50,738 bases of DNA from a virus: IMG/VR virus record IMGVR_UViG_3300005807_000006, positions 1-50,738 of that record, one strand, 5' to 3'. The notes under the pieces were generated by a model. That model had not been told where the DNA came from, searched no databases, and was given only the letters and a program-made list of their open reading frames with translations. Below are positions 1-50,738 of the stretch, one piece after another (the stretch's first letter is position 1; each line of letters begins with the position of its first letter). A program made the translations under genes and the position numbers.

Positions 1-39
1 ATTTGTTCGTCACGGTACATATTTGAAGGAATGACCATG
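1..39 (-). other. Inverted chimeric segment copied from the portal gene
   Basis: Read on the opposite strand, these bases match 49244-49282 in the portal gene exactly. Bases 37-39 (ATG) belong both to this inverted copy and to the scaffold gene start, so the joint carries a 3-base microhomology. The true upstream neighbour of the scaffold start is seen at 50489 and before. Inverted junctions at microhomology are typical of amplification chimeras, so this is probably not native sequence. Confidence 0.85.
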
Positions 40-285
40 AATAATTTTTTAACAAGAAAATATTTAGAAGAAGCCCCTAATGATGGAGGCACTGGAGATG
101 GAGGCACTCCCCCACCAGACATAAAGCAGGAAGGCGGCACACCAGCCGAGCCTAAAAACTTTCATGAGACAATGCCTGAGGATTGGAGAGATCAAATAGT
201 TGAGTCTTTAGGAATAGAAGATCAAGGGACTAAAGACAAACGACTAGCCCAATTAGGCAGGTTTTCTGACTTTAACAGCATGAGT
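37..285 (+). repeat. Terminal direct repeat, left copy (249 bp)
   Basis: Identical to 50490-50738 at the other end of the window. It covers the first 83 codons of the scaffold gene, so it is the overlap of a circular assembly (circular permutation or end overlap) and not two genes. The sequence alone cannot separate a physical terminal repeat from an assembly overlap. Confidence 0.9.
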
Positions 286-966
286 AAGTCATTTTTTGAA
301 GCTCAAGACAAGATAAGGTCTGGTCAGATCGAGACTGGACTGCCGGAAAATGCTACTGATGAGCAGTTAAATGATTATCGTGAAGCTAACGGAATACCAG
401 AAAGTCCAGAAGGTTACGAGCTATCACTGGACGAAGGTCTTGTGCTTGGTGAATCGGACAGTCGGATAATGAGTGAGGTGTATAAAGTCGCACATGATAA
501 CAACATTTCTGGTGACACAATAAATCAACTTACAAACGCAATGATGAGTGCACGCCAGACAGAAGAAGAAGCTACTATTGCTCAAGACGGCGTGGATATG
601 CAAACATCTAATCGGATCACTAAAGAATTATGGGGGGCTGATTATCAAACAAACGTCAACATGGTAAAAGGATTGGTAAGTAGACTACCCGACAGCGTCA
701 GAGATAATTTTGAAAATGCTAGGTTGTCGAATGGACAGGCGTTGTTCAACTCACCTGAAATACTATCTTTTTTGTCCGACATGGCGAGAAAAACAAATCC
801 AGCGGGAACGGTTGTAGGTAATAACGCCAATCCAACTCAAGCAATAAATGACGAAATAAAGACACTCGAATCTAAAATGGGTGATGACAACTGGTTTAAA
901 GACACACAATCACAAGAGCGGCTTAGAAGTCTTTATGATGCTCAAGAGCAAATGAAATCCAATTAG
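37..966 (+). CDS. Capsid scaffolding protein
   Basis: About 309 residues. The protein is acidic and helical, with a Gly/Pro-rich disordered N-terminus (repeats of GDGGT), then a segment ending PESPEGYEL, a pattern common in podophage head scaffolds. Scaffolds chaperone procapsid assembly and leave before DNA packaging. The position between portal/Bbp19-like genes (across the circular join) and the major capsid gene supports the call. The start is the ATG at 37. An ATG at 31 in the same frame lies in the inverted chimeric segment and is artefactual. In the native copy (50490) there is no strong ribosome site and the start overlaps the upstream stop. Function is inferred from composition and synteny. 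Confidence 0.8.
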   Translation: MNNFLTRKYLEEAPNDGGTGDGGTPPPDIKQEGGTPAEPKNFHETMPEDWRDQIVESLGIEDQGTKDKRLAQLGRFSDFNSMSKSFFEAQDKIRSGQIETGLPENATDEQLNDYREANGIPESPEGYELSLDEGLVLGESDSRIMSEVYKVAHDNNISGDTINQLTNAMMSARQTEEEATIAQDGVDMQTSNRITKELWGADYQTNVNMVKGLVSRLPDSVRDNFENARLSNGQALFNSPEILSFLSDMARKTNPAGTVVGNNANPTQAINDEIKTLESKMGDDNWFKDTQSQERLRSLYDAQEQMKSN

Positions 967-974
967 AGGTTGAT

Positions 975-1121
975 ATGAAGAATACTATCCGCACAAGCAA
1001 TACAGAAGGAAGATCTACCAAAAGAACCAACACTCGCAAGGTGGCGTACAGCAATCCCAAAAGAAAAAGAATGCCTAAGCAGAAAATTCCAACCATTATG
1101 AATTCTAAAGATTACACTTGA
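975..1121 (+). CDS. Small basic protein between scaffold and capsid
   Basis: A 48-residue frame beginning MKNTIRTSNTEG, very rich in Lys, Arg, Thr and Asn, with a PKRKRMPKQK stretch. AGAGG lies just upstream and the gene starts 9 bases after the scaffold stop, so it would be translated in the same operon. No family is recognised. A nucleic-acid-binding or minor head role is possible but is a guess from charge. The capsid promoter begins 2 bases after its stop. Confidence 0.5.
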   Translation: MKNTIRTSNTEGRSTKRTNTRKVAYSNPKRKRMPKQKIPTIMNSKDYT

Positions 1122-1122
1122 T

Positions 1123-1151
1123 TTGACCGTAGGTTGTTTTTGTTTTAAAAT
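1123..1151 (+). promoter_or_regulatory. Sigma70-type promoter for the capsid gene
   Basis: TTGACC at 1123-1128, a 17-base spacer, then TAAAAT at 1146-1151. It lies in the 163-base gap between the small basic gene and the capsid gene, so it would give the capsid extra transcription with an untranslated leader of roughly 125 bases. Confidence 0.6.
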
Positions 1152-1284
1152 AGAGACAACCGACAAAGACCCCATCTAAAGCCAAGCGACCCCTATAAAT
1201 AGGTCAACTCGCAGAGGTAAATGAACGGCTAACTCCAAACCGGTAATGTTATTTTAAATAAACTTACTTTTTTTGGAGGATCAC

Positions 1285-2115
1285 ATGGCTGATTCAGCAT
1301 TTCAAAGACAGTACCGTCAAGAATTTATTAAGGGCTTCGAAAAGCGCCAATCGCTTGTTCGTCATACAGTTGTTACCGAAACAGAAATAAAAGGTAACGA
1401 GGCTGTATTCCTGGTAGCAGATTCTGGAGGTGCAACCGCAGTAACTCGTGGTATAAATGGGGATATCCCAACTAGACCAGATAACTTAAACCAATTCACG
1501 GCAACTCTTAAAGAGTGGCATGACGTTCCTGAGAGAACAAACTTCAATATTTTCGCATCACAGGGCGAAGGTCGAAAGATAATGCAGCAAACTTGTATGT
1601 CAGTTATCAATCGAAAGATCGACAAAGACATACATGAGGCATTAGATCAATCCACTCTTACTTGGGGTGCAGCTGCAGTTGCAACATTAACCTTAGTTAC
1701 TACTGCAAAAACCAAGTTAGGAAACGCATTCGCATTAAAAGACGCACCAGTTTATGCTTTGATCACGCCAGCTTATCATGGGTATTTGATGGGTTTAAAC
1801 CAATTCACATCGGCTGATCATATTTCATCTAAACCGTTTGAAGGCGTTGATAAATCTTATGCGTTCAACTGGTACGGCGTTAACTGGATCGTTGATGCGG
1901 ACTTGCCTGGTGTTGGTACTACCGATGCAACGTGTTTTATGTACAGCCAAAACGCAATCGGACATGCTTGCGATACGCAAAAAATGCAAACATACGTTGG
2001 CTATGACGATAAGAATGACAAGTCATGGGCGCGGTGTTCTACTTATATGGGATCTAAATTACTCCAGAACAGTGGTATAATTAAGATGCGTCATGACGAT
2101 TCAGCATTAAGCTAA
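1285..2115 (+). CDS. Major capsid protein
   Basis: 276 residues. The start is the ATG at 1285, preceded by GGAGGA at 1275-1280; an upstream in-frame TTG lies on the ribosome site itself and is not the start. The N-terminus (MADSAFQRQYRQEF) and the central RKIMQQTC...DKDIHEALDQ segment resemble podophage coat proteins that follow a scaffold gene. An HK97-type fold is expected but cannot be shown here. It forms the icosahedral shell with the scaffold (upstream) and probably the decoration protein (downstream). It has its own promoter at 1123. Confidence 0.8.
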   Translation: MADSAFQRQYRQEFIKGFEKRQSLVRHTVVTETEIKGNEAVFLVADSGGATAVTRGINGDIPTRPDNLNQFTATLKEWHDVPERTNFNIFASQGEGRKIMQQTCMSVINRKIDKDIHEALDQSTLTWGAAAVATLTLVTTAKTKLGNAFALKDAPVYALITPAYHGYLMGLNQFTSADHISSKPFEGVDKSYAFNWYGVNWIVDADLPGVGTTDATCFMYSQNAIGHACDTQKMQTYVGYDDKNDKSWARCSTYMGSKLLQNSGIIKMRHDDSALS

Positions 2116-2127
2116 GGAGGATATAAC

Positions 2128-3042
2128 ATGGCTTATTCAACAGACAATCCACCTGCATTAGCTAGCCAGCGCGTTGGCGCAAGCGGCGGTGCAGTTTGGA
2201 TCTATAAAGACGGTGATGCTTTAGCAACGGTAAACGGTATAAATTACGTTTCTGATGCGGCTGATCTAGGAATGAAAGCGGGTGACAGAGTCATCCACAT
2301 TGATGAAACAAACGGTGTAACTAGTGATATGGCAGTTGTTGCAGGGGCTACTATTGGAACAGCTTCTGGGGCTTTATGTAGTGCCATTGAACCGGTTGGC
2401 GAAACCTCTGTCGCACTCCAAAGTGCAGGGACAGGCACTTTTCTTATTGGAGACATTGTTAATTTCGGTAACGGTGACACCACCGAGTATCGTATTACCA
2501 CTGGTGATGCAGATATTTCAGGCGGCGGTACTTTGGTTATTACTCCAGCTTTAGTGGTGGCAACTGCGGTAGGAACTACCATATCAATCAAATCTGACGT
2601 TTTAAATATGTCGGAAGGGGTTGTCGGCAGCAAGCTTATTTCGGGCGAAGGTGCAACTAAAACATTAACTAAAGCTGAAGCAGGTGCTAACATTCTATTT
2701 GATAGAGCAGCTGGAATTGTTTATACATTGCCAGCACCAGTTGTTGGGTTGAAGTTTAAATTTGTTGTATCTGTTTCAGTTACCTCAAATGCTTACACGG
2801 TCAACACTGACGCAGCAACGACTTTTATTGTTGGCAACATCCAACAAATAATTGCTGCAAATGCGGTTACCGAAGGACAGGTAGCTAATGGTACAACACA
2901 CACTGGCATCGCTAGTAACGGCACGACCACTGGAGGCTTGCTTGGTAGTGAGTTTGAGCTTGAGTGTATTAGTTCTACATTATGGGTGATAAAAGGAAAT
3001 CTTGTAAGTTCTGGCACTCTAGTAACACCATTCACAACCTAA
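2128..3042 (+). CDS. Head decoration or secondary structural protein
   Basis: 304 residues with a strong AAGGAGG site upstream, 12 bases after the capsid stop. It is rich in Gly, Ala, Thr and Val with almost no charge clusters, predicting mostly beta structure, as expected of a capsid-surface protein. The N-terminus (DNPPALASQRVGASGGAVWIYKDGD) and the C-terminal beta-rich half (GLKFKFVVSVSVTSNAYTVN) could be separate domains. A double terminator follows directly, so capsid and this gene form one high-expression unit. The call rests on composition and position. Confidence 0.6.
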   Translation: MAYSTDNPPALASQRVGASGGAVWIYKDGDALATVNGINYVSDAADLGMKAGDRVIHIDETNGVTSDMAVVAGATIGTASGALCSAIEPVGETSVALQSAGTGTFLIGDIVNFGNGDTTEYRITTGDADISGGGTLVITPALVVATAVGTTISIKSDVLNMSEGVVGSKLISGEGATKTLTKAEAGANILFDRAAGIVYTLPAPVVGLKFKFVVSVSVTSNAYTVNTDAATTFIVGNIQQIIAANAVTEGQVANGTTHTGIASNGTTTGGLLGSEFELECISSTLWVIKGNLVSSGTLVTPFTT

Positions 3043-3058
3043 CCGAGATTTTCGGTCT

Positions 3059-3120
3059 GCGCCTAGTGCTTTTGTTGCTAGGCGCTTTTTACCTTGGCTA
3101 ACTGGATGTTAGCCCTTTTT
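3059..3120 (+). terminator. Tandem rho-independent terminators
   Basis: The first hairpin pairs GCGCCTAG (3059-3066) with CTAGGCGC (3078-3085) and ends in five T. The second pairs GGCTAAC (3096-3102) with GTTAGCC (3108-3114) and ends in CTTTTT. Two stacked terminators after the capsid and decoration genes would set their high output apart from the tail genes. Confidence 0.85.
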
Positions 3121-3132
3121 GGAGATATACTG

Positions 3133-3567
3133 ATGAACAAAATACAAGCAGTTAAACCTGCGGACTTTCAGACAGCCGAGCATAGATACAATCGATTTGA
3201 TTGTTTTGTTTCTCCAGATTTGAAAAATAAAGATCTAGAAAACCCTGATCTATGGACTAATGTTGCATCAAGGCTTAAGCAGTTCGATGAAGTAAGAGTT
3301 ATTGCAGAAGACCATAGCTTTGTTGCTTATTTGATTGTTTTATTTAGCCAAGGAACAGACGCGAGACTAAAGTTGATTAATGGTGCAGAACTAGAAAACC
3401 TTGATAATATTGATATGCCTAAAGGTAAATATGATATCAAGCTTTGCGGCCCAAAAAAATTCGTTATATTTAATGTAGAAACTGGCGAGAACGTGAAGGA
3501 AGGTATAGCAACCAAACTTCAGGCATACAAGGAGCTAGAAGACTACATAACAGCACTGAGATTGTAG
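3133..3567 (+). CDS. Uncharacterised virion-block protein
   Basis: 144 residues from the ATG at 3133, with GGAG about 9 bases upstream. A TTG at 3094 in the same frame lies inside the terminator and is unlikely. Mixed alpha/beta composition with no transmembrane segment. It sits between head and tail-tube genes, where podophages often carry a head-completion or minor structural protein. No motif is recognised, so the function is open. Confidence 0.6.
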   Translation: MNKIQAVKPADFQTAEHRYNRFDCFVSPDLKNKDLENPDLWTNVASRLKQFDEVRVIAEDHSFVAYLIVLFSQGTDARLKLINGAELENLDNIDMPKGKYDIKLCGPKKFVIFNVETGENVKEGIATKLQAYKELEDYITALRL

Positions 3568-3574
3568 GTGATTT

Positions 3575-4753
3575 ATGGCTTTAACTAAGCTATCTATTTA
3601 TAATGATGCTTTATTGCTTATTGGCGAAAGAAAGCTATCAAGTGAAACTGAGGCTAGAGAATCTAGGCGGCTATTGGATAGTGCTTTTGATTTAGGTGCT
3701 GTCGATTATTGTTTAGAAATAGTCAAGCCGGTCTTCTCAAGAGCAACAATAAAACTTACATCATCCGTCGCAAGTTCAAATCATGATCTTGACAATGTAT
3801 TCACCCTACCTAGTGATTGGATTAGTACAATCGATGTTTATAGCGACTCAAGACTAGATCAGCCTATATCAAGATACATAAACGAAAATAAAACGATTGC
3901 TTGTGAATATAGCACTATTTATCTTCGCTACGTATCGAACACAAAAGGCACTGTTTATAGTGATTGGTCTCCAGCCTTTACTCGAACTGTCACCGCCTAT
4001 CTTGCAAGAGAAATATCGTTAAGGTTAGCTCCTGACGAATTAGAAAACCTTGAGGCTACTTTCACCAATAGAGTTGAGGCTGCTTTATCAATAGAGTCAG
4101 AAAAAGAGCCTCAACAAAGGTCTAAACCATCTACAACAACATTATCAGAATCTTGGCGGCGTGTTTATAATGATGCTTTGCTTATTCTTGGATTAAGTAA
4201 AATAGTTGCTAATACAGATGATTCTCATAGACGATCAGTTATTGATACCGCCATTGATGCTAACCTAGTCGAATTCATGCTAGAAGATATTGGATGGAAT
4301 TGGGCTATTACATCAACTAAGATATTACAAGATCAATCTCTTGAGCCTGACTGGGGTTATCGATATGTATTTAATAAGCCTCTTGATTTATTAAGACTAG
4401 ATGGAGTTTTTGCTGATGAATACTTTCAAAGACCATTAAAGCTCTACCTTGATGAAGGGGGTAATTTTTTCTCTGATGTAGATGAGATCTACTTGAAATA
4501 CGTATCAACCACATTCACATCAAGCCCTGATGGGTGGGCTTCATCCTTCAGAAAACTTATAGCTGGTCGCCTAGCAAAAGAAACCTGCATGACTTTAGCG
4601 CCAGATAAATACAAAGAGGTAATGATGGAGTATGAAGATAGATACAGTTCAGCAAAATCTATTGATGCCATGCAATCACCGCCTAGAATCCTTGCTGAAG
4701 GTAGCTGGGTGCGTTCAAGGAATACAGGTAGAGCGAATAGGCAGAGACCTTAA
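3575..4753 (+). CDS. Tail tubular protein A-like adaptor, duplicated domain
   Basis: 392 residues, about twice the usual length of a T7 gp11-type adaptor. It contains two copies of the domain: residues about 5-180 (KLSIYNDALLLIGERKL...LRYVS) and about 190-370 (RRVYNDALLILGLSK...LKYVS). Both end in a segment with LAREISLRLAPDE or LAKETCMTLAPDK. Such proteins form the ring joining portal to nozzle. It abuts the next gene (TAA then ATG with no gap). The duplication may give six subunits doing the work of twelve; that is inference. Confidence 0.75.
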   Translation: MALTKLSIYNDALLLIGERKLSSETEARESRRLLDSAFDLGAVDYCLEIVKPVFSRATIKLTSSVASSNHDLDNVFTLPSDWISTIDVYSDSRLDQPISRYINENKTIACEYSTIYLRYVSNTKGTVYSDWSPAFTRTVTAYLAREISLRLAPDELENLEATFTNRVEAALSIESEKEPQQRSKPSTTTLSESWRRVYNDALLILGLSKIVANTDDSHRRSVIDTAIDANLVEFMLEDIGWNWAITSTKILQDQSLEPDWGYRYVFNKPLDLLRLDGVFADEYFQRPLKLYLDEGGNFFSDVDEIYLKYVSTTFTSSPDGWASSFRKLIAGRLAKETCMTLAPDKYKEVMMEYEDRYSSAKSIDAMQSPPRILAEGSWVRSRNTGRANRQRP

Positions 4754-7381
4754 ATGATATCTTCTACTGTTTACAATAAATTCAACCGAGGAGAAGTTGA
4801 TCCGCTGGCACTTGCAAGAGATGACGTTGAAAAAATAAATAACTCTTGCGAGTTGATGGAAAATTTTATTCCATTGAGATTAGGGGCAATGGTCTACCGC
4901 CCTGGAACTGAAAGTATCGGAGAGGTGGCTGGAGAATCCTATTTTGCCGAATTTATAGCATCGACCTCTGATGTTGCACTTCTTGAGTTCTCAAATAATC
5001 TATTAAGAATATGGGTAGATGATACCTTGCTTTCAAGCACTGCTGTATCAACACAAGTCCCAGACAGCTCTTTTACAGGTGGGCCTTCTCCTTGGACGGA
5101 CGGATCTGGCGCTGGTTCTACTGCTACAATATCCGGAGGGTATGGGAATTTAACGGGTTCTGGTAATACAAGTGGGCAATTGTGGCAAACAATTTCATCA
5201 ACAGACACGGGCAGCGAACACACGGTAAATATAACGATAGAGCAAGCCCCCGTGCTTGTTAAAATAGGCACTTCAGGACAAAATAGTGATGAAATATTTT
5301 CTGGAACGCTATTCCCCGGGGTTCATTCTCTAGTATTTACACCAGCATCTAATGTTACTTTCACATTAAGCAACTCACTTAAGTATGTTGCCAAAGTTGC
5401 AGAAGTTGTCTATTCGACGACTCAAACGCAGACATTTACGACAAGTATCACAACCGCAAAGCTTGGATCATTGAGGTATGCTCAATCTGCCGACATAATT
5501 TATATTGTATATGAAGACGGTAAAACGATACAAATTGAGAGGCGTGGGGTAAAGTCATGGTCTTTAGTTGATTTTAGAGCTGATGATGGGCCATTTGGCA
5601 TAATTAATTTGTCAGACATAACTATGACAGTTGCGGCATTAAGTGGCGATACGACATTGACTGCATCTAGTGCATATTTTAAAGCAACACATATAGGAAA
5701 TTTGTTTAAGCTTGGCTCATCTGGACAAACCGTAACAGCCTCAGTGGTAGCAGAAGACACGGGAACTAATTCAGTGAGGATATTAGGTGTAGGTTCTGGG
5801 AGAATATTCAACATCACCATAACTGGTATTGCTGGGGGTACTGAGGTGACTTTGCAACGCTCTGCTGATGATGCCTCTTGGACTGATGTAGCGGTTTATA
5901 CGACTAATCGGTCTATATCTTATGACGATGGGCTAGACGACAATATTTTATATTACCGTCTATGGGTGCAAACGGGAGATTACGGTTCAGGAACAGCTGT
6001 ATTAACAATAGATTATGTGTTTGGGTCGATAGAAGGTATTGCTAGAGTTACCGGATATACATCTACAACAGTAGTTAATGTTCAAGTTTTAAGAGAATTC
6101 GGCTCTATTATTGCAACAAAAGATTGGTATCTCTCTCAGTGGTCATCTCTTTCCGGATACCCATCCGCAGTGGCTATTTATGAGGGTAGGCTGTGGCTTT
6201 CTGGCAAAAACAATTTGTGGGGTTCGGTCTCTGATGCTTATACGTCATTTGATGCTGAAATAGAGGGAGATTCAAAATCAATATTTAAAACAATCGGGTT
6301 TGGCCCCGTTGACAAAATAAACTGGTTGGTAGGGTCAAGTCGTTTGATAATGGGGCTTGCATCTTCCGAAATAGGCATAAGATCATCATCTTTCGGTGAG
6401 GTTTTAACGCAGAACAATATCAACTTAAAGGATGGTTCATCGCAAGGCTCTGACACAATAGCACCCATAAAAATAGACGAAAAGATCTACTACGTCCAAA
6501 GATCTGGCATTAAGATTATGGAATCAGAGTATTCAATTTCTTCTGATTCTCAAGGCGCAAGAGATCTAATGACACTTAATCAAGATATATGCCAAGCAGG
6601 AATAGCCAGAATGGCAGTATCCAGACAGCCAGAAACGAGGATTTATGTTGTTCTTAAGGATGGTTCTATGAGAGTGTATTTAATTGATCCTGCTGAAAAT
6701 GTTTTCGCGTGGAGTAGAGTAACAACTCCAATCGGTCTTTTTGAAGATGTGATAGTATTACCTAGTACTGGAGAAGATAGGGTTTATGTAGTTGTTAACA
6801 GATCGGGAACTAGGTATTTAGAAAAATTCGCCAAATTCTCAGAGTCGATAACAAAGCATACTGATGGATTTAATTCATACACATCACCCGGGACTACAAT
6901 AACGGGGCTTCCTCATGCTGACGGTGTGACAGTTAATGTGTGGGCGGACAATCAAGATAGGGGCGACTTTGAAGTGTCTAGCGGAGGAATTACTGTGGGT
7001 TCTTCATGGACTAATGTCGTAGTTGGATTGCCATATAATGCCGATTACACATCGAATAAGCTAGGTCAATATTCAGATTATAGTGTTTTGACAAAAAGAG
7101 TAAGAGTTATCGATTTAGGTATGATTATTAAAGACTTCTATCCGGGGTCTTTAAGTTACGGGTATGATTTGGACAACTTAGATCCTATGCCAGATATAGA
7201 AGATGGTACGACATTTAGCTCGACTGCTTTAATAGGTAGTTATGACCACACACCATTTGAATTTAATGGCTCGCATGATACCGATAGTAGAGTTTCATTG
7301 AGAGCGACTGGTCCATGTAAAATAATGGCAATAGTTTATGGGATCAAAGACTCCGTCCGTGCGCCCAATAAAAAGAAGTGA
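4754..7381 (+). CDS. Tail tubular protein B-like nozzle
   Basis: 875 residues. The N-terminus has the family hallmark FNRGEVDPLALARDDVEK...NFIPLRLGAMVYRPGT, seen in T7 gp12-like tail tubes. The remainder is long and beta-rich, as in the nozzle beta-propeller. It follows the adaptor with no gap and overlaps the next gene by 44 bases, indicating coupled translation. It would form the tail tip through which DNA and internal proteins leave. Confidence 0.8.
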   Translation: MISSTVYNKFNRGEVDPLALARDDVEKINNSCELMENFIPLRLGAMVYRPGTESIGEVAGESYFAEFIASTSDVALLEFSNNLLRIWVDDTLLSSTAVSTQVPDSSFTGGPSPWTDGSGAGSTATISGGYGNLTGSGNTSGQLWQTISSTDTGSEHTVNITIEQAPVLVKIGTSGQNSDEIFSGTLFPGVHSLVFTPASNVTFTLSNSLKYVAKVAEVVYSTTQTQTFTTSITTAKLGSLRYAQSADIIYIVYEDGKTIQIERRGVKSWSLVDFRADDGPFGIINLSDITMTVAALSGDTTLTASSAYFKATHIGNLFKLGSSGQTVTASVVAEDTGTNSVRILGVGSGRIFNITITGIAGGTEVTLQRSADDASWTDVAVYTTNRSISYDDGLDDNILYYRLWVQTGDYGSGTAVLTIDYVFGSIEGIARVTGYTSTTVVNVQVLREFGSIIATKDWYLSQWSSLSGYPSAVAIYEGRLWLSGKNNLWGSVSDAYTSFDAEIEGDSKSIFKTIGFGPVDKINWLVGSSRLIMGLASSEIGIRSSSFGEVLTQNNINLKDGSSQGSDTIAPIKIDEKIYYVQRSGIKIMESEYSISSDSQGARDLMTLNQDICQAGIARMAVSRQPETRIYVVLKDGSMRVYLIDPAENVFAWSRVTTPIGLFEDVIVLPSTGEDRVYVVVNRSGTRYLEKFAKFSESITKHTDGFNSYTSPGTTITGLPHADGVTVNVWADNQDRGDFEVSSGGITVGSSWTNVVVGLPYNADYTSNKLGQYSDYSVLTKRVRVIDLGMIIKDFYPGSLSYGYDLDNLDPMPDIEDGTTFSSTALIGSYDHTPFEFNGSHDTDSRVSLRATGPCKIMAIVYGIKDSVRAPNKKK

Positions 7382-7688
7382 CTTAGACTTGTTCGGTCAT
7401 CACGGGTTTTCTGTTAGAGGATTTGTGATAGAATTAAATAATGAAGTTGTTGCCGTTTATGGAGTGCTGCACACCTCGCCACTTCAAGCCTTTAGTGAAA
7501 TAAACGAAAAGCTAAAGGCTTACCCTAAAACAATTATGAGGGCAATATTATCTTTCAAGAATATTATGAAACATTACAATAAGCCTATTTATGCGATCCC
7601 TAGTGATAAGCAGGAAAATTCAATAAAAGTCCTAGAGAGAATAGGATTCACACTTGACGATGAGGGGTATTATGTATGGAAGGGTTGA
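7338..7688 (+). CDS. GNAT-like internal virion protein (gp13-like)
   Basis: 116 residues. The C-terminal ENSIKVLERIGFTLDDEGYYVW segment fits motif B of GNAT acetyltransferases, and the sheet-forming FVIELNNEVVAVYGVLH fits the core. Podophages encode such a small GNAT-fold protein between nozzle and internal core genes, often without known catalysis. The start lies within the nozzle gene's 3' end and the stop overlaps the next start by 13 bases. Acetyltransferase activity is not implied. Confidence 0.65.
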   Translation: MGSKTPSVRPIKRSDLDLFGHHGFSVRGFVIELNNEVVAVYGVLHTSPLQAFSEINEKLKAYPKTIMRAILSFKNIMKHYNKPIYAIPSDKQENSIKVLERIGFTLDDEGYYVWKG

Positions 7689-8122
7689 ACTGGAATGCCG
7701 GGGATGCCAAACTGGCTAACGATATTTCCACGCCTTTAATCACTGCCTTTGGGGCGAATGCTGCAAAAAGTTTTGAAGCTAGACAGCTTAAGAGGAATGC
7801 AACTGCTTCCTTAGCCAAAGGCACTAGAGAGGCGCAAGAAATACGTAGGCAAGGGAAAATTCAAGCCTCAAACGCTAGAGCAGCAATGAGCGGCATGGGC
7901 GGCATAACGACTGATGCAGGAGCTGTTAGAGAGCTTGGTGATATCAAGAAGGTAACAGACTACAACGCATTATCGGCTTTATTTGAATCCGAAACAGAAG
8001 CGGAAAACCTTAAGCTTAAAGCAAGAACATCAAAACTTGAAGGTCGTCAAGCTGGAATGGCGGGAGTTAGAAAGTCTCTAGCTACGGTGCTAAAGAATTC
8101 GGACAAAATATTCGGTAAATAA
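7676..8122 (+). CDS. Internal virion protein B-like (gp14-like)
   Basis: 148 residues, Ala-rich and helical. The central ARAAMSGMGGITTDAGAVRE stretch resembles the Gly/Ser turn of T7 gp14-type ejection proteins, which form the outer-membrane pore during DNA entry. It overlaps the preceding gene and is followed at once by the next internal protein, a typical order for this module. Confidence 0.65.
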   Translation: MEGLNWNAGDAKLANDISTPLITAFGANAAKSFEARQLKRNATASLAKGTREAQEIRRQGKIQASNARAAMSGMGGITTDAGAVRELGDIKKVTDYNALSALFESETEAENLKLKARTSKLEGRQAGMAGVRKSLATVLKNSDKIFGK

Positions 8123-8123
8123 T

Positions 8124-9830
8124 ATGCCTAAAATACCTAATGCAGAAAGCATTCAAAGAAGAATACCAAGTGGTGCTACAAATATCGTAGCTCTTGATAA
8201 TCGCAATGTGTCTGCTGGGTTTAGTGAGATTTCATCTGGGCTTGGGGAGATCCAAAAAAGAAAAAACGCCTTCGAGACCTCAAAAGCCGATCTAGATTTT
8301 TTAACACTGAAAAATAAAACAGAGAGAGAGTCTGAGCTGGATGAAGATTACAGTACTCTTGATGAACGATATGTAGGGAAATTGTCAGGTGGGCTTGGAG
8401 AGCTTGCTCTTAATATATCTGACACTAGAGCTAGAGCTGATTTTGTTGCAAGACATAAAGTCAATATTGAGCAGGGACGGAAAGGCATTCAAAAACTTGC
8501 CTTCTCGAAAGAGTCTGATCACGAAAGGGCTGGGGTTGATGAAAGATTAACTTCATTGCGAGAAGTAGCATTAACTGGCAGTCCTGACGACATAAGGGCA
8601 TCAAAAGAAGCTATGACAAACCTTTTAGATTCAGCTAGACAGCTAGGCTATTACAGTGAGGTTGATGTAGTTGGAGCTAAAGAAGCGTGGCGCAATAGCG
8701 CTGCTCAAGGTCGATTAAGCATGATGGAAGCCGAAGATCAGGTGGAAGCTTTAAAACAGCCGTGGGCGCAAGATCTGCCTTCTGACATTCGAGCGGCATT
8801 ACAGAAAAAAGCTAGCGCAGTAGCTCGCACGAATAAAGCCATTACCATTGTTGATGATCTTTTGGACAAAGATTTAAACGAAGATGAAGCACGCGATAAC
8901 TTTGAAAAAATAAAAAACAAAAAACTAAGGCGAGAAGTTGAAAAACGATGGGATTACGATTACAACAAAGCAAAAAAAGCTGATGCTGAAAACCAATGGG
9001 AGCATAAAAATAAATATGCTTTTAATGTATTACATGAAGGTTTTAGTATAGAAGAAATCCCAGAAGATGAATGGGAAGACATGGATTCAGATACTAAAAT
9101 TTATTTAAAAAATCTACAAGCTGAATCGGTTAAGCCGCCAACCAAGTCAGATCCTAATCTAGTACTGTTTATGAGCGAGCTAGCGGCTAAAGGGAATTAT
9201 GCCGAGATAGTTGAAATTGTGAAAAGCCCATCAAGGGCGTTGAGTGCGACTGATCGCGTCAAGTACGGGAAAATTGCGATTGATGGAACAATGCCTATCG
9301 AGGTCGATGATGAGATGAAGGACAACAAGGCAGTTGAGCTTGCTTTAGCATCCTCCAAAATTGACGATGATGAGACGATTACTCGCTTACTTGTTGACGT
9401 GAAGGAATGGCGAAGAAAATTCCAAGAGAGAACAGAAAAAAAACCAGATGACAGAGAAAGAGATCTATTTATTGGTGAAAGGTTACTTAGGGTTCCTCTG
9501 GATGGATTCTTTTCTGATTACGAAAAGCCAATATTCTTGCTAGAGCCGGGCGAATGGAAACTTAGTCAAGAAGAAATGGTTGACGAAGATCCCGAATTTG
9601 CCAAACTGGTTATAGAGTTCAAGCAATTAGATCAAATTAAAGAAAATGATTTAGCTAAATCGGAGGGACGCATACCTATACAGATAGAATTATCTCAATT
9701 AGAACTAGCCAATTTGTACAACAACAGAGATGCGTTTAAAGAAAGCATGAAAAAATTTAAGGAGCGAGAAAGAATACGCCTAAAACGCGAGAAAAAACCT
9801 CTGATGTTTGGAACAATAGGCGAAAAATAA
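8124..9830 (+). CDS. Internal virion protein C-like (gp15-like)
   Basis: 568 residues, highly charged and almost wholly helical, with long coiled-coil stretches (for example EIQKRKNAFETSKADLDFL near residue 50). Size and position match podophage internal core proteins that are ejected and build the trans-envelope channel. Its stop overlaps the next start (TAATGG). No enzymatic motif is seen. Confidence 0.65.
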   Translation: MPKIPNAESIQRRIPSGATNIVALDNRNVSAGFSEISSGLGEIQKRKNAFETSKADLDFLTLKNKTERESELDEDYSTLDERYVGKLSGGLGELALNISDTRARADFVARHKVNIEQGRKGIQKLAFSKESDHERAGVDERLTSLREVALTGSPDDIRASKEAMTNLLDSARQLGYYSEVDVVGAKEAWRNSAAQGRLSMMEAEDQVEALKQPWAQDLPSDIRAALQKKASAVARTNKAITIVDDLLDKDLNEDEARDNFEKIKNKKLRREVEKRWDYDYNKAKKADAENQWEHKNKYAFNVLHEGFSIEEIPEDEWEDMDSDTKIYLKNLQAESVKPPTKSDPNLVLFMSELAAKGNYAEIVEIVKSPSRALSATDRVKYGKIAIDGTMPIEVDDEMKDNKAVELALASSKIDDDETITRLLVDVKEWRRKFQERTEKKPDDRERDLFIGERLLRVPLDGFFSDYEKPIFLLEPGEWKLSQEEMVDEDPEFAKLVIEFKQLDQIKENDLAKSEGRIPIQIELSQLELANLYNNRDAFKESMKKFKERERIRLKREKKPLMFGTIGEK

Positions 9831-11755
9831 TGGATCGACAATTAGAAAATGAAATAAACTCATTCTCTGGTAGAGAGAGAAAGCCAGACGCTAGCATTAA
9901 CAGGGCGACTTTCTTTGATCCTGATAAACGAGCCGAAGTTATAAAGCTAGCGGAGTCCAGAAACCTTCCCATTGAATTTGTGCAAAATAATGTTGAAGAA
10001 GTTTCGAGGCAAGAAAAATATGACAAAGTAAAGATAGATCAAAAAACACACCCTAAAGTTTACAATTACATGATTGGAGAAGCTAATAGTCAGGTTTCTA
10101 TTGATGATGTGGATAATTTAAAAGGGATGGAAGATGCCATAAAAAAATCTGAGGTGGGATTATTATCGAATACTATGGCATTATTATTAAATACAACAAA
10201 CGAATTAACGGGCAATCTTTTGGAGTTTGCCGGACATATAGATGAAAATATTAGTAAAGATTTTGCTAGGAGAGGAGTACCTAACCCCGGTTTTTATCCC
10301 GGAGAAGATGGGATGGAGTGGTCATGGGATCTCGCCAAAGAAGGGGAGTATAAATCTGGTCTTAAACATATTGGAAAAGCTATTTCTGATACGAACACAA
10401 ACACTTACGGCTACGTCCATGATTTTACGTGGGAAAAGTTTAAAGGCGATATTAATGTGAAAAACCTTACTGGCTATGCGTTTGAATCTTTTGGTGGGTC
10501 TTTACCTCATATGCTGTCTTCTATATATGCATTCCCAGCTTACATAGCTTCAAGGACTCAAGGGATAGCTGAAAAAAGAGTAAAAAACGACAAAAGGTCG
10601 GAAGTCTTAGATGAAGATCTAGCTCAAGCTTTAATTCCGGCTTTAACCATAGGGATGTTGGAAAGGTACGCCAGTAAGTTTATTTTTAAACCTAGTAAAG
10701 GCGGTATAGCAAAAGCTTTTGCTACTGGGGCGGCGGTTGAAGGGGTAGAAGAGTTTGTTCACGAAGGCATTGAATATCTAGGTGAGACTATTGGCACTAA
10801 AAAGAAAATTTCAATGGCTGAAATGTTTGATAGGCAGATGGCTGGTCTTGTTGCTGGCTCTGTTATAGGCGGTACAATAAAGTCAGCTGGGGCGACCTTT
10901 GAGGCTGTTTCAGCCAAGCTGAATAAGAACTTAGCGGTTAATATTGAATCAATGGGAGAGCAGGAGATCATTGATCAGATAATTACCTTCTCTCAATCAA
11001 GCAAGACTAGGGAAAGAATGGGCGATAGGTTTGGCGCATTTGTAGAAAGCCTAGGATCGACCAAGCAGATCCATATATCTAATGAGGCTATCAGCGACGC
11101 AATAGAGCAAGGGATCGAACTGCCGCCTTACATCACCGACCAGCTAGGTGGGGTTTTAACTGATATTACGATCAGTGTTGATAAATTTGCAAGAGATATA
11201 GCTGCTAATGATGAGCTAATGAGTGTGATCAGAGAGCACATAAAATTAAACCCTAACACTCTTACTCAATCAGAAATAAAAGAAGAGGACGAATTATCAG
11301 TAAAATCACTTTTAGCTAAAGCAACCAAAGAGAAGGAAGTTTTAACCGAATCTCAGAAAATATATGAGGATGTTAAAGATCAGATCGTTGACACTGGCAG
11401 ACAAAGCGAGCTTACCGCAAAATTCAGTGCATCTATAATCCCTAAGTGGGTCGCTCAAAAAGTCAAATCTACAGGAAAAAGCGCAAAAGAAATTTATGCT
11501 ATGATGGGGCTTAAAGTTGTTAGTGAACAAGCCAAGATAGAGACAAAAGATAAAGTAGAAATAAAACAAGGCGCAACCAAGTCTGGAATAAGTTACAAGC
11601 AAGATTTTGGAGATATTGTTTTTAAAGAAAAAAGAACTCTTAGCTCTGGTAAAACGGTTAGCACAGAACAACCCGCCAAGCGTGTTTGGGAGCGTGGAAT
11701 AAAAAGACGTAATCAAGCAATAAAACTAAAGGCGTGCTTAAATGAGCTTAGCTAA
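9830..11755 (+). CDS. Ejected internal protein with hydrophobic, polyvalent-type segments
   Basis: 641 residues. The N-terminal 100 are charged. The middle has Ala/Gly-rich amphipathic segments, including AKAFATGAAVEGVEEFVHEG near residue 300 and MAGLVAGSVIGGTIKSAGA near 345, which resemble segments of phage large polyvalent proteins and may be membrane-active. The C-terminus is Lys-rich. It overlaps the giant next gene by 14 bases, so the two may be parts of one ejected assembly. The specific role is inference. Confidence 0.6.
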   Translation: MDRQLENEINSFSGRERKPDASINRATFFDPDKRAEVIKLAESRNLPIEFVQNNVEEVSRQEKYDKVKIDQKTHPKVYNYMIGEANSQVSIDDVDNLKGMEDAIKKSEVGLLSNTMALLLNTTNELTGNLLEFAGHIDENISKDFARRGVPNPGFYPGEDGMEWSWDLAKEGEYKSGLKHIGKAISDTNTNTYGYVHDFTWEKFKGDINVKNLTGYAFESFGGSLPHMLSSIYAFPAYIASRTQGIAEKRVKNDKRSEVLDEDLAQALIPALTIGMLERYASKFIFKPSKGGIAKAFATGAAVEGVEEFVHEGIEYLGETIGTKKKISMAEMFDRQMAGLVAGSVIGGTIKSAGATFEAVSAKLNKNLAVNIESMGEQEIIDQIITFSQSSKTRERMGDRFGAFVESLGSTKQIHISNEAISDAIEQGIELPPYITDQLGGVLTDITISVDKFARDIAANDELMSVIREHIKLNPNTLTQSEIKEEDELSVKSLLAKATKEKEVLTESQKIYEDVKDQIVDTGRQSELTAKFSASIIPKWVAQKVKSTGKSAKEIYAMMGLKVVSEQAKIETKDKVEIKQGATKSGISYKQDFGDIVFKEKRTLSSGKTVSTEQPAKRVWERGIKRRNQAIKLKACLNELS

Positions 11756-14700
11756 ATGTCTTAAAAAGATAGCAATAAATAAGCCTGATAAGAAGTCAGT
11801 CGATGAAATATTAGATGGCTTAGTTCAAGACGGCATGACGCAAGAAGAAATAAATTCTGCTGAAAGTCAGGCGGTTGAACAATATTTATCATCGATTGAT
11901 ACTGATCTAGATAATATGGCTATTCGAGCTGAAAGTCTTGGCGGTACTATTGCAAAATCTGATACTACAGAGTTGAGTAAAAAAGGAGAAAAAGTATATG
12001 ACGAAATTACAAGACGACCTGAAAAAATTGACGAGCGGAAAGCTAGGCAAGCCATTATCGACCAAGCGAAAGCAAGAGATGATGCGCAATCTTTATCCGA
12101 GTTCAACCGAGCAAAAAAAGGCGAAGAAGTAACTTTTACCCATCGTTCTTTTGAAGATTTTACCACGTTTGATGATAGTTTATTAGGCTCAAACACCACA
12201 ACACCTAGTGGAAACTTAGGGCATTACCTTTCTGCTGCTGACATTGCTAACGCTGATCGATATGGTAGCGAGGTTAGCGTTCACCAATTTTCTTTCAAAA
12301 ACCCTTTAGTCATATCGGCTGAAACTTTTGAATCTGTCATGTCTGATCTTAGTGTTAAAGAAGTTATGGAGCGCAGAAAGGCTCTCATGGATCTTGGTCA
12401 CGATGGGATACTAGTTGAAGAGTTGAATTGGGCTATTGCCTTTGAAAGCTCAACGCTGACTAAGCTTAAAGATGATGCGGCATTATTGTTAGAACAGGAT
12501 AGTCAAACACTGGTAGAAACCGAATACCAAGGTACTATTGCCAAAGAAAAAACCGAATGGGAGCAAGCGACTGAAAAGTTTGGCAAAGAAGGTATGACCA
12601 AGGAGGCGAGGCTTGAGCGGGCTAAAGAAATGGGGTTTGATACTTCAACTGTTTTTATTCACGATACATCATACAGAATGAACAGGGAAGATATTGGATC
12701 AATAAAAAAAATAGAGACTGGTGAAGATAGAACAATGTTTGATGGTTTATTTTCTGAGTCTGATGAGTATTACGACGGCTTAGAGGGAGACAACATCTTT
12801 TTTGTTAAAAATCATTTAAGCCACGGAAAATTTGACGAAATTTTTAATTCAAATATTAAAGAGTCAAGAAATAAAGTAGAGGCAGAAATTTATGATTATG
12901 GTGAACTTAACGAGGATCATAAAGAGCTAATAGACGATCTGATAACAGAGGATAAAGACAATCTTTATGACCTTACTGATAATTACGATGCTTTACCTAT
13001 ATGGATTTCTGATTTATTTGGTCAGACTAATGTGGGGCTAATTGAGTGGGAGATTCAAAGAATAAGAGGGAACATAGCGAAAGAATTTGGATATGATGCT
13101 GTCGATATGTACGATGAAACGGGGACATCCACTTTATTACTTGCCACCAGCGGGGTTCGCAATATAAATGCAGCATTTGACCCAGATAAAGCCGACTCAT
13201 CTAACCTTTTATATCAAGACGGTAAAACAATAGATCGAGGATCATTCACACCTTTAGGTGTTAAGCCTTTTTCAGAAGAGTCCATCATCAAGCTAACTAA
13301 AAGCTCCGATTTATCATCATTCTTGCATGAGTCTGCCCACTTATTCCTAGATATGGAAGCTAGATTTGCTAGTGTTTCAAGTGAAACAAGCAAAGATCAG
13401 CAAACTATCCTTGATTTTCTTGGGATGAAATCTTTTAATGATTTAATTATTGAAGAAACTGGTGTAAGTGACAAGCAGAGAGAGGCGCATGAAAAATGGG
13501 CTGAAACGTTTGAGGTCTACTTAAGAGAGGGTAAAGCCCCCTCTAGCGATTTACAGGCTGCGTTTGCTGCTTTTAAGTCTTGGCTTATTCAGATTTACCG
13601 GTCTTTATCTGACCCTAGATTATCAAGAGCTGATTTAACGCCTGAAATAAAAGAGGTGTTTGATCGACTATTGGCAAGCGAAGTTGAAATTGATCAGATG
13701 TTAGCCGATCCAGCTTATGATCAATTCTTTAAATCGAAAGAACAAGCTGGCATGACAGATAAACAATGGTCTGATTATAATGAGCAGGCTGAAAAAGCAA
13801 GAAACCGCTCTCAAGAAAGCCTCGATAGTAAGTTAATTAAAGAGCTTTATCGTAGAAAAACCAAAGAATGGGATGAAGAGAAAAAACCTATCATTCAGGA
13901 AGAGCTTGAAAGACTTAAAAATGAACCTGTTTATCAATTAATAGACAGTCTGAAAGAAGCCCCTATGAACCGCGCAGAGGTTAGAGAGGCTTTGGGGATG
14001 TCTAAGAAAGCCTCTAAAGAAGAGCGTGCTCAAGCGGCTAAAGTCATTGATACTGAAAACGATTCGCTATTAGTTGCTGCAGCAAGGTCAGGTGGTTTGG
14101 ATATGTCTGTTTGGTCAAAACAAGGAGTTGACCCTGAAAACCTTAAAAAAACCGAGACCTTTAACAATAAGCAAGTTTTTGGAATGCCTGTTTTTAAAAA
14201 GGACTCTGGGTTAACTCCTGATGGTTTGGCTGAGCTAGCCAATGAAAACGGTTATGGAATAGATTTAACTGCAAATAAAGTATTAGACCTAGTCTACCAA
14301 GAATTAAATGGAGAGCCTGTTTACACGCCAGAGGGCATTGCTAAAAGACAAGAAGCTGACTATCGAGAAAAATTTGGTGAAGAAAAGAAAACGCCAGCCA
14401 TTGAAAGAATGATTAACCGGATCACAAAAAAAGACGGCATTGATCCTTATGAGTATCAAGAGTTGTATGACTTTGGAACAATCGAGCAAATGTTCCAGTC
14501 GTTAATTGATGCCAAGCCAATCAAAAAAGCGGCAGTGGAGGCGGCTGAGCAAAAAATGATTGATAATCATGGGGACATTCTTAATGATGGAAGTATTGAA
14601 TTAGAAGTTAGAGAATCCATCCACAATGAAGAGCAAGCAAAATTGGTTCTTGCCGAGTTAAGAGCTTTAAACAAAAAAGCCCCAAAAATCAACCGCGAAA

Positions 14701-17276
14701 GAATGAAAAACCAAGCCAAAGAGCTTGTTTATGAAATGCAGTTTAACGAAATACAGCCTAGCAAATTTTATCGAGCAGAGCTAAAAGCAGCTAAATTGTC
14801 AGTATCAGATAGTGATAATGCTTATCAACATAAACTCCAACAGCTTGCCAACCACTATATGTACAAAGAAGCAGTGAAAGTTAAAGATCAAATGGTCAAA
14901 CAGAGAAAGTATGTTAGGAAGTTACAGACAAAGAAGTATTCTAAAAATGTGGTTCATCCCTCTTATTCTTCAAATATAAGGATGTTGGCAAATGCTTACA
15001 ACATGAAGCAAAGCCAGAGTAAAAACGATAGCGTTGAAAAAATAATTAACTGGATGGTTACTCAAGTTAATGATGAAAATAATTTTATTGATTTTGATGT
15101 TTATGATCCGACCTTAATAAAAGCCATTCAAGATACAGAAATGGGGCTGCCGATTAGTTACGAGCTACCTTCATTTGATAGCATGACTGCAGGTGAAATG
15201 AAAGGACTATCCGATCAACTTAAACATATGAGATATATTGGCGGGCGTTTAGCTAGTGGCAACAAGGAAGCACTTGTCGAGTCCAGAATTCGTTCAGCAG
15301 ACTCAATTGTAAAAAATGGTGGAAAAGAAAAACCTCCCACTCACGAAGAAAGCGTATGGCATAAAAGGATGGAGTGGGTTAAAGGTTTTATTTATTCTCA
15401 TAGAAGAATAGGCGGCATATTCCAGACGCTAGATGGCTTTGAAGTTGGCGGCCCTATGTCTGAGCAGTATGAGATCATAAATAAAGCAACCAATAAACAA
15501 CTAGAGCTAACATCTAACATATCAAAGGCAATGGATGAAGCTTTTAAGGATGTTCTTACTCTTATCAATCGAAGGCGTTCAACGACTATCACAAAAGGAG
15601 ACGGTAAACCATTTAAACTTTATAATAGAGAGAGGTTTGTGCTGGCTTTAAATTGGGGAAATGAGGGTAATCGAAAAGTGGTTATTGATGGATTAAATAA
15701 TACATTTGATGATGTTTATACTAAATCTGATGTAATGAAAATGCTATCAACCATGAGCGATCAAGAGATCATGGCACTTGATAAAATATGGGAGGCAAAA
15801 GAGCCTTTATGGCCAGAAATGTCAGGCGTCGAGGTTAGGCTTAAGGGGATAGTGCCGTCAAAAGTGGAGGCATCTCCTTTCACAATCAACGGCATTGAAG
15901 TAAAAGGTGGTCATTATCGATTGCATTATCGAAAAGATCCAGATGATAGTAGTCGATCAAGAGTTACAGCTGAAAAAGCATTTGGTGATAAGATAAAAAT
16001 AAGCACCGCTTCATCCCTTAATGAAAGGGTTGGTTCTGGTGGTAGGCAGGTTGATTTAGAACTAAGTAATTTATTTCAGGATTTAACCGAAGACATTCAT
16101 TATATTGCCTATGCGGAAATGGCTGACTCAATGAATTCAATGTTTAAAGGGGTTAATAACCCTGTTGTTGGATCGATCATAAAGCACTATGGACATTCTT
16201 ACTATGAAAATTTAGTCGAATCCATAAGCGCGATCACTCAGCCCAGCCAAGATTTAAACCTAGTATACAGGTTTTTAAAACAAGTCAGATCTAATTTAAC
16301 ATATGCTTATCTTGCATTTAGTGTTAGAAATATTGTTCAACAACCTATTGCCATTACAAACACATTCGCGCAGTTAGGTGTAGGATATACCATGAAGGGT
16401 GCTTTTGATTTTTACAAGAACCCTAAAAACAACAAACAGTCTATTATTAATCAAAGCGAGTTTATGAAAAATAGAACGGCTTTAGTTAATCGCGAGGCGC
16501 GCGAGCAGTTAATGAAAATTGACTCCATTCACCCAAAACTTGGGGCAATGAAAAATATGGCTTTTTTGCCTCAAACTTTTATGGATTCGCTGATCGCATA
16601 TCCAACATGGATGGGGGCAAAAGAAAAATACTTAAATGACAATCCGCTTGCTAATGAAAAAGAAGCCAATGCTTTTGCTGATGAAATGGTGGCAAAAACC
16701 ATTGGGTCTGGGCTTACCAAGGACGTTGGATCTATTTTAAATCAAGGTGAAGCCATGAAACAAATAACTTTTATGGGGACATTTTTCAATTTAACATGGA
16801 ATCTTCATGTAGAAAATGCACAATTATTAAAACGTGGTAAAATATCAGGCATGGAATATGCTCGGCGTGTCGGATGGATGGCGATAGTTCCAGCAATTTT
16901 AAGTATGTTTTTGCTTGATGATGTTCCAGAAGATGATGAAAAAAAGGTTGCTCACGCGCTAAAAGAAGTTGCTGCTTACAATATGTCATCATTGTTTTTG
17001 TTGCGAGATTTAGCCAGTACAGCGAAAGGGTTTACCCCGTCAATACCAGGGTTTAAAGTCTTTGAAGGTACTGTCAGGGTAACTAAAGAGATGAAAGGCT
17101 TAATGACTGGCGATGAAGATTTCGATGCTGGCACAGTGGCGAGTATTTTACGAGGATTGCAACCATTAGCCCCGCTACCTGGCTCTGGTCAAGCAGCAAG
17201 AATGCTTGAAGGCTCAGAAGATCCAAAGCAAGGTGTTTGGGGTATGTTAGTAGAAGGTAAAGAAAGAAACAAATAA
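11742..17276 (+). CDS. Large polyvalent ejected protein with ADP-ribosyltransferase-like and metallopeptidase-like domains
   Basis: 1844 residues. Two stretches resemble ADP-ribosyltransferase domains of polyvalent proteins: about 130-230 (TFTHRSFEDF...GNLGHYLSAADIANADRYG) and about 300-495, ending AAFDPDKADSSNLLYQ. Around residue 528 is FLHESAHLFL, an HExxH zinc-metallopeptidase motif, followed near 587 by ETFEVYLREGKAPSSDLQA, a pattern usual after it in this superfamily. The C-terminus (FNLTWNLHVENAQL near 1677, then a hydrophobic stretch) matches the end of other polyvalent proteins. Such proteins travel in the capsid and enter the host with DNA, where their domains are thought to counter defences. 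It replaces the T7 gp16 slot, and no transglycosylase motif was seen. Domain calls come from motif reading. Confidence 0.75.
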   Translation: MSLAKCLKKIAINKPDKKSVDEILDGLVQDGMTQEEINSAESQAVEQYLSSIDTDLDNMAIRAESLGGTIAKSDTTELSKKGEKVYDEITRRPEKIDERKARQAIIDQAKARDDAQSLSEFNRAKKGEEVTFTHRSFEDFTTFDDSLLGSNTTTPSGNLGHYLSAADIANADRYGSEVSVHQFSFKNPLVISAETFESVMSDLSVKEVMERRKALMDLGHDGILVEELNWAIAFESSTLTKLKDDAALLLEQDSQTLVETEYQGTIAKEKTEWEQATEKFGKEGMTKEARLERAKEMGFDTSTVFIHDTSYRMNREDIGSIKKIETGEDRTMFDGLFSESDEYYDGLEGDNIFFVKNHLSHGKFDEIFNSNIKESRNKVEAEIYDYGELNEDHKELIDDLITEDKDNLYDLTDNYDALPIWISDLFGQTNVGLIEWEIQRIRGNIAKEFGYDAVDMYDETGTSTLLLATSGVRNINAAFDPDKADSSNLLYQDGKTIDRGSFTPLGVKPFSEESIIKLTKSSDLSSFLHESAHLFLDMEARFASVSSETSKDQQTILDFLGMKSFNDLIIEETGVSDKQREAHEKWAETFEVYLREGKAPSSDLQAAFAAFKSWLIQIYRSLSDPRLSRADLTPEIKEVFDRLLASEVEIDQMLADPAYDQFFKSKEQAGMTDKQWSDYNEQAEKARNRSQESLDSKLIKELYRRKTKEWDEEKKPIIQEELERLKNEPVYQLIDSLKEAPMNRAEVREALGMSKKASKEERAQAAKVIDTENDSLLVAAARSGGLDMSVWSKQGVDPENLKKTETFNNKQVFGMPVFKKDSGLTPDGLAELANENGYGIDLTANKVLDLVYQELNGEPVYTPEGIAKRQEADYREKFGEEKKTPAIERMINRITKKDGIDPYEYQELYDFGTIEQMFQSLIDAKPIKKAAVEAAEQKMIDNHGDILNDGSIELEVRESIHNEEQAKLVLAELRALNKKAPKINRERMKNQAKELVYEMQFNEIQPSKFYRAELKAAKLSVSDSDNAYQHKLQQLANHYMYKEAVKVKDQMVKQRKYVRKLQTKKYSKNVVHPSYSSNIRMLANAYNMKQSQSKNDSVEKIINWMVTQVNDENNFIDFDVYDPTLIKAIQDTEMGLPISYELPSFDSMTAGEMKGLSDQLKHMRYIGGRLASGNKEALVESRIRSADSIVKNGGKEKPPTHEESVWHKRMEWVKGFIYSHRRIGGIFQTLDGFEVGGPMSEQYEIINKATNKQLELTSNISKAMDEAFKDVLTLINRRRSTTITKGDGKPFKLYNRERFVLALNWGNEGNRKVVIDGLNNTFDDVYTKSDVMKMLSTMSDQEIMALDKIWEAKEPLWPEMSGVEVRLKGIVPSKVEASPFTINGIEVKGGHYRLHYRKDPDDSSRSRVTAEKAFGDKIKISTASSLNERVGSGGRQVDLELSNLFQDLTEDIHYIAYAEMADSMNSMFKGVNNPVVGSIIKHYGHSYYENLVESISAITQPSQDLNLVYRFLKQVRSNLTYAYLAFSVRNIVQQPIAITNTFAQLGVGYTMKGAFDFYKNPKNNKQSIINQSEFMKNRTALVNREAREQLMKIDSIHPKLGAMKNMAFLPQTFMDSLIAYPTWMGAKEKYLNDNPLANEKEANAFADEMVAKTIGSGLTKDVGSILNQGEAMKQITFMGTFFNLTWNLHVENAQLLKRGKISGMEYARRVGWMAIVPAILSMFLLDDVPEDDEKKVAHALKEVAAYNMSSLFLLRDLASTAKGFTPSIPGFKVFEGTVRVTKEMKGLMTGDEDFDAGTVASILRGLQPLAPLPGSGQAARMLEGSEDPKQGVWGMLVEGKERNK

Positions 17277-17286
17277 AGGTAATATT

Positions 17287-19692
17287 ATGACAAGCGTTAA
17301 AAGTAAAAGATTAGGACAAGCTCCAGAGGAGGGGATAAAAGCCCCCGTAAAAGTTGCAACAATAGCCAATTCAACCTTAACAGGTTTGCCAATAATATCA
17401 GGATATCAATTAGTAGCCAATGACAGGGTGCTGGTCAAAAATAATACTGACCTAACTGAAAATGGAATATATCTTGCGGCAACTGGAGCTTGGTCGAGAG
17501 CTAACGACTGGAATAATGATAACGATGTTACTGGCGGTCAATTAGTCATCGATGCAAATACAGGGCTTTTATACAGAACTTCGTTTTCTGGAACTTTTTC
17601 AATTGGGATAACGATTACTAGCTTTATCGTAACTGATGCTGATACAAACTCTAGGCACAGAGACACGTTAGATATTGCAAGAGCGGATGCATCAATACAA
17701 CAGGGTACTCTTCTCCACATTAAAGAAATATCTTCTGGAGATGGTGGAGTAACTATTATTTTTGATGTAATAGCATTTGTAACTGAGCATGTGGGGAATG
17801 GGATTTTCACTCATACAGCAAATACAGCAAATAGCTTTAAAATGAGAGATAGACCTGCGCTTGAAAGCGATACTGTCGCATTAATGGCGGCAAGAACAGA
17901 TATTAAAATTGGATCGGCTATCTACGCAAAAGAACGCTCAACCGGAAACGGCGGCGGCGGACAGTGGAAAGCAATAGACGCTACAACAAGCCCGGGGAAT
18001 GCGCCGAATACTTTTGATATTGTTGCAGGCAATGCTGCGATTAGTTTTTCTTTAATTAAAACAAATGTCATAAATCCTCAAGCATACGGAGCAGCAGGTG
18101 ATGGTGTGGCAGACGATGTTTTAGTTTTACAGCGCATAGCAGACATACTCGAAGATAACGACATAATAAGAGGCAGTAAAGGCAAGAAATACAAAATGTC
18201 TATTAATTTAATAATACGAAATCAGGGTATAGCAATACAAATGCAAAGCATGGATATTAGCTTGTTAGCAAGTGCGACAAGTGCAGTATATTTAATGATA
18301 CTTGATTTAAAGGAATTTAAAGCGGCAAATTGTGATTTTGTAAGCGTAGAAGCTACAACAGCATACACTATTTTACTAGACGGCTCTCACGCAACACTAG
18401 CAACAGGTCATTACACATTCGAAGACTGTAACATAAGTCTAGCTAGACTAGCATTAATACAATTTAGACGAATAAAATACTTGAAAGTAGTCGGTTCAAC
18501 GCTAGAAGATTGCAGCAACTTTCATGGCTTAGGCTCAGAGAGAACGCAACAATTTGGGTTTGCTTCAAATGAAACTATAATTTGCGAAGATAACACTTTT
18601 AAAAATATAAAGGGCTTCGCTGGAGATATACACGGTTTAAATGTGTCGTTTAACCGAAACATAATGATAGACTGTGCATTTGGATCTAAAAACCAAATGT
18701 CGTTAGAAGAAAACGGAGCCAGTGGCGTTAACCCTATGTCAAACGTGACTAGACCTGTGATTTTTTCTTGCTTAGATAATTCTTTCGATTATGATTTTTC
18801 AAGAGCAAAATATACAACTAGTTTATTTGTGTCCCCTGAGTTTTTGTTTAGCAACACTGAGCTGTGTACGTCAGAAAGAAACAATGTTAGCGTTAAAAAT
18901 TTACCCTCAGGCGTAGACTTTGTGCTATACACCATGGGAGTTAAAGATACGTTTATTTCGAGAGATAACGTATATCTATATGACTGTCCCTTGACACTAT
19001 CGCCACCATTGCTACGCTACACAACAGCAGCTAGATTTAGCTGTATAAATGATAAGTTTACTATAAAACAGTTCAACGAGTTTTTTATTGGGTCAGATGG
19101 ACCCGCAAACCAAATCGACATGATTGACTGCGATATAGAGCTGGGAACAGGCATCGGAACAAGACCTAGCAGATACATAATTGGAGCGTTGACCGAAGCA
19201 ATTGATGTAAACTATAAGGGCAATAAGCACAAAGGACAAGTTACGGGGATTACATTTAGACCCCTAGAAATTGGGCTTGCTGTAATCACTAACTTAATTA
19301 TAACTGGCAACATGCAGGTAGATGGGACACAACCGAACACAGGTCTAGTCTCTGGCAAAGTAATCATTAATAATAACATAGGAATAAATAACAAAACAGA
19401 CATTGAAAATGGAATAACAGCTAATGCGGGAGGGGGTCAGTCTAGTGCTGTAGCTTTAACTAGCGAAGTAAACGAAGTTTCTACAGTAGCATCATCTGGG
19501 GATAGCGTAAAGCTGCTATCAGCTAGCGCTGGTCTTAAGCAGACAGTTATAAACTCAGGAGCAAACACTTGTACCGTCTATCCATTTTCAGGCGATGACT
19601 TAGGTGCGGGAGTTAATCTAGGACAATCATTAGCAGTTAATACTAGCATCACTTATTACGCATATACTGGAGTAAAGTGGGTAGCTGGATAA
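17287..19692 (+). CDS. Tailspike / tail fibre with beta-helix
   Basis: 801 residues. The N-terminus (about 1-115) carries VKNNTDLTENGIYLAATGAW, a module shared by many phage tail proteins that probably attaches the spike to the virion. About residue 262 begins NPQAYGAAGDGVADDVLVLQ, the entry motif of pectate-lyase-like right-handed beta-helices, running to about 700. The C-terminal 80 residues (VYPFSGDDLGAG...YYAYTGVKWVAG) resemble a small terminal beta domain. It probably binds or cuts a surface polysaccharide. It is the last structural gene and is followed by a regulatory gap. No template/variable repeats or reverse transcriptase were seen. Confidence 0.8.
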   Translation: MTSVKSKRLGQAPEEGIKAPVKVATIANSTLTGLPIISGYQLVANDRVLVKNNTDLTENGIYLAATGAWSRANDWNNDNDVTGGQLVIDANTGLLYRTSFSGTFSIGITITSFIVTDADTNSRHRDTLDIARADASIQQGTLLHIKEISSGDGGVTIIFDVIAFVTEHVGNGIFTHTANTANSFKMRDRPALESDTVALMAARTDIKIGSAIYAKERSTGNGGGGQWKAIDATTSPGNAPNTFDIVAGNAAISFSLIKTNVINPQAYGAAGDGVADDVLVLQRIADILEDNDIIRGSKGKKYKMSINLIIRNQGIAIQMQSMDISLLASATSAVYLMILDLKEFKAANCDFVSVEATTAYTILLDGSHATLATGHYTFEDCNISLARLALIQFRRIKYLKVVGSTLEDCSNFHGLGSERTQQFGFASNETIICEDNTFKNIKGFAGDIHGLNVSFNRNIMIDCAFGSKNQMSLEENGASGVNPMSNVTRPVIFSCLDNSFDYDFSRAKYTTSLFVSPEFLFSNTELCTSERNNVSVKNLPSGVDFVLYTMGVKDTFISRDNVYLYDCPLTLSPPLLRYTTAARFSCINDKFTIKQFNEFFIGSDGPANQIDMIDCDIELGTGIGTRPSRYIIGALTEAIDVNYKGNKHKGQVTGITFRPLEIGLAVITNLIITGNMQVDGTQPNTGLVSGKVIINNNIGINNKTDIENGITANAGGGQSSAVALTSEVNEVSTVASSGDSVKLLSASAGLKQTVINSGANTCTVYPFSGDDLGAGVNLGQSLAVNTSITYYAYTGVKWVAG

Positions 19693-19716
19693 TAGATCAA
19701 CTAAAATAATAATACC

Positions 19717-19753
19717 TTGACATAATATTTTTTAAGCGTATTATTATACGTAT
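19717..19753 (+). promoter_or_regulatory. Promoter with overlapping operator palindromes
   Basis: TTGACA at 19717-19722, a 16-base spacer and TATTAT at 19739-19744. An inverted repeat CGTAT-N4-ATACG (19737-19750) covers the -10, and ATACGTAT (19746-19753) is itself palindromic. This suits repression by the RHH protein encoded 22 bases downstream; autoregulation is inferred. Confidence 0.65.
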
Positions 19754-19774
19754 GTTAAATAAATAAGGCATTAA

Positions 19775-19999
19775 ATGAGTTATCTCGACCAACCGCCAAA
19801 AGGTTTAAAAAAAGAGATTGAGCCAAAAAAAAACCGTGGGGCACCTAAAAAGCCCGCTAATGAGCGGAGTGTAAATGTAACGATAAGTACTAGTCCTAAG
19901 TTTTTAGAGCTGTTAGACGCGCAGGGAACGGTGTTAGGTAAGACTAGGAGCGGTATGATCGAGGCAGCTTGTATATATTATTTTAAATTGGAGATTTAA
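19775..19999 (+). CDS. Ribbon-helix-helix DNA-binding protein
   Basis: 74 residues. A basic, Pro-rich N-terminal arm (KKNRGAPKKPANE) leads to a strand (SVNVTIST) and two helices ending KTRSGMIEAACIYYF, the Arc/CopG-type RHH layout. RHH proteins bind operators as paired dimers through the strand. It is the first gene after a promoter carrying palindromes, so it probably represses its own small operon (to about 21103). The target is inferred, not shown. Confidence 0.7.
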   Translation: MSYLDQPPKGLKKEIEPKKNRGAPKKPANERSVNVTISTSPKFLELLDAQGTVLGKTRSGMIEAACIYYFKLEI

Positions 20000-20001
20000 A
20001 G

Positions 20002-20220
20002 ATGAACGAACAACTAGCAAAATTAGCAAGAACACTTTTGAAAGAAGATCTTGCTAAGTTAACCAAAACCCACCAGACCATGTTTAAACGGATTTATTCA
20101 CGCGGAAATTTGGGTGCAGATATTAAAGATATTAAAGATATTGTAGATGCGATGCCAGATAACGATCTTGATTGGGTAATGCTGCTAGTGGAGAGGTCTT
20201 TAGATAGTTATGAGGATTAA
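20002..20220 (+). CDS. Small conserved phage protein
   Basis: 72 residues, helical. The segment MFKRIYSRGNLGADIKDI...DAMPDNDLDWVMLLVERSL matches a widespread small phage family of unknown role. A short tandem DNA repeat (GATATTAAA units near 20121) encodes the DIKDIKDI stretch. It starts 2 bases after the RHH gene stop with GGAG upstream, so the two are co-transcribed. Confidence 0.65.
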   Translation: MNEQLAKLARTLLKEDLAKLTKTHQTMFKRIYSRGNLGADIKDIKDIVDAMPDNDLDWVMLLVERSLDSYED

Positions 20221-20223
20221 ACG

Positions 20224-20472
20224 ATGAACGTTTATGAGATAGTAATACCGCTCAACAAGCTAAAGTCTTTAGTTGTGTACCCTAGGGGGTTTTATCAGCT
20301 TTGACATCATGAGTCAATTTCCTGCACTATGATAGTTGAAATTATCAAAGAAATTGAAGATAGTATTAATGACGAGCGTAATCACAAAAGATGTCATCAT
20401 CAACGCAGAATCGAAGATCAGCTAACTGAAGAGCTTGCTGGTGTTTCATTTTTACGAAATATTGCTAATTAA
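20224..20472 (+). pseudogene. Small gene interrupted by an in-frame TGA
   Basis: Starting at ATG 20224 (AGGA upstream) the frame encodes 26 residues (MNVYEIVIPLNKLK...) and meets TGA at 20302-20304. The same frame then stays open through a second ATG at 20329 to TAA at 20470-20472 (47 residues, MIVEIIKEIEDSINDERN...). Without the TGA the product would be about 82 residues. It could be one gene with a nonsense mutation, a read-through product, or two tiny genes. The second ATG lacks a good ribosome site, which favours a single broken gene. No family recognised. Confidence 0.5.
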
Positions 20473-20484
20473 AAGGGTTAAATT

Positions 20485-20703
20485 ATGAGTGAATACATCG
20501 GTTGCGTTATTTTAGTTTGGTTCTGGCTTGCTGCAATTTATTATTTAGACGAGAAATTTTTAGGCAAGTTTAAAACGTGGGGGGATTTAATATACCTTCC
20601 ATTCCTTATTGCCTTTTTCTTAAACGTAATAGCAAGTACATTGCTTTTATGTATGATAGTGTTTGTAGCAATTTTTATGGGCATTGGTTGGATAATTTAT
20701 TAA
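20485..20703 (+). CDS. Small two-helix membrane protein
   Basis: 72 residues, two or three hydrophobic segments (residues about 5-22 and 34-71) around a short Lys-containing loop. AAGGG lies upstream of the ATG. It is followed 11 bases later by another membrane protein. A holin-like or envelope role is possible, but the lysis module at 41 kb already has a better holin candidate. Confidence 0.55.
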   Translation: MSEYIGCVILVWFWLAAIYYLDEKFLGKFKTWGDLIYLPFLIAFFLNVIASTLLLCMIVFVAIFMGIGWIIY

Positions 20704-20714
20704 AGGGGAATAAT

Positions 20715-20927
20715 ATGAAAAATATTAAATATTTTGTTGCGCTATGGATTGTAGCTAGTGGGACATTTGCAAACTTAGCTATTAAAATTCAGATAGAAGA
20801 ATGCGGGTACATAAATTCAGAAGAAGCAGCTGAAATCATAAAAGACTCTTTATATTTCCCTTTTATCATCATACCTGTCATTGGAAATGAAATTAAAGAA
20901 AGCTCAAAATGTGGGGATGAGAAATGA
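20715..20927 (+). CDS. Small protein with N-terminal signal or membrane segment
   Basis: 70 residues from the ATG at 20715, with AAAGGGGA 6 bases upstream; longer starts would overlap the previous gene heavily. Residues 1-24 form a signal-like hydrophobic helix, and a second short hydrophobic patch (YFPFIIIPVIG) lies near 50. Function unknown. Its stop overlaps the next ATG (ATGA). Confidence 0.5.
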   Translation: MKNIKYFVALWIVASGTFANLAIKIQIEECGYINSEEAAEIIKDSLYFPFIIIPVIGNEIKESSKCGDEK

Positions 20928-21103
20928 AAGCAACTGAACTAGTCAGTAAAATAGCAAGCTATATGAATGAAGAAAAAGACTGTTATGTAGTCATACATTT
21001 TAGAGTATTAATCAACCTACAGCGCGCATTAGCTGAATGCCTGCTAAAAGTTTTGGAAGCACACTTAATTAACAAAACACGGAGGATTAAGCCAATGATT
21101 TAA
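20924..21103 (+). CDS. Uncharacterised 59-residue protein
   Basis: It begins MKATELVSKIASYMNEEKD and ends in a basic tail (NKTRRIKPMI). ATGA overlap with the preceding gene indicates coupling. The start (level, state, small helix, then CYVVIHFRV) resembles small phage proteins of unknown function. It is the last gene before the non-coding gap that precedes the cassette block. Confidence 0.45.
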   Translation: MKATELVSKIASYMNEEKDCYVVIHFRVLINLQRALAECLLKVLEAHLINKTRRIKPMI

Positions 21104-21425
21104 AGTAACGCTAGATGCGAAGAAGCTTAATTACTTAGACTAAAATAAACAAACTATAGCACAGCCATTGAAAGCAAAGACGAGTTTTTAATGTAATGAA
21201 AAATTATTAATCACGCCAACAGGTACAATAAAATGATAACGCAGGGGGAAAGCCCTTAGATCTGTAAAGTGGAGGATTAATACCTTGGAAGCTAAACTGA
21301 TCCAAACGCCCCTTAATTGGGGTTTTTGGGTGAAAACTAAATGAGAATAAAGTGATACCGCTACAAGTAAAAATAATTAGTTACGATTTTGGATTTAATT
21401 TATGCAATTGGTATTAGAGGTACGT
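21104..21425 (+). other. Non-coding gap before cassette block 1
   Basis: About 320 bases with no convincing gene. It holds a short terminator-like hairpin (21309-21327), and GGAGG near 21272 is followed only by a 19-codon TTG frame through that hairpin. GTTACGA at 21380-21386 could be a remnant core site marking the left edge of the cassette block, but nothing resembling a full attI or an integrase gene is present. Confidence 0.4.
21309..21327 (+). terminator. Short terminator-like hairpin
   Basis: CCCC (21309-21312) can pair with GGGG (21319-21322) around a TTAATT loop, followed by five T. The stem is short. It would end the 19.7-21.1 kb operon just before the cassettes. Confidence 0.45.
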
Positions 21426-21764
21426 ATGGCACGGAATATGAGTTTTGCAATGACCACAGACCAATTTAGAGCGCGAACCAAGACGGTTACTCGCAGGTTT
21501 GGATGGTGGTTTCTTAAGCCCGGCGACGAAGTGCGCGGGGTGGAAAAGGCAATGGGCCTGCAGAAAGGCGAGAGAATTAAACCGCTTGGAATGATACGCA
21601 TTGTTTCTGTGCGACCAGAGCTGCTGAACGCAATTACAAAGGACGATGTAATTAAAGAGGGGTTTCCAAATTGGACGCCAGCGCAGTTTGTGCAAATGCT
21701 GGTAGATCACTACCGCACTGATCCGGCTGCGACGGTAAACAGGATTCAGTTTGAGTACCTATAA
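21426..21764 (+). CDS. ASCH-like domain protein (cassette)
   Basis: 112 residues from the ATG at 21426 (AGAGG upstream). The N-terminus (MSFAMTTDQFRARTKTVTRRFGWWFLKPGDEV) and GMIRIVSVRPELL match the ASCH/PUA-like fold of small phage and cassette proteins that bind RNA or modified bases. Its base composition is visibly more GC-rich than the phage genes around it, a sign of foreign origin. The stop lies within the TAAC of the attC site that follows. Confidence 0.65.
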   Translation: MARNMSFAMTTDQFRARTKTVTRRFGWWFLKPGDEVRGVEKAMGLQKGERIKPLGMIRIVSVRPELLNAITKDDVIKEGFPNWTPAQFVQMLVDHYRTDPAATVNRIQFEYL

Positions 21765-21818
21765 CGGCTTTAATAAGCTGCTGAGTGAAACGAAGTCGGT
21801 TTGATTTATTTGTTATAT
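21759..21818 (+). other. attC site 1
   Basis: Left core ATAAC (with the stop codon of the ASCH-like gene) and right core GTTAT at 21812-21816, with a GGCTTTAATAAGC...CGGTTTGATT middle able to form an imperfect stem. It belongs to the family also seen at 22967, 34620 and 37335. Confidence 0.8.
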
Positions 21819-21835
21819 TATTTGAGGATGGGATT

Positions 21836-22114
21836 ATGGGTACTGGATTATTAGTGAAGGGATATTTACATAAAACCCCTATTTACGAGAAGGGTGATTG
21901 GTGTACAGAAGTTTTTATCGGTGACAGATTATTAGTTGATTCAGGTGGATTTGGCAGCGAATTCTTGGAATACGCAAAAATTTATGAAGTAATTGATGAT
22001 AATGGATTAACAAAATTAAAAAGTGAAGACGGGACGATTATAGATGAACGGCACACGAAAAATACAATGCCGTTTTTCGTGAAACTTCTACACCCTGCAC
22101 CTAACGATAGATAA
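21836..22114 (+). CDS. Cassette protein, beta-rich, unknown function
   Basis: 92 residues from ATG 21836 (GAGGAT upstream). A longer in-frame GTG start falls inside the attC site and is not credible. Beta-strand pattern with WCTEVFIGDRLLVDSGGFG and YEVIDDNGLTKLKSEDG, suggesting a small barrel. No family recognised. The next attC begins just after the stop. Confidence 0.6.
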   Translation: MGTGLLVKGYLHKTPIYEKGDWCTEVFIGDRLLVDSGGFGSEFLEYAKIYEVIDDNGLTKLKSEDGTIIDERHTKNTMPFFVKLLHPAPNDR

Positions 22115-22169
22115 ATATAACATCAAGTTAAAAAGCGCGTTTTGCATCGGCTTGAATACATTGTTAGGA
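22115..22169 (+). other. attC site 2
   Basis: Core ATAAC at 22117-22121 and GTTAGGA at 22163-22169; the interior begins ATCAAGTTAAAAAGCGCG, the most frequent attC family in this genome. Confidence 0.8.
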
Positions 22170-22194
22170 TGAAATTAACTAAGGAGTAAGGGGT

Positions 22195-22371
22195 ATGACA
22201 GATTATTACAGCCAGTTTCACCCGAAAGAAAGGACAGGAAAAGAGTGTAAAAAAGTTAAGTGCGAGAGATATAATGATTACTTGGCGTGGAAGCTAGGGA
22301 GCAGTGCTTTAGAGTATTGTATGGCGTGTAAAAACGCTCACGTATCACAGTATAAGAGCAGCAAAAAATAA
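22195..22371 (+). CDS. Small zinc-ribbon-like cassette protein
   Basis: 58 residues, MTDYYSQFHPKERTGKECKK..., with Cys pairs (ECKKVKCERY and YCMACKN) that could bind zinc. AAGGAG lies upstream of the ATG. Its stop TAA is the first part of the next attC core, the classical cassette arrangement. Function unknown. Confidence 0.65.
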   Translation: MTDYYSQFHPKERTGKECKKVKCERYNDYLAWKLGSSALEYCMACKNAHVSQYKSSKK

Positions 22372-22453
22372 CGTCGTTTTTAACTTGCGCCATCACCAAA
22401 CTATAAATAGAGACGCTGAGCTTTCAGCGTCAAGTTGAAAAACCTTGTTATAT
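22366..22453 (+). other. attC site 3, with clear stem and extrahelical base
   Basis: Cores ATAAC (22368-22372) and GTTAT (22447-22451). TTTTTAACTTG (22377-22387) pairs with CAAGTTGAAAAA (22431-22442) apart from one unpaired G at 22437, the extrahelical base expected of attC. An inner hairpin pairs GACGCTGA (22412-22419) with TCAGCGTC (22424-22431). This is the most textbook-like site of the set. Confidence 0.9.
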
Positions 22454-22475
22454 GGCAGTGAATTAAAGGAAAGAC

Positions 22476-22703
22476 ATGAACATAGACTGCTCAAAAATAG
22501 CAAACAAAAGTGACTTGCTGGTATTAGTTGGGGTGGTGATTATTATTGCTCTTCTTGGCGTGGCAGTTATGTTAACAATTTATGCTGATAACTTTATTGC
22601 TGGATTTTTTAGCGCAACAATTACTTGGAAATGGCATGGCTGGATTTACAAGCCGATAGATAGAATGCTGGATAAATTGTGGCCACCAGACGATGCCATA
22701 TAA
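22476..22703 (+). CDS. Small membrane cassette protein
   Basis: 75 residues with one strong hydrophobic helix (LLVLVGVVIIIALLGVAVML, about 14-33) and a second weaker one, then a Trp-rich C-terminus (WKWHGWIYKPIDRMLDKLW). AAAGGA lies upstream. Function unknown; membrane proteins are common in integron cassettes. Confidence 0.6.
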   Translation: MNIDCSKIANKSDLLVLVGVVIIIALLGVAVMLTIYADNFIAGFFSATITWKWHGWIYKPIDRMLDKLWPPDDAI

Positions 22704-22768
22704 CGACCAAGCTCAGTTGTTGCGACTGAGCAAAGCGAAAGAGCAATCAACTGGAGTGAATTGTTATG
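22699..22768 (+). other. attC site 4
   Basis: TAACGACC at 22701 to GTTATG at 22763-22768. GCTCAGTTG at 22711 and CAATCAACTGG near 22744 can contribute to the stem. The ATG of the next cassette gene (22766) lies inside the right core. Confidence 0.8.
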
Positions 22769-22972
22769 AGATTTAATGTAGGAAAATATTATAAACACAG
22801 TGGCGGCGAAATGATGCACGTGTTAGTTGCCACCAAAACAAAAGTATATGGACAAACAATGATTGCTGAATTTAATGATGGCAGCTTTAGACCTGTTGGC
22901 AATGACGAGACAAGCTCTGTTAATTGGGTGGAGTTAGACGATATTACTGAATGGGATAATTTGTTCTCATAA
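22766..22972 (+). CDS. Cassette protein, small beta-barrel-like
   Basis: 68 residues, MRFNVGKYYKHSGGEMMHVL..., ending in an acidic tail (ELDDITEWDNLFS). The YYKHSGG, YGQTMIAEF and FRPVGNDE pattern occurs in small phage and cassette proteins of unknown role. The start codon is formed by the GTTATG right core of the preceding attC, and no separate ribosome site is evident, so translation may depend on the attC sequence. Confidence 0.6.
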   Translation: MRFNVGKYYKHSGGEMMHVLVATKTKVYGQTMIAEFNDGSFRPVGNDETSSVNWVELDDITEWDNLFS

Positions 22973-23026
22973 CGGCTTTAATAATCCGCTAAGTGTAACG
23001 AGATCGGTTTGATTTATTGGTTATAT
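22967..23026 (+). other. attC site 5
   Basis: TAACGGCTTTAATAATCCGC... to GTTATAT at 23020-23026. Close relative of attC site 1 with scattered differences. Confidence 0.8.
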
Positions 23027-23044
23027 TATTTTGGAGACAAGTAA

Positions 23045-23221
23045 ATGAGTACGTTTGAAACAAAAGAAGAGTGCCTTCCTGTTGAAAAATTTATATGGGG
23101 TTGTATAGGTTTTGACTATAGGGAATTTGCAGGTATTAAAGAATTATCTTTTTCTGATCTATTGACATTACGAAGCTTAATTGATCGTCAGGCAAACGAT
23201 TTATTTAAGAACAGCGAATAA
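23045..23221 (+). CDS. Cassette protein, unknown function
   Basis: 58 residues (MSTFETKEECLPVEKFIWG...), with a C-terminal helix LTLRSLIDRQANDLFKN. GGAG at 23032 serves as ribosome site. The stop precedes an attC site whose left core reads TAAT. Confidence 0.55.
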   Translation: MSTFETKEECLPVEKFIWGCIGFDYREFAGIKELSFSDLLTLRSLIDRQANDLFKNSE

Positions 23222-23222
23222 A

Positions 23223-23283
23223 TATAATACTAAGTTAAAAAGCGCGTCTTTTTGCGCCGTCCGCGTTTATGCAATTGTTATAT
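23223..23283 (+). other. attC site 6
   Basis: ATAATAC left core (TAAT in place of TAAC) and GTTATAT right core at 23277-23283; the interior AAGTTAAAAAGCGCG is shared with sites 2 and 7. Confidence 0.75.
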
Positions 23284-23348
23284 TTTTTTTATTCGATTAA
23301 TACGTTTTGATTTTTAAAATATATGATATTTTTATTAATAGGTGATTT

Positions 23349-23528
23349 ATGGACGGGTATACGAAAGAAGTTATTGAAACTTTAGAAAATGAATTAAAAA
23401 CCACTGATACAACAGGTGAACTATTAATGCCGATTCTTGATGAAATAATAGCGGCTAGAAGCTGTGATGATAGATCGCTATTATGCGAAAAACTATTAAT
23501 TGAAGCACGAATATTCAACAGAATATAA
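23349..23528 (+). CDS. Cassette protein, helical, unknown function
   Basis: 59 residues (MDGYTKEVIETLENELKTTD...), all-helical and acidic. AGGTGA lies upstream of the ATG. The terminal ATA TAA merges into the left core of the following attC. Confidence 0.55.
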   Translation: MDGYTKEVIETLENELKTTDTTGELLMPILDEIIAARSCDDRSLLCEKLLIEARIFNRI

Positions 23529-23579
23529 TACTAAGTTAAAAAGCGCGTCTTTTGCGTCTTTTTGAACGAGCAGTTATAA
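23525..23579 (+). other. attC site 7
   Basis: ATAATAC to GTTATAA (23573-23579). AAAAAGCGC and GCGTCTTTTT form the stem with one unpaired T. Nearly identical to the sites at 36340 and 38760. Confidence 0.8.
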
Positions 23580-23596
23580 AGTTATTGGAGAATATA

Positions 23597-23821
23597 ATGA
23601 TTGAACCTAAGGGTTTGTTAAGTGGCGAGTTTTTTGAAGAGCAAACCATAATATGCCCCGAGTGTGGTGGTTTTGGATATATAGGAGACTATGAGGCAAC
23701 AAGCGAGCCTTGCGAATTCTGTGAAGGTCAGGGAGAATACGAACAAAAAGTACCGGTTTCATGGGCTACAATCAAAGAAATATACGCAATGGCTGTTAAA
23801 CATCTTGAGGATAAATCATGA
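23597..23821 (+). CDS. DnaJ-like CxxCxGxG zinc protein (last cassette of block 1)
   Basis: 74 residues from ATG 23597 (TTGGAG upstream). Two motifs, CPECGGFGYIGD and CEFCEGQGEY, form a paired CxxCxGxG zinc module like the DnaJ Cys-rich domain. Phages and cassettes carry many such small proteins; their partners are unknown. No attC follows, and its stop overlaps the next ATG (ATGA). Confidence 0.6.
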   Translation: MIEPKGLLSGEFFEEQTIICPECGGFGYIGDYEATSEPCEFCEGQGEYEQKVPVSWATIKEIYAMAVKHLEDKS

Positions 23822-23979
23822 GCATTAATCAAGATCGAGAGTCTCTTATTTTAAAAATAAAAGAGTTGATTGAATTGTATGAAAAGCGGGAAAATGATGC
23901 ACATAGACCACCCTATGAGCAAGAGGCTTATGGGGTTGTAGCATACTCTCTAAGAAAAATAATTGAGGTTAAATCATGA
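23818..23979 (+). CDS. Small helical protein, unknown
   Basis: 53 residues (MSINQDRESLILKIKELIELYEKREN...). It overlaps the previous gene by ATGA and ends in another ATGAGCAT that opens only a 10-codon frame. The joints GAGG-TAAATCATGAGCAT at 23810 and 23968 are near-identical, so a truncated duplication may lie here. No family recognised. Confidence 0.5.
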   Translation: MSINQDRESLILKIKELIELYEKRENDAHRPPYEQEAYGVVAYSLRKIIEVKS

Positions 23980-24052
23980 GCATAGGGTCAGTCAAAAATG
24001 GACTTTAGGCAGTTTAAGAAGATTTAACGAGACAAGTTTAAATAGTTAGTGT

Positions 24053-24190
24053 TATAATACAAATGCGGTGTGGAAGTCGCTAAAAAGAAATTGTTAGAGA
24101 AGGTTTAAATTTTGTGATTCTGGTGGGTTTTTCTATCTAACAGTTTCACCCCTCTTTCTAACAGGGTCACAAATTTTAAGCCTTTTTTTA
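24053..24190 (+). ncRNA. Candidate small structured RNA with terminator
   Basis: A perfect -10 (TATAAT, 24053-24058) is followed by a region ending in a long stem: 24102-24122 pairs with 24162-24182 over 21 positions with one U-U mismatch and several G-U pairs. Wobble pairs suggest selection on RNA. The loop can form a short GGTG/CACC stem, and seven T (24183-24189) follow. No good -35 is seen. It reads either as a short RNA or as the terminator of block 1 transcription. Confidence 0.55.
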
Positions 24191-24214
24191 TGCCTGAAAT
24201 TTACGGCTTTCACA

Positions 24215-24391
24215 GAGTTTATATAGAGAGTGAGAATTCGTAGACTGATACGATAGTTGGGCTGCTGCGAGCAAGCGAACTTTACGGACTAAGTAGTATT
24301 TTATGCCATAACGGTATCCGGAATCTTTAGCAGATATGAACAAGGCTTGCATGGTGGAGATCAGTGCCACCCTCACTCTCTATATAAACTC
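24215..24391. ncRNA. Inverted-repeat element 1
   Basis: A perfect 20-base inverted repeat (24215-24234 and 24372-24391) encloses about 137 bases with inner hairpins, for example ATGCC-ATAAC-GGTAT near 24303. No tRNA is recognisable. An ORF on the - strand across it (24188-24376) looks like a by-product. It shares the GTTTATAT arm segment with element 2. Confidence 0.5.
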
Positions 24392-24467
24392 AATGGTTCT
24401 TATACCAGAATTGAACCCCATTCCTCAAAAATTGAATCCAAATGCCATGTAGGCTTTAAATACAGTA

Positions 24468-24618
24468 AAGTGTTTATATGTTAGCCGGTGGCGAAATTGG
24501 CAAATGCTGATACATTTGGAAATAGCTTGTTAACAGGTATGCGGTTCGATTCCGCTGTATCAATCAGTGAAAAGTTGAATATAGGTTCGAGTCCTATCCG
24601 GCTAACATATAAACACTT
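24468..24618 (+). ncRNA. Inverted-repeat element 2, nested tRNA-like
   Basis: Perfect 21-base arms (24468-24488 and 24598-24618). Inside are a D-arm-like TGGCGAAATTGGCA and a T-arm-like ATAGG-TTCGAGT-CCTAT joined to an acceptor-like TAGCCGG/CCGGCTA. Between them a second unit, TGATACA (24508-24514) with TGTATCA (24557-24563), carries another T-arm, GCGG-TTCGATT-CCGC. No canonical anticodon arm can be drawn. It may be a decayed tRNA with a second tRNA-like piece inside, or an unknown RNA. Confidence 0.5.
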
Positions 24619-24831
24619 ACCAAAATTTAATTAGTAAGATCTATTTATCATTACAACATTGAGTACCGTGGATAAAGCAGGTGAAGTTGATGTGCTAACT
24701 ATCATAAGTTAGATATCGGAGCGACAACTCTTAAAACTGTTCTGCATACTGTGAGTGATAAGAATATAGATTTAACCTTGTATATCAACACAAGGTCTAG
24801 TGACCGTATTATTTAAAAAAAGGTGAACAAG
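24619..24831 (+). other. Non-coding stretch with two hairpins
   Basis: No gene. CTAACT/AGTTAG (24695-24712) and ACCTTGT/ACAAGGT (24775-24796) form hairpins without a T-run. The second lies about 35 bases before the next gene and might act on its mRNA leader. Confidence 0.4.
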
Positions 24832-25080
24832 ATGCGAGTTTATAAACATAAATGGGTGCAAGTCGGCAGTGGGACAGAAAATTACACTGGAGAATGTGTA
24901 TATAGAGATAAATGTCAAGAATGTGGAGTTCTATCTTGGCGCTGGAAGGACGGTAATAGACAGATAGACTTAAAAAATAGTAATAATTGCACTATAGTTA
25001 AAAATAAGGATAAATTAAATGATCTTGAAGATGAAGCAACATGTAAGCATGGTTTTTTGGTTGGTTGTGAAAAATGTTAG
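24832..25080 (+). CDS. Small Cys-rich phage protein
   Basis: 82 residues from ATG 24832; AAAGGTGA upstream is the ribosome site (a GTG at 24823 falls on it). Two Cys pairs, CQECG near residue 30 and CKHGFLVGCEKC at the end, point to zinc binding. It is the first gene of the early region and overlaps the next by 7 bases. Confidence 0.6.
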   Translation: MRVYKHKWVQVGSGTENYTGECVYRDKCQECGVLSWRWKDGNRQIDLKNSNNCTIVKNKDKLNDLEDEATCKHGFLVGCEKC

Positions 25081-25424
25081 AACTTATTACGCCAATGTGG
25101 AGGCCAGCTACTAAGTCAAAAAACACTCTATTAGCCGCTGGTTACTCTCAAAAGCAACTTAACGACATTGGTAAAGTGTTCGTAGAAAGAAACTGTGGCA
25201 AAGAGATTGACGGAGCATCAAGCCTATATTCTGCAATGGTGAGAAGTTCTGGGTCAGCTCACAATATTAAGCCGCCAAAAATAGACCCGCCAAAAACCGT
25301 GGAGATTAAATCAGATGAAAAAATAGAAAGCGATACAAAGCAAGCTCAGGAAGTTAAAAGCCAAACAACCAAAATGTCAAAACATGAAGCAATCGCTTGG
25401 TATGATGGCAATAGGCTAGAGTAA
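25074..25424 (+). CDS. Uncharacterised early protein
   Basis: 116 residues. The N-terminal half (MWRPATKSKNTLLAAGYSQ...VFVERNCG) is compact; the second half is a Lys/Pro/Glu-rich linker followed by a short KHEAIAWYDGNRLE tail. The layout is faintly like the C-terminal part of DnaT-type replication proteins, but the match is too weak to name. Start overlaps the upstream stop. Confidence 0.5.
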   Translation: MLELITPMWRPATKSKNTLLAAGYSQKQLNDIGKVFVERNCGKEIDGASSLYSAMVRSSGSAHNIKPPKIDPPKTVEIKSDEKIESDTKQAQEVKSQTTKMSKHEAIAWYDGNRLE

Positions 25425-25460
25425 GCGCGGTTTAGAGAAACTAAAACAGGATATGAAAAA

Positions 25461-25676
25461 ATGACCTATATCGAACTTGAAAAACAATATTTTAACGATA
25501 AATTTGTAAGAATATATATCGACCACATAACAACCATCGATGATGGTATTTCAGAAAACGTTAGATTTACTAGGATTCATATGGTTTGCGGTTCGTTTGT
25601 TGATGTGAAGGAAGATTTTATTGAGGTGCTAGCTAAAATCGATCTAAAAAATAAAGAAGATCAACCAAATAATTAA
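25461..25676 (+). CDS. Small protein, unknown
   Basis: 71 residues (MTYIELEKQYFNDKFVRIYI...). The pattern HITTIDDG...RIHMVCGSFVDVKEDFIEVLAKI loosely resembles small FlbD-like beta proteins. AGGA lies upstream. Function unknown. Confidence 0.5.
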   Translation: MTYIELEKQYFNDKFVRIYIDHITTIDDGISENVRFTRIHMVCGSFVDVKEDFIEVLAKIDLKNKEDQPNN

Positions 25677-25687
25677 AGGATAATAGA

Positions 25688-26179
25688 ATGAAAGTTGAAG
25701 CTAGCAAAGTTACAAAAATAAAAATAACAGGTGTTAATAGATTAGACCCTGTGCATGTATTCCTAGAAGACATAGAAAAAGGCAAAGGTAGGATCACAAT
25801 AACTTGCTACAGCAAAGCGTGGTCTTCGTATTGGGGTGGTATAGGAGATAAATCTATCAGTGAATTCTTTTGTTCTTGTAATGATAATTATTTAACTGAA
25901 AATCTAGCTCCTGATCTTGATAGCACTATTTACGACATCGATAAAATAAGGCTGGATGCAGAGAATAAAAATATGGATTGTTATAGGGACGACCCCTGGA
26001 ACGATTTTGAGTTCATGGTAAAAATGTACGGCAATGATCAGTATAATTGGGACGACTCTCTACCAAAAACAACCAATCACAAATATTATTATTTATGTAG
26101 AATTATCAAAGCTGTTAAGGATGGTTTGAATGATATCAATAAAGCCTTAAGTAACGAAAAACCAGCATCACAAAACTAA
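25688..26179 (+). CDS. Conserved phage hypothetical protein
   Basis: 163 residues. The segments LDPVHVFLEDIEKGKGRIT, CYSKAWSSYWGGIGDKSISE and FFCSCNDNYLTENL match a phage/prophage family of unknown role, well conserved around the WGGxG turn. AAAGGA upstream. Its place among early genes suggests takeover or replication support; that is inference. Confidence 0.65.
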   Translation: MKVEASKVTKIKITGVNRLDPVHVFLEDIEKGKGRITITCYSKAWSSYWGGIGDKSISEFFCSCNDNYLTENLAPDLDSTIYDIDKIRLDAENKNMDCYRDDPWNDFEFMVKMYGNDQYNWDDSLPKTTNHKYYYLCRIIKAVKDGLNDINKALSNEKPASQN

Positions 26180-26211
26180 GAGAGAACCATAAATTTTAAG
26201 GTAGAATTAAT

Positions 26212-26442
26212 ATGAATATTAATGATAAGGAGTTTAAATTTGAAATGAGCTATAAGGACTTATTCAAGCGGGCTGTAATTAATGCAAAACCTAAAACATG
26301 TGGAAGCGCACCGAAATGGGTAGCTGTCATGGATACTTTTTCTCTAGGCTCATATTACGCAATAGAATTATGCCGAGCATTGGATTTAGATCCTTATGCG
26401 AAGTCTTTAAACACTGTTAAATGCATAACATGCAACCCATAA
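26212..26442 (+). CDS. Small protein, unknown
   Basis: 76 residues (MNINDKEFKFEMSYKDLFKRAV...), with a C-terminal CITCNP that could bind a metal. AAGG upstream. No family recognised. Confidence 0.5.
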   Translation: MNINDKEFKFEMSYKDLFKRAVINAKPKTCGSAPKWVAVMDTFSLGSYYAIELCRALDLDPYAKSLNTVKCITCNP

Positions 26443-26454
26443 CTTAAATAAATT

Positions 26455-26640
26455 ATGAATCACGAAATTAAAAACATGAAATTCTCAGGATTTGGAAGCT
26501 GGAAACAATGTAGCCATTGCGGTGCGACATTTTGGGAAAAGTTGTGGCACATAGGAGGCTACAAGAGTAAATACGAGCCACCATGTCGGTTAGATCTAAG
26601 TGAAGAATGGAAAAATAACGCAGAAATAGTAGACAATTAA
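26455..26640 (+). CDS. Small zinc-finger-like protein
   Basis: 61 residues with CSHCGATFW near residue 19 and a later single Cys (PPCRLDL). Many phages carry a small protein with this SWKQCSHCG pattern. Only AAATAA stands near the ATG, so the ribosome site is weak. Confidence 0.5.
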   Translation: MNHEIKNMKFSGFGSWKQCSHCGATFWEKLWHIGGYKSKYEPPCRLDLSEEWKNNAEIVDN

Positions 26641-26655
26641 ACATAGGATATAATT

Positions 26656-26925
26656 ATGAGTAAATTTGATGAATCATTTAAAGAGCCTTGGATGTTTAGT
26701 AATGGACATTTAATGTTGTCAGGCAAATATACTAAAGACGAAGCTTTGTCAATATTTAAGGATTATGACGGAGATGAGCATCTAGGTTTGGATGACTTAA
26801 AAAAGGATAGGGTTAGGTTTGGATTTACTCCAAAAGACATTGAAGACTTTGAAGATCTGGATGTTTCTTGCTGGTATTCAGGGGCAAGTGGGAAAGGTTC
26901 AAAGGAAGTCTGGTATGTTGAATAA
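26656..26925 (+). CDS. Acidic small protein, unknown
   Basis: 89 residues, strongly acidic (KDIEDFEDLDVS), ending in an aromatic SKEVWYVE tail. Acidic early phage proteins sometimes mimic DNA, but nothing specific supports that here. AGGATAT precedes the ATG. Confidence 0.5.
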   Translation: MSKFDESFKEPWMFSNGHLMLSGKYTKDEALSIFKDYDGDEHLGLDDLKKDRVRFGFTPKDIEDFEDLDVSCWYSGASGKGSKEVWYVE

Positions 26926-26947
26926 CTTAAACACAGGAGATAATTAA

Positions 26948-27223
26948 ATGAGAACGCAAACGTTACACAGTAAAATAAATAGAGCATTTGAAGTATGGAA
27001 TACAAGCTTTGACAACACTTTGTTCATCGAAATACTGCCGAGAATTAAAAAAGAATGGCGTAAATATGTTAAAGAAGACGGTGATTCAAGGTCTGGAAAT
27101 GATACATACGGTTACGAAGAGAAAGAGAGCATCAAAAATAATATGATATATATTTCAGACCGATGGAGATGTTCATTTAGACTAAAATGGTTAATTGACG
27201 GTATTGAAAATGGCAAAATATAA
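26948..27223 (+). CDS. Small protein, unknown
   Basis: 91 residues, MRTQTLHSKINRAFEVWNTS..., with a helical, basic C-terminal half ending RLKWLIDGIENGKI. AGGAGATAATTAA precedes the start; the same leader recurs before the next genes. Confidence 0.5.
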   Translation: MRTQTLHSKINRAFEVWNTSFDNTLFIEILPRIKKEWRKYVKEDGDSRSGNDTYGYEEKESIKNNMIYISDRWRCSFRLKWLIDGIENGKI

Positions 27224-27237
27224 ATAGGAGATATTAA

Positions 27238-27516
27238 ATGATAAAAATATTTAAATACACGCTTGATAAATTAATACCTTATGTACAACCAATTGAAATG
27301 CCTATTAATGCAAAAATAATTTCAATGAAGAATCAGTGTGAAGAGATCGTATTGTGGGCAGAGGTGAACGCTGTCAATGCTTTAGAGATTAGATCTTTTG
27401 TAGTATTGGCTACTGGCGATACTAAGCTAGATGATCCTCTAAAATATCATGCAACATTGCAATTTTTAGAGGGCAATTATGTTGTACATATTTATGAACT
27501 AATAGGAGATAATTAA
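27238..27516 (+). CDS. DUF7352-like small phage protein
   Basis: 92 residues. IFKYTLDKLIPYVQPIEMP, NAKIISMKNQCEEIVLWAEV and the C-terminal VVHIYEL fit a very common small phage family of unknown role. GGAGATATTAA upstream. Confidence 0.6.
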   Translation: MIKIFKYTLDKLIPYVQPIEMPINAKIISMKNQCEEIVLWAEVNAVNALEIRSFVVLATGDTKLDDPLKYHATLQFLEGNYVVHIYELIGDN

Positions 27517-27681
27517 GTGAGTGAACGTGAAATATATTTACCCATAATAACTGACGAAATGTTTGAGATGTTTAACGAAACTTGCTTAATGGAGTGGAGT
27601 AAAGAGTTAAATAAACCTAGCTGGACTCAAATATCAGTTGAATTTTTAGCAGTTTTATTAACTAAAGAACATGGAGAATAA
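27517..27681 (+). CDS. Small protein with GTG start
   Basis: 54 residues (MSEREIYLPIITDEMFEMFN...), starting directly after the previous stop. AGGAGATAATTAA at 27504-27516 is the ribosome site and decides the GTG start. Unknown function. Confidence 0.5.
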   Translation: MSEREIYLPIITDEMFEMFNETCLMEWSKELNKPSWTQISVEFLAVLLTKEHGE

Positions 27682-27686
27682 TACAA

Positions 27687-27743
27687 ATGAGAAAAGTAAC
27701 TATATTTGAATGGAAGGATATTAAAAAGGAGTTCGAGAAATGA
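27687..27743 (+). CDS. Very small peptide, unknown
   Basis: 18 residues (MRKVTIFEWKDIKKEFEK). It sits between two genes, overlaps the next ATG as ATGA and has GGAG upstream, so it may be translated or serve only to couple translation. Confidence 0.35.
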   Translation: MRKVTIFEWKDIKKEFEK

Positions 27744-27892
27744 GTGAATTAAAAATAAAATTTAAATCAGAAAAAGAAAAGGATGAGTTTATCAAGTGGT
27801 TTTTTAGTGATGCAAATATGCAAAATATGGATTTCTATTTTGGCAAAAAAACAATTGTTTACAACGGTAAAGACGAGATGAAAATAGGATGA
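27740..27892 (+). CDS. Small protein, unknown
   Basis: 50 residues (MSELKIKFKSEKEKDEFIKW...), charged, with KKTIVYNGKDE near the end. Both ends overlap neighbours as ATGA, so it is part of a tightly coupled chain. Confidence 0.5.
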   Translation: MSELKIKFKSEKEKDEFIKWFFSDANMQNMDFYFGKKTIVYNGKDEMKIG

Positions 27893-28053
27893 GTAAATCA
27901 AAAATACCAAATGCAATAATACAATTTAAGTTAGATCTTAAAAATATTTACGGAAAAGATCAAACAGAACAGGTAAAAGGTGAAGCGATAGCAATTAGAT
28001 ATTGTATCCGGTATTTGGAGCGATTAAACAAAGGAGAAATAAATAATGAGTGA
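27889..28053 (+). CDS. Small helical protein, unknown
   Basis: 54 residues (MSKSKIPNAIIQFKLDLKNI...), one long helix with a YCIRYLERLNKG end. Overlaps both neighbours (ATGA upstream, 8 bases downstream). Confidence 0.5.
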   Translation: MSKSKIPNAIIQFKLDLKNIYGKDQTEQVKGEAIAIRYCIRYLERLNKGEINNE

Positions 28054-28246
28054 TTTAATATTTGCTAAAACAATGATAACAACTAAACCGAAAATAGAAT
28101 ACATCCCAAAAGGCTCTATGTGCATGTCATGCTATCGTCAAAACTTAAATTGCAGTAGCTACCCTTTTTCAAAGATGCCGGTTATCTACCAATCGCTCGG
28201 TTATTTCCACGTTAGATGTACTTTTTACGAGAGATTAAATGATTGA
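28046..28246 (+). CDS. Conserved small Cys protein
   Basis: 66 residues. The pattern PKGSMCMSCYRQNLNCSSYPFSKMPVI...VRCTFY belongs to a small phage family in which four Cys probably hold zinc. It overlaps the methyltransferase start by 8 bases. Confidence 0.6.
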   Translation: MSDLIFAKTMITTKPKIEYIPKGSMCMSCYRQNLNCSSYPFSKMPVIYQSLGYFHVRCTFYERLND

Positions 28247-28889
28247 ATTGATAAATATAGACTGTATGGAATATATGAAAAATTGCAAAGATAACGCGTT
28301 TGATTTGGCTATTGTTGATCCTCCATACGGAATAGGTGAGAGCGGAAAAACCAACAAATCTAGGAGTAAGCTTGCGACAGCAAAAGATTATAAGTCTTAT
28401 TGTGGAGATGATTTAAAACCGCCAGGCAAAAGTTATTTTATAGAATTAAAAAGAGTTAGCAAAAATCAAATAATATGGGGTGCAAACCACTTCATGCAAA
28501 ATATATGCTTAGGATCGAGTTGTTGGATTGTGTGGGATAAGCAAACAGGAAATTCAGATTTTGCAGATTGCGAACTAGCCTACACAAGCTTTAATACAGC
28601 AGTTAGAAAATATACGTTCCAATGGTCTGGAATGCTTCAGGGAAATATGAAAAATAAAGAATTTAGAATCCATCCGAATCAAAAGCCAGTTAACTTGTAT
28701 CAATGGTTGTTAAAATATTATGCAAAAGATGGTGATAGGATACTAGACACCCATCTAGGCTCTGCATCTAGCGCAATAGCTGCTCATTACGGCGGTTTTG
28801 ACTTTGTAGGGTGTGATCTAGATGAGTATTATTTTAAAGCTGCAAAAGAAAGGTTTAACGACCAGACCAGACAAAAGGCAATGTTTTGA
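28239..28889 (+). CDS. DNA adenine N6-methyltransferase
   Basis: 216 residues. The catalytic DPPYG (about residue 27) comes before the AdoMet-binding region at the C-terminus (DTHLGSASSAIAAHYGGFDFVGCDLD, about 168-193), the beta-class order. HPNQKPVNLYQWLLKYY is also typical. It transfers a methyl group to adenine N6 in a specific sequence. No restriction endonuclease partner lies nearby, so it is an orphan that may mask phage DNA from host restriction. Recognition sequence unknown. Confidence 0.9.
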   Translation: MIELINIDCMEYMKNCKDNAFDLAIVDPPYGIGESGKTNKSRSKLATAKDYKSYCGDDLKPPGKSYFIELKRVSKNQIIWGANHFMQNICLGSSCWIVWDKQTGNSDFADCELAYTSFNTAVRKYTFQWSGMLQGNMKNKEFRIHPNQKPVNLYQWLLKYYAKDGDRILDTHLGSASSAIAAHYGGFDFVGCDLDEYYFKAAKERFNDQTRQKAMF

Positions 28890-29068
28890 TAACAACTGAA
28901 GCAGAAATAAAGCACAAGAAAGCCTGCCTACGTAGACATTACGAACAAATGACATTTGGGCAGGCTAAGCGATTAATATCCGAACTAGAACCGAGACATA
29001 GAGAGACAATAAAATCTAAGCGGTTTAAGAAGCGGATAAATTTAGCGAAAGGCTATGATTTTATTTAA
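28886..29068 (+). CDS. Small basic protein, TTG start
   Basis: 60 residues, very Lys/Arg-rich (RHRETIKSKRFKKRINLAKG). The TTG at 28886 overlaps the methyltransferase TGA, suggesting coupling; the only later ATG is at residue 22. It could be a nucleic-acid-binding accessory, inferred from charge. Confidence 0.45.
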   Translation: MITTEAEIKHKKACLRRHYEQMTFGQAKRLISELEPRHRETIKSKRFKKRINLAKGYDFI

Positions 29069-29075
29069 ATAACAC

Positions 29076-29104
29076 TTGACGGGCAATGAACACAAGCGCA
29101 TACT
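29076..29104 (+). promoter_or_regulatory. Sigma70-type promoter
   Basis: TTGACG (29076-29081), 17-base spacer, CATACT (29099-29104). It lies in the only real gap of this stretch, just before an RHH gene, so it probably drives the RHH and recombination genes. Confidence 0.6.
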
Positions 29105-29132
29105 ACTGCATATCAAATAATAAGGCTTTAAA

Positions 29133-29270
29133 ATGACAAAAACCGTAAGAAGAACTTATTTAATAGAAGAAAAAGTTGAGAATAAGTTAAACTCAGAAAG
29201 TAAAAAACAAAACCGAAAAAAGTCGGCTATTGTCAACATTGCGCTAAAAAAGGAGCTTAAGATAAAATGA
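29133..29270 (+). CDS. Second ribbon-helix-helix-like regulator
   Basis: 45 residues (MTKTVRRTYLIEEKVENKLN...), with RTYLI as strand and SAIVNIALKKELK as second helix, an Arc-like layout near the minimum size for the fold. First gene after the 29076 promoter, so autoregulation is plausible. ATGA overlap with the next gene. Confidence 0.55.
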   Translation: MTKTVRRTYLIEEKVENKLNSESKKQNRKKSAIVNIALKKELKIK

Positions 29271-29614
29271 AAAAATTAACAAAAGCTCAGGAATACATCA
29301 AAGAAAATTTAGGCAACACTAATACATTTAATGATGTACAAGTTTTTAGTGTAAAATTTCCAGATGAGTTTTTAGAAGTTAAGGAGTACATCGAAAATAA
29401 CTGTATTGATAACTCTGTTTTTTTTGATGCAATGATGGATGAGACATGGTTGAGATACACTGTAGAAAAATGCACTGAAACAACTTTAAGATTTAATGAG
29501 TTTGTCGAGTACGAACTAGCAATAATCGAAGACATCGAAGAGCTAAATGAAATCGAGTCATCAAAAGAAACTTGTGATGTCGAAGCGTTTAAAAGATATA
29601 GGGGATTAACATGA
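29267..29614 (+). CDS. Acidic helical protein, unknown
   Basis: 115 residues, strongly acidic (VEYELAIIEDIEELNEIESS). GGAG upstream. The last 14 codons (ETCDVEAFKRYRGLT) recur as DNA at 29788-29824, showing a partial duplication around the following membrane gene. Confidence 0.5.
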   Translation: MKKLTKAQEYIKENLGNTNTFNDVQVFSVKFPDEFLEVKEYIENNCIDNSVFFDAMMDETWLRYTVEKCTETTLRFNEFVEYELAIIEDIEELNEIESSKETCDVEAFKRYRGLT

Positions 29615-29784
29615 TTGAAAATATACAAAGTACAGCGATTATTTTATTATTATCCTGTTCTGTTTTGATGGCACTTTTTAGTAGTGATGAACTTAAGCGC
29701 TGGTTTGGATTATTAGTGAATTTTACATTCTTTGCCTCATTTTTAGCATTAATTACCACAATATTGATTAGGATTTGGTCATAA
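29611..29784 (+). CDS. Small two-helix membrane protein
   Basis: 57 residues (MIENIQSTAIILLLSCSVLM...), two hydrophobic helices (about 8-24 and 32-56) around SSDELKRW. GGGG upstream and ATGA overlap. Role unknown. Confidence 0.5.
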   Translation: MIENIQSTAIILLLSCSVLMALFSSDELKRWFGLLVNFTFFASFLALITTILIRIWS

Positions 29785-29826
29785 TGAAACTTGTGAAGCG
29801 TTTAAAAGACATAGGGAATTAAACCA

Positions 29827-30444
29827 ATGAAAACTACATTAAATGAAATATTAAAGCACTATCCTTGCGGCATTCATAGCAGTGGGAAAAATGGGTTTAG
29901 TTTGCTACTTAAAAACCTAGGGAAAACCGAATCTGATGACGAGCCTGTTGATCTAATGGATATTTTAAAGTCAAACGGGATAGAGGATGCAGTTTGGGCT
30001 TTGCAATGCTTTGATTATTTAGATTATTGTTTATTTAATGCGGATATGTTGGAAAGTACTTTAGATATTTTCGACGAAGAATTAAAAGCAGTCGCTGAAA
30101 AAACAATAGCTACAATTAAGTCGTACAAATCTGGCAAGATAACAAAAGATGTTTTTATTAAAGAATGGCAAGCCGCCGACGCCTACGCCGATGCCTACAC
30201 CATCGCCGATATTTTTATCAAACCAAAATCCACTATATCTATCTACGCCTACGCCATCGCCATCGCCGATGCCATCGCCGATGCCTACTCCTACGCCTAC
30301 ACCACCACCACCGCCTACACCGCCTACGCCATCGCCACCGCCGCCAACGACTACGACTACGACTACGCCTACGCCTACGCCGATCAACTAAAAGTAATAG
30401 AAAAAATATTCATCAAGCATTTTGGACGTAAAAATGAAGCTTAG
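29827..30444 (+). CDS. Phage protein with low-complexity Ala/Tyr repeat tail
   Basis: 205 residues. The N-terminal 65 (LNEILKHYPCGIHSS...LLKNLGKTESDDEPVDLMDIL) match a common phage family whose members end in Ala-rich repeats. Here residues about 115-185 are a low-complexity run of Ala, Tyr, Ile, Asp and Thr, interrupted by a normal segment (IFIKPKSTIS). In the repeat DNA nearly every codon ends in C, unlike the AT-rich surroundings. The tail ends in a normal helix (KVIEKIFIKHFG). Function unknown. Confidence 0.65.
   Translation: MKTTLNEILKHYPCGIHSSGKNGFSLLLKNLGKTESDDEPVDLMDILKSNGIEDAVWALQCFDYLDYCLFNADMLESTLDIFDEELKAVAEKTIATIKSYKSGKITKDVFIKEWQAADAYADAYTIADIFIKPKSTISIYAYAIAIADAIADAYSYAYTTTTAYTAYAIATAANDYDYDYAYAYADQLKVIEKIFIKHFGRKNEA
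30168..30385 (+). repeat. GCC/TAC/ATC-type codon repeat
   Basis: Two runs (30168-30212 and 30244-30385) built from six-base units of the type GCC-TAC, GCC-ATC, GCC-GAT and ACC-ACC, in frame with the gene. The short break between them has the normal AT-rich composition. This is an expanding microsatellite-like tract under coding constraint. Confidence 0.8.
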
Positions 30445-30532
30445 CAAAAAAGAAAGGTTGGAGCTTGTTTACATTGTCGCGACTATATTTGTCTTATTAT
30501 TTTTTGTCGGATTTTTGGAGAATGGATTATGA
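30434..30532 (+). CDS. Single-helix membrane peptide
   Basis: 32 residues (MKLSKKERLELVYIVATIF...), basic N-terminus then a hydrophobic helix. It overlaps the end of the previous gene and the start of recT (ATGA). Confidence 0.45.
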   Translation: MKLSKKERLELVYIVATIFVLLFFVGFLENGL

Positions 30533-31548
30533 ATGATTTAGTACATGTAGCACCAGCAAATACTAACCAAGTATTATCTTTGGCTCAAAAAGATTTTTCT
30601 TTAGTTTCCATTGACCAAAAAATAAAATGGGAAAAAGAATTTAATTTTGCATTACAAATATTGAGAAAAAACAAGACTCTCAACGATGTGGCTTTGGAAA
30701 ATCAACAAAGCTTAAAAGATGCAATTATTAATGTATCAGCCATCGGTATAAGCCTAAATCCAGCATTAAAACACGCTTATTTAGTGCCTAGAAAAAAGTC
30801 AGTATGTTTGGATATATCTTATATGGGCTTGTTACACTTAGCTTGCATGAGCGGATCTATTGATTGGGGTCAGGCTAAAATAGTTAGAGAAAAAGACACA
30901 TATACTAGTTTAGGTATTGATAAAGCCCCTCGGCATGAATTTCAGGCATTTGGAGATAGAGGCGGTATAGTAGGCGTTTACTGCACTGTAAAAACAAATA
31001 ACGGAGACTATCTAACTGAAGAAATGTCTATTAATGCTGTTTATGATATTAGAGATCGGTCGATGGCTTACAAATCAAGCTATGGCCCTTGGTTAACAGA
31101 TCCTGAGCAGATGATAAGGAAGACGGTAGTAAAAAGAGCGTCAAGTTATTGGCCTAAAGTAGAACGTCTTGATAATGCAATAAACATGCTTAACATCGAA
31201 AACGAGGAAGGAATAGATTTTCAAAATAACAAGCCAAAAGGAAAGAGTGGTAATTGGAAGGCTGGGGTTAATCCTAACGTGCTTCCACACAAATTAAGGG
31301 AAGTTTTTTTTAACATTAATGAGGCATTTGAAGCAGAAGACTTGCAAACCGTCCTAGAAAAATTTAAAGAGTTTGGCATAATAGAGGAGATGTCCGCAGT
31401 TTGGAAATGTTTTGCTAGTGACGAAAGATCTAAAATAAACAAATACAAAAACAGCGAAGAATATACAGAAATAACAAATTCACAAAAAGTAGAATACTTA
31501 GATCAAGATGAATTATTACATCTTTGCAAAGCTTTTAATTTTCACTAA
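30529..31548 (+). CDS. recT: RecT-family single-strand annealing protein
   Basis: 339 residues. Family hallmarks include LKDAIINVSAIGISLNPALKHAYLVPR (about 64-90), SVCLDISYMGLLHLA and DPEQMIRKTVVKRASSYWPK. RecT coats single-stranded DNA and pairs homologous strands during phage recombination or concatemer formation. The first 220 residues are the conserved core; the rest is variable. No RecE-type exonuclease is adjacent. GGAG upstream, ATGA overlap with the previous gene. Confidence 0.9.
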   Translation: MNDLVHVAPANTNQVLSLAQKDFSLVSIDQKIKWEKEFNFALQILRKNKTLNDVALENQQSLKDAIINVSAIGISLNPALKHAYLVPRKKSVCLDISYMGLLHLACMSGSIDWGQAKIVREKDTYTSLGIDKAPRHEFQAFGDRGGIVGVYCTVKTNNGDYLTEEMSINAVYDIRDRSMAYKSSYGPWLTDPEQMIRKTVVKRASSYWPKVERLDNAINMLNIENEEGIDFQNNKPKGKSGNWKAGVNPNVLPHKLREVFFNINEAFEAEDLQTVLEKFKEFGIIEEMSAVWKCFASDERSKINKYKNSEEYTEITNSQKVEYLDQDELLHLCKAFNFH

Positions 31549-31575
31549 AACAGACAGAGTAACTTTGATAAAATC

Positions 31576-31857
31576 ATGAAACACTTAAACACTAAAGAGT
31601 TTGCAAAGTTAGCGGGTATAAAAGAGCTGACTATGTTGAGTTATCACTCAAGAAAAGGTAATGGATTTATTAAGCCTGACTCTGTCGACGATAACGGAAA
31701 TCTTCTTTGGAGTTTAACTTTATGCGAAAAATGGATTAAAACAAGGGATGAAAATATCAAAAGAAAAGGGTGCGGTGAAAATAGACCAAAACATGTTGAC
31801 AACTCATCAGCAGTTTTTAATGATTTTATGTCAAAACAAAAAAGGGTATTAAGGTGA
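31576..31857 (+). CDS. HTH (MerR/excisionase-like) protein
   Basis: 93 residues. TKEFAKLAGIKELTMLSYHSRKG resembles the winged HTH of excisionase/AlpA-type proteins, which bind DNA as short regulators or architectural factors. With no integrase in the genome, a transcriptional role is more likely. Its last bases overlap the next GTG start. Confidence 0.5.
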   Translation: MKHLNTKEFAKLAGIKELTMLSYHSRKGNGFIKPDSVDDNGNLLWSLTLCEKWIKTRDENIKRKGCGENRPKHVDNSSAVFNDFMSKQKRVLR

Positions 31858-32255
31858 AATTTATACAGATCATTAGATTCGGCAATCAAGTCAGAATACA
31901 AAAAGAGCGTATTTTTAAGCACGTTGATTTGCTGCATATAAAAGCTGGTCAAGAATACAAATGCACTATTGAGGAATATGAAGAAGACAGAAGCCTTGAG
32001 CAAAATAGTTATTTTCATGTTGCAATAGTGCCAGCCTGCGCGACTTTGGGCTATACGAACGAAGAAGCAAAAGCCACATTGAAAGCCGAACTATTGCCGA
32101 TTAAAAAAGTGCGTAAACTTGATGGGTCTGTGACTCAAGAACTAACCCATACAGGAGATTTAGGTGTTAGAAAAATGTCAAAATTTATTGATGAGTGTAT
32201 TATTTTATTAGGAACTTACGGCGTAACAGTACAGCCACCAACTTGGAGAAATTAG
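31854..32255 (+). CDS. NinB-like recombination accessory protein
   Basis: 133 residues, GTG start within AGGTGA. The EDRSLEQNSYFHVAIVPACA segment and a Lys-rich centre (LLPIKKVRKLDGS) resemble NinB/Orf-type phage recombination proteins, which act with single-strand annealing. Position right after recT supports this; the assignment is tentative. Confidence 0.5.
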   Translation: MKFIQIIRFGNQVRIQKERIFKHVDLLHIKAGQEYKCTIEEYEEDRSLEQNSYFHVAIVPACATLGYTNEEAKATLKAELLPIKKVRKLDGSVTQELTHTGDLGVRKMSKFIDECIILLGTYGVTVQPPTWRN

Positions 32256-32256
32256 C

Positions 32257-32451
32257 ATGAAAGTTCCAGAAAAAAACATTACTTACGCATCCATAATATT
32301 TATTTTATCTATAGTTATTGTAATATTATTTTCTGATGCAAGCATAAAAAAAGAACAACAATATCAAACAACATGCGAAGCAAAAGGGCTTGAGCAAAAA
32401 CATTTTGAATATCAAGTTCAAGATAAAACTTTTAAAATATGGTGTAAATAA
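32257..32451 (+). CDS. Small membrane-anchored protein
   Basis: 64 residues with one N-terminal helix (SIIFILSIVIVILF) and a soluble tail with two Cys (TTCEAKG and WCK). The stop overlaps the next ATG (TAATG). Confidence 0.5.
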   Translation: MKVPEKNITYASIIFILSIVIVILFSDASIKKEQQYQTTCEAKGLEQKHFEYQVQDKTFKIWCK

Positions 32452-32627
32452 TGAAATGTCCTGAATGTGAAATCAACAATGCAGTAGACCTTGATTGTGA
32501 TAAATGCGATGCCAGCGGCTTGATCGCAAAAGACAATGAAGACATTGAATGTTATGATTGTGGCGGTCTAGGCTACATAGACGGATGGCATGAATGTTTA
32601 GGTTGTGGACACCAGTTTGAAGAATAA
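32451..32627 (+). CDS. Small multi-CxxC zinc protein
   Basis: 58 residues with four CxxC pairs (CPEC, CDKC, CYDCGG, CLGCGH), likely two zinc ribbons of a DnaJ-like kind. Role unknown; several such proteins occur in this genome. Confidence 0.55.
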   Translation: MKCPECEINNAVDLDCDKCDASGLIAKDNEDIECYDCGGLGYIDGWHECLGCGHQFEE

Positions 32628-32681
32628 TATCAGAAATGTCGGCAAATTGCAGACCTATATTAGGTAGATGAGGATCAACAA

Positions 32682-32921
32682 ATGAAAGCTTACATGGTAT
32701 TTGCAGGTTGCCCTATTGACGGATGTATCCTAGTTTATGCTGAAAGAGCGACAAAAGCTAGATCCATTGGATATGCTGAACTATTTAGTTGGGATTATGT
32801 AGAAACATCCGCGACCAGAAAGCCGGAATTCGATAAATATTATTCTGGCAAATGTATTATAGTAGAGAACAGTGAATTGCCGGAAGGTGTTGAATTTTAT
32901 ACTGAAATAGATTGTTGGTGA
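32682..32921 (+). CDS. Conserved small phage protein
   Basis: 79 residues. MVFAGCPIDGCILVYAERATKAR and the later WDYVETSATRKPEFDK match a common small phage family of unknown function. The ribosome site is weak (GAGGATCAACAA). Confidence 0.55.
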   Translation: MKAYMVFAGCPIDGCILVYAERATKARSIGYAELFSWDYVETSATRKPEFDKYYSGKCIIVENSELPEGVEFYTEIDCW

Positions 32922-32944
32922 AAATAACTAATGAGGATTAAAAA

Positions 32945-33172
32945 ATGAGTTCTTGTGAGAAATGCTGGCGCGATGCGTGTGGAGACCCTGAAAAATATGG
33001 TCTACTTGTTAACTTAAGAAAAGAAAACCCTTGCACGTTAGAAGAGCAAGCGGGTAAAGATGCGGCTTTATGTAAAAGTTGTGAAAGAAAAACAGTTCAC
33101 CAAATTTGTAATTTTTGCATCAATCGAAAATGTGAAATGTTTGCCGAGACAATAAAGAGGATTAACAAGTGA
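32945..33172 (+). CDS. Cys-rich phage protein
   Basis: 75 residues. CEKCWRDAC...NPCTLEEQAGKDAALCKSCERKTVHQICNFC holds eight Cys in pairs, probably two zinc sites. This pattern is widespread in phage early regions. GAGGATTAAAA upstream; the stop overlaps the next GTG. Confidence 0.6.
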   Translation: MSSCEKCWRDACGDPEKYGLLVNLRKENPCTLEEQAGKDAALCKSCERKTVHQICNFCINRKCEMFAETIKRINK

Positions 33173-33534
33173 ACGGAACGCCGAATAAGCTACAAAAAGA
33201 CTGGCATCAATATTTGAGAGATCGGGGCTGTTGTGTGCAAGATGAAATGTCTTACAGTCCATTATCAATACACCATATAATTGGTGCTAAAGCAAAACTT
33301 AAAGGCGTGAAAAAATTTGGCGAAAAATACGTTATTTGCTTAAGCTATTGGTGGCATCAAGATGGTCGAAATGGCGCAGCTAGACACATCAATAAAAAAG
33401 CGTTTGAGCTGGAAACTGGAAAAACTGAAAAAGAGTGGTTTATTGATTCGATGCAAAAATATAAGGACGAATACGGTCACATACATCTCGTAATGACCGA
33501 AGAAGAATATCAGATAATCAAGGCGAGAGCATGA
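33169..33534 (+). CDS. Ref-like HNH nuclease
   Basis: 121 residues, GTG start within an overlap. LSIHHIIGAKAKLKGVKKFG, CLSYWWHQDGRNGAARHINK and KTEKEWF resemble the P1 Ref/DUF968 group of HNH nucleases. P1 Ref cuts DNA in RecA-bound structures. It lies between zinc proteins and a VRR-NUC-like nuclease, in a recombination cluster. The exact activity is inferred. Confidence 0.6.
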   Translation: MNGTPNKLQKDWHQYLRDRGCCVQDEMSYSPLSIHHIIGAKAKLKGVKKFGEKYVICLSYWWHQDGRNGAARHINKKAFELETGKTEKEWFIDSMQKYKDEYGHIHLVMTEEEYQIIKARA

Positions 33535-34022
33535 GTCACACTAACCGATTTGACGCTCGCAGAGATGGAAATGAAAAAGAAATCGTGGAGGTTTTTGAAA
33601 GAATGGGACTTAGCGTTTATCGATTAGATCAGCCCCTAGATCTGTTAATTGGCTATGACAAGCGCAATTACCTAGTTGAAGTAAAAATGCCGGGTAAGAA
33701 TTTAAACGATAATCAAGTGGAATTTGTAGCTAATTGGAAAGGGCAATTTATTATCATAAGAACGATTGAGCAAGCGATAAAATTTGCTCACGAAATAAGA
33801 AAAATTACAAAGCGAGGTCAAAAGAGTCAAATGAATACACATGGATTAGATAGCCATTATTTCAATAAAAAATTAAAATGCATGGTTAGAGATATTGAAT
33901 GCTACACGCCAGACGAAATGTTTAATGAGCTAAGTCGGTTGATGATGGTTGCAGCAATGCAAGCTGGAATAAAAGCCACAATCAAAGTTAAATTTATTTC
34001 TAAAAAAAGTAAGGAGGCATAA
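33531..34022 (+). CDS. VRR-NUC / resolvase-like nuclease
   Basis: 163 residues. The N-terminal 90 show a PD-(D/E)xK layout: ARRDGNEKEIVEVFERMG, PLDLLIGYDKRNYLVEVKMPG (Asp then ExK) and NQVEFVANWKGQFIIIRT. Such phage nucleases cut branched DNA or prepare ends. The C-terminal 60 residues are a helical extension. It could partner RecT, since no other exonuclease is visible. Both ends overlap neighbours. Confidence 0.65.
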   Translation: MSHTNRFDARRDGNEKEIVEVFERMGLSVYRLDQPLDLLIGYDKRNYLVEVKMPGKNLNDNQVEFVANWKGQFIIIRTIEQAIKFAHEIRKITKRGQKSQMNTHGLDSHYFNKKLKCMVRDIECYTPDEMFNELSRLMMVAAMQAGIKATIKVKFISKKSKEA

Positions 34023-34291
34023 TGATTGAATTATTAGTTAGCGTAAACAAAAAGCCTGTTGATTTGGGCAATGGAATTACACGGCATAGCTCTATAAATA
34101 AATTATGTGCGATTGATAAAATCAGAATGACTTATAACGGCCACTATTACGCTCACTTAGTAAACAAAGAGAGTGACGCTCCATTCAACTCAGGAGGAGA
34201 ATGGGGGTCGTGGGTTGGTTTTTTTAAGAAAGAAAATAAGCATGTGCGACTACCTATTATCAAAATTGAAAGGCAAGAAGTAGATGTATAA
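34022..34291 (+). CDS. Last early-region protein, next to cassette block 2
   Basis: 89 residues (MIELLVSVNKKPVDLGNGIT...), beta-rich with WGSWVGFF. AGGAGGCATA is its ribosome site and its ATG overlaps the nuclease stop, so it is a phage operon gene. Its own stop region (TATAAC) runs into a truncated attC, the left edge of block 2. It might instead be the last part of a cassette; the operon overlap favours phage. Confidence 0.55.
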   Translation: MIELLVSVNKKPVDLGNGITRHSSINKLCAIDKIRMTYNGHYYAHLVNKESDAPFNSGGEWGSWVGFFKKENKHVRLPIIKIERQEVDV

Positions 34292-34327
34292 CAATTAAGT
34301 TAACTTGCTTGAATGGAGCGCAGCGTA
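34288..34327 (+). other. Truncated attC at block 2 left edge
   Basis: TATAACAATTAAGTTAACTT followed by GAGCGCAGCG resembles the left half of an attC, but the GTTA right core is missing before the next ATG. Confidence 0.5.
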
Positions 34328-34618
34328 ATGAAAATCAAAGTTAAACGCCTTGTTATCTTTTTACATTGCTGGTTTTTCGGGCATGTGCCAGATGATAAAA
34401 ACACAGTATTTGATACAGATGAATATACCTATGGCTGGCATATGATGTGTAAGCGTTGCGGAATATTGGATATAGAACAGCACGAACTTATGACTGGCAG
34501 CAGAAGTTATAAGGTTAAGCAATTTGTGATTTTCTGGCTCTATCGTAGATGGTGTCCGGAGCCATGCAAAGACTGCGGTAGTCGATTCGGCAAGCACGAT
34601 AACTGCATACCGTTTTGA
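34328..34618 (+). CDS. Zinc-binding cassette protein
   Basis: 96 residues from ATG 34328 (an in-frame ATG at 34313 is also possible, inside the truncated attC). CKRCGILD near residue 44 and CKDCGSRFGKHDNC at the end give two Cys clusters. Aromatic-rich centre (FVIFWLYRRW). Function unknown. Confidence 0.6.
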   Translation: MKIKVKRLVIFLHCWFFGHVPDDKNTVFDTDEYTYGWHMMCKRCGILDIEQHELMTGSRSYKVKQFVIFWLYRRWCPEPCKDCGSRFGKHDNCIPF

Positions 34619-34619
34619 A

Positions 34620-34677
34620 AGATAACGGCTTTAATAAGCAGCTAAGTGCAACGAACGACATGAAGGAATTGTTATGC
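34620..34677 (+). other. attC site
   Basis: GATAACGGCTTTAATAAGCA to GTTATGC (34671-34677). Related to sites 1 and 5 in its left half but with a different right half. The next gene starts on the ATG of its right core. Confidence 0.75.
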
Positions 34678-34907
34678 AAATTGAATTGATGAGGAGAACC
34701 GCAACGGCATTGATGCCAGGGCAATCCATAAAAATTTCCCGAGACAAGATGGTAACGGCGGCTGAAGGTATTCTTTACTCTCTGCTATTTTCTGTACGCA
34801 GAGTGGATATTAAGATCTTTGCGGAACAGGTGGCGCAAAACTGGGGGGTTACGATGACTGAGGACGCTATGACGGGCGAATGGACAATGTTCAAGCCGCA
34901 TGCATAA
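34674..34907 (+). CDS. Cassette protein, unknown
   Basis: 77 residues (MQIELMRRTATALMPGQSIK...), richer in GC than phage genes. SIKISRDKMVTAAEGILYSL suggests a small alpha/beta fold. The start codon lies in the right core of the preceding attC. Confidence 0.6.
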   Translation: MQIELMRRTATALMPGQSIKISRDKMVTAAEGILYSLLFSVRRVDIKIFAEQVAQNWGVTMTEDAMTGEWTMFKPHA

Positions 34908-35001
34908 CGCCATGCTCAGGAGCGCAAAAAGCACCCACTGAACTTTAAATTTAACTAAAAACCGCGGCGTTTTTTGTGTCGCCTGGAGCTAATTGTTATG
35001 T
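34902..35001 (+). other. Long attC site (about 100 bp)
   Basis: ATAACGCCATGCTCAGGAGC to GTTATG (34995-35000), the longest site here, with an AT-rich middle and a GCGGCGTTTTTTGTGTCGC arm. The next gene's ATG (34998) is in the right core. Confidence 0.7.
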
Positions 35002-35198
35002 ATGAATGCACAGCAAAGCAGTACTGGAAAAAGATTTACAGGGTAATGCGCGTGGCAATACGCGAAGCAAATAAGGCCAGCATGGATGTGATGATCTACG
35101 GCACGGGCGCAGTAATGATCCCTAAAGATGGTGGCGACCCAAAACACGTCCCTCTTGCTAATTTGGACATGAATAATTTAACTGATCATAGGGAATAA
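34998..35198 (+). CDS. Cassette protein, unknown
   Basis: 66 residues from ATG 34998 (a GTG further upstream is inside the attC). MYECTAKQYWKKIYRVMRVAI... is helical and basic, then a GTGAVMIPKDGG beta turn. Start codon formed by the attC right core. Confidence 0.55.
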   Translation: MYECTAKQYWKKIYRVMRVAIREANKASMDVMIYGTGAVMIPKDGGDPKHVPLANLDMNNLTDHRE

Positions 35199-35253
35199 CG
35201 ACCTTGAGCTAACCTGTGAGCGGTAGCGAATCCGGTTAAGTGATTGGTTATAC
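35193..35253 (+). other. attC site
   Basis: AATAACGACCTTGAGCTAAC to GTTATAC (35247-35253). AGCTAACC near 35209 and CCGGTTAAGT near 35232 form the stem. The truncated site at 38215 begins the same way. Confidence 0.8.
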
Positions 35254-35276
35254 AGATTTAATACGAGGATTATAAA

Positions 35277-35555
35277 ATGAAAATTAATTTACAGGTTAAT
35301 ATTGATGGAATGTACTGGAGTGGTGGTGCTGGTATTGAGGTGCCGGAATTATATAGGAAATGTTTTGAGCCAATGAAAACAGGTGATGAGCCGCTTGTCG
35401 CTATGGTTACTGGCGAGATTATGGAGCAAGAAGCTAATATTGTAATGAAAACAAGAAGTGATGCCGCCGAGATATTAGGGCGAGAATTAGCAGAGCTAAT
35501 AGTTCGTGAGATGAAAGCAAAAGATACGCACAATGGTTACGAGAAGGCTGTATAA
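35277..35555 (+). CDS. Cassette protein, unknown
   Basis: 92 residues. MKINLQVNIDGMYWSGGAGI... then a helical C-terminal half (AAEILGRELAELIVREMKAK). GAGGAT upstream. The stop is in the following attC left core. Confidence 0.6.
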   Translation: MKINLQVNIDGMYWSGGAGIEVPELYRKCFEPMKTGDEPLVAMVTGEIMEQEANIVMKTRSDAAEILGRELAELIVREMKAKDTHNGYEKAV

Positions 35556-35611
35556 CGACCTTGAATTAAAAAGCGCCGTTTTTTGGCGTCTTTTTGAATG
35601 ATTTGTTATGT
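35550..35611 (+). other. attC site
   Basis: TATAACGACCTTGAATTAAA to GTTATG at 35605-35610. AAAAAGCGCC pairs with GGCGTCTTTTT around a short T loop, with one unpaired base. Confidence 0.8.
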
Positions 35612-35628
35612 GATTTACGGAGGACATT

Positions 35629-35820
35629 ATGACAGAAGACAGAATTGAAAAAATACAAAAATTAAACAGCGAGATAAAAAACTTTAAGGACTGCTACTGC
35701 GGCATTGAATTGTGGGGTGGTAGAGATACTTTTGTAAGTGCCGAGGTATTGATGTATTTTTTGATCGAGAATCCACACTTCCAAGAGATCGCGGATAATA
35801 TTAATAAAATGGACACGTAA
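35629..35820 (+). CDS. Cassette protein, unknown
   Basis: 63 residues (MTEDRIEKIQKLNSEIKNFK...), two helices around CYCGIELWGG. GGAGG upstream. TAA is the start of the next attC. Confidence 0.55.
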   Translation: MTEDRIEKIQKLNSEIKNFKDCYCGIELWGGRDTFVSAEVLMYFLIENPHFQEIADNINKMDT

Positions 35821-35876
35821 CGATTAAGTTAAAGGGCGCGGCTTTATCGCGTCCATTTTGAACGCTCTGTATAACA
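35815..35876 (+). other. attC-like site with altered right core
   Basis: GTAACGATTAAGTTAAAGGG on the left. GGGCGCGG and CGCGTCCATTTTGAAC form the stem. The right end reads GTATAAC and not GTTA, so it may be inactive. Confidence 0.65.
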
Positions 35877-35892
35877 AAGCGAGGAGATAAAG

Positions 35893-36057
35893 ATGATTTT
35901 AAAAGATGCGTATGATGAAGGCGGAAAGCTTCTTGGTGATGAATGTGTAGATTTATCAGGATTACAGGAAGACACTAAGAAAGCGATAATGCAATTAATT
36001 TACCTTGATGAAACTGTAGATATTTATAATGACGCGCTGAATAAGAAGACTACATAA
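35893..36057 (+). CDS. Cassette protein, acidic, unknown
   Basis: 54 residues (MILKDAYDEGGKLLGDECVD...), helical and acidic. GAGGAG upstream. No family recognised. Confidence 0.55.
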   Translation: MILKDAYDEGGKLLGDECVDLSGLQEDTKKAIMQLIYLDETVDIYNDALNKKTT

Positions 36058-36118
36058 TGACCATATTCAGAAGTGAACGAGTGCCAGCGAGTGAATCTGT
36101 TGGAGCTATTTGTTATAT
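36052..36118 (+). other. attC site
   Basis: ACATAATGACCATATTCAGA to GTTATAT (36112-36118), with CAGCGAGTGAATCTG in the middle. Close relative of the site at 38496. The left core is TAAT. Confidence 0.75.
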
Positions 36119-36138
36119 TTTTTTAAGAGGGTTTATAT

Positions 36139-36339
36139 ATGATAATTATTGATAAAGGCGTGGCCATGCCTACCGAAAATGGACGCTGCAAATACCCGTG
36201 GAAAGATATGGAGGTTGGTGATTCTTTTTCACTACCTAAGTTAAGTATCTCAACAGGCGCGGTAAATGAACGATATAAGCCGAAGAAGTTTGTTGCTCGT
36301 AAAGACGGCGATGGTTATCGCGTGTGGCGGATTAAGTAA
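36139..36339 (+). CDS. Small phage/cassette protein (DUF7303-like)
   Basis: 66 residues. YPWKDMEVGDSFSLP and KFVARKDGDGYRVWRI fit a small family common in phages, annotated DUF7303-like; the match is by eye. AGAGGG upstream. Confidence 0.55.
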   Translation: MIIIDKGVAMPTENGRCKYPWKDMEVGDSFSLPKLSISTGAVNERYKPKKFVARKDGDGYRVWRIK

Positions 36340-36396
36340 ATATAATACTAAGTTAAAAAGCGCGTCTTTTGCGTCTTTTTGAATGACCGGTTATTT
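36340..36396 (+). other. attC site
   Basis: TATAATACTAAGTTAAAAAG to GTTATTT (36390-36396). The interior and the downstream leader are almost identical to 38760-38845. Confidence 0.8.
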
Positions 36397-36422
36397 AATT
36401 TAAATAAATGCGAGGAAATAAA

Positions 36423-36704
36423 ATGAAATTACCTATAAATTATGAGAATCTGCACTACACAGAAAGAAGGGCTGTGCGTGAGGAGTATGTTAAGCAGCAA
36501 GATGGGAAGTGCAGCCATTGCGGAGAGCCGCTAAATTGTAAGCCTGCTGGTAATATAGTAAATAAACATGTAGATAAAAAACTATTCCCAACAGGCTTTT
36601 TTAAGTGGCCAGTGCATCTGCACCATAGCCATAATACAGGTATGACTATTGGAGCGGTGCATAACCATTGTAATGCGGTGCTGTGGCAATACCACGGCGA
36701 ATGA
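36423..36704 (+). CDS. HNH nuclease-like cassette protein
   Basis: 93 residues from ATG 36423 with GCGAGGAAATAAA upstream (an earlier in-frame ATG overlaps that site). CSHCGEPLN (about 29-37), HLHHSHNTGMTIGAVHNHCN and AVLWQYH form an HNH zinc-nuclease pattern. HNH proteins nick or cut DNA; here it could serve phage defence or packaging. The role is inferred. Confidence 0.7.
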   Translation: MKLPINYENLHYTERRAVREEYVKQQDGKCSHCGEPLNCKPAGNIVNKHVDKKLFPTGFFKWPVHLHHSHNTGMTIGAVHNHCNAVLWQYHGE

Positions 36705-36705
36705 C

Positions 36706-36792
36706 ACATAACGACATTTAATAACCTGCGGCATAAATAGCTTGCAGTAAACACGATGAGGGTTGACCGTCTGGTTGATTTTATTGTTATAT
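36706..36792 (+). other. attC site (about 87 bp)
   Basis: CATAACGACATTTAATAACC to GTTATAT (36786-36792). A long site with a TGCGGCATAAATAGCTTGCAG inner stem, unlike its neighbours. Confidence 0.7.
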
Positions 36793-36814
36793 TTTTTAAT
36801 TGGAGGATTTTAAA

Positions 36815-37045
36815 ATGAGTGAAGATTTTATAAGGAATAGCTTGGTAACTGCTTTTGTATGCGTTGAGTGCGGTAGCAATTTAAGTCTATCTTATAAAAG
36901 CAAGAAAGGCAGCGGTAGAATGGTAGATGATGAGCCAACAGGCGCGGCAATGGTTAAAAACGTGATTTACATTTACCCTTGTGAAAAATGCCTAGAGCCT
37001 GCCATTAAAGCTAAACAGGCAGTAATGGCTTTAATGGAAATATAA
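36815..37045 (+). CDS. Zinc-binding cassette protein
   Basis: 76 residues from ATG 36815 with GGAGG upstream (the upstream TTG is on that site). CVECGSNLSLSY (about 16-27) and CEKCLEPA (about 57-64) hold two CxxC pairs, probably one zinc ribbon. Confidence 0.6.
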   Translation: MSEDFIRNSLVTAFVCVECGSNLSLSYKSKKGSGRMVDDEPTGAAMVKNVIYIYPCEKCLEPAIKAKQAVMALMEI

Positions 37046-37120
37046 CATCAAGTTAAGAAGCGGTTAAATATGCAATGACGAGGGACTCAAATTCTGGTGG
37101 GAAAGTCAGAGTTTATAATT
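37040..37120 (+). other. Degenerate attC-like site
   Basis: TATAACATCAAGTTAAGAAG on the left, but the right end reads GAGTTTATAA with no clear GTTA core. Probably an eroded site, or two fused parts. Confidence 0.5.
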
Positions 37121-37140
37121 TTTAACTGAGGAAATAGAAG

Positions 37141-37380
37141 ATGAAATTTGAGCCAAATGATTTTTTTGGAACAGTACATGTACAGGTTAAACACAGCAAG
37201 TTACTTGCTAATGGAGAGCCTAACAATTTTTGGCGAAATGCACTCTATGTGTGTCAGCAAGATGATGCACATGTAGTGATTTATGCAGATGGCACAAAAG
37301 AAGTCCTAAAACAAAGAACGAAAATACGAATGACACATGACGGCTTTAATAAGCCGCTAAGTGAAACGAAGTCGGATTGA
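37141..37380 (+). CDS. Cassette protein whose frame runs through its attC
   Basis: 79 residues (MKFEPNDFFGTVHVQVKHSK...). The last 14 codons or so (HDGFNKPLSETKSD) are encoded by the following attC, whose left core has become TGAC, so the frame is not closed at the usual place. GAGGAAATAGA upstream. The native C-terminus may have been lost by a frameshift or by the core mutation. Confidence 0.55.
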   Translation: MKFEPNDFFGTVHVQVKHSKLLANGEPNNFWRNALYVCQQDDAHVVIYADGTKEVLKQRTKIRMTHDGFNKPLSETKSD

Positions 37381-37394
37381 TTTATTGGTTATAT
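37335..37394 (+). other. attC site with mutated left core
   Basis: CATGACGGCTTTAATAAGCC (TGAC for TAAC) to GTTATAT (37388-37394). Otherwise a near copy of sites 1 and 5. Confidence 0.75.
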
Positions 37395-37412
37395 TTTAAA
37401 TGAGGATTAATT

Positions 37413-37625
37413 ATGGGTTATGAAAAACCAGAAGCGGATGAGTGGGTTCAGCCGGTAAGAAAAGATTACAAGTTAGCCTGCTGTGATTGCGGGTTAGTGC
37501 ATAACATGGATTTTAGAATTAAAAAAGGCCGGATTCAATTTAGGGTACGGCGCAATAATAGAGCTACTGCTGGTATGCGGGTCGGGATGGGGCTAAGAAA
37601 GAAAAAAGACGGGACATGGCTTTAA
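37413..37625 (+). CDS. Small basic zinc-like cassette protein
   Basis: 70 residues. KLACCDCGLVHNMDFRIKKG, then a run of Arg (RVRRNNRATAGMR). This pattern is frequent in phage and cassette small proteins. GAGGAT upstream. Confidence 0.6.
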   Translation: MGYEKPEADEWVQPVRKDYKLACCDCGLVHNMDFRIKKGRIQFRVRRNNRATAGMRVGMGLRKKKDGTWL

Positions 37626-37629
37626 TTGA

Positions 37630-37690
37630 TACCTAACGTCAAGTTAAAAAGCGCGTTTAGCGTCCGATTTTGAACGCCTTTTTATGCGGG
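37630..37690 (+). other. Degenerate attC site
   Basis: CCTAACGTCAAGTTAAAAAG with a GCGCG / CGTCCG stem, but the right end reads TTTTATGCG and not GTTATGC. Confidence 0.6.
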
Positions 37691-37706
37691 GTAAAAGGAT
37701 AAACAA

Positions 37707-37964
37707 ATGCAACAAACAAAACTAAGCTCTTTAATTGAGTCATTTATAAATGTATTAATTGGGTATGGAGTAGCTTTAATTTCACAATTATTAATTTTCC
37801 CGATGTTTGGTATTCATGTTTCTCTAAGTACAAATTTATATATAGGCGCATGGTTTACGCTTATCAGTTTAATTCGCAGCTACATTATACGGCGATGGTT
37901 TAATGCAAAATTACATAATGCGGCGCAAGCTTTAGCTAAACAAGGTGCCGAACGATTCAGATAA
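37707..37964 (+). CDS. DUF7220-like membrane protein (cassette)
   Basis: 85 residues. Two hydrophobic helices, INVLIGYGVALISQLLIFPM and LYIGAWFTLISLIRSYI, then a basic RRWFN tail. A very common small phage/cassette membrane family of unknown role. AAAAGGAT upstream. Confidence 0.7.
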   Translation: MQQTKLSSLIESFINVLIGYGVALISQLLIFPMFGIHVSLSTNLYIGAWFTLISLIRSYIIRRWFNAKLHNAAQALAKQGAERFR

Positions 37965-38009
37965 CCAGCAGGCGGGTCTTATCGACTGTCTGCAATTGCC
38001 TTGTTATGT
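37959..38009 (+). other. attC site (short)
   Basis: AGATAACCAGCAGGCGGGTC to GTTATG (38003-38008). GCAG near 37968 and CTGC near 37990 close a short stem. Confidence 0.7.
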
Positions 38010-38028
38010 GCAGGGCATGGAGGTAAAA

Positions 38029-38220
38029 ATGAACGAAGAACAAACAGAAATGGAAAAATGCACAATCTACACGCGCCGAGGTGATAGGTATGAGATTAAG
38101 TGCAGACTTGGATTGTGGAGTGTTGATGCACCATACGGGTTGGCTTTGATAAATGAGGCTAATCACTATTTTCAGCAATACAAAGCTGATGGAGAATACA
38201 ACAAGTTACTTGATACATAA
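38029..38220 (+). CDS. Cassette protein, unknown
   Basis: 63 residues from ATG 38029, with GGAGG at 38019-38023; longer in-frame starts fall in the previous gene or attC. MNEEQTEMEKCTIYTRRGDR... then ALINEANHYFQQY, a small mixed fold. Confidence 0.55.
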   Translation: MNEEQTEMEKCTIYTRRGDRYEIKCRLGLWSVDAPYGLALINEANHYFQQYKADGEYNKLLDT

Positions 38221-38249
38221 CGATCTTGAGCTAACAGGAGAGGAACGAA
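38215..38249 (+). other. Truncated attC
   Basis: CATAACGATCTTGAGCTAAC then GAGAGG and the next ATG. It matches the first half of the site at 35193, but the right half and GTTA core are missing, so a deletion joined two cassettes. Confidence 0.65.
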
Positions 38250-38501
38250 ATGAACAAAGTAAATGTAGAGACGAATCCAGTTAAGCGGCATATTATGCGT
38301 AGCGATAAAGGAATATTGGATTGGCTGCAAAATGAATGCGGTGGATCGTTTAGCTGTAAGCGACAAAGAGACCCTTTTGTCGCTTCACCCACCTTTGGTA
38401 ACCTAGACGAGTGGCAGATATTTACCATTCCTTCGCAGCACGTTAAAGGCGTAAGCATAAGGGATGCTTTTAGCAATGCAATGAATAAGTGTGGCGCATA
38501 A
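38250..38501 (+). CDS. Cassette protein, unknown
   Basis: 83 residues (MNKVNVETNPVKRHIMRSDK...). Helical, with CGGSFSCKRQRD in the middle. GAGAGGAACGAA upstream. Stop within the next attC left core. Confidence 0.55.
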   Translation: MNKVNVETNPVKRHIMRSDKGILDWLQNECGGSFSCKRQRDPFVASPTFGNLDEWQIFTIPSQHVKGVSIRDAFSNAMNKCGA

Positions 38502-38562
38502 CGGACATGCTCAGAAGTGAGCGAGCGACAGCGAGTGAATCTGCTGGAGCTACTGGTTATAT
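38496..38562 (+). other. attC site
   Basis: CATAACGGACATGCTCAGAA to GTTATAT (38556-38562). Same family as 36052; CAGCGAGTGAATCTGCTGGA is the shared arm. Confidence 0.8.
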
Positions 38563-38579
38563 TTTTATTGGAGAATGTT

Positions 38580-38765
38580 ATGTGTAAATATATTGAGGTT
38601 AAAAATGGTGCGCCACATCCCCGCACAAGATGGTCAAGCGAGTGCGGGTTTGATCTAGTTTTAATGCAAGGATATACACCTAATTTTGGCAAGCAAGAAG
38701 AATATGATAAAAAAATATTACCCGCTGGTGGGTGCATGAAATGTAAAGCCGAGATTGAAACATAA
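38580..38765 (+). CDS. Cys-containing cassette protein
   Basis: 61 residues from ATG 38580 (GGAG upstream). MCKYIEVKNGAPHPRTRWSS... with a CMKCKAE end; the first and last Cys could bind one zinc. Confidence 0.55.
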   Translation: MCKYIEVKNGAPHPRTRWSSECGFDLVLMQGYTPNFGKQEEYDKKILPAGGCMKCKAEIET

Positions 38766-38816
38766 CATCAAGTTAAAAAGCGCGTCTTTTGCGTCTTTTT
38801 GAACGACCGGTTATTT
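38760..38816 (+). other. attC site
   Basis: ACATAACATCAAGTTAAAAA to GTTATTT (38810-38816). Stem AAAAAGCGC / GCG-T-CTTTTT. Near twin of the sites at 36340 and 23525. Confidence 0.85.
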
Positions 38817-38842
38817 AATTTAAATAAATGCGAGGAAATAAA

Positions 38843-39001
38843 ATGAAAGGATCTGTTATTGTGCGCTGTATTGGTGTTGACAATAAGCAACACCAATGCG
38901 AGCCAAACAAAGACACTTGCTTGTGCGGTATAAGTGTTAAGCGTAAAAAATGCTTACGTGATGATTATATGTTATCTAGTTGTTACAAATGCACATACTA
39001 A
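38843..39001 (+). CDS. Cys-rich last cassette protein
   Basis: 52 residues (MKGSVIVRCIGVDNKQHQCE...), seven Cys including CLCG and CYKC, probably zinc-bound. Its leader and ribosome site are the same as those of the HNH cassette at 36423, although the proteins differ. Confidence 0.55.
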   Translation: MKGSVIVRCIGVDNKQHQCEPNKDTCLCGISVKRKKCLRDDYMLSSCYKCTY

Positions 39002-39008
39002 TAAATCA

Positions 39009-39040
39009 CACTAACACCAAGTTAGAAAGCACATTAGTTG
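39009..39040 (+). other. Partial attC at block 2 right edge
   Basis: CTAACACCAAGTTAGAAAGC keeps the left core and arm of the common family, but no right core follows before phage sequence resumes. Confidence 0.5.
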
Positions 39041-39106
39041 ATGCTATATGATACAAATGTTACAATACTCATATAAATCAAACAGGTTAAAAGTAATGAT
39101 AACGAC

Positions 39107-39256
39107 ATGCTTAAAATCACTGAAAAAAATAATCAGTGGATTATCTCAGAAAACGGAATTATTTTGTTTAGCGAGATTAAAACACTCCCCGAGGCTCTAG
39201 CAATTGCTAAGAGTCGCGGATTTGTATTATCAGAAATCAACAAAAAGGCAGCGTGA
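39107..39256 (+). CDS. Small phage protein, unknown
   Basis: 49 residues (MLKITEKNNQWIISENGIIL...), with a strand-rich first half and ALAIAKSRGF helix, similar in style to small DUF2188-like proteins. First phage gene after block 2; the stop overlaps the next ATG. Confidence 0.5.
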   Translation: MLKITEKNNQWIISENGIILFSEIKTLPEALAIAKSRGFVLSEINKKAA

Positions 39257-39438
39257 TGAAAGAGAAAGGATATATTAAAAATTGTTATTTTGAAATTAAA
39301 TCTAATGATAAAAAAATATTTGATCCGGATGGCACACCATATTTAGATGGCTATGCAATAATTCCATTGGAAAAGTTTAAAAAATTAGAAACACAACTTG
39401 GAACTGGGCAAGACGGTGATAGACCAGACCAGCCATGA
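39256..39438 (+). CDS. Small protein, unknown
   Basis: 60 residues from ATG 39256 (a GTG one codon earlier is also possible). MKEKGYIKNCYFEIKSNDKK... and a Gly/Asp/Pro tail. Overlaps both neighbours. Confidence 0.5.
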   Translation: MKEKGYIKNCYFEIKSNDKKIFDPDGTPYLDGYAIIPLEKFKKLETQLGTGQDGDRPDQP

Positions 39439-39935
39439 TTGATTTACTCTCAGTATTTATCGCTTTTTTATTATGCATGACATGCAAAGATAAATTTGTT
39501 GATGTGTCACAAGTTATACTGATCGCACTTGCAGCGCAGTTAGCTTTCGACAACTTAGCATTTTTAGACTATCGACAAGCAAACCCAGACTTTATCTACA
39601 AATTCAAGGGTTTAATAAGTTGCGCGTTAATAGCCTATTTTATCGTCAATAAATCTCACTTTGCTATACTCGCTATCGTATCACTCGATTTGCTGTATAA
39701 TGTTGTTATGATCGTGTATTTTGACTGGTATTTCATCCCCCAAATAGCTTTTAAAATATATCCAATTGTAACAGGAGTCTTGCTGGCACTATGTTTGTTG
39801 TATATGTGGACATTAACAAAAATTGGAAATAATCTATTGTATAGTCGAGGCAAACTCAATTTGGGCGGTGTTATATTTCGCTGTAGCTATGCTCGGATTG
39901 AGCGTAGGAAGCTTTCTTTTCGGGAGTCGATATGA
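39435..39935 (+). CDS. Multi-helix membrane protein
   Basis: 166 residues with four or five hydrophobic segments (residues about 3-14, 24-45, 58-90, 94-112, 114-132). The first gene of the lysis-region operon; a holin or envelope-modifying role is possible. The ATGA overlap with the next gene at 39932 supports this reading frame. A second frame (39823-40032) crosses its 3' end. Confidence 0.55.
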   Translation: MIDLLSVFIAFLLCMTCKDKFVDVSQVILIALAAQLAFDNLAFLDYRQANPDFIYKFKGLISCALIAYFIVNKSHFAILAIVSLDLLYNVVMIVYFDWYFIPQIAFKIYPIVTGVLLALCLLYMWTLTKIGNNLLYSRGKLNLGGVIFRCSYARIERRKLSFRESI

Positions 39936-40032
39936 GCGAAAGCAAAGAAAAAAAAGAGAGCATCGGCGAAATATTCAGAGGCTTCGCAACCGCAATGGTG
40001 GCGAGCGGAGAGAAGACAGACAGAGCAATTGA
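39823..40032 (+). CDS. Overlapping membrane/basic frame (uncertain)
   Basis: 69 residues, TTG start, with a good hydrophobic helix (WAVLYFAVAMLGLSVGSFLF) then a strongly basic tail. It overlaps the genes on both sides by about 110 and 100 bases in other frames. The clean helix-plus-charge pattern suggests it may be expressed, but the overlap and TTG start weaken it. Confidence 0.3.
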   Translation: MEIIYCIVEANSIWAVLYFAVAMLGLSVGSFLFGSRYERKQRKKREHRRNIQRLRNRNGGERREDRQSN

Positions 40033-40306
40033 AAAGCTAACTGATACAGTCGATGAAATGACCAAAGCATTTATATCTTTAAGCGTAGATAGAAAACACG
40101 AAGCAATAAGATTTGATCGATTAGAAGAAACTCAAATAGAACAGGGAGATAAGATACAAACACTATCTGATATTGTATTAATTCACGATGAACGCTCTGA
40201 CAATCGAAAAGACTCAAAACAAACAAATGATAAAATTAAGGTTGGAGTAATCACTGCAGTGATAGCGTTTTTGTTATTAGCTGTTTTAAAATTAGTATTT
40301 GCATGA
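39932..40306 (+). CDS. Coiled-coil protein with C-terminal membrane anchor
   Basis: 124 residues. A charged, coiled-coil body (KTDRAIEKLTDTVDEMTKAF...) ends in a hydrophobic tail (VGVITAVIAFLLLAVLKLVF). This tail-anchored layout recalls haemolysin XhlA-type lysis accessory proteins. Located just before the DUF5675-like and holin genes. Overlaps both neighbours. Confidence 0.55.
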   Translation: MSESKEKKESIGEIFRGFATAMVASGEKTDRAIEKLTDTVDEMTKAFISLSVDRKHEAIRFDRLEETQIEQGDKIQTLSDIVLIHDERSDNRKDSKQTNDKIKVGVITAVIAFLLLAVLKLVFA

Positions 40307-40686
40307 TGATAAAAATTAAACGATGGTATCACGATGATTGTACGATCGGCAGGTTGAGACTATATGATTTTCAATGCTTTACTCTAGAATTAGCAAATTT
40401 AAACAATCAAAAAAATATTTCTTGCATTCCCGAAGGAGTTTATAATTATTTATTCAAAATGAGCAAGAAAAATGGTGCTGTTTTAGAACTGTCCGATGTT
40501 AAAGACAGAACAAATATACAGATGCACGCCGGAAACTACACAAGGCAAACCTTGGGATGTATTTTGGTCGGTGACGGCATTAAATGGCTAGATAAAGATG
40601 GAATTCCAGACGTTACAAACTCAGTAAAAACGCTCAACAAATTGCTGGAATTATCCGGCGCAACAGGAGAAATTGAAATAACATGA
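40303..40686 (+). CDS. DUF5675-like protein, lysis-region
   Basis: 127 residues. IPEGVYNYLFKMSKKNGAVLEL, then RTNIQMHAGNYTRQTLGCILVGD with a conserved HxGN...GC core, typical of DUF5675. The GC/HAGN core suggests a catalytic Cys and His similar to L,D-transpeptidase-like enzymes. It stands where an endolysin is expected, and no other cell-wall enzyme is seen, so it may be the endolysin. Activity is inferred. Confidence 0.65.
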   Translation: MMIKIKRWYHDDCTIGRLRLYDFQCFTLELANLNNQKNISCIPEGVYNYLFKMSKKNGAVLELSDVKDRTNIQMHAGNYTRQTLGCILVGDGIKWLDKDGIPDVTNSVKTLNKLLELSGATGEIEIT

Positions 40687-41096
40687 AAGTATTTTTGGGC
40701 GGAACTTGTAACGAAAGCACTTGGCGAGAGCATTTAATCAGCAAGTTGAAAATTGATTATTTTGATCCAGTCGTAGACGATTGGACAGAAGAATGCACGG
40801 ATGAAGAAATTAGACAAAGAGAGTCTTGCGACATTTGTTTGTATGCAATAACGCCAAAAATGACTGGCGTTTATTCTATTGCAGAAGTTATAGACGACTC
40901 AAACAAAAGACCGGAAAAGACGGTTTTTTGTGTATTTGAATCGGAAAATAACCACGATAAATTTACCGAAAGTCAACTAAAAAGCTTAAACCAAGTTTGT
41001 AAAATGGTAGAAGCTAATGGAGGAGTTGCATTTGCTGTAAAAGATTACAACGATATTGTCGAACTTGCAAATTACTTAAACGAGGTTAAAAAATGA
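40683..41096 (+). CDS. Nucleoside 2-deoxyribosyltransferase-like protein
   Basis: 137 residues. The N-terminus KVFLGGTCNESTWREHL, then DYFDPVVDDWTEEC, CDICLYAITPKMTGVYSIAEVIDDS match the nucleoside 2-deoxyribosyltransferase-like fold used in nucleotide salvage and, in some phages, in NAD or nucleoside signalling. The Asp/Glu pair in the SIAE region would be catalytic. Odd neighbour within a lysis module; it overlaps the previous gene. Confidence 0.75.
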   Translation: MKVFLGGTCNESTWREHLISKLKIDYFDPVVDDWTEECTDEEIRQRESCDICLYAITPKMTGVYSIAEVIDDSNKRPEKTVFCVFESENNHDKFTESQLKSLNQVCKMVEANGGVAFAVKDYNDIVELANYLNEVKK

Positions 41097-41188
41097 ACAA
41101 TTCAACAGAAGAAGGTATTGAGGGCGGCGGCGAATGCATTAACGGTGACGGTCATGATCCTGTAATTGAAGGTGGTTATTTACGATGA
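41093..41188 (+). CDS. Gly-rich mini-protein, copy A
   Basis: 31 residues (MNNSTEEGIEGGGECINGDG...). A related short frame (MNNSTEKTDGND...) lies at 42041. Located between the transferase and holin genes with ATGA overlaps at both ends. Function unknown. Confidence 0.45.
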   Translation: MNNSTEEGIEGGGECINGDGHDPVIEGGYLR

Positions 41189-41385
41189 ACTGGTTAAAAA
41201 AGCGATTAAAAAGCAAAACGATATGGCTAACATCAATAGCCCCAAGTGTTTTAGCGTTTATGGCAATGTACTCAGATCAGTTAAAAGAGCTATTAAATGG
41301 GAATTATCAGTATATTTTTATAGCATTTGCAGCTATAGCGTGGAAAACAAGGGAAGTCACTACTAAACCTCTGGATGATAAATAA
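41185..41385 (+). CDS. Holin
   Basis: 66 residues. A basic N-terminus (MNWLKKRLKSKTIW) and two hydrophobic helices (about 14-29 and 43-54) then a charged tail, as in small class II/III holins. Directly before the spanin pair, as usual. It would permeabilise the inner membrane at the lysis time. Confidence 0.65.
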   Translation: MNWLKKRLKSKTIWLTSIAPSVLAFMAMYSDQLKELLNGNYQYIFIAFAAIAWKTREVTTKPLDDK

Positions 41386-41717
41386 TGTTTGATGGAATTA
41401 AATGGAGAGCAATAGGCGCGGCAATCATAGCGTTCCTATTCTTTTTTTCAAAATATAACATTGCAAAGCGAAAACAAGCAGAGCAGGACGCAATGATAGC
41501 AAAGTCAAATGAGAATTATTTAGAAAAAACTATTGAAGCTGAAAAAGTTATCGATAAAACCCGTAAAATTTGGGATAAAGAGCAAGAGAAAGAATTTCAA
41601 GACAAAAAAGACAGACTAAAGGTAATAGAAGCCAATGAAAAACTTACTGACCGTGATTTTATTGACAATCTTGAGCGGGTGCGGAACAAAAACAATCGTA
41701 AGAAAAGAGCCGATTGA
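41385..41717 (+). CDS. Rz-like inner-membrane spanin
   Basis: 110 residues. N-terminal membrane helix (AIGAAIIAFLFFFS) and a long charged coiled-coil periplasmic domain (about 27-110). The Rz1-like gene is embedded out of frame in its 3' end, the typical spanin arrangement. It spans the periplasm with the o-spanin to fuse membranes at lysis. Confidence 0.75.
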   Translation: MFDGIKWRAIGAAIIAFLFFFSKYNIAKRKQAEQDAMIAKSNENYLEKTIEAEKVIDKTRKIWDKEQEKEFQDKKDRLKVIEANEKLTDRDFIDNLERVRNKNNRKKRAD

Positions 41718-41910
41718 AATACCTGAAAAATACTTAGTAATTTACGATTATATTAATATTGAAGCAAGCGAGAGCGATAAGTCAGACTTAAGAAAGTATT
41801 CAGCATTTCTTTTTGTTGAAAATTTAGAACTTGAGGATAAGCTTAATAGATGCAATCAGTCGACTTTAGACTTAATAAAATACCAAAAATTAGTTAAATC
41901 TAACGAATAA
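41635..41910 (+). CDS. Rz1-like outer-membrane spanin lipoprotein
   Basis: 91 residues. Signal peptide with a lipobox LTILSGC; Cys16 would be lipidated. It is long for an Rz1 and lacks a Pro-rich middle, but the overlapping position with the Rz-like gene fits the o-spanin. Confidence 0.7.
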   Translation: MKNLLTVILLTILSGCGTKTIVRKEPIEIPEKYLVIYDYINIEASESDKSDLRKYSAFLFVENLELEDKLNRCNQSTLDLIKYQKLVKSNE

Positions 41911-42040
41911 TTGATATGCTTTAGAATATCAAAATTACATTGAGAACTTTATCAAAAAACAGCACAGACTACTTGCGGACGCGGATAAAATATTAAACGA
42001 CAATATAGATCATCTTTACATAAAATCATGAGGATAAATT

Positions 42041-42115
42041 ATGAATAATTCAACAGAAAAAACCGATGGGAATGATCCAGCAATTAATGGTCACGGCGAA
42101 GGTGTGCGAGAATAA
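42041..42115 (+). CDS. Gly-rich mini-protein, copy B
   Basis: 24 residues (MNNSTEKTDGNDPAINGHGE...), related to the frame at 41093 in its start and Gly/Asn/Asp composition. GAGGATAAATT upstream. Unknown role. Confidence 0.4.
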   Translation: MNNSTEKTDGNDPAINGHGEGVRE

Positions 42116-42116
42116 T

Positions 42117-42132
42117 TGTTTCACATGAAACA
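42117..42132. promoter_or_regulatory. parS-like palindrome
   Basis: TGTTTCACATGAAACA differs by one base (A for G at the ninth position) from the bacterial parS consensus TGTTTCACGTGAAACA. It spans the ATG of the next small gene (42125). No ParB gene is seen in the window. Confidence 0.5.
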
Positions 42133-42259
42133 TACAACTAAACAAAAATCATTTGACCGATTGGCTTACGCTCTAGTAGCAAAGCGTGTAAAAGAGCAGC
42201 GCGATCGGCAAAGCCTAAAAACAAGATTAATAATTACGGGTAGAGCAATCTGTATTTAA
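42125..42259 (+). CDS. Small basic protein
   Basis: 44 residues (MKHTTKQKSFDRLAYALVAK...), with many Lys/Arg. Its start codon lies inside the parS-like palindrome. No good ribosome site; weak call. Confidence 0.4.
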   Translation: MKHTTKQKSFDRLAYALVAKRVKEQRDRQSLKTRLIITGRAICI

Positions 42260-42288
42260 AAGCAATATCAACTAAAAAGGTAAATTAA

Positions 42289-42615
42289 ATGGACAGAATA
42301 ATGACAGAAATGACAGAAGCAAGACTTAGAGCAGCAAGTCCGAAAGACACATCGAGAGATGAAAAACATCTCTTGATAAATAATGCTATAAAAGATATTG
42401 AAAGTGTTATTCAGCGTGCAGATCAATTGCTTAATAAAATAACAAATCAAGCATTTATCGAAAATACAAATCAAGCATCTATCGAAAATAAAAGTGTTAC
42501 AAATATCAATGATCTATCTTTAGTAAGCTTTCTCGACAATGCGCAGCAAGAAATAACTGAAAAAAGTGAAAGGATAGATGAAATATTAAGAGATATTCAC
42601 AGAGCACTATTCTGA
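42289..42615 (+). CDS. Coiled-coil protein with tandem repeat
   Basis: 108 residues, helical (ERIDEILRDIHRALF end). Two 24-base direct repeats (42442-42465, 42466-42489) encode NQAFIENT and NQASIENK. AAAAGGTAAATTAA upstream. It is the last gene before the terminator at 42712. Unknown function. Confidence 0.5.
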   Translation: MDRIMTEMTEARLRAASPKDTSRDEKHLLINNAIKDIESVIQRADQLLNKITNQAFIENTNQASIENKSVTNINDLSLVSFLDNAQQEITEKSERIDEILRDIHRALF

Positions 42616-42711
42616 ATAAAATTAGTAGAAGAAAATATCTAGTTAATGTATAATAAAGATGTGGATATTTAACTTGTCAGAATGGTTTGATATTTCAGTT
42701 AGAGTAGTACG

Positions 42712-42746
42712 CCCATGGGGTTAATCCCTTTCCCCGTGGGTTTTTT
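42712..42746 (+). terminator. Strong rho-independent terminator
   Basis: CCCATGGGG (42712-42720) pairs with CCCCGTGGG (42732-42740), nine pairs with one T-G, then six T. It closes the rightward lysis operon before the convergent - strand block. A TATAAT at 42649-42654 might start a short transcript ending here, but no -35 is evident. Confidence 0.85.
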
Positions 42747-42751
42747 ATTGC

Positions 42752-42958
42752 TTAAGATAAAGTGACGATTGCATTTGTATCAAGATCGACATCAAACCGT
42801 TTTAATGAATCATGATTTGGCATGATTATCACGTCAGACACTTTCGGCAAAGGATTATGCAAAATGTCTACTCTCTGCCCGATTTGCGGAATAAATGGCA
42901 ATTTAGTTTCAAGCTTGTAGCCGTATTTATCAATAAATGCTATTTTTAATAAGTTCAT
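42752..42958 (-). CDS. Small protein, unknown (last of - strand block)
   Basis: 68 residues (MNLLKIAFIDKYGYKLETKL...), ending AIVTLS. The start at 42958 overlaps the neighbouring gene's stop (ATGA). AGAGGAAAATC precedes the start. Confidence 0.55.
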   Translation of the reverse strand: MNLLKIAFIDKYGYKLETKLPFIPQIGQRVDILHNPLPKVSDVIIMPNHDSLKRFDVDLDTNAIVTLS

Positions 42959-43272
42959 GATTTTCCTCTATTTAAGTTGAGTGTACTATTAAAAGCTATT
43001 TTCCTGACTTGACGTTGGATTTTTTCCGGTAATTGCCAGTATTTTCTACCCGCATGTATTCCATAGCCCGATACAAACATATGATTATCGATAACATAAA
43101 CTTTAGCCAAAGCCGTAGCTTCTTCTTTTGTGTTAGCCCAATTAATTTCAATTCCATCCACACAAATATGAAAACCCCCGTCTTTATACGCTTTAATTTC
43201 AACCTCACTACCCAGATTTACATTACGCAGCTCAGTAGATGTAGCCATTTCTACTCCATTTACTTGTTTCAT
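42955..43272 (-). CDS. Small protein, unknown
   Basis: 105 residues from the ATG at 43272, with AGAGGGTAAGGTA upstream; a longer frame reaches 43386 but lacks a ribosome site. EVEIKAYKDGGFHICVDGIE and HAGRKYWQLPEKIQRQVRK suggest an alpha/beta fold. Unknown role. Confidence 0.55.
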   Translation of the reverse strand: MKQVNGVEMATSTELRNVNLGSEVEIKAYKDGGFHICVDGIEINWANTKEEATALAKVYVIDNHMFVSGYGIHAGRKYWQLPEKIQRQVRKIAFNSTLNLNRGKS

Positions 43273-43276
43273 TACC

Positions 43277-43432
43277 TTACCCTCTTTGTTTAAGTGTATT
43301 TTCGTTAACAAATACTTTAGTTGCAGATATAATAGATAATAACCTAGCCGCCGCCAGATGCTTGTTTGTATGTAGTAATTTAACAACAGACTCTAACTGC
43401 TCGGTTAAATATTTTATGTCATCATTATCCAT
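43277..43432 (-). CDS. Small helical protein
   Basis: 51 residues (MDNDDIKYLTEQLESVVKLL...). It ends 4 bases before the next start and overlaps the longer alternative frame of that gene. Unknown. Confidence 0.5.
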   Translation of the reverse strand: MDNDDIKYLTEQLESVVKLLHTNKHLAAARLLSIISATKVFVNENTLKQRG

Positions 43433-43436
43433 TTGC

Positions 43437-43616
43437 TTAACTATTAAAAATTAAATGAGTAGCTTCGCTAATATTTATAAGACCAGCCTCTAATTTTTTA
43501 GCCGCATCTTCAATTTTTTCATCATAGCTATTTAGTTGAGACAGTGTTTTAAGGCTTATTGAAAATATTGATATTGATGTTTTGGTTATTAGTTGATGTC
43601 TAATTGAGTTGTTCAT
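43437..43616 (-). CDS. Small helical protein
   Basis: 59 residues (MNNSIRHQLITKTSISIFSI...). AGAGGAGCAAGAAA upstream. Its leader shares an ATGATTAAATTAATTCAC stretch with the gene at 45112. Confidence 0.5.
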   Translation of the reverse strand: MNNSIRHQLITKTSISIFSISLKTLSQLNSYDEKIEDAAKKLEAGLINISEATHLIFNS

Positions 43617-43686
43617 TTTCTTGCTCCTCTTTGTTGTGAATTAATTTAATCATGCTCTGGCTCGCAGAGCATTGTTAAGTTAACTG

Positions 43687-43827
43687 TTAAGATGATTGTT
43701 GCCTTTTTAACTCTACAATCCCCAAATGACAGTTTTTGTTGCTTTTTTTGTAAGCCGCATCATAAGTATGATGCCTACTTACTGATTTTTTGTCGTTATA
43801 CCATTCGACTACAGCATATTTAAACAT
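43687..43827 (-). CDS. Small basic protein
   Basis: 46 residues (MFKYAVVEWYNDKKSVSRHH...). AAGAGGACTTTAAA upstream. Resembles other short phage proteins (VVEWYNDKK...AYKKSN); unknown. Confidence 0.5.
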   Translation of the reverse strand: MFKYAVVEWYNDKKSVSRHHTYDAAYKKSNKNCHLGIVELKRQQSS

Positions 43828-43897
43828 TTTAAAGTCCTCTTTTGTTTGTGTATTAATTTGTTATTTTACCCGCACTAAGCTCTTTAAAATCAAATCT

Positions 43898-44194
43898 TTA
43901 ATTGTTATAATAAGGGTTATAATTATCAGTACAACCCTCGTTATTAATGTTGTTAAAAGCCCTAGCTTTTTTGTTATTATCTAAGACGCTTTGCGATATC
44001 TGATGGGTCTCTTTTACATTTTTATAACCCGTTATGCAGCCTTTTCCTGCGTTTTTTGTGGCTACAACCATTTGGTCAAACATAGGGTCACTAATTATCT
44101 TAAAAGATGGATGTATAACTATTTCTTTATCCCCATTTGGTCTAGTGATATACAGCTCGACATGTTTATTAGTTTCGTAAGTTGTTTTCATCAT
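43898..44194 (-). CDS. Small protein, unknown
   Basis: 98 residues from 44194 (AAAGGGCAAA upstream; longer start improbable). Strand-rich N-terminus (HVELYITRPNGDKEIVIHP) and an Asn/Tyr-rich tail (NNEGCTDNYNPYYNN). Driven by the promoter at 44233-44260. Confidence 0.5.
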   Translation of the reverse strand: MMKTTYETNKHVELYITRPNGDKEIVIHPSFKIISDPMFDQMVVATKNAGKGCITGYKNVKETHQISQSVLDNNKKARAFNNINNEGCTDNYNPYYNN

Positions 44195-44232
44195 TTTGCC
44201 CTTTTGTTTGTGTGTTTGCTTAATCTGCAATC

Positions 44233-44260
44233 AGTATAACAGATTGTTAATGTTAGTCAA
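44233..44260 (-). promoter_or_regulatory. Leftward promoter B
   Basis: On the - strand, TTGACT (44255-44260), 16-base spacer, TATACT (44233-44238). The first bases of the spacer and the sequence before the -35 match promoter A at 45417-45444. About 32 bases of leader precede the next gene. Confidence 0.7.
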
Positions 44261-44486
44261 GCGTTAGTTTAAACCTTTTTAACTTATTTTGTACTAAAAT
44301 CCAACAACCATCTTTTAATTGCTCAATCTCACGACCATTTGATATTTTAACGTTAAGATTGCTAACTGTCATATTCATCTCACTAGCAAGCAATACCCTC
44401 ATTTTAGCTTTAAACGCTCGCTTTTCAGCACCAACAAGCTTAATGTCGCTGTCTGTGTATTTTTCTAACATCTCTTTAATTTTCAT
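44253..44486 (-). CDS. Small basic protein, unknown
   Basis: 77 residues (MKIKEMLEKYTDSDIKLVGA...). Its 3' end overlaps the -35 of promoter B. AGGATAGATTAAA upstream and ATGA overlap with the gene above. Confidence 0.55.
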   Translation of the reverse strand: MKIKEMLEKYTDSDIKLVGAEKRAFKAKMRVLLASEMNMTVSNLNVKISNGREIEQLKDGCWILVQNKLKRFKLTLD

Positions 44487-44662
44487 TTTAATCTATCCTC
44501 GTTAAATTGATTGCAGCTGCGCTGTATGCTGTATTTCTTTGATCGCCCTTGCATTCCTTTTGTCCATTCGTTGCCACATTGCGAACATCGGTAAGCCCTG
44601 CGTCCATCAAAGGCTCTACCTTTTTCAGGATTTTTTTGCCCGCATATGCTACATGTATTCAT
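44483..44662 (-). CDS. Zinc-finger-like protein
   Basis: 59 residues. CSICGQKNPEKGRA...YRCSQCGNEWTKG holds two CxxC pairs, a single zinc ribbon, followed by a basic tail. Possibly a transcription-related factor; inference only. ATGA overlap at both ends. Confidence 0.6.
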   Translation of the reverse strand: MNTCSICGQKNPEKGRAFDGRRAYRCSQCGNEWTKGMQGRSKKYSIQRSCNQFNEDRLK

Positions 44663-44817
44663 TTTAACCTACCTTTCATATCGTTTAAAATTTCGTGAAA
44701 CAGTTTCGTAGCTTTCGGATCACTTGACTCAAGAGCTACTTGTACAAGTTCCGGCAAACTGCGAAGTCGTTTAGCAACTATCTCAATTGCTAGTGTTTCT
44801 CTATCGTGAGTGCTCAT
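44659..44817 (-). CDS. Small helical protein
   Basis: 52 residues (MSTHDRETLAIEIVAKRLRS...), all-helical. ATGA overlaps at both ends indicate coupled translation. Confidence 0.5.
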   Translation of the reverse strand: MSTHDRETLAIEIVAKRLRSLPELVQVALESSDPKATKLFHEILNDMKGRLK

Positions 44818-44975
44818 TGTTTTTTTACCTTTTCAGTTAATTTATCAATCAAAGAATTTAATTCTCGCAAATCATCATTTTTTATATCAAGCCAAATTAC
44901 TTTCGTATATTTATTTCTATGACTGTGTTTTTTGATAAGTGTTTTTATTTTTTCTAATTCGTAAGTGCTCATCAT
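44814..44975 (-). CDS. Small charged helical protein
   Basis: 53 residues (MMSTYELEKIKTLIKKHSHR...); the second Met is an alternative start. Lys-rich. Part of the coupled chain. Confidence 0.5.
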   Translation of the reverse strand: MMSTYELEKIKTLIKKHSHRNKYTKVIWLDIKNDDLRELNSLIDKLTEKVKKQ

Positions 44976-45112
44976 TTAGGTACTCTTTTAAAAATTCTGT
45001 ATGAAGTATTTATATAACCTAAATTATTAGCAAGATGAATTTCGAGCCGAAAGCTGAAAGAATACTTTGGCTTATAGTTTTTTGAGTTTTCAATCATTTG
45101 TTGTGTGTTCAT
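44972..45112 (-). CDS. Small protein, unknown
   Basis: 46 residues (MNTQQMIENSKNYKPKYSFS...), possibly 58 if the in-frame upstream ATG (MIKLIHKTRNGE) is used. GGAACGGGGAA precedes the shorter start. FSFRLEIHLANNLGYINTSYR is strand-like. Confidence 0.5.
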   Translation of the reverse strand: MNTQQMIENSKNYKPKYSFSFRLEIHLANNLGYINTSYRIFKRVPK

Positions 45113-45190
45113 TTCCCCGTTCCTCGTTTTGTGAATTAATTTAATCATGCCCCAACCCGTGGAGCACTTGTAAGAATGCTAAGTTAGTAG

Positions 45191-45376
45191 TCAATAATCA
45201 TCTTCATCTAAACCAATCGAACACTCAGTCCATTCAAAATCGACCGGCAAACAATCTGCATCTTCAATATCTCTAATTGCAATAGAAATTGCACAAGACT
45301 CAATCGATATTGATGTCTTCACATATTTAGTACCAGATTCTAAAATCTCGTTAATAACTTCTTGTTTAGTTTTCAT
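45191..45376 (-). CDS. Acidic small protein (first of - strand block)
   Basis: 61 residues (MKTKQEVINEILESGTKYVK...), ending in an acidic tail (GLDEDDY). GAGGAACGGGAAA upstream. First gene after promoter A. Confidence 0.5.
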   Translation of the reverse strand: MKTKQEVINEILESGTKYVKTSISIESCAISIAIRDIEDADCLPVDFEWTECSIGLDEDDY

Positions 45377-45416
45377 TTTCCCGTTCCTCTTTTGTGTATT
45401 TGCTTAAGTTGTAACT

Positions 45417-45444
45417 AGCATAACATATCTATAATGTTAGTCAA
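45417..45444 (-). promoter_or_regulatory. Leftward promoter A
   Basis: On the - strand, TTGACT (45439-45444), 16-base spacer, TATGCT (45417-45422). It shares TAACGCTTGACTAACATTA with promoter B and has the same distance to its gene. It faces away from the rightward packaging genes, so this gap is the divergent control region. Confidence 0.65.
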
Positions 45445-45538
45445 GCGTTATTTTAAAGATAATGAAATTAAATTTGGGATGTAGTATAATAAGAATATAG
45501 ACAACTATAATAAACAATTAAATTTAAGAGTTTCTAAA

Positions 45539-45742
45539 ATGAATTACGAGCCAGATTTGTCAAAATATACATTAGTTAACAACAAAGTATTTTCACAAGC
45601 TACTGATTTTATTAGATATTTCGATAAATTGCAGATGAGTGATTACACTGTTTACAGCTCAAGAGATCACAAAGGTTTTGCACTAACATCAGCAAAAGCA
45701 GATAAAAAATACATCAAATATGGTTTAGCTAGCGAGCTTTAA
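45539..45742 (+). CDS. Small protein before terminase
   Basis: 67 residues (MNYEPDLSKYTLVNNKVFSQ...). AGAG upstream. Two TATAAT-like boxes (about 45484 and 45511) lie upstream but lack clear -35 elements. Unknown role. Confidence 0.5.
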   Translation: MNYEPDLSKYTLVNNKVFSQATDFIRYFDKLQMSDYTVYSSRDHKGFALTSAKADKKYIKYGLASEL

Positions 45743-45763
45743 AAATTAACGATATTATAAATC

Positions 45764-46513
45764 ATGACTAACAAAAAGCACAACAAAGCACAACAAAAAG
45801 CAATCGATGCATATAAAGCCGGCGATAGTCTAATCGACGCTTATCAATCAGCATTCCCATTATCAAAAAATTGGAAAATAAAGACTGTAGAGAGCAAAGC
45901 ACAGCGTTTATTTGATTTAGTTGATGCCAAGCAAGGTAAGAAGAAAAAAAAGCCAGCACACGTTAAATCTAACGTATCTACAGACGCTAAAAAACAAACT
46001 AAAGACACAGCAACGCAAAAATCAATCAAATACGAGCTATCTGAAGAGCAAAAGTACTTATTTAGCAAATGCACTAAATTACAGCAAAGAGTTTTTATAA
46101 ATGTAACGCAAGGAAACATGAGTAATCGACAAGCTTATTTGGATGCTGGTGGTAAAGCTACTAGTGATGAGAGCGTAGACGCTGCTGTGTCAGTCATGTT
46201 AAGAAATGACAAGGTGAGGGCTTTGTACGACTCTTTGACTCACGAAAAACTTAACGATGCAATAATGATGAGAGATGAAGCTTTAGAAATATTAACGAGC
46301 GTTAGTCGCTCAAGCGTTGACGATGAGGAGGACTTTAAGTTTAAAGTGCAGCCAAAACTTGCTGCAATCAAACAAATGTCGACGATGCAGGGTTGGGAAT
46401 CGGCACAAAAATACGAACATACGGGCAAAGATGGTAAAGATTTAGTTGTTTCAGATGCAGACTTGGCGAGAAAATTAGCATTTTTACTCACAAAGGGCGA
46501 CGAAAAACCTTAA
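45764..46513 (+). CDS. Terminase small subunit
   Basis: 249 residues. The core (about 100-180), LQQRVFINVTQGNMSNRQAY...MLRNDKVRALYDSL, matches Terminase_2-type TerS with an N-terminal HTH. An extra N-terminal copy-like unit (AQQKAIDAYKAGDSLIDAYQ, about 9-28) plus a Lys-rich linker precedes it. The C-terminus (GKDGKDLVVSDADLARKL) resembles TerS tails that touch TerL. It recognises phage DNA for packaging. Confidence 0.75.
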   Translation: MTNKKHNKAQQKAIDAYKAGDSLIDAYQSAFPLSKNWKIKTVESKAQRLFDLVDAKQGKKKKKPAHVKSNVSTDAKKQTKDTATQKSIKYELSEEQKYLFSKCTKLQQRVFINVTQGNMSNRQAYLDAGGKATSDESVDAAVSVMLRNDKVRALYDSLTHEKLNDAIMMRDEALEILTSVSRSSVDDEEDFKFKVQPKLAAIKQMSTMQGWESAQKYEHTGKDGKDLVVSDADLARKLAFLLTKGDEKP

Positions 46514-46574
46514 ACATCTTTCAGATAAACGTACATTATGATAGATTTCTCCGATACTTTTTTTAGGTAAAATC

Positions 46575-46754
46575 ATGAGTTTAGGTCAAATAAACAAGTT
46601 TACGGGTCAAATACGGGCGAAAGGCTGGCTAGTTAAAGACTTTATTGCGCATATTGGACGTTCTCAAGATTGGTATTTTAGACAAGTTAGAGCCGATGAA
46701 AAAACAAAAATGCGACTAAAGCTAATGATAAAGGGGCTAGATGAAAAATGCTAG
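46575..46754 (+). CDS. Small HTH-like protein between TerS and TerL
   Basis: 59 residues (MSLGQINKFTGQIRAKGWLV...), with KDFIAHIGRSQDWYFRQVRA as a possible HTH. A small DNA-binding gene here is seen in related podophages. The stop overlaps the TerL start by 7 bases. Confidence 0.5.
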   Translation: MSLGQINKFTGQIRAKGWLVKDFIAHIGRSQDWYFRQVRADEKTKMRLKLMIKGLDEKC

Positions 46755-48392
46755 ATGAGCTTTTGGAAAGATTGTCATCAATGTCTGACAATGACAAGTC
46801 CGCACTTTCTGAGCAAATCGAAGAAGCAATCGGCGATAAAAAATGGATACCAAATCCCGGGCCTCAAACCGAAGCTTATTTATCTAAAGCTGATCTATTG
46901 TACGTAGGCGGAGCGGGGGGGGGGCGGCAAGTCAGATCTAGGCTTAGGCTTAGCATTCAATGAGCACAAAAAATCACTGATCATGCGAAGACAATACACT
47001 GATCTTGCTGGCTTGACTGATAGAGCAATCGAGATAAATGGCACAAAAGACGGATTTAACGGCTCACCCCCCCCCAAGTTAACAACTACAGACGGTAGAC
47101 TTATCGAGTTTGGCGCAGCTTTAAGAACTGGTGACGAGCAAACATGGCAGGGTAGACCCCACGATTTTATTTATATCGATGAGGCGGTTCATTTTGCTGA
47201 GTCACAAATAAGATTTTTAATGGGCTGGCTTCGCTCTACTGATAAAAATCAGAGATGCAGAGTGGTGCTAGGCTCTAACCCTCCTCTTTCCGATGAGGGC
47301 GCTTGGATAATCAAGATGTTTTCTGCGTGGCTAGATCCGTCTCATCCTAACTTAGCGAAAAGCGGAGAACTTAGGTGGTATGTCACAGATAATGAGATAG
47401 ATTACGAAGTTCAAAGTGACGGTGATTATATGATAGAAAATGGGCTTGTAAGAAATGCTTTGCTATCCGAAATCGAAGACGATAACATCAATACCTTAAC
47501 CTCATTATCAAGAACATTCATACCGTCTAAACTCAAGCACAATCCATATTTGATGAAAGATAAGCAATACAAAGCTCAGCAAGATGCGCTACCTACTCAC
47601 TTAAGAGATGCAATTCGAGATGGGAATTTCAACGCGGCAAGAGAAGATCACCAATTACAGCTAATCCCAAGCGAATGGATACAAGCCGCAGTTGACAGAT
47701 GGCGACCACAGCCCTACAACAAAGCACCTCAGTGCGCTATTGGTGTCGATATCGCACAAGGCGGAAAAGACAAAACAATTCTAGCTACGAGGTACGATGG
47801 CTGGTACGACAAACTAATTAAATATCCCGGAAAGTCCACTCCTGATGGTTTTACAGTTGCCGGAATTGTTATCAAGCACCGGACAGACAACAGCAAAGTC
47901 ATTATTGATATGGGCGGCGGTTACGGTGGTGCGACTTACGAAAAGTTAATCGAAAACATAAATCATGATCTTGTTGTCAAATACAAAGGTTCAGAGGGTT
48001 CAAAAAAGAAAACAATTGCAGGAGGCTTGAAGTTTTACAACAAAAGAGCTGAAACATATTACAGATTCTACGAGGCTTTAAATCCAGAGCAACCCGGCGG
48101 GTCAAGCATTGCTCTACCACCAGACCCCAATTTATTCGTGCAACTTTGCTCAATCAGGCTCAAAAAAGATGATTTAGATATCATTCAATTAGAGCCTAAA
48201 GAGAGGTTGGTTGAAAGAACTGGCGCATCTCCTGACGAGGCGGACGCGGTTGTTATGGGGTGGAGCGATGGAGCAAAGCAAGATAATTTTAGGGGTGGGT
48301 GGAAAGATCATTCATCTTCACAAGTACAACGAAAAGTAATAAAAGCACCGAGATCAGCAAGCCGCTTTGATAACGCAAAGAAAAAGTGGTAA
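46748..48392 (+). CDS. Terminase large subunit, frame broken at poly-G
   Basis: The first frame (46748-46963, 71 codons) and the second (to 48392) join if one G is removed from the run of ten G at 46915-46924. The junction then reads LLYVGGAGGGGKSDLGLGLA, the Walker A motif. The restored protein (about 547 residues) has Walker B FIYIDEA and a C-terminal nuclease with GVDIAQGGKDKT and DEADAVVMGW. TerL packages DNA with ATP and cuts concatemers. An essential enzyme with an otherwise intact sequence suggests a homopolymer error, although a real slippage site cannot be ruled out. Confidence 0.9.
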
Positions 48393-48421
48393 AATCTATA
48401 AAACTAAACGAGGATATAACC

Positions 48422-48631
48422 ATGGCAACCGCACTACCCTATATTACTACAGCAATTTCGGCTTATGGCGCGGTTCAAGCGAGTAAAAAACCAAAACTTC
48501 CAAAAGTCATTGATCAGGGAGATCCTGACTCACTTGTCAAAAAACGAAGCTCACAAAGGGAAATTCAAAAAAGATATGGGGCGTCAGGAAGGGCTGGCAC
48601 ACTATTAAGCGGCGGCAGTACTCTTGGCTAA
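48422..48631 (+). CDS. Small protein between TerL and portal
   Basis: 69 residues from ATG 48422 with GAGGATATAACC upstream; a TTG at 48386 overlaps TerL and is unlikely. MATALPYITTAISAYGAVQA... ends GRAGTLLSGGSTLG, a pattern found in the small protein at this place in related podophages. The last bases overlap the portal start. Confidence 0.6.
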   Translation: MATALPYITTAISAYGAVQASKKPKLPKVIDQGDPDSLVKKRSSQREIQKRYGASGRAGTLLSGGSTLG

Positions 48632-50189
48632 GCTAACAGAGCAAGAGCTGATCGGGCATTCTGAGCACTTATTTACTAAGCAGTACCCAATGCTGTCTTT
48701 ATATCAGACACTATCTAATCATTTTTATCCCGAGCGCGCAGACTTCACGGTCACTAGAAATATAGGAAATGAGATATCTGATTTATTATTTAATTCTTAC
48801 CCAGTTTTGGTAAGGCGAGATCTAGGCAATTCTCTATCTGCAATGCTGAGAGACGGGGACTGGTTTAAAATGTCAGTCCAAGACGAACCAGATTATGAGG
48901 GTTCGTCTTGGCTTCAATGGGCTAGTAAGCGACTGAAGAGATTGTTTGATGATCGCTCTGCAAATATGGTTAGAGCGACCAAAGAAGGTGATCATGATTT
49001 TATAACTTTCGGTCAGTGTGTGTTAAGCGTAGAAATGAACAAGCAAGCAAATGGTCTGTTATTCAGATCATGGCACTTAAGAGATTGCGCTTGGTTCGAA
49101 GATGAAACGGGATCGGTCGCAGGAGTTTCTAGGAAATGGAAGCCAACTTATCAGCAGTTGATTGATTATTTCGGCGATAAAGTTCACAAAAAAATCAAAG
49201 AAAGAGCTGTAAAAGAGCCATTTGCTGAGGCTGATATTATACACATGGTCATTCCTTCAAATATGTACCGTGACGAACAAATATCAAACCCTTACGTTTC
49301 TATTTATATTGATGTCGCAAATAATCATACTATCGAAGCGATTGGGATTAATCATAAGTATTATATAATCCCAAGATTTCAGACTATATCAGGCAGTCCT
49401 TACGCTTATTCCCCCGCAACAATCATAGCCCTTCCAGACGCTAGAATGCTTCAAGCCATGACTCATACCTTGCTCGAAGCTGGTGAAAGGTACGCAAGAC
49501 CGCCAATGATTGCGACTCAAAAAGTCATTAGGAGTGATGTAGACCTATCGCCTGACGGCGTTACTTGGGTTGATGAAGAATATGATGAGAGGATGGGCGA
49601 TGCTTTAAGACCAATCTCTCAAGATCGGGGAGGATTTCCTATAGGTTTGGAAATGAGAAATGATATTGTTCAGGTTTTAAATAGCGCATTCTACTTAAAC
49701 AAAATAACACTTCCAGATATGGGTCGAGAAATGACGGCCTATGAAGTGTCTGAAAGGATGAAACAGTTTAGGCGAGAAAATTTGCCTTTATTTGCACCGA
49801 TAGAAGCCGAATACAACGGTCAGCTTTGCGAGATAGCGTTTGAGATTGCTATGCAAGCTGGGCTTTTAGGATCTGAGCAAGACATCCCGCAATCATTAAG
49901 AGGTAGAGATGTTGTGTTTAAATTCAAATCCCCACTTTCTGAAACAGAAGAAGAGACAAAATCTAACCAGTTTTCTCAAGTGAGTAGAATGCTTGCAGAG
50001 GCAGCTCAACTAGACCCCTCTAGTGCTGACAATGTGGACTTTGATACAGCGCTTCGTGACGCAGTAGTTGGAACTGGTGCGCCTTCAACATGGCTTAGGT
50101 CTGTTGAAGAAGTCACACAAGATAGGCAAATGCAAGTTGCGGATCAGGCGATACGGGCGCAACAAGAAATTGCAGAAATTCAACAATAG
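48624..50189 (+). CDS. Portal (head-tail connector) protein
   Basis: 521 residues, TTG start overlapping the previous stop. Begins LTEQELIGHSEHLFTKQYPM, then LSAMLRDGDWFKM and the long helical C-terminus, a typical podophage portal. Twelve copies form the DNA channel at one vertex; TerL and the tail adaptor bind it. Bases 49244-49282 are the source of the inverted chimera at the window start. Confidence 0.8.
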   Translation: MAKLTEQELIGHSEHLFTKQYPMLSLYQTLSNHFYPERADFTVTRNIGNEISDLLFNSYPVLVRRDLGNSLSAMLRDGDWFKMSVQDEPDYEGSSWLQWASKRLKRLFDDRSANMVRATKEGDHDFITFGQCVLSVEMNKQANGLLFRSWHLRDCAWFEDETGSVAGVSRKWKPTYQQLIDYFGDKVHKKIKERAVKEPFAEADIIHMVIPSNMYRDEQISNPYVSIYIDVANNHTIEAIGINHKYYIIPRFQTISGSPYAYSPATIIALPDARMLQAMTHTLLEAGERYARPPMIATQKVIRSDVDLSPDGVTWVDEEYDERMGDALRPISQDRGGFPIGLEMRNDIVQVLNSAFYLNKITLPDMGREMTAYEVSERMKQFRRENLPLFAPIEAEYNGQLCEIAFEIAMQAGLLGSEQDIPQSLRGRDVVFKFKSPLSETEEETKSNQFSQVSRMLAEAAQLDPSSADNVDFDTALRDAVVGTGAPSTWLRSVEEVTQDRQMQVADQAIRAQQEIAEIQQ

Positions 50190-50197
50190 GAGGATAA

Positions 50198-50497
50198 GTG
50201 TCTAACCGAAAAACAAAAGAATCAAACTGCTTTCAAACTCAAAAGTTAATTAAGCGAGAAGTAGAGGCTATAAAAGCGTTAAATAATGGAGATGCGTCTG
50301 AATACCAACAAAAGTTGGCGTTAGCGGTTATTGTTAATAAGTTTTGCAGATCGCAAGACCTACTTTATATTCCAAATTCATCCGACGAAACAAGCTTCCT
50401 AAATGGGAGGGGTTTTGTCGGTCAAAAAATACTAAAAATAATAAACGTACCGATAGGCAAATTAATCAACGAAGAAGAGACCGAAGACAATGAATAA
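50198..50497 (+). CDS. Bbp19-like small phage protein
   Basis: 99 residues, GTG start with TAGGAGGATAA upstream. EYQQKLALAVIVNKFCRSQD and GRGFVGQKILKIINV resemble the Bbp19 family of Bordetella phage BPP-1. It follows the portal, as there, and its end overlaps the scaffold start at 50490. Role unknown, probably head assembly. Confidence 0.65.
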   Translation: MSNRKTKESNCFQTQKLIKREVEAIKALNNGDASEYQQKLALAVIVNKFCRSQDLLYIPNSSDETSFLNGRGFVGQKILKIINVPIGKLINEEETEDNE

Positions 50498-50738
50498 TTT
50501 TTTAACAAGAAAATATTTAGAAGAAGCCCCTAATGATGGAGGCACTGGAGATGGAGGCACTCCCCCACCAGACATAAAGCAGGAAGGCGGCACACCAGCC
50601 GAGCCTAAAAACTTTCATGAGACAATGCCTGAGGATTGGAGAGATCAAATAGTTGAGTCTTTAGGAATAGAAGATCAAGGGACTAAAGACAAACGACTAG
50701 CCCAATTAGGCAGGTTTTCTGACTTTAACAGCATGAGT
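50490..50738 (+). repeat. Terminal direct repeat, right copy (249 bp), containing the true scaffold start
   Basis: Identical to 37-285. This copy has the native upstream context: the scaffold ATG at 50490 overlaps the end of the preceding Bbp19-like gene (stop at 50495-50497), which implies translational coupling. The scaffold frame is open to the window end and continues at base 286. Confidence 0.9.

Follow-up and report, generated by a model that had tools for sequence, protein, structure and literature searches.

The window, the whole 50,738-nucleotide stretch of viral DNA analysed here (IMGVR_UViG_3300005807_000006), probably carries, in two blocks, a reversed type of phage-borne CALIN, with integron gene cassettes that a host integron integrase would move. 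All attC sites lie on the minus strand and all cassette genes on the plus strand (Table 1). Phage CALINs are not unprecedented, having been reported in virulent phages in 2023 (PMC9892861); new here are the size of the array, its consistent inversion, and a cargo that is of phage type and shared between phages.

attC sites in the window

Sites were identified with a covariance model (R1) built from 12 plasmid integron attC and 2 attC of phage TJE1, with window sequence excluded. The 11 sites returned by R1 (E<0.1) were without exception minus-strand sites; on the plus strand, no match was better than E 0.14, and that one lay away from attC positions. All 11 coincide with positions at which a preliminary description, which had proposed such a model as a check, placed attC-type sites, and we regard the sites as genuine. 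They have R''/R' cores (AAC...GTT), L''/L' arms and unpaired central spacers. A second model (R2), for which sites from other phages were added and window sequence was still excluded, gained 37947-38009, 34289-34355 and 22115-22169 at E<0.1. When weaker covariance-model matches (about 22380, 34646, 35820 and 36720) and the structural score at 34906-34997 are counted, 19 of the approximately 24 sites originally proposed are supported, and the remaining five (about 23222, 36055, 37043, 38218 and 39013) are degenerate or incomplete.

A structural scorer that requires an extrahelical base found seven minus-strand sites with scores of at least 25, every one inside the two blocks that had been delineated (21.4-23.6 kb and 34.3-39.0 kb); shuffled genomes yielded 0.1 structural sites per genome at a score of at least 24. 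Of the two extrahelical bases that attC carry approximately 6 nt apart on the same arm, the C occupied its fixed position in nine minus-strand block sites, eight of which also had the second base. Other details of the preliminary description were borne out as well: the phage is a podophage, arms with an extrahelical base are present at 22366-22453, and stop codons merge into the cores (TAA terminates 21 of 24 genes, usually within TAAC). The median spacing between sites was 329 bp, and some attC double as terminator-like hairpins. A plain palindrome scan for AAC...GTT pairs was dropped as not discriminating (63 plus-strand matches versus 39-51 in shuffles), and a search of Rfam, which has no attC family, gave no gathering hits. 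As previously noted, neither an integron integrase (IntI, TIGR02249) nor a tyrosine recombinase (PF00589) was found in the window, and IntI was also absent from six other phage contigs; the array, with at least two attC and no IntI nearby, is therefore a CALIN and not a complete integron.

Table 1 Candidate attC sites, cassette genes and a RecT-like gene in the window.
Feature	Position	Strand	Evidence
Cassette gene 1, ASCH-like, 112 aa	21426..21764	+	Leader GTATTAGAGGTACGT ahead; 82-87% aa homologs in viral contigs L185, L201
attC	21759..21818	-	R1 22.2 bits, R2 29.8 bits
attC	22115..22169	-	R2 17.7 bits
attC with extrahelical C and A, inner hairpin	22366..22453	-	Structural score 32 minus, 20.6 plus; weak covariance-model match
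attC	22700..22767	-	R1 E 1e-4, R2 E 1e-6
attC	22967..23026	-	R1 22.1 bits
attC	23523..23579	-	R1 21.9 bits; structural score 28
RecT-like ssDNA annealing protein, between blocks, possible contributor	30529..31548	+	PHROG 148 E 2e-64
attC, start of block 2	34289..34355	-	R2 22.2 bits
attC, degenerate	34618..34680	-	Weak R1/R2 match; position after ORF
attC, long inner hairpin	34902..35001	-	Structural score 25, minus only
attC	35193..35253	-	R1 21.1 bits
attC, best R1 match in window	35550..35611	-	R1 36.6 bits, E 3e-7
attC, weak	35816..35874	-	R2 12 bits
attC	36340..36396	-	R1 16.7 bits; structural score 22
Cassette gene, endonuclease VII-like, 93 aa	36423..36704	+	PHROG 14729 E 6e-35
attC	36706..36792	-	Structural score 27, minus only; weak covariance-model match
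attC	37335..37394	-	R2 24.7 bits
Cassette gene, phage protein family, 70 aa	37413..37625	+	Stretch 64% identical in Pseudomonas phage phiPSA1
attC	37631..37687	-	R1 17.4 bits
Cassette gene, small membrane protein	37707..37964	+	PHROG 4276 E 6e-28
attC	37947..38009	-	R2 23.4 bits
Cassette gene	38029..38220	+	Homolog in G392 array (tblastn 62% over 40 aa, G392 31348-31229)
attC	38496..38562	-	R1 19.7 bits
attC	38760..38816	-	R1 32.2 bits; near-identical to 36340 site through leader up to ATGAAA
Last cassette gene, 52 aa	38843..39001	+	PHROG 21598 E 7e-13

Inversion of attC relative to the genes

The blocks had been described as having the standard structure of integron cassettes, which is contradicted by R1, R2 and the structural scorer, as the sites run counter to the genes. 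In a canonical cassette, gene and attC share one direction and the stop codon lies near R'', whereas here the stop lies at R'. The extrahelical C and A, which mark the recombinogenic strand, occupy the arm opposite to that expected of an ordinary cassette, and the window attC are thus inverted with respect to the genes; the structural scorer likewise assigned attC of plasmids to the strand that codes for the genes and those of the window to its complement. That the plus-strand cassette genes are real is indicated by PHROG matches and phage homology. The same inversion was found in five other array-bearing phages (G021, G392, G395, PH101 and MW202573), determined for the last two by setting the sites against annotated genes; G021, G392, G394 and G395 were reached through shared gene families and thus not sampled without bias. 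Comparison of ORFs gave, for phage arrays other than TJE1, 31 inverted to 2 canonical intervals versus 8 to 32 in bacterial control arrays (Fisher p 9e-11, with intervals that are not independent). The TJE1 array has the normal orientation. The canonical ORF score of one interval (G021 7692-7777) was overruled, given that the opposite frame encodes a DNA methyltransferase.

The virulent phages TJE1, PH101, P12002L and MW202573 carry CALINs whose cassettes include DNA methyltransferases, and attC of the first three were recombined with attI1 by IntI1 in vivo (Qi et al. 2023, PMC9892861). As in the window, their attC are clustered without an integrase; PH101 and MW202573 also share the inversion, unlike TJE1, and we detected 2 to 4 sites in these phages compared with 19-24 in the window. 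Qi et al. described the TJE1 and PH101 cassettes as all in one direction with typical bacterial structure, and the searched text of that paper contains no report of genes inverted relative to attC (PMC9892861). Sedentary chromosomal integron arrays (for example, the Vibrio cholerae superintegron) resemble the window in attC structure and sequence and in their tandem small genes, but differ in that the gene precedes the attC in the same direction and that IntI and attI are present.

Cassette cargo and its distribution

Alignment showed that the 36340 and 38760 sites, near-identical from the core onwards, are unrelated to the left of it, which points to the core as the boundary of the unit. The leader of the ASCH-like gene is common to three phages (the window phage, L185 and L201). 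Homologs of the endonuclease VII-like gene occur in Vibrio, Rhizobium and Agrobacterium phages, and one sits within the inverted attC array of L143/G021. Cassette genes are common to phages without virion similarity, with endonuclease-VII-like and ASCH-like genes recurring in phages with unrelated virion genes. As judged by sequence comparison, the cargo is of phage type and hardly seen in bacterial genomes: of 369 gammaproteobacterial genomes, only 8 had matches, through two common protein families. The cargo probably consists of accessory early genes (nuclease, methyltransferase, and small host-takeover or counter-defence proteins). The earlier suggestion that such phages ferry bacterial integron cassettes is thus doubtful, also because the gene of such a cassette, inserted in attI in the orientation enforced by IntI, would point away from the Pc promoter.

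Fifteen major-capsid relatives share virion genes with the window but almost none of the early region, and no close relatives that differ in the presence of a given cassette were found; one or two attC-like sites (E<0.2) that seemed above noise occurred in just two of the fifteen, G005 and G014. The same design was found in phages with unrelated virion genes. No attC array was found in a RecT relative (G022), and one cassette gene has a homolog on a Shewanella plasmid with no attC nearby. For the two commonest types of window site, the exact attC patterns matched no viral contig, and the commonest motif identified no integron among 84,980 genomes (3 apparent chance matches); motif loci in Alcanivorax and Bdellovibrionaceae were rejected, as the ORF list showed no cassette array.

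Proposed mechanism and competing explanations

In the explanation we favour, the mobile unit would be an attC, a leader with a ribosome-binding site and the following small phage gene, read opposite to the attC, with crossover at the attC R' box between TAA and C at the gene's stop codon. A host integron integrase would, in trans, excise and insert these units on single-stranded phage DNA. The reversal would make the coding strand the recombinogenic one and, provided that forks travel in the direction of transcription, this strand would serve as template for lagging-strand synthesis; all genes would stay readable from phage promoters. Excision is raised when the bottom strand of attC is placed on the template of lagging-strand synthesis (PMC11023631).

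Capture en bloc of a stretch of bacterial chromosomal integron with normal cassettes is improbable: the attC recognized by R1 are of bacterial type, CALINs in phages are already known (PMC9892861) and Vibrio phage MK672802 carries a captured piece (its one detected site in normal orientation), but the window genes are reversed relative to attC throughout, the cassettes are short (given the site spacing), the phage-type cargo is nearly absent from the gammaproteobacterial genomes, and there are two separate blocks. Least probable of all is an assembly artefact that joined phage DNA to that of a bacterial integron, against which stand this same cargo, the position of both blocks within one coherent genome, and the recurrence of the design in PH101, which is an isolated phage, as well as in independent contigs.

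The T4-like promoter/early stem-loop cassettes resemble the window in that early phage genes are split by stem-loop repeats. Such repeats help cassette shuffling through homologous recombination; they are not known to have attC features. By analogy, the window repeats could serve homologous recombination or strand annealing by RecT, with their attC character a relic. This is unlikely, although it is the strongest of the competing explanations: a RecT-like protein is encoded between the blocks, near-identical attC and leader units precede different genes, and several sites are degenerate. However, the array sites mostly differ in sequence while their attC pairing, cores and extrahelical bases persist, a conservation for which homologous recombination would have no need, and block 2 contains about as many promoter-like sites as expected by chance (17 versus 14.3, sigma-70 consensus only). 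We give little credence to hairpins that act in gene expression (as terminators, in RNA processing or in the control of translation, placed between small genes) and are only secondarily attC-like. Three sites of the commonest type are terminator-like on the plus strand and ribosome-binding sites lie directly downstream of sites, but terminator likeness suits few sites, and the AAC/GTT cores, the two extrahelical bases at fixed spacing and the match to a model of known attC are left unexplained.

Returning to reversed cassettes moved by host integrases, there is an even chance, in our estimate, that phage lineages share a pool of them, phage genes behind inverted attC that are swapped between unrelated phages via the integron integrases of infected hosts, under selection for a gene direction that exposes the recombinogenic attC strand as the phage replicates and keeps all genes in the phage operon. 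The idea is testable at the bench because PH101 was isolated together with its host. Accessory gene islands of phages turn over fast; if the explanation is true, attC-tagged phage arrays would offer the precise gain of small genes a site-specific route that uses host integron machinery, and the gene flow of phages and that of bacteria would meet at integron integrases. Two questions of integron biology are touched by the reversed design as well: how a gene becomes a cassette, and how gene direction is selected relative to attC and replication.

Identity and orientation of the attC sites

The window, at 50,738 bases, spans an entire IMG/VR virus record and carries a podophage gene set (capsid, tail tubular proteins, portal, terminase, a RecT-like annealing protein and a DNA methyltransferase). 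Its ends probably join, given an open reading frame that runs on in frame across them and, with the ends joined, the same order of terminase, portal, protease and capsid genes as in relatives; the frame suggests a complete, circularly permuted genome. No close cultured phage was found for the window, and its capsid protein is encoded by about a hundred viral contigs.

We searched both strands with a covariance model (R1) trained on attC from class 1 integrons on plasmids (12 sites) and from the published phage TJE1 (2 sites), with loops trimmed and the accepted attC pairing, and with a wider model (R2) likewise built without window sequence. R1 matched 11 sites at E<0.1 (E-values of both models are only rough), 11/11 at positions named in the preliminary description, and R2 added three. 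Lower-scoring matches at named positions, together with a structural score, brought the count to 19, and the five remaining named sites are degenerate or cut. The observation of attC arrays was confirmed; the 'standard structure' of integron cassettes ascribed to them was not, as all model-detected attC lie on the minus strand and all cassette genes on the plus strand.

Read along its gene, a normal attC has two unpaired bases, six nucleotides apart, on the left arm, as in the aadA1 site (TT-C-AAGCCG-A-CG; unpaired C and A). In the window, the complement of the right arm carries this pattern. A structural scorer, for which the first extrahelical base is obligatory, placed plasmid attC on the coding strand and detected seven minus-strand sites in the window at scores of ≥25, all within the two blocks, with 0.1 per genome in shuffled sequence at ≥24. 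One plus-strand candidate (score 24.8) falls within a gene and lacks the second extrahelical base. The plus-strand cassette genes are real: a number of them have matches among phage families or to phage proteins.

Coordinates of sites and related features
Sequence	Position	Feature
Window	21426	ASCH-like gene with leader TTAGAGGTACG
Window	22366–22453	Right-arm complement TTT-C-AACTTG-A-CGC
Window	38760–38816	Right-arm complement GTT-C-AAAAAG-A-CGC
Window	23817–23829; 23974–23986	Short direct repeat around AAATCATGAGCAT; attC sites end here, at the right edge of block 1
Window	34163–34220	Plus-strand candidate within a gene
Window	36340–36430; 38760–38850	Near-identical attC and leader to start codon, preceding two unrelated genes
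Window	50490–50738; 1–966	Frame crossing the ends
PH101 (KR534323), Pseudoalteromonas phage	75919–77987	Published CALIN, attC opposite to annotated genes
G005 (L123), capsid-gene relative	10847–10892; 12322–12391	Isolated attC-like sites
G014 (L106), capsid-gene relative	8858–8958	Isolated attC-like site
G393 (L206)	5397–5468	Isolated attC, opposite to adjoining phage genes
L148	3645–3989	Isolated attC, opposite to adjoining phage genes

Mobile unit and cargo

Reversal places the crossover box R′ at the left end of the site (TAA|C), where each gene stops (TAA in 21 of 24 genes, mostly as TAAC). With this geometry, the mobile unit would be site, leader and gene, in that order. Consistent with such a unit, sites 36340 and 38760 have almost the same sequence from immediately right of the core, across the leader, to ATGAAA and are unrelated leftward, as if attC and leader were a reusable module, and the leader of the ASCH-like gene is common to homologs in two other viral contigs.

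PHROG matches were obtained for 6 of the 23 cassette proteins tested; others are homologous to proteins of Pseudomonas phages, and for the ASCH-like and endonuclease-like proteins homologs occur in Vibrio, Rhizobium and mycobacterial phages. Only 8 of 369 gammaproteobacterial genomes matched any cassette protein, solely through the two commonest families, and plasmid matches were few (mostly to the ASCH-like gene). Judged by these homologies, the cargo is more aptly viewed as phage genes arranged as cassettes than as bacterial cassettes taken up by a phage.

Reversed arrays in other phages

Contigs G021, G392, G394 and G395 were chosen through shared genes, and published phages were checked as a set not so chosen. 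In G021 (50 kb), reached through the endonuclease-VII-like gene, the virion genes are unrelated, and some twelve attC lie opposite in strand to a methyltransferase gene and the endonuclease gene. Through the ASCH-like gene we reached G392 (44 kb, with a terminal repeat), G394 and G395; in G395 the homolog lies outside the attC array, which is itself inverted. The published, virulent PH101 has four attC on the plus strand and the region's annotated genes on the minus strand, an inversion not mentioned in the paper's text as searched. MW202573 has two attC on minus and genes on plus. TJE1 attC and the single site detected in Vibrio phage MK672802, which carries a captured bacterial integron, are in normal orientation, and P12002L gave no usable attC match.

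Taking the longest frames between neighbouring sites, with bacterial arrays from the same search, we counted 31 inverted versus 2 canonical intervals in phage arrays without TJE1 and 8 versus 32 in bacterial arrays; a p value is only indicative, because intervals from the same array do not count as independent. By array, 6/6 phage arrays (TJE1 aside) were inverted and 7/8 bacterial arrays mostly normal. Five of the eight bacterial exceptions came from one contig. In L218, a 5.5-kb bacterial genome contig, five intervals have the longer frame (63–121 amino acids) opposite to attC, which could reflect reversed cassettes in a bacterium or an effect of G+C content. The isolated sites in the capsid-gene relatives (one or two each; best E 3e-6) indicate that the window's lineage may gain and lose cassettes.

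Proposed mechanism and novelty

As the preliminary description held, neither an integron integrase nor a tyrosine recombinase is encoded in the window (profile searches); six other phage contigs were searched for an integron integrase, likewise without a match. The simplest agent would be an integron integrase supplied in trans by the host, because attC of virulent phages, PH101 included, recombine with attI1 through IntI1 (PMC9892861). The strongest rival is RecT recombination between repeats. For IntI, the substrate is the folded bottom strand only, which bacterial arrays hold on the leading-strand template, and array inversion increases excision (PMC11023631). In the window, it is the coding strand that corresponds to the attC bottom strand; should replication proceed in the direction of transcription, this strand would serve as the lagging template, the state prone to recombination. 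The richness of the plus strand in G along the whole window fits, without proving, such replication. The reversed design would also keep all genes in the phage operon.

CALINs (clusters of attC sites lacking an integron integrase) are already known in virulent phages; none that is reversed, made of phage genes, common to unrelated phages and this large was found in the open-licence literature searched.
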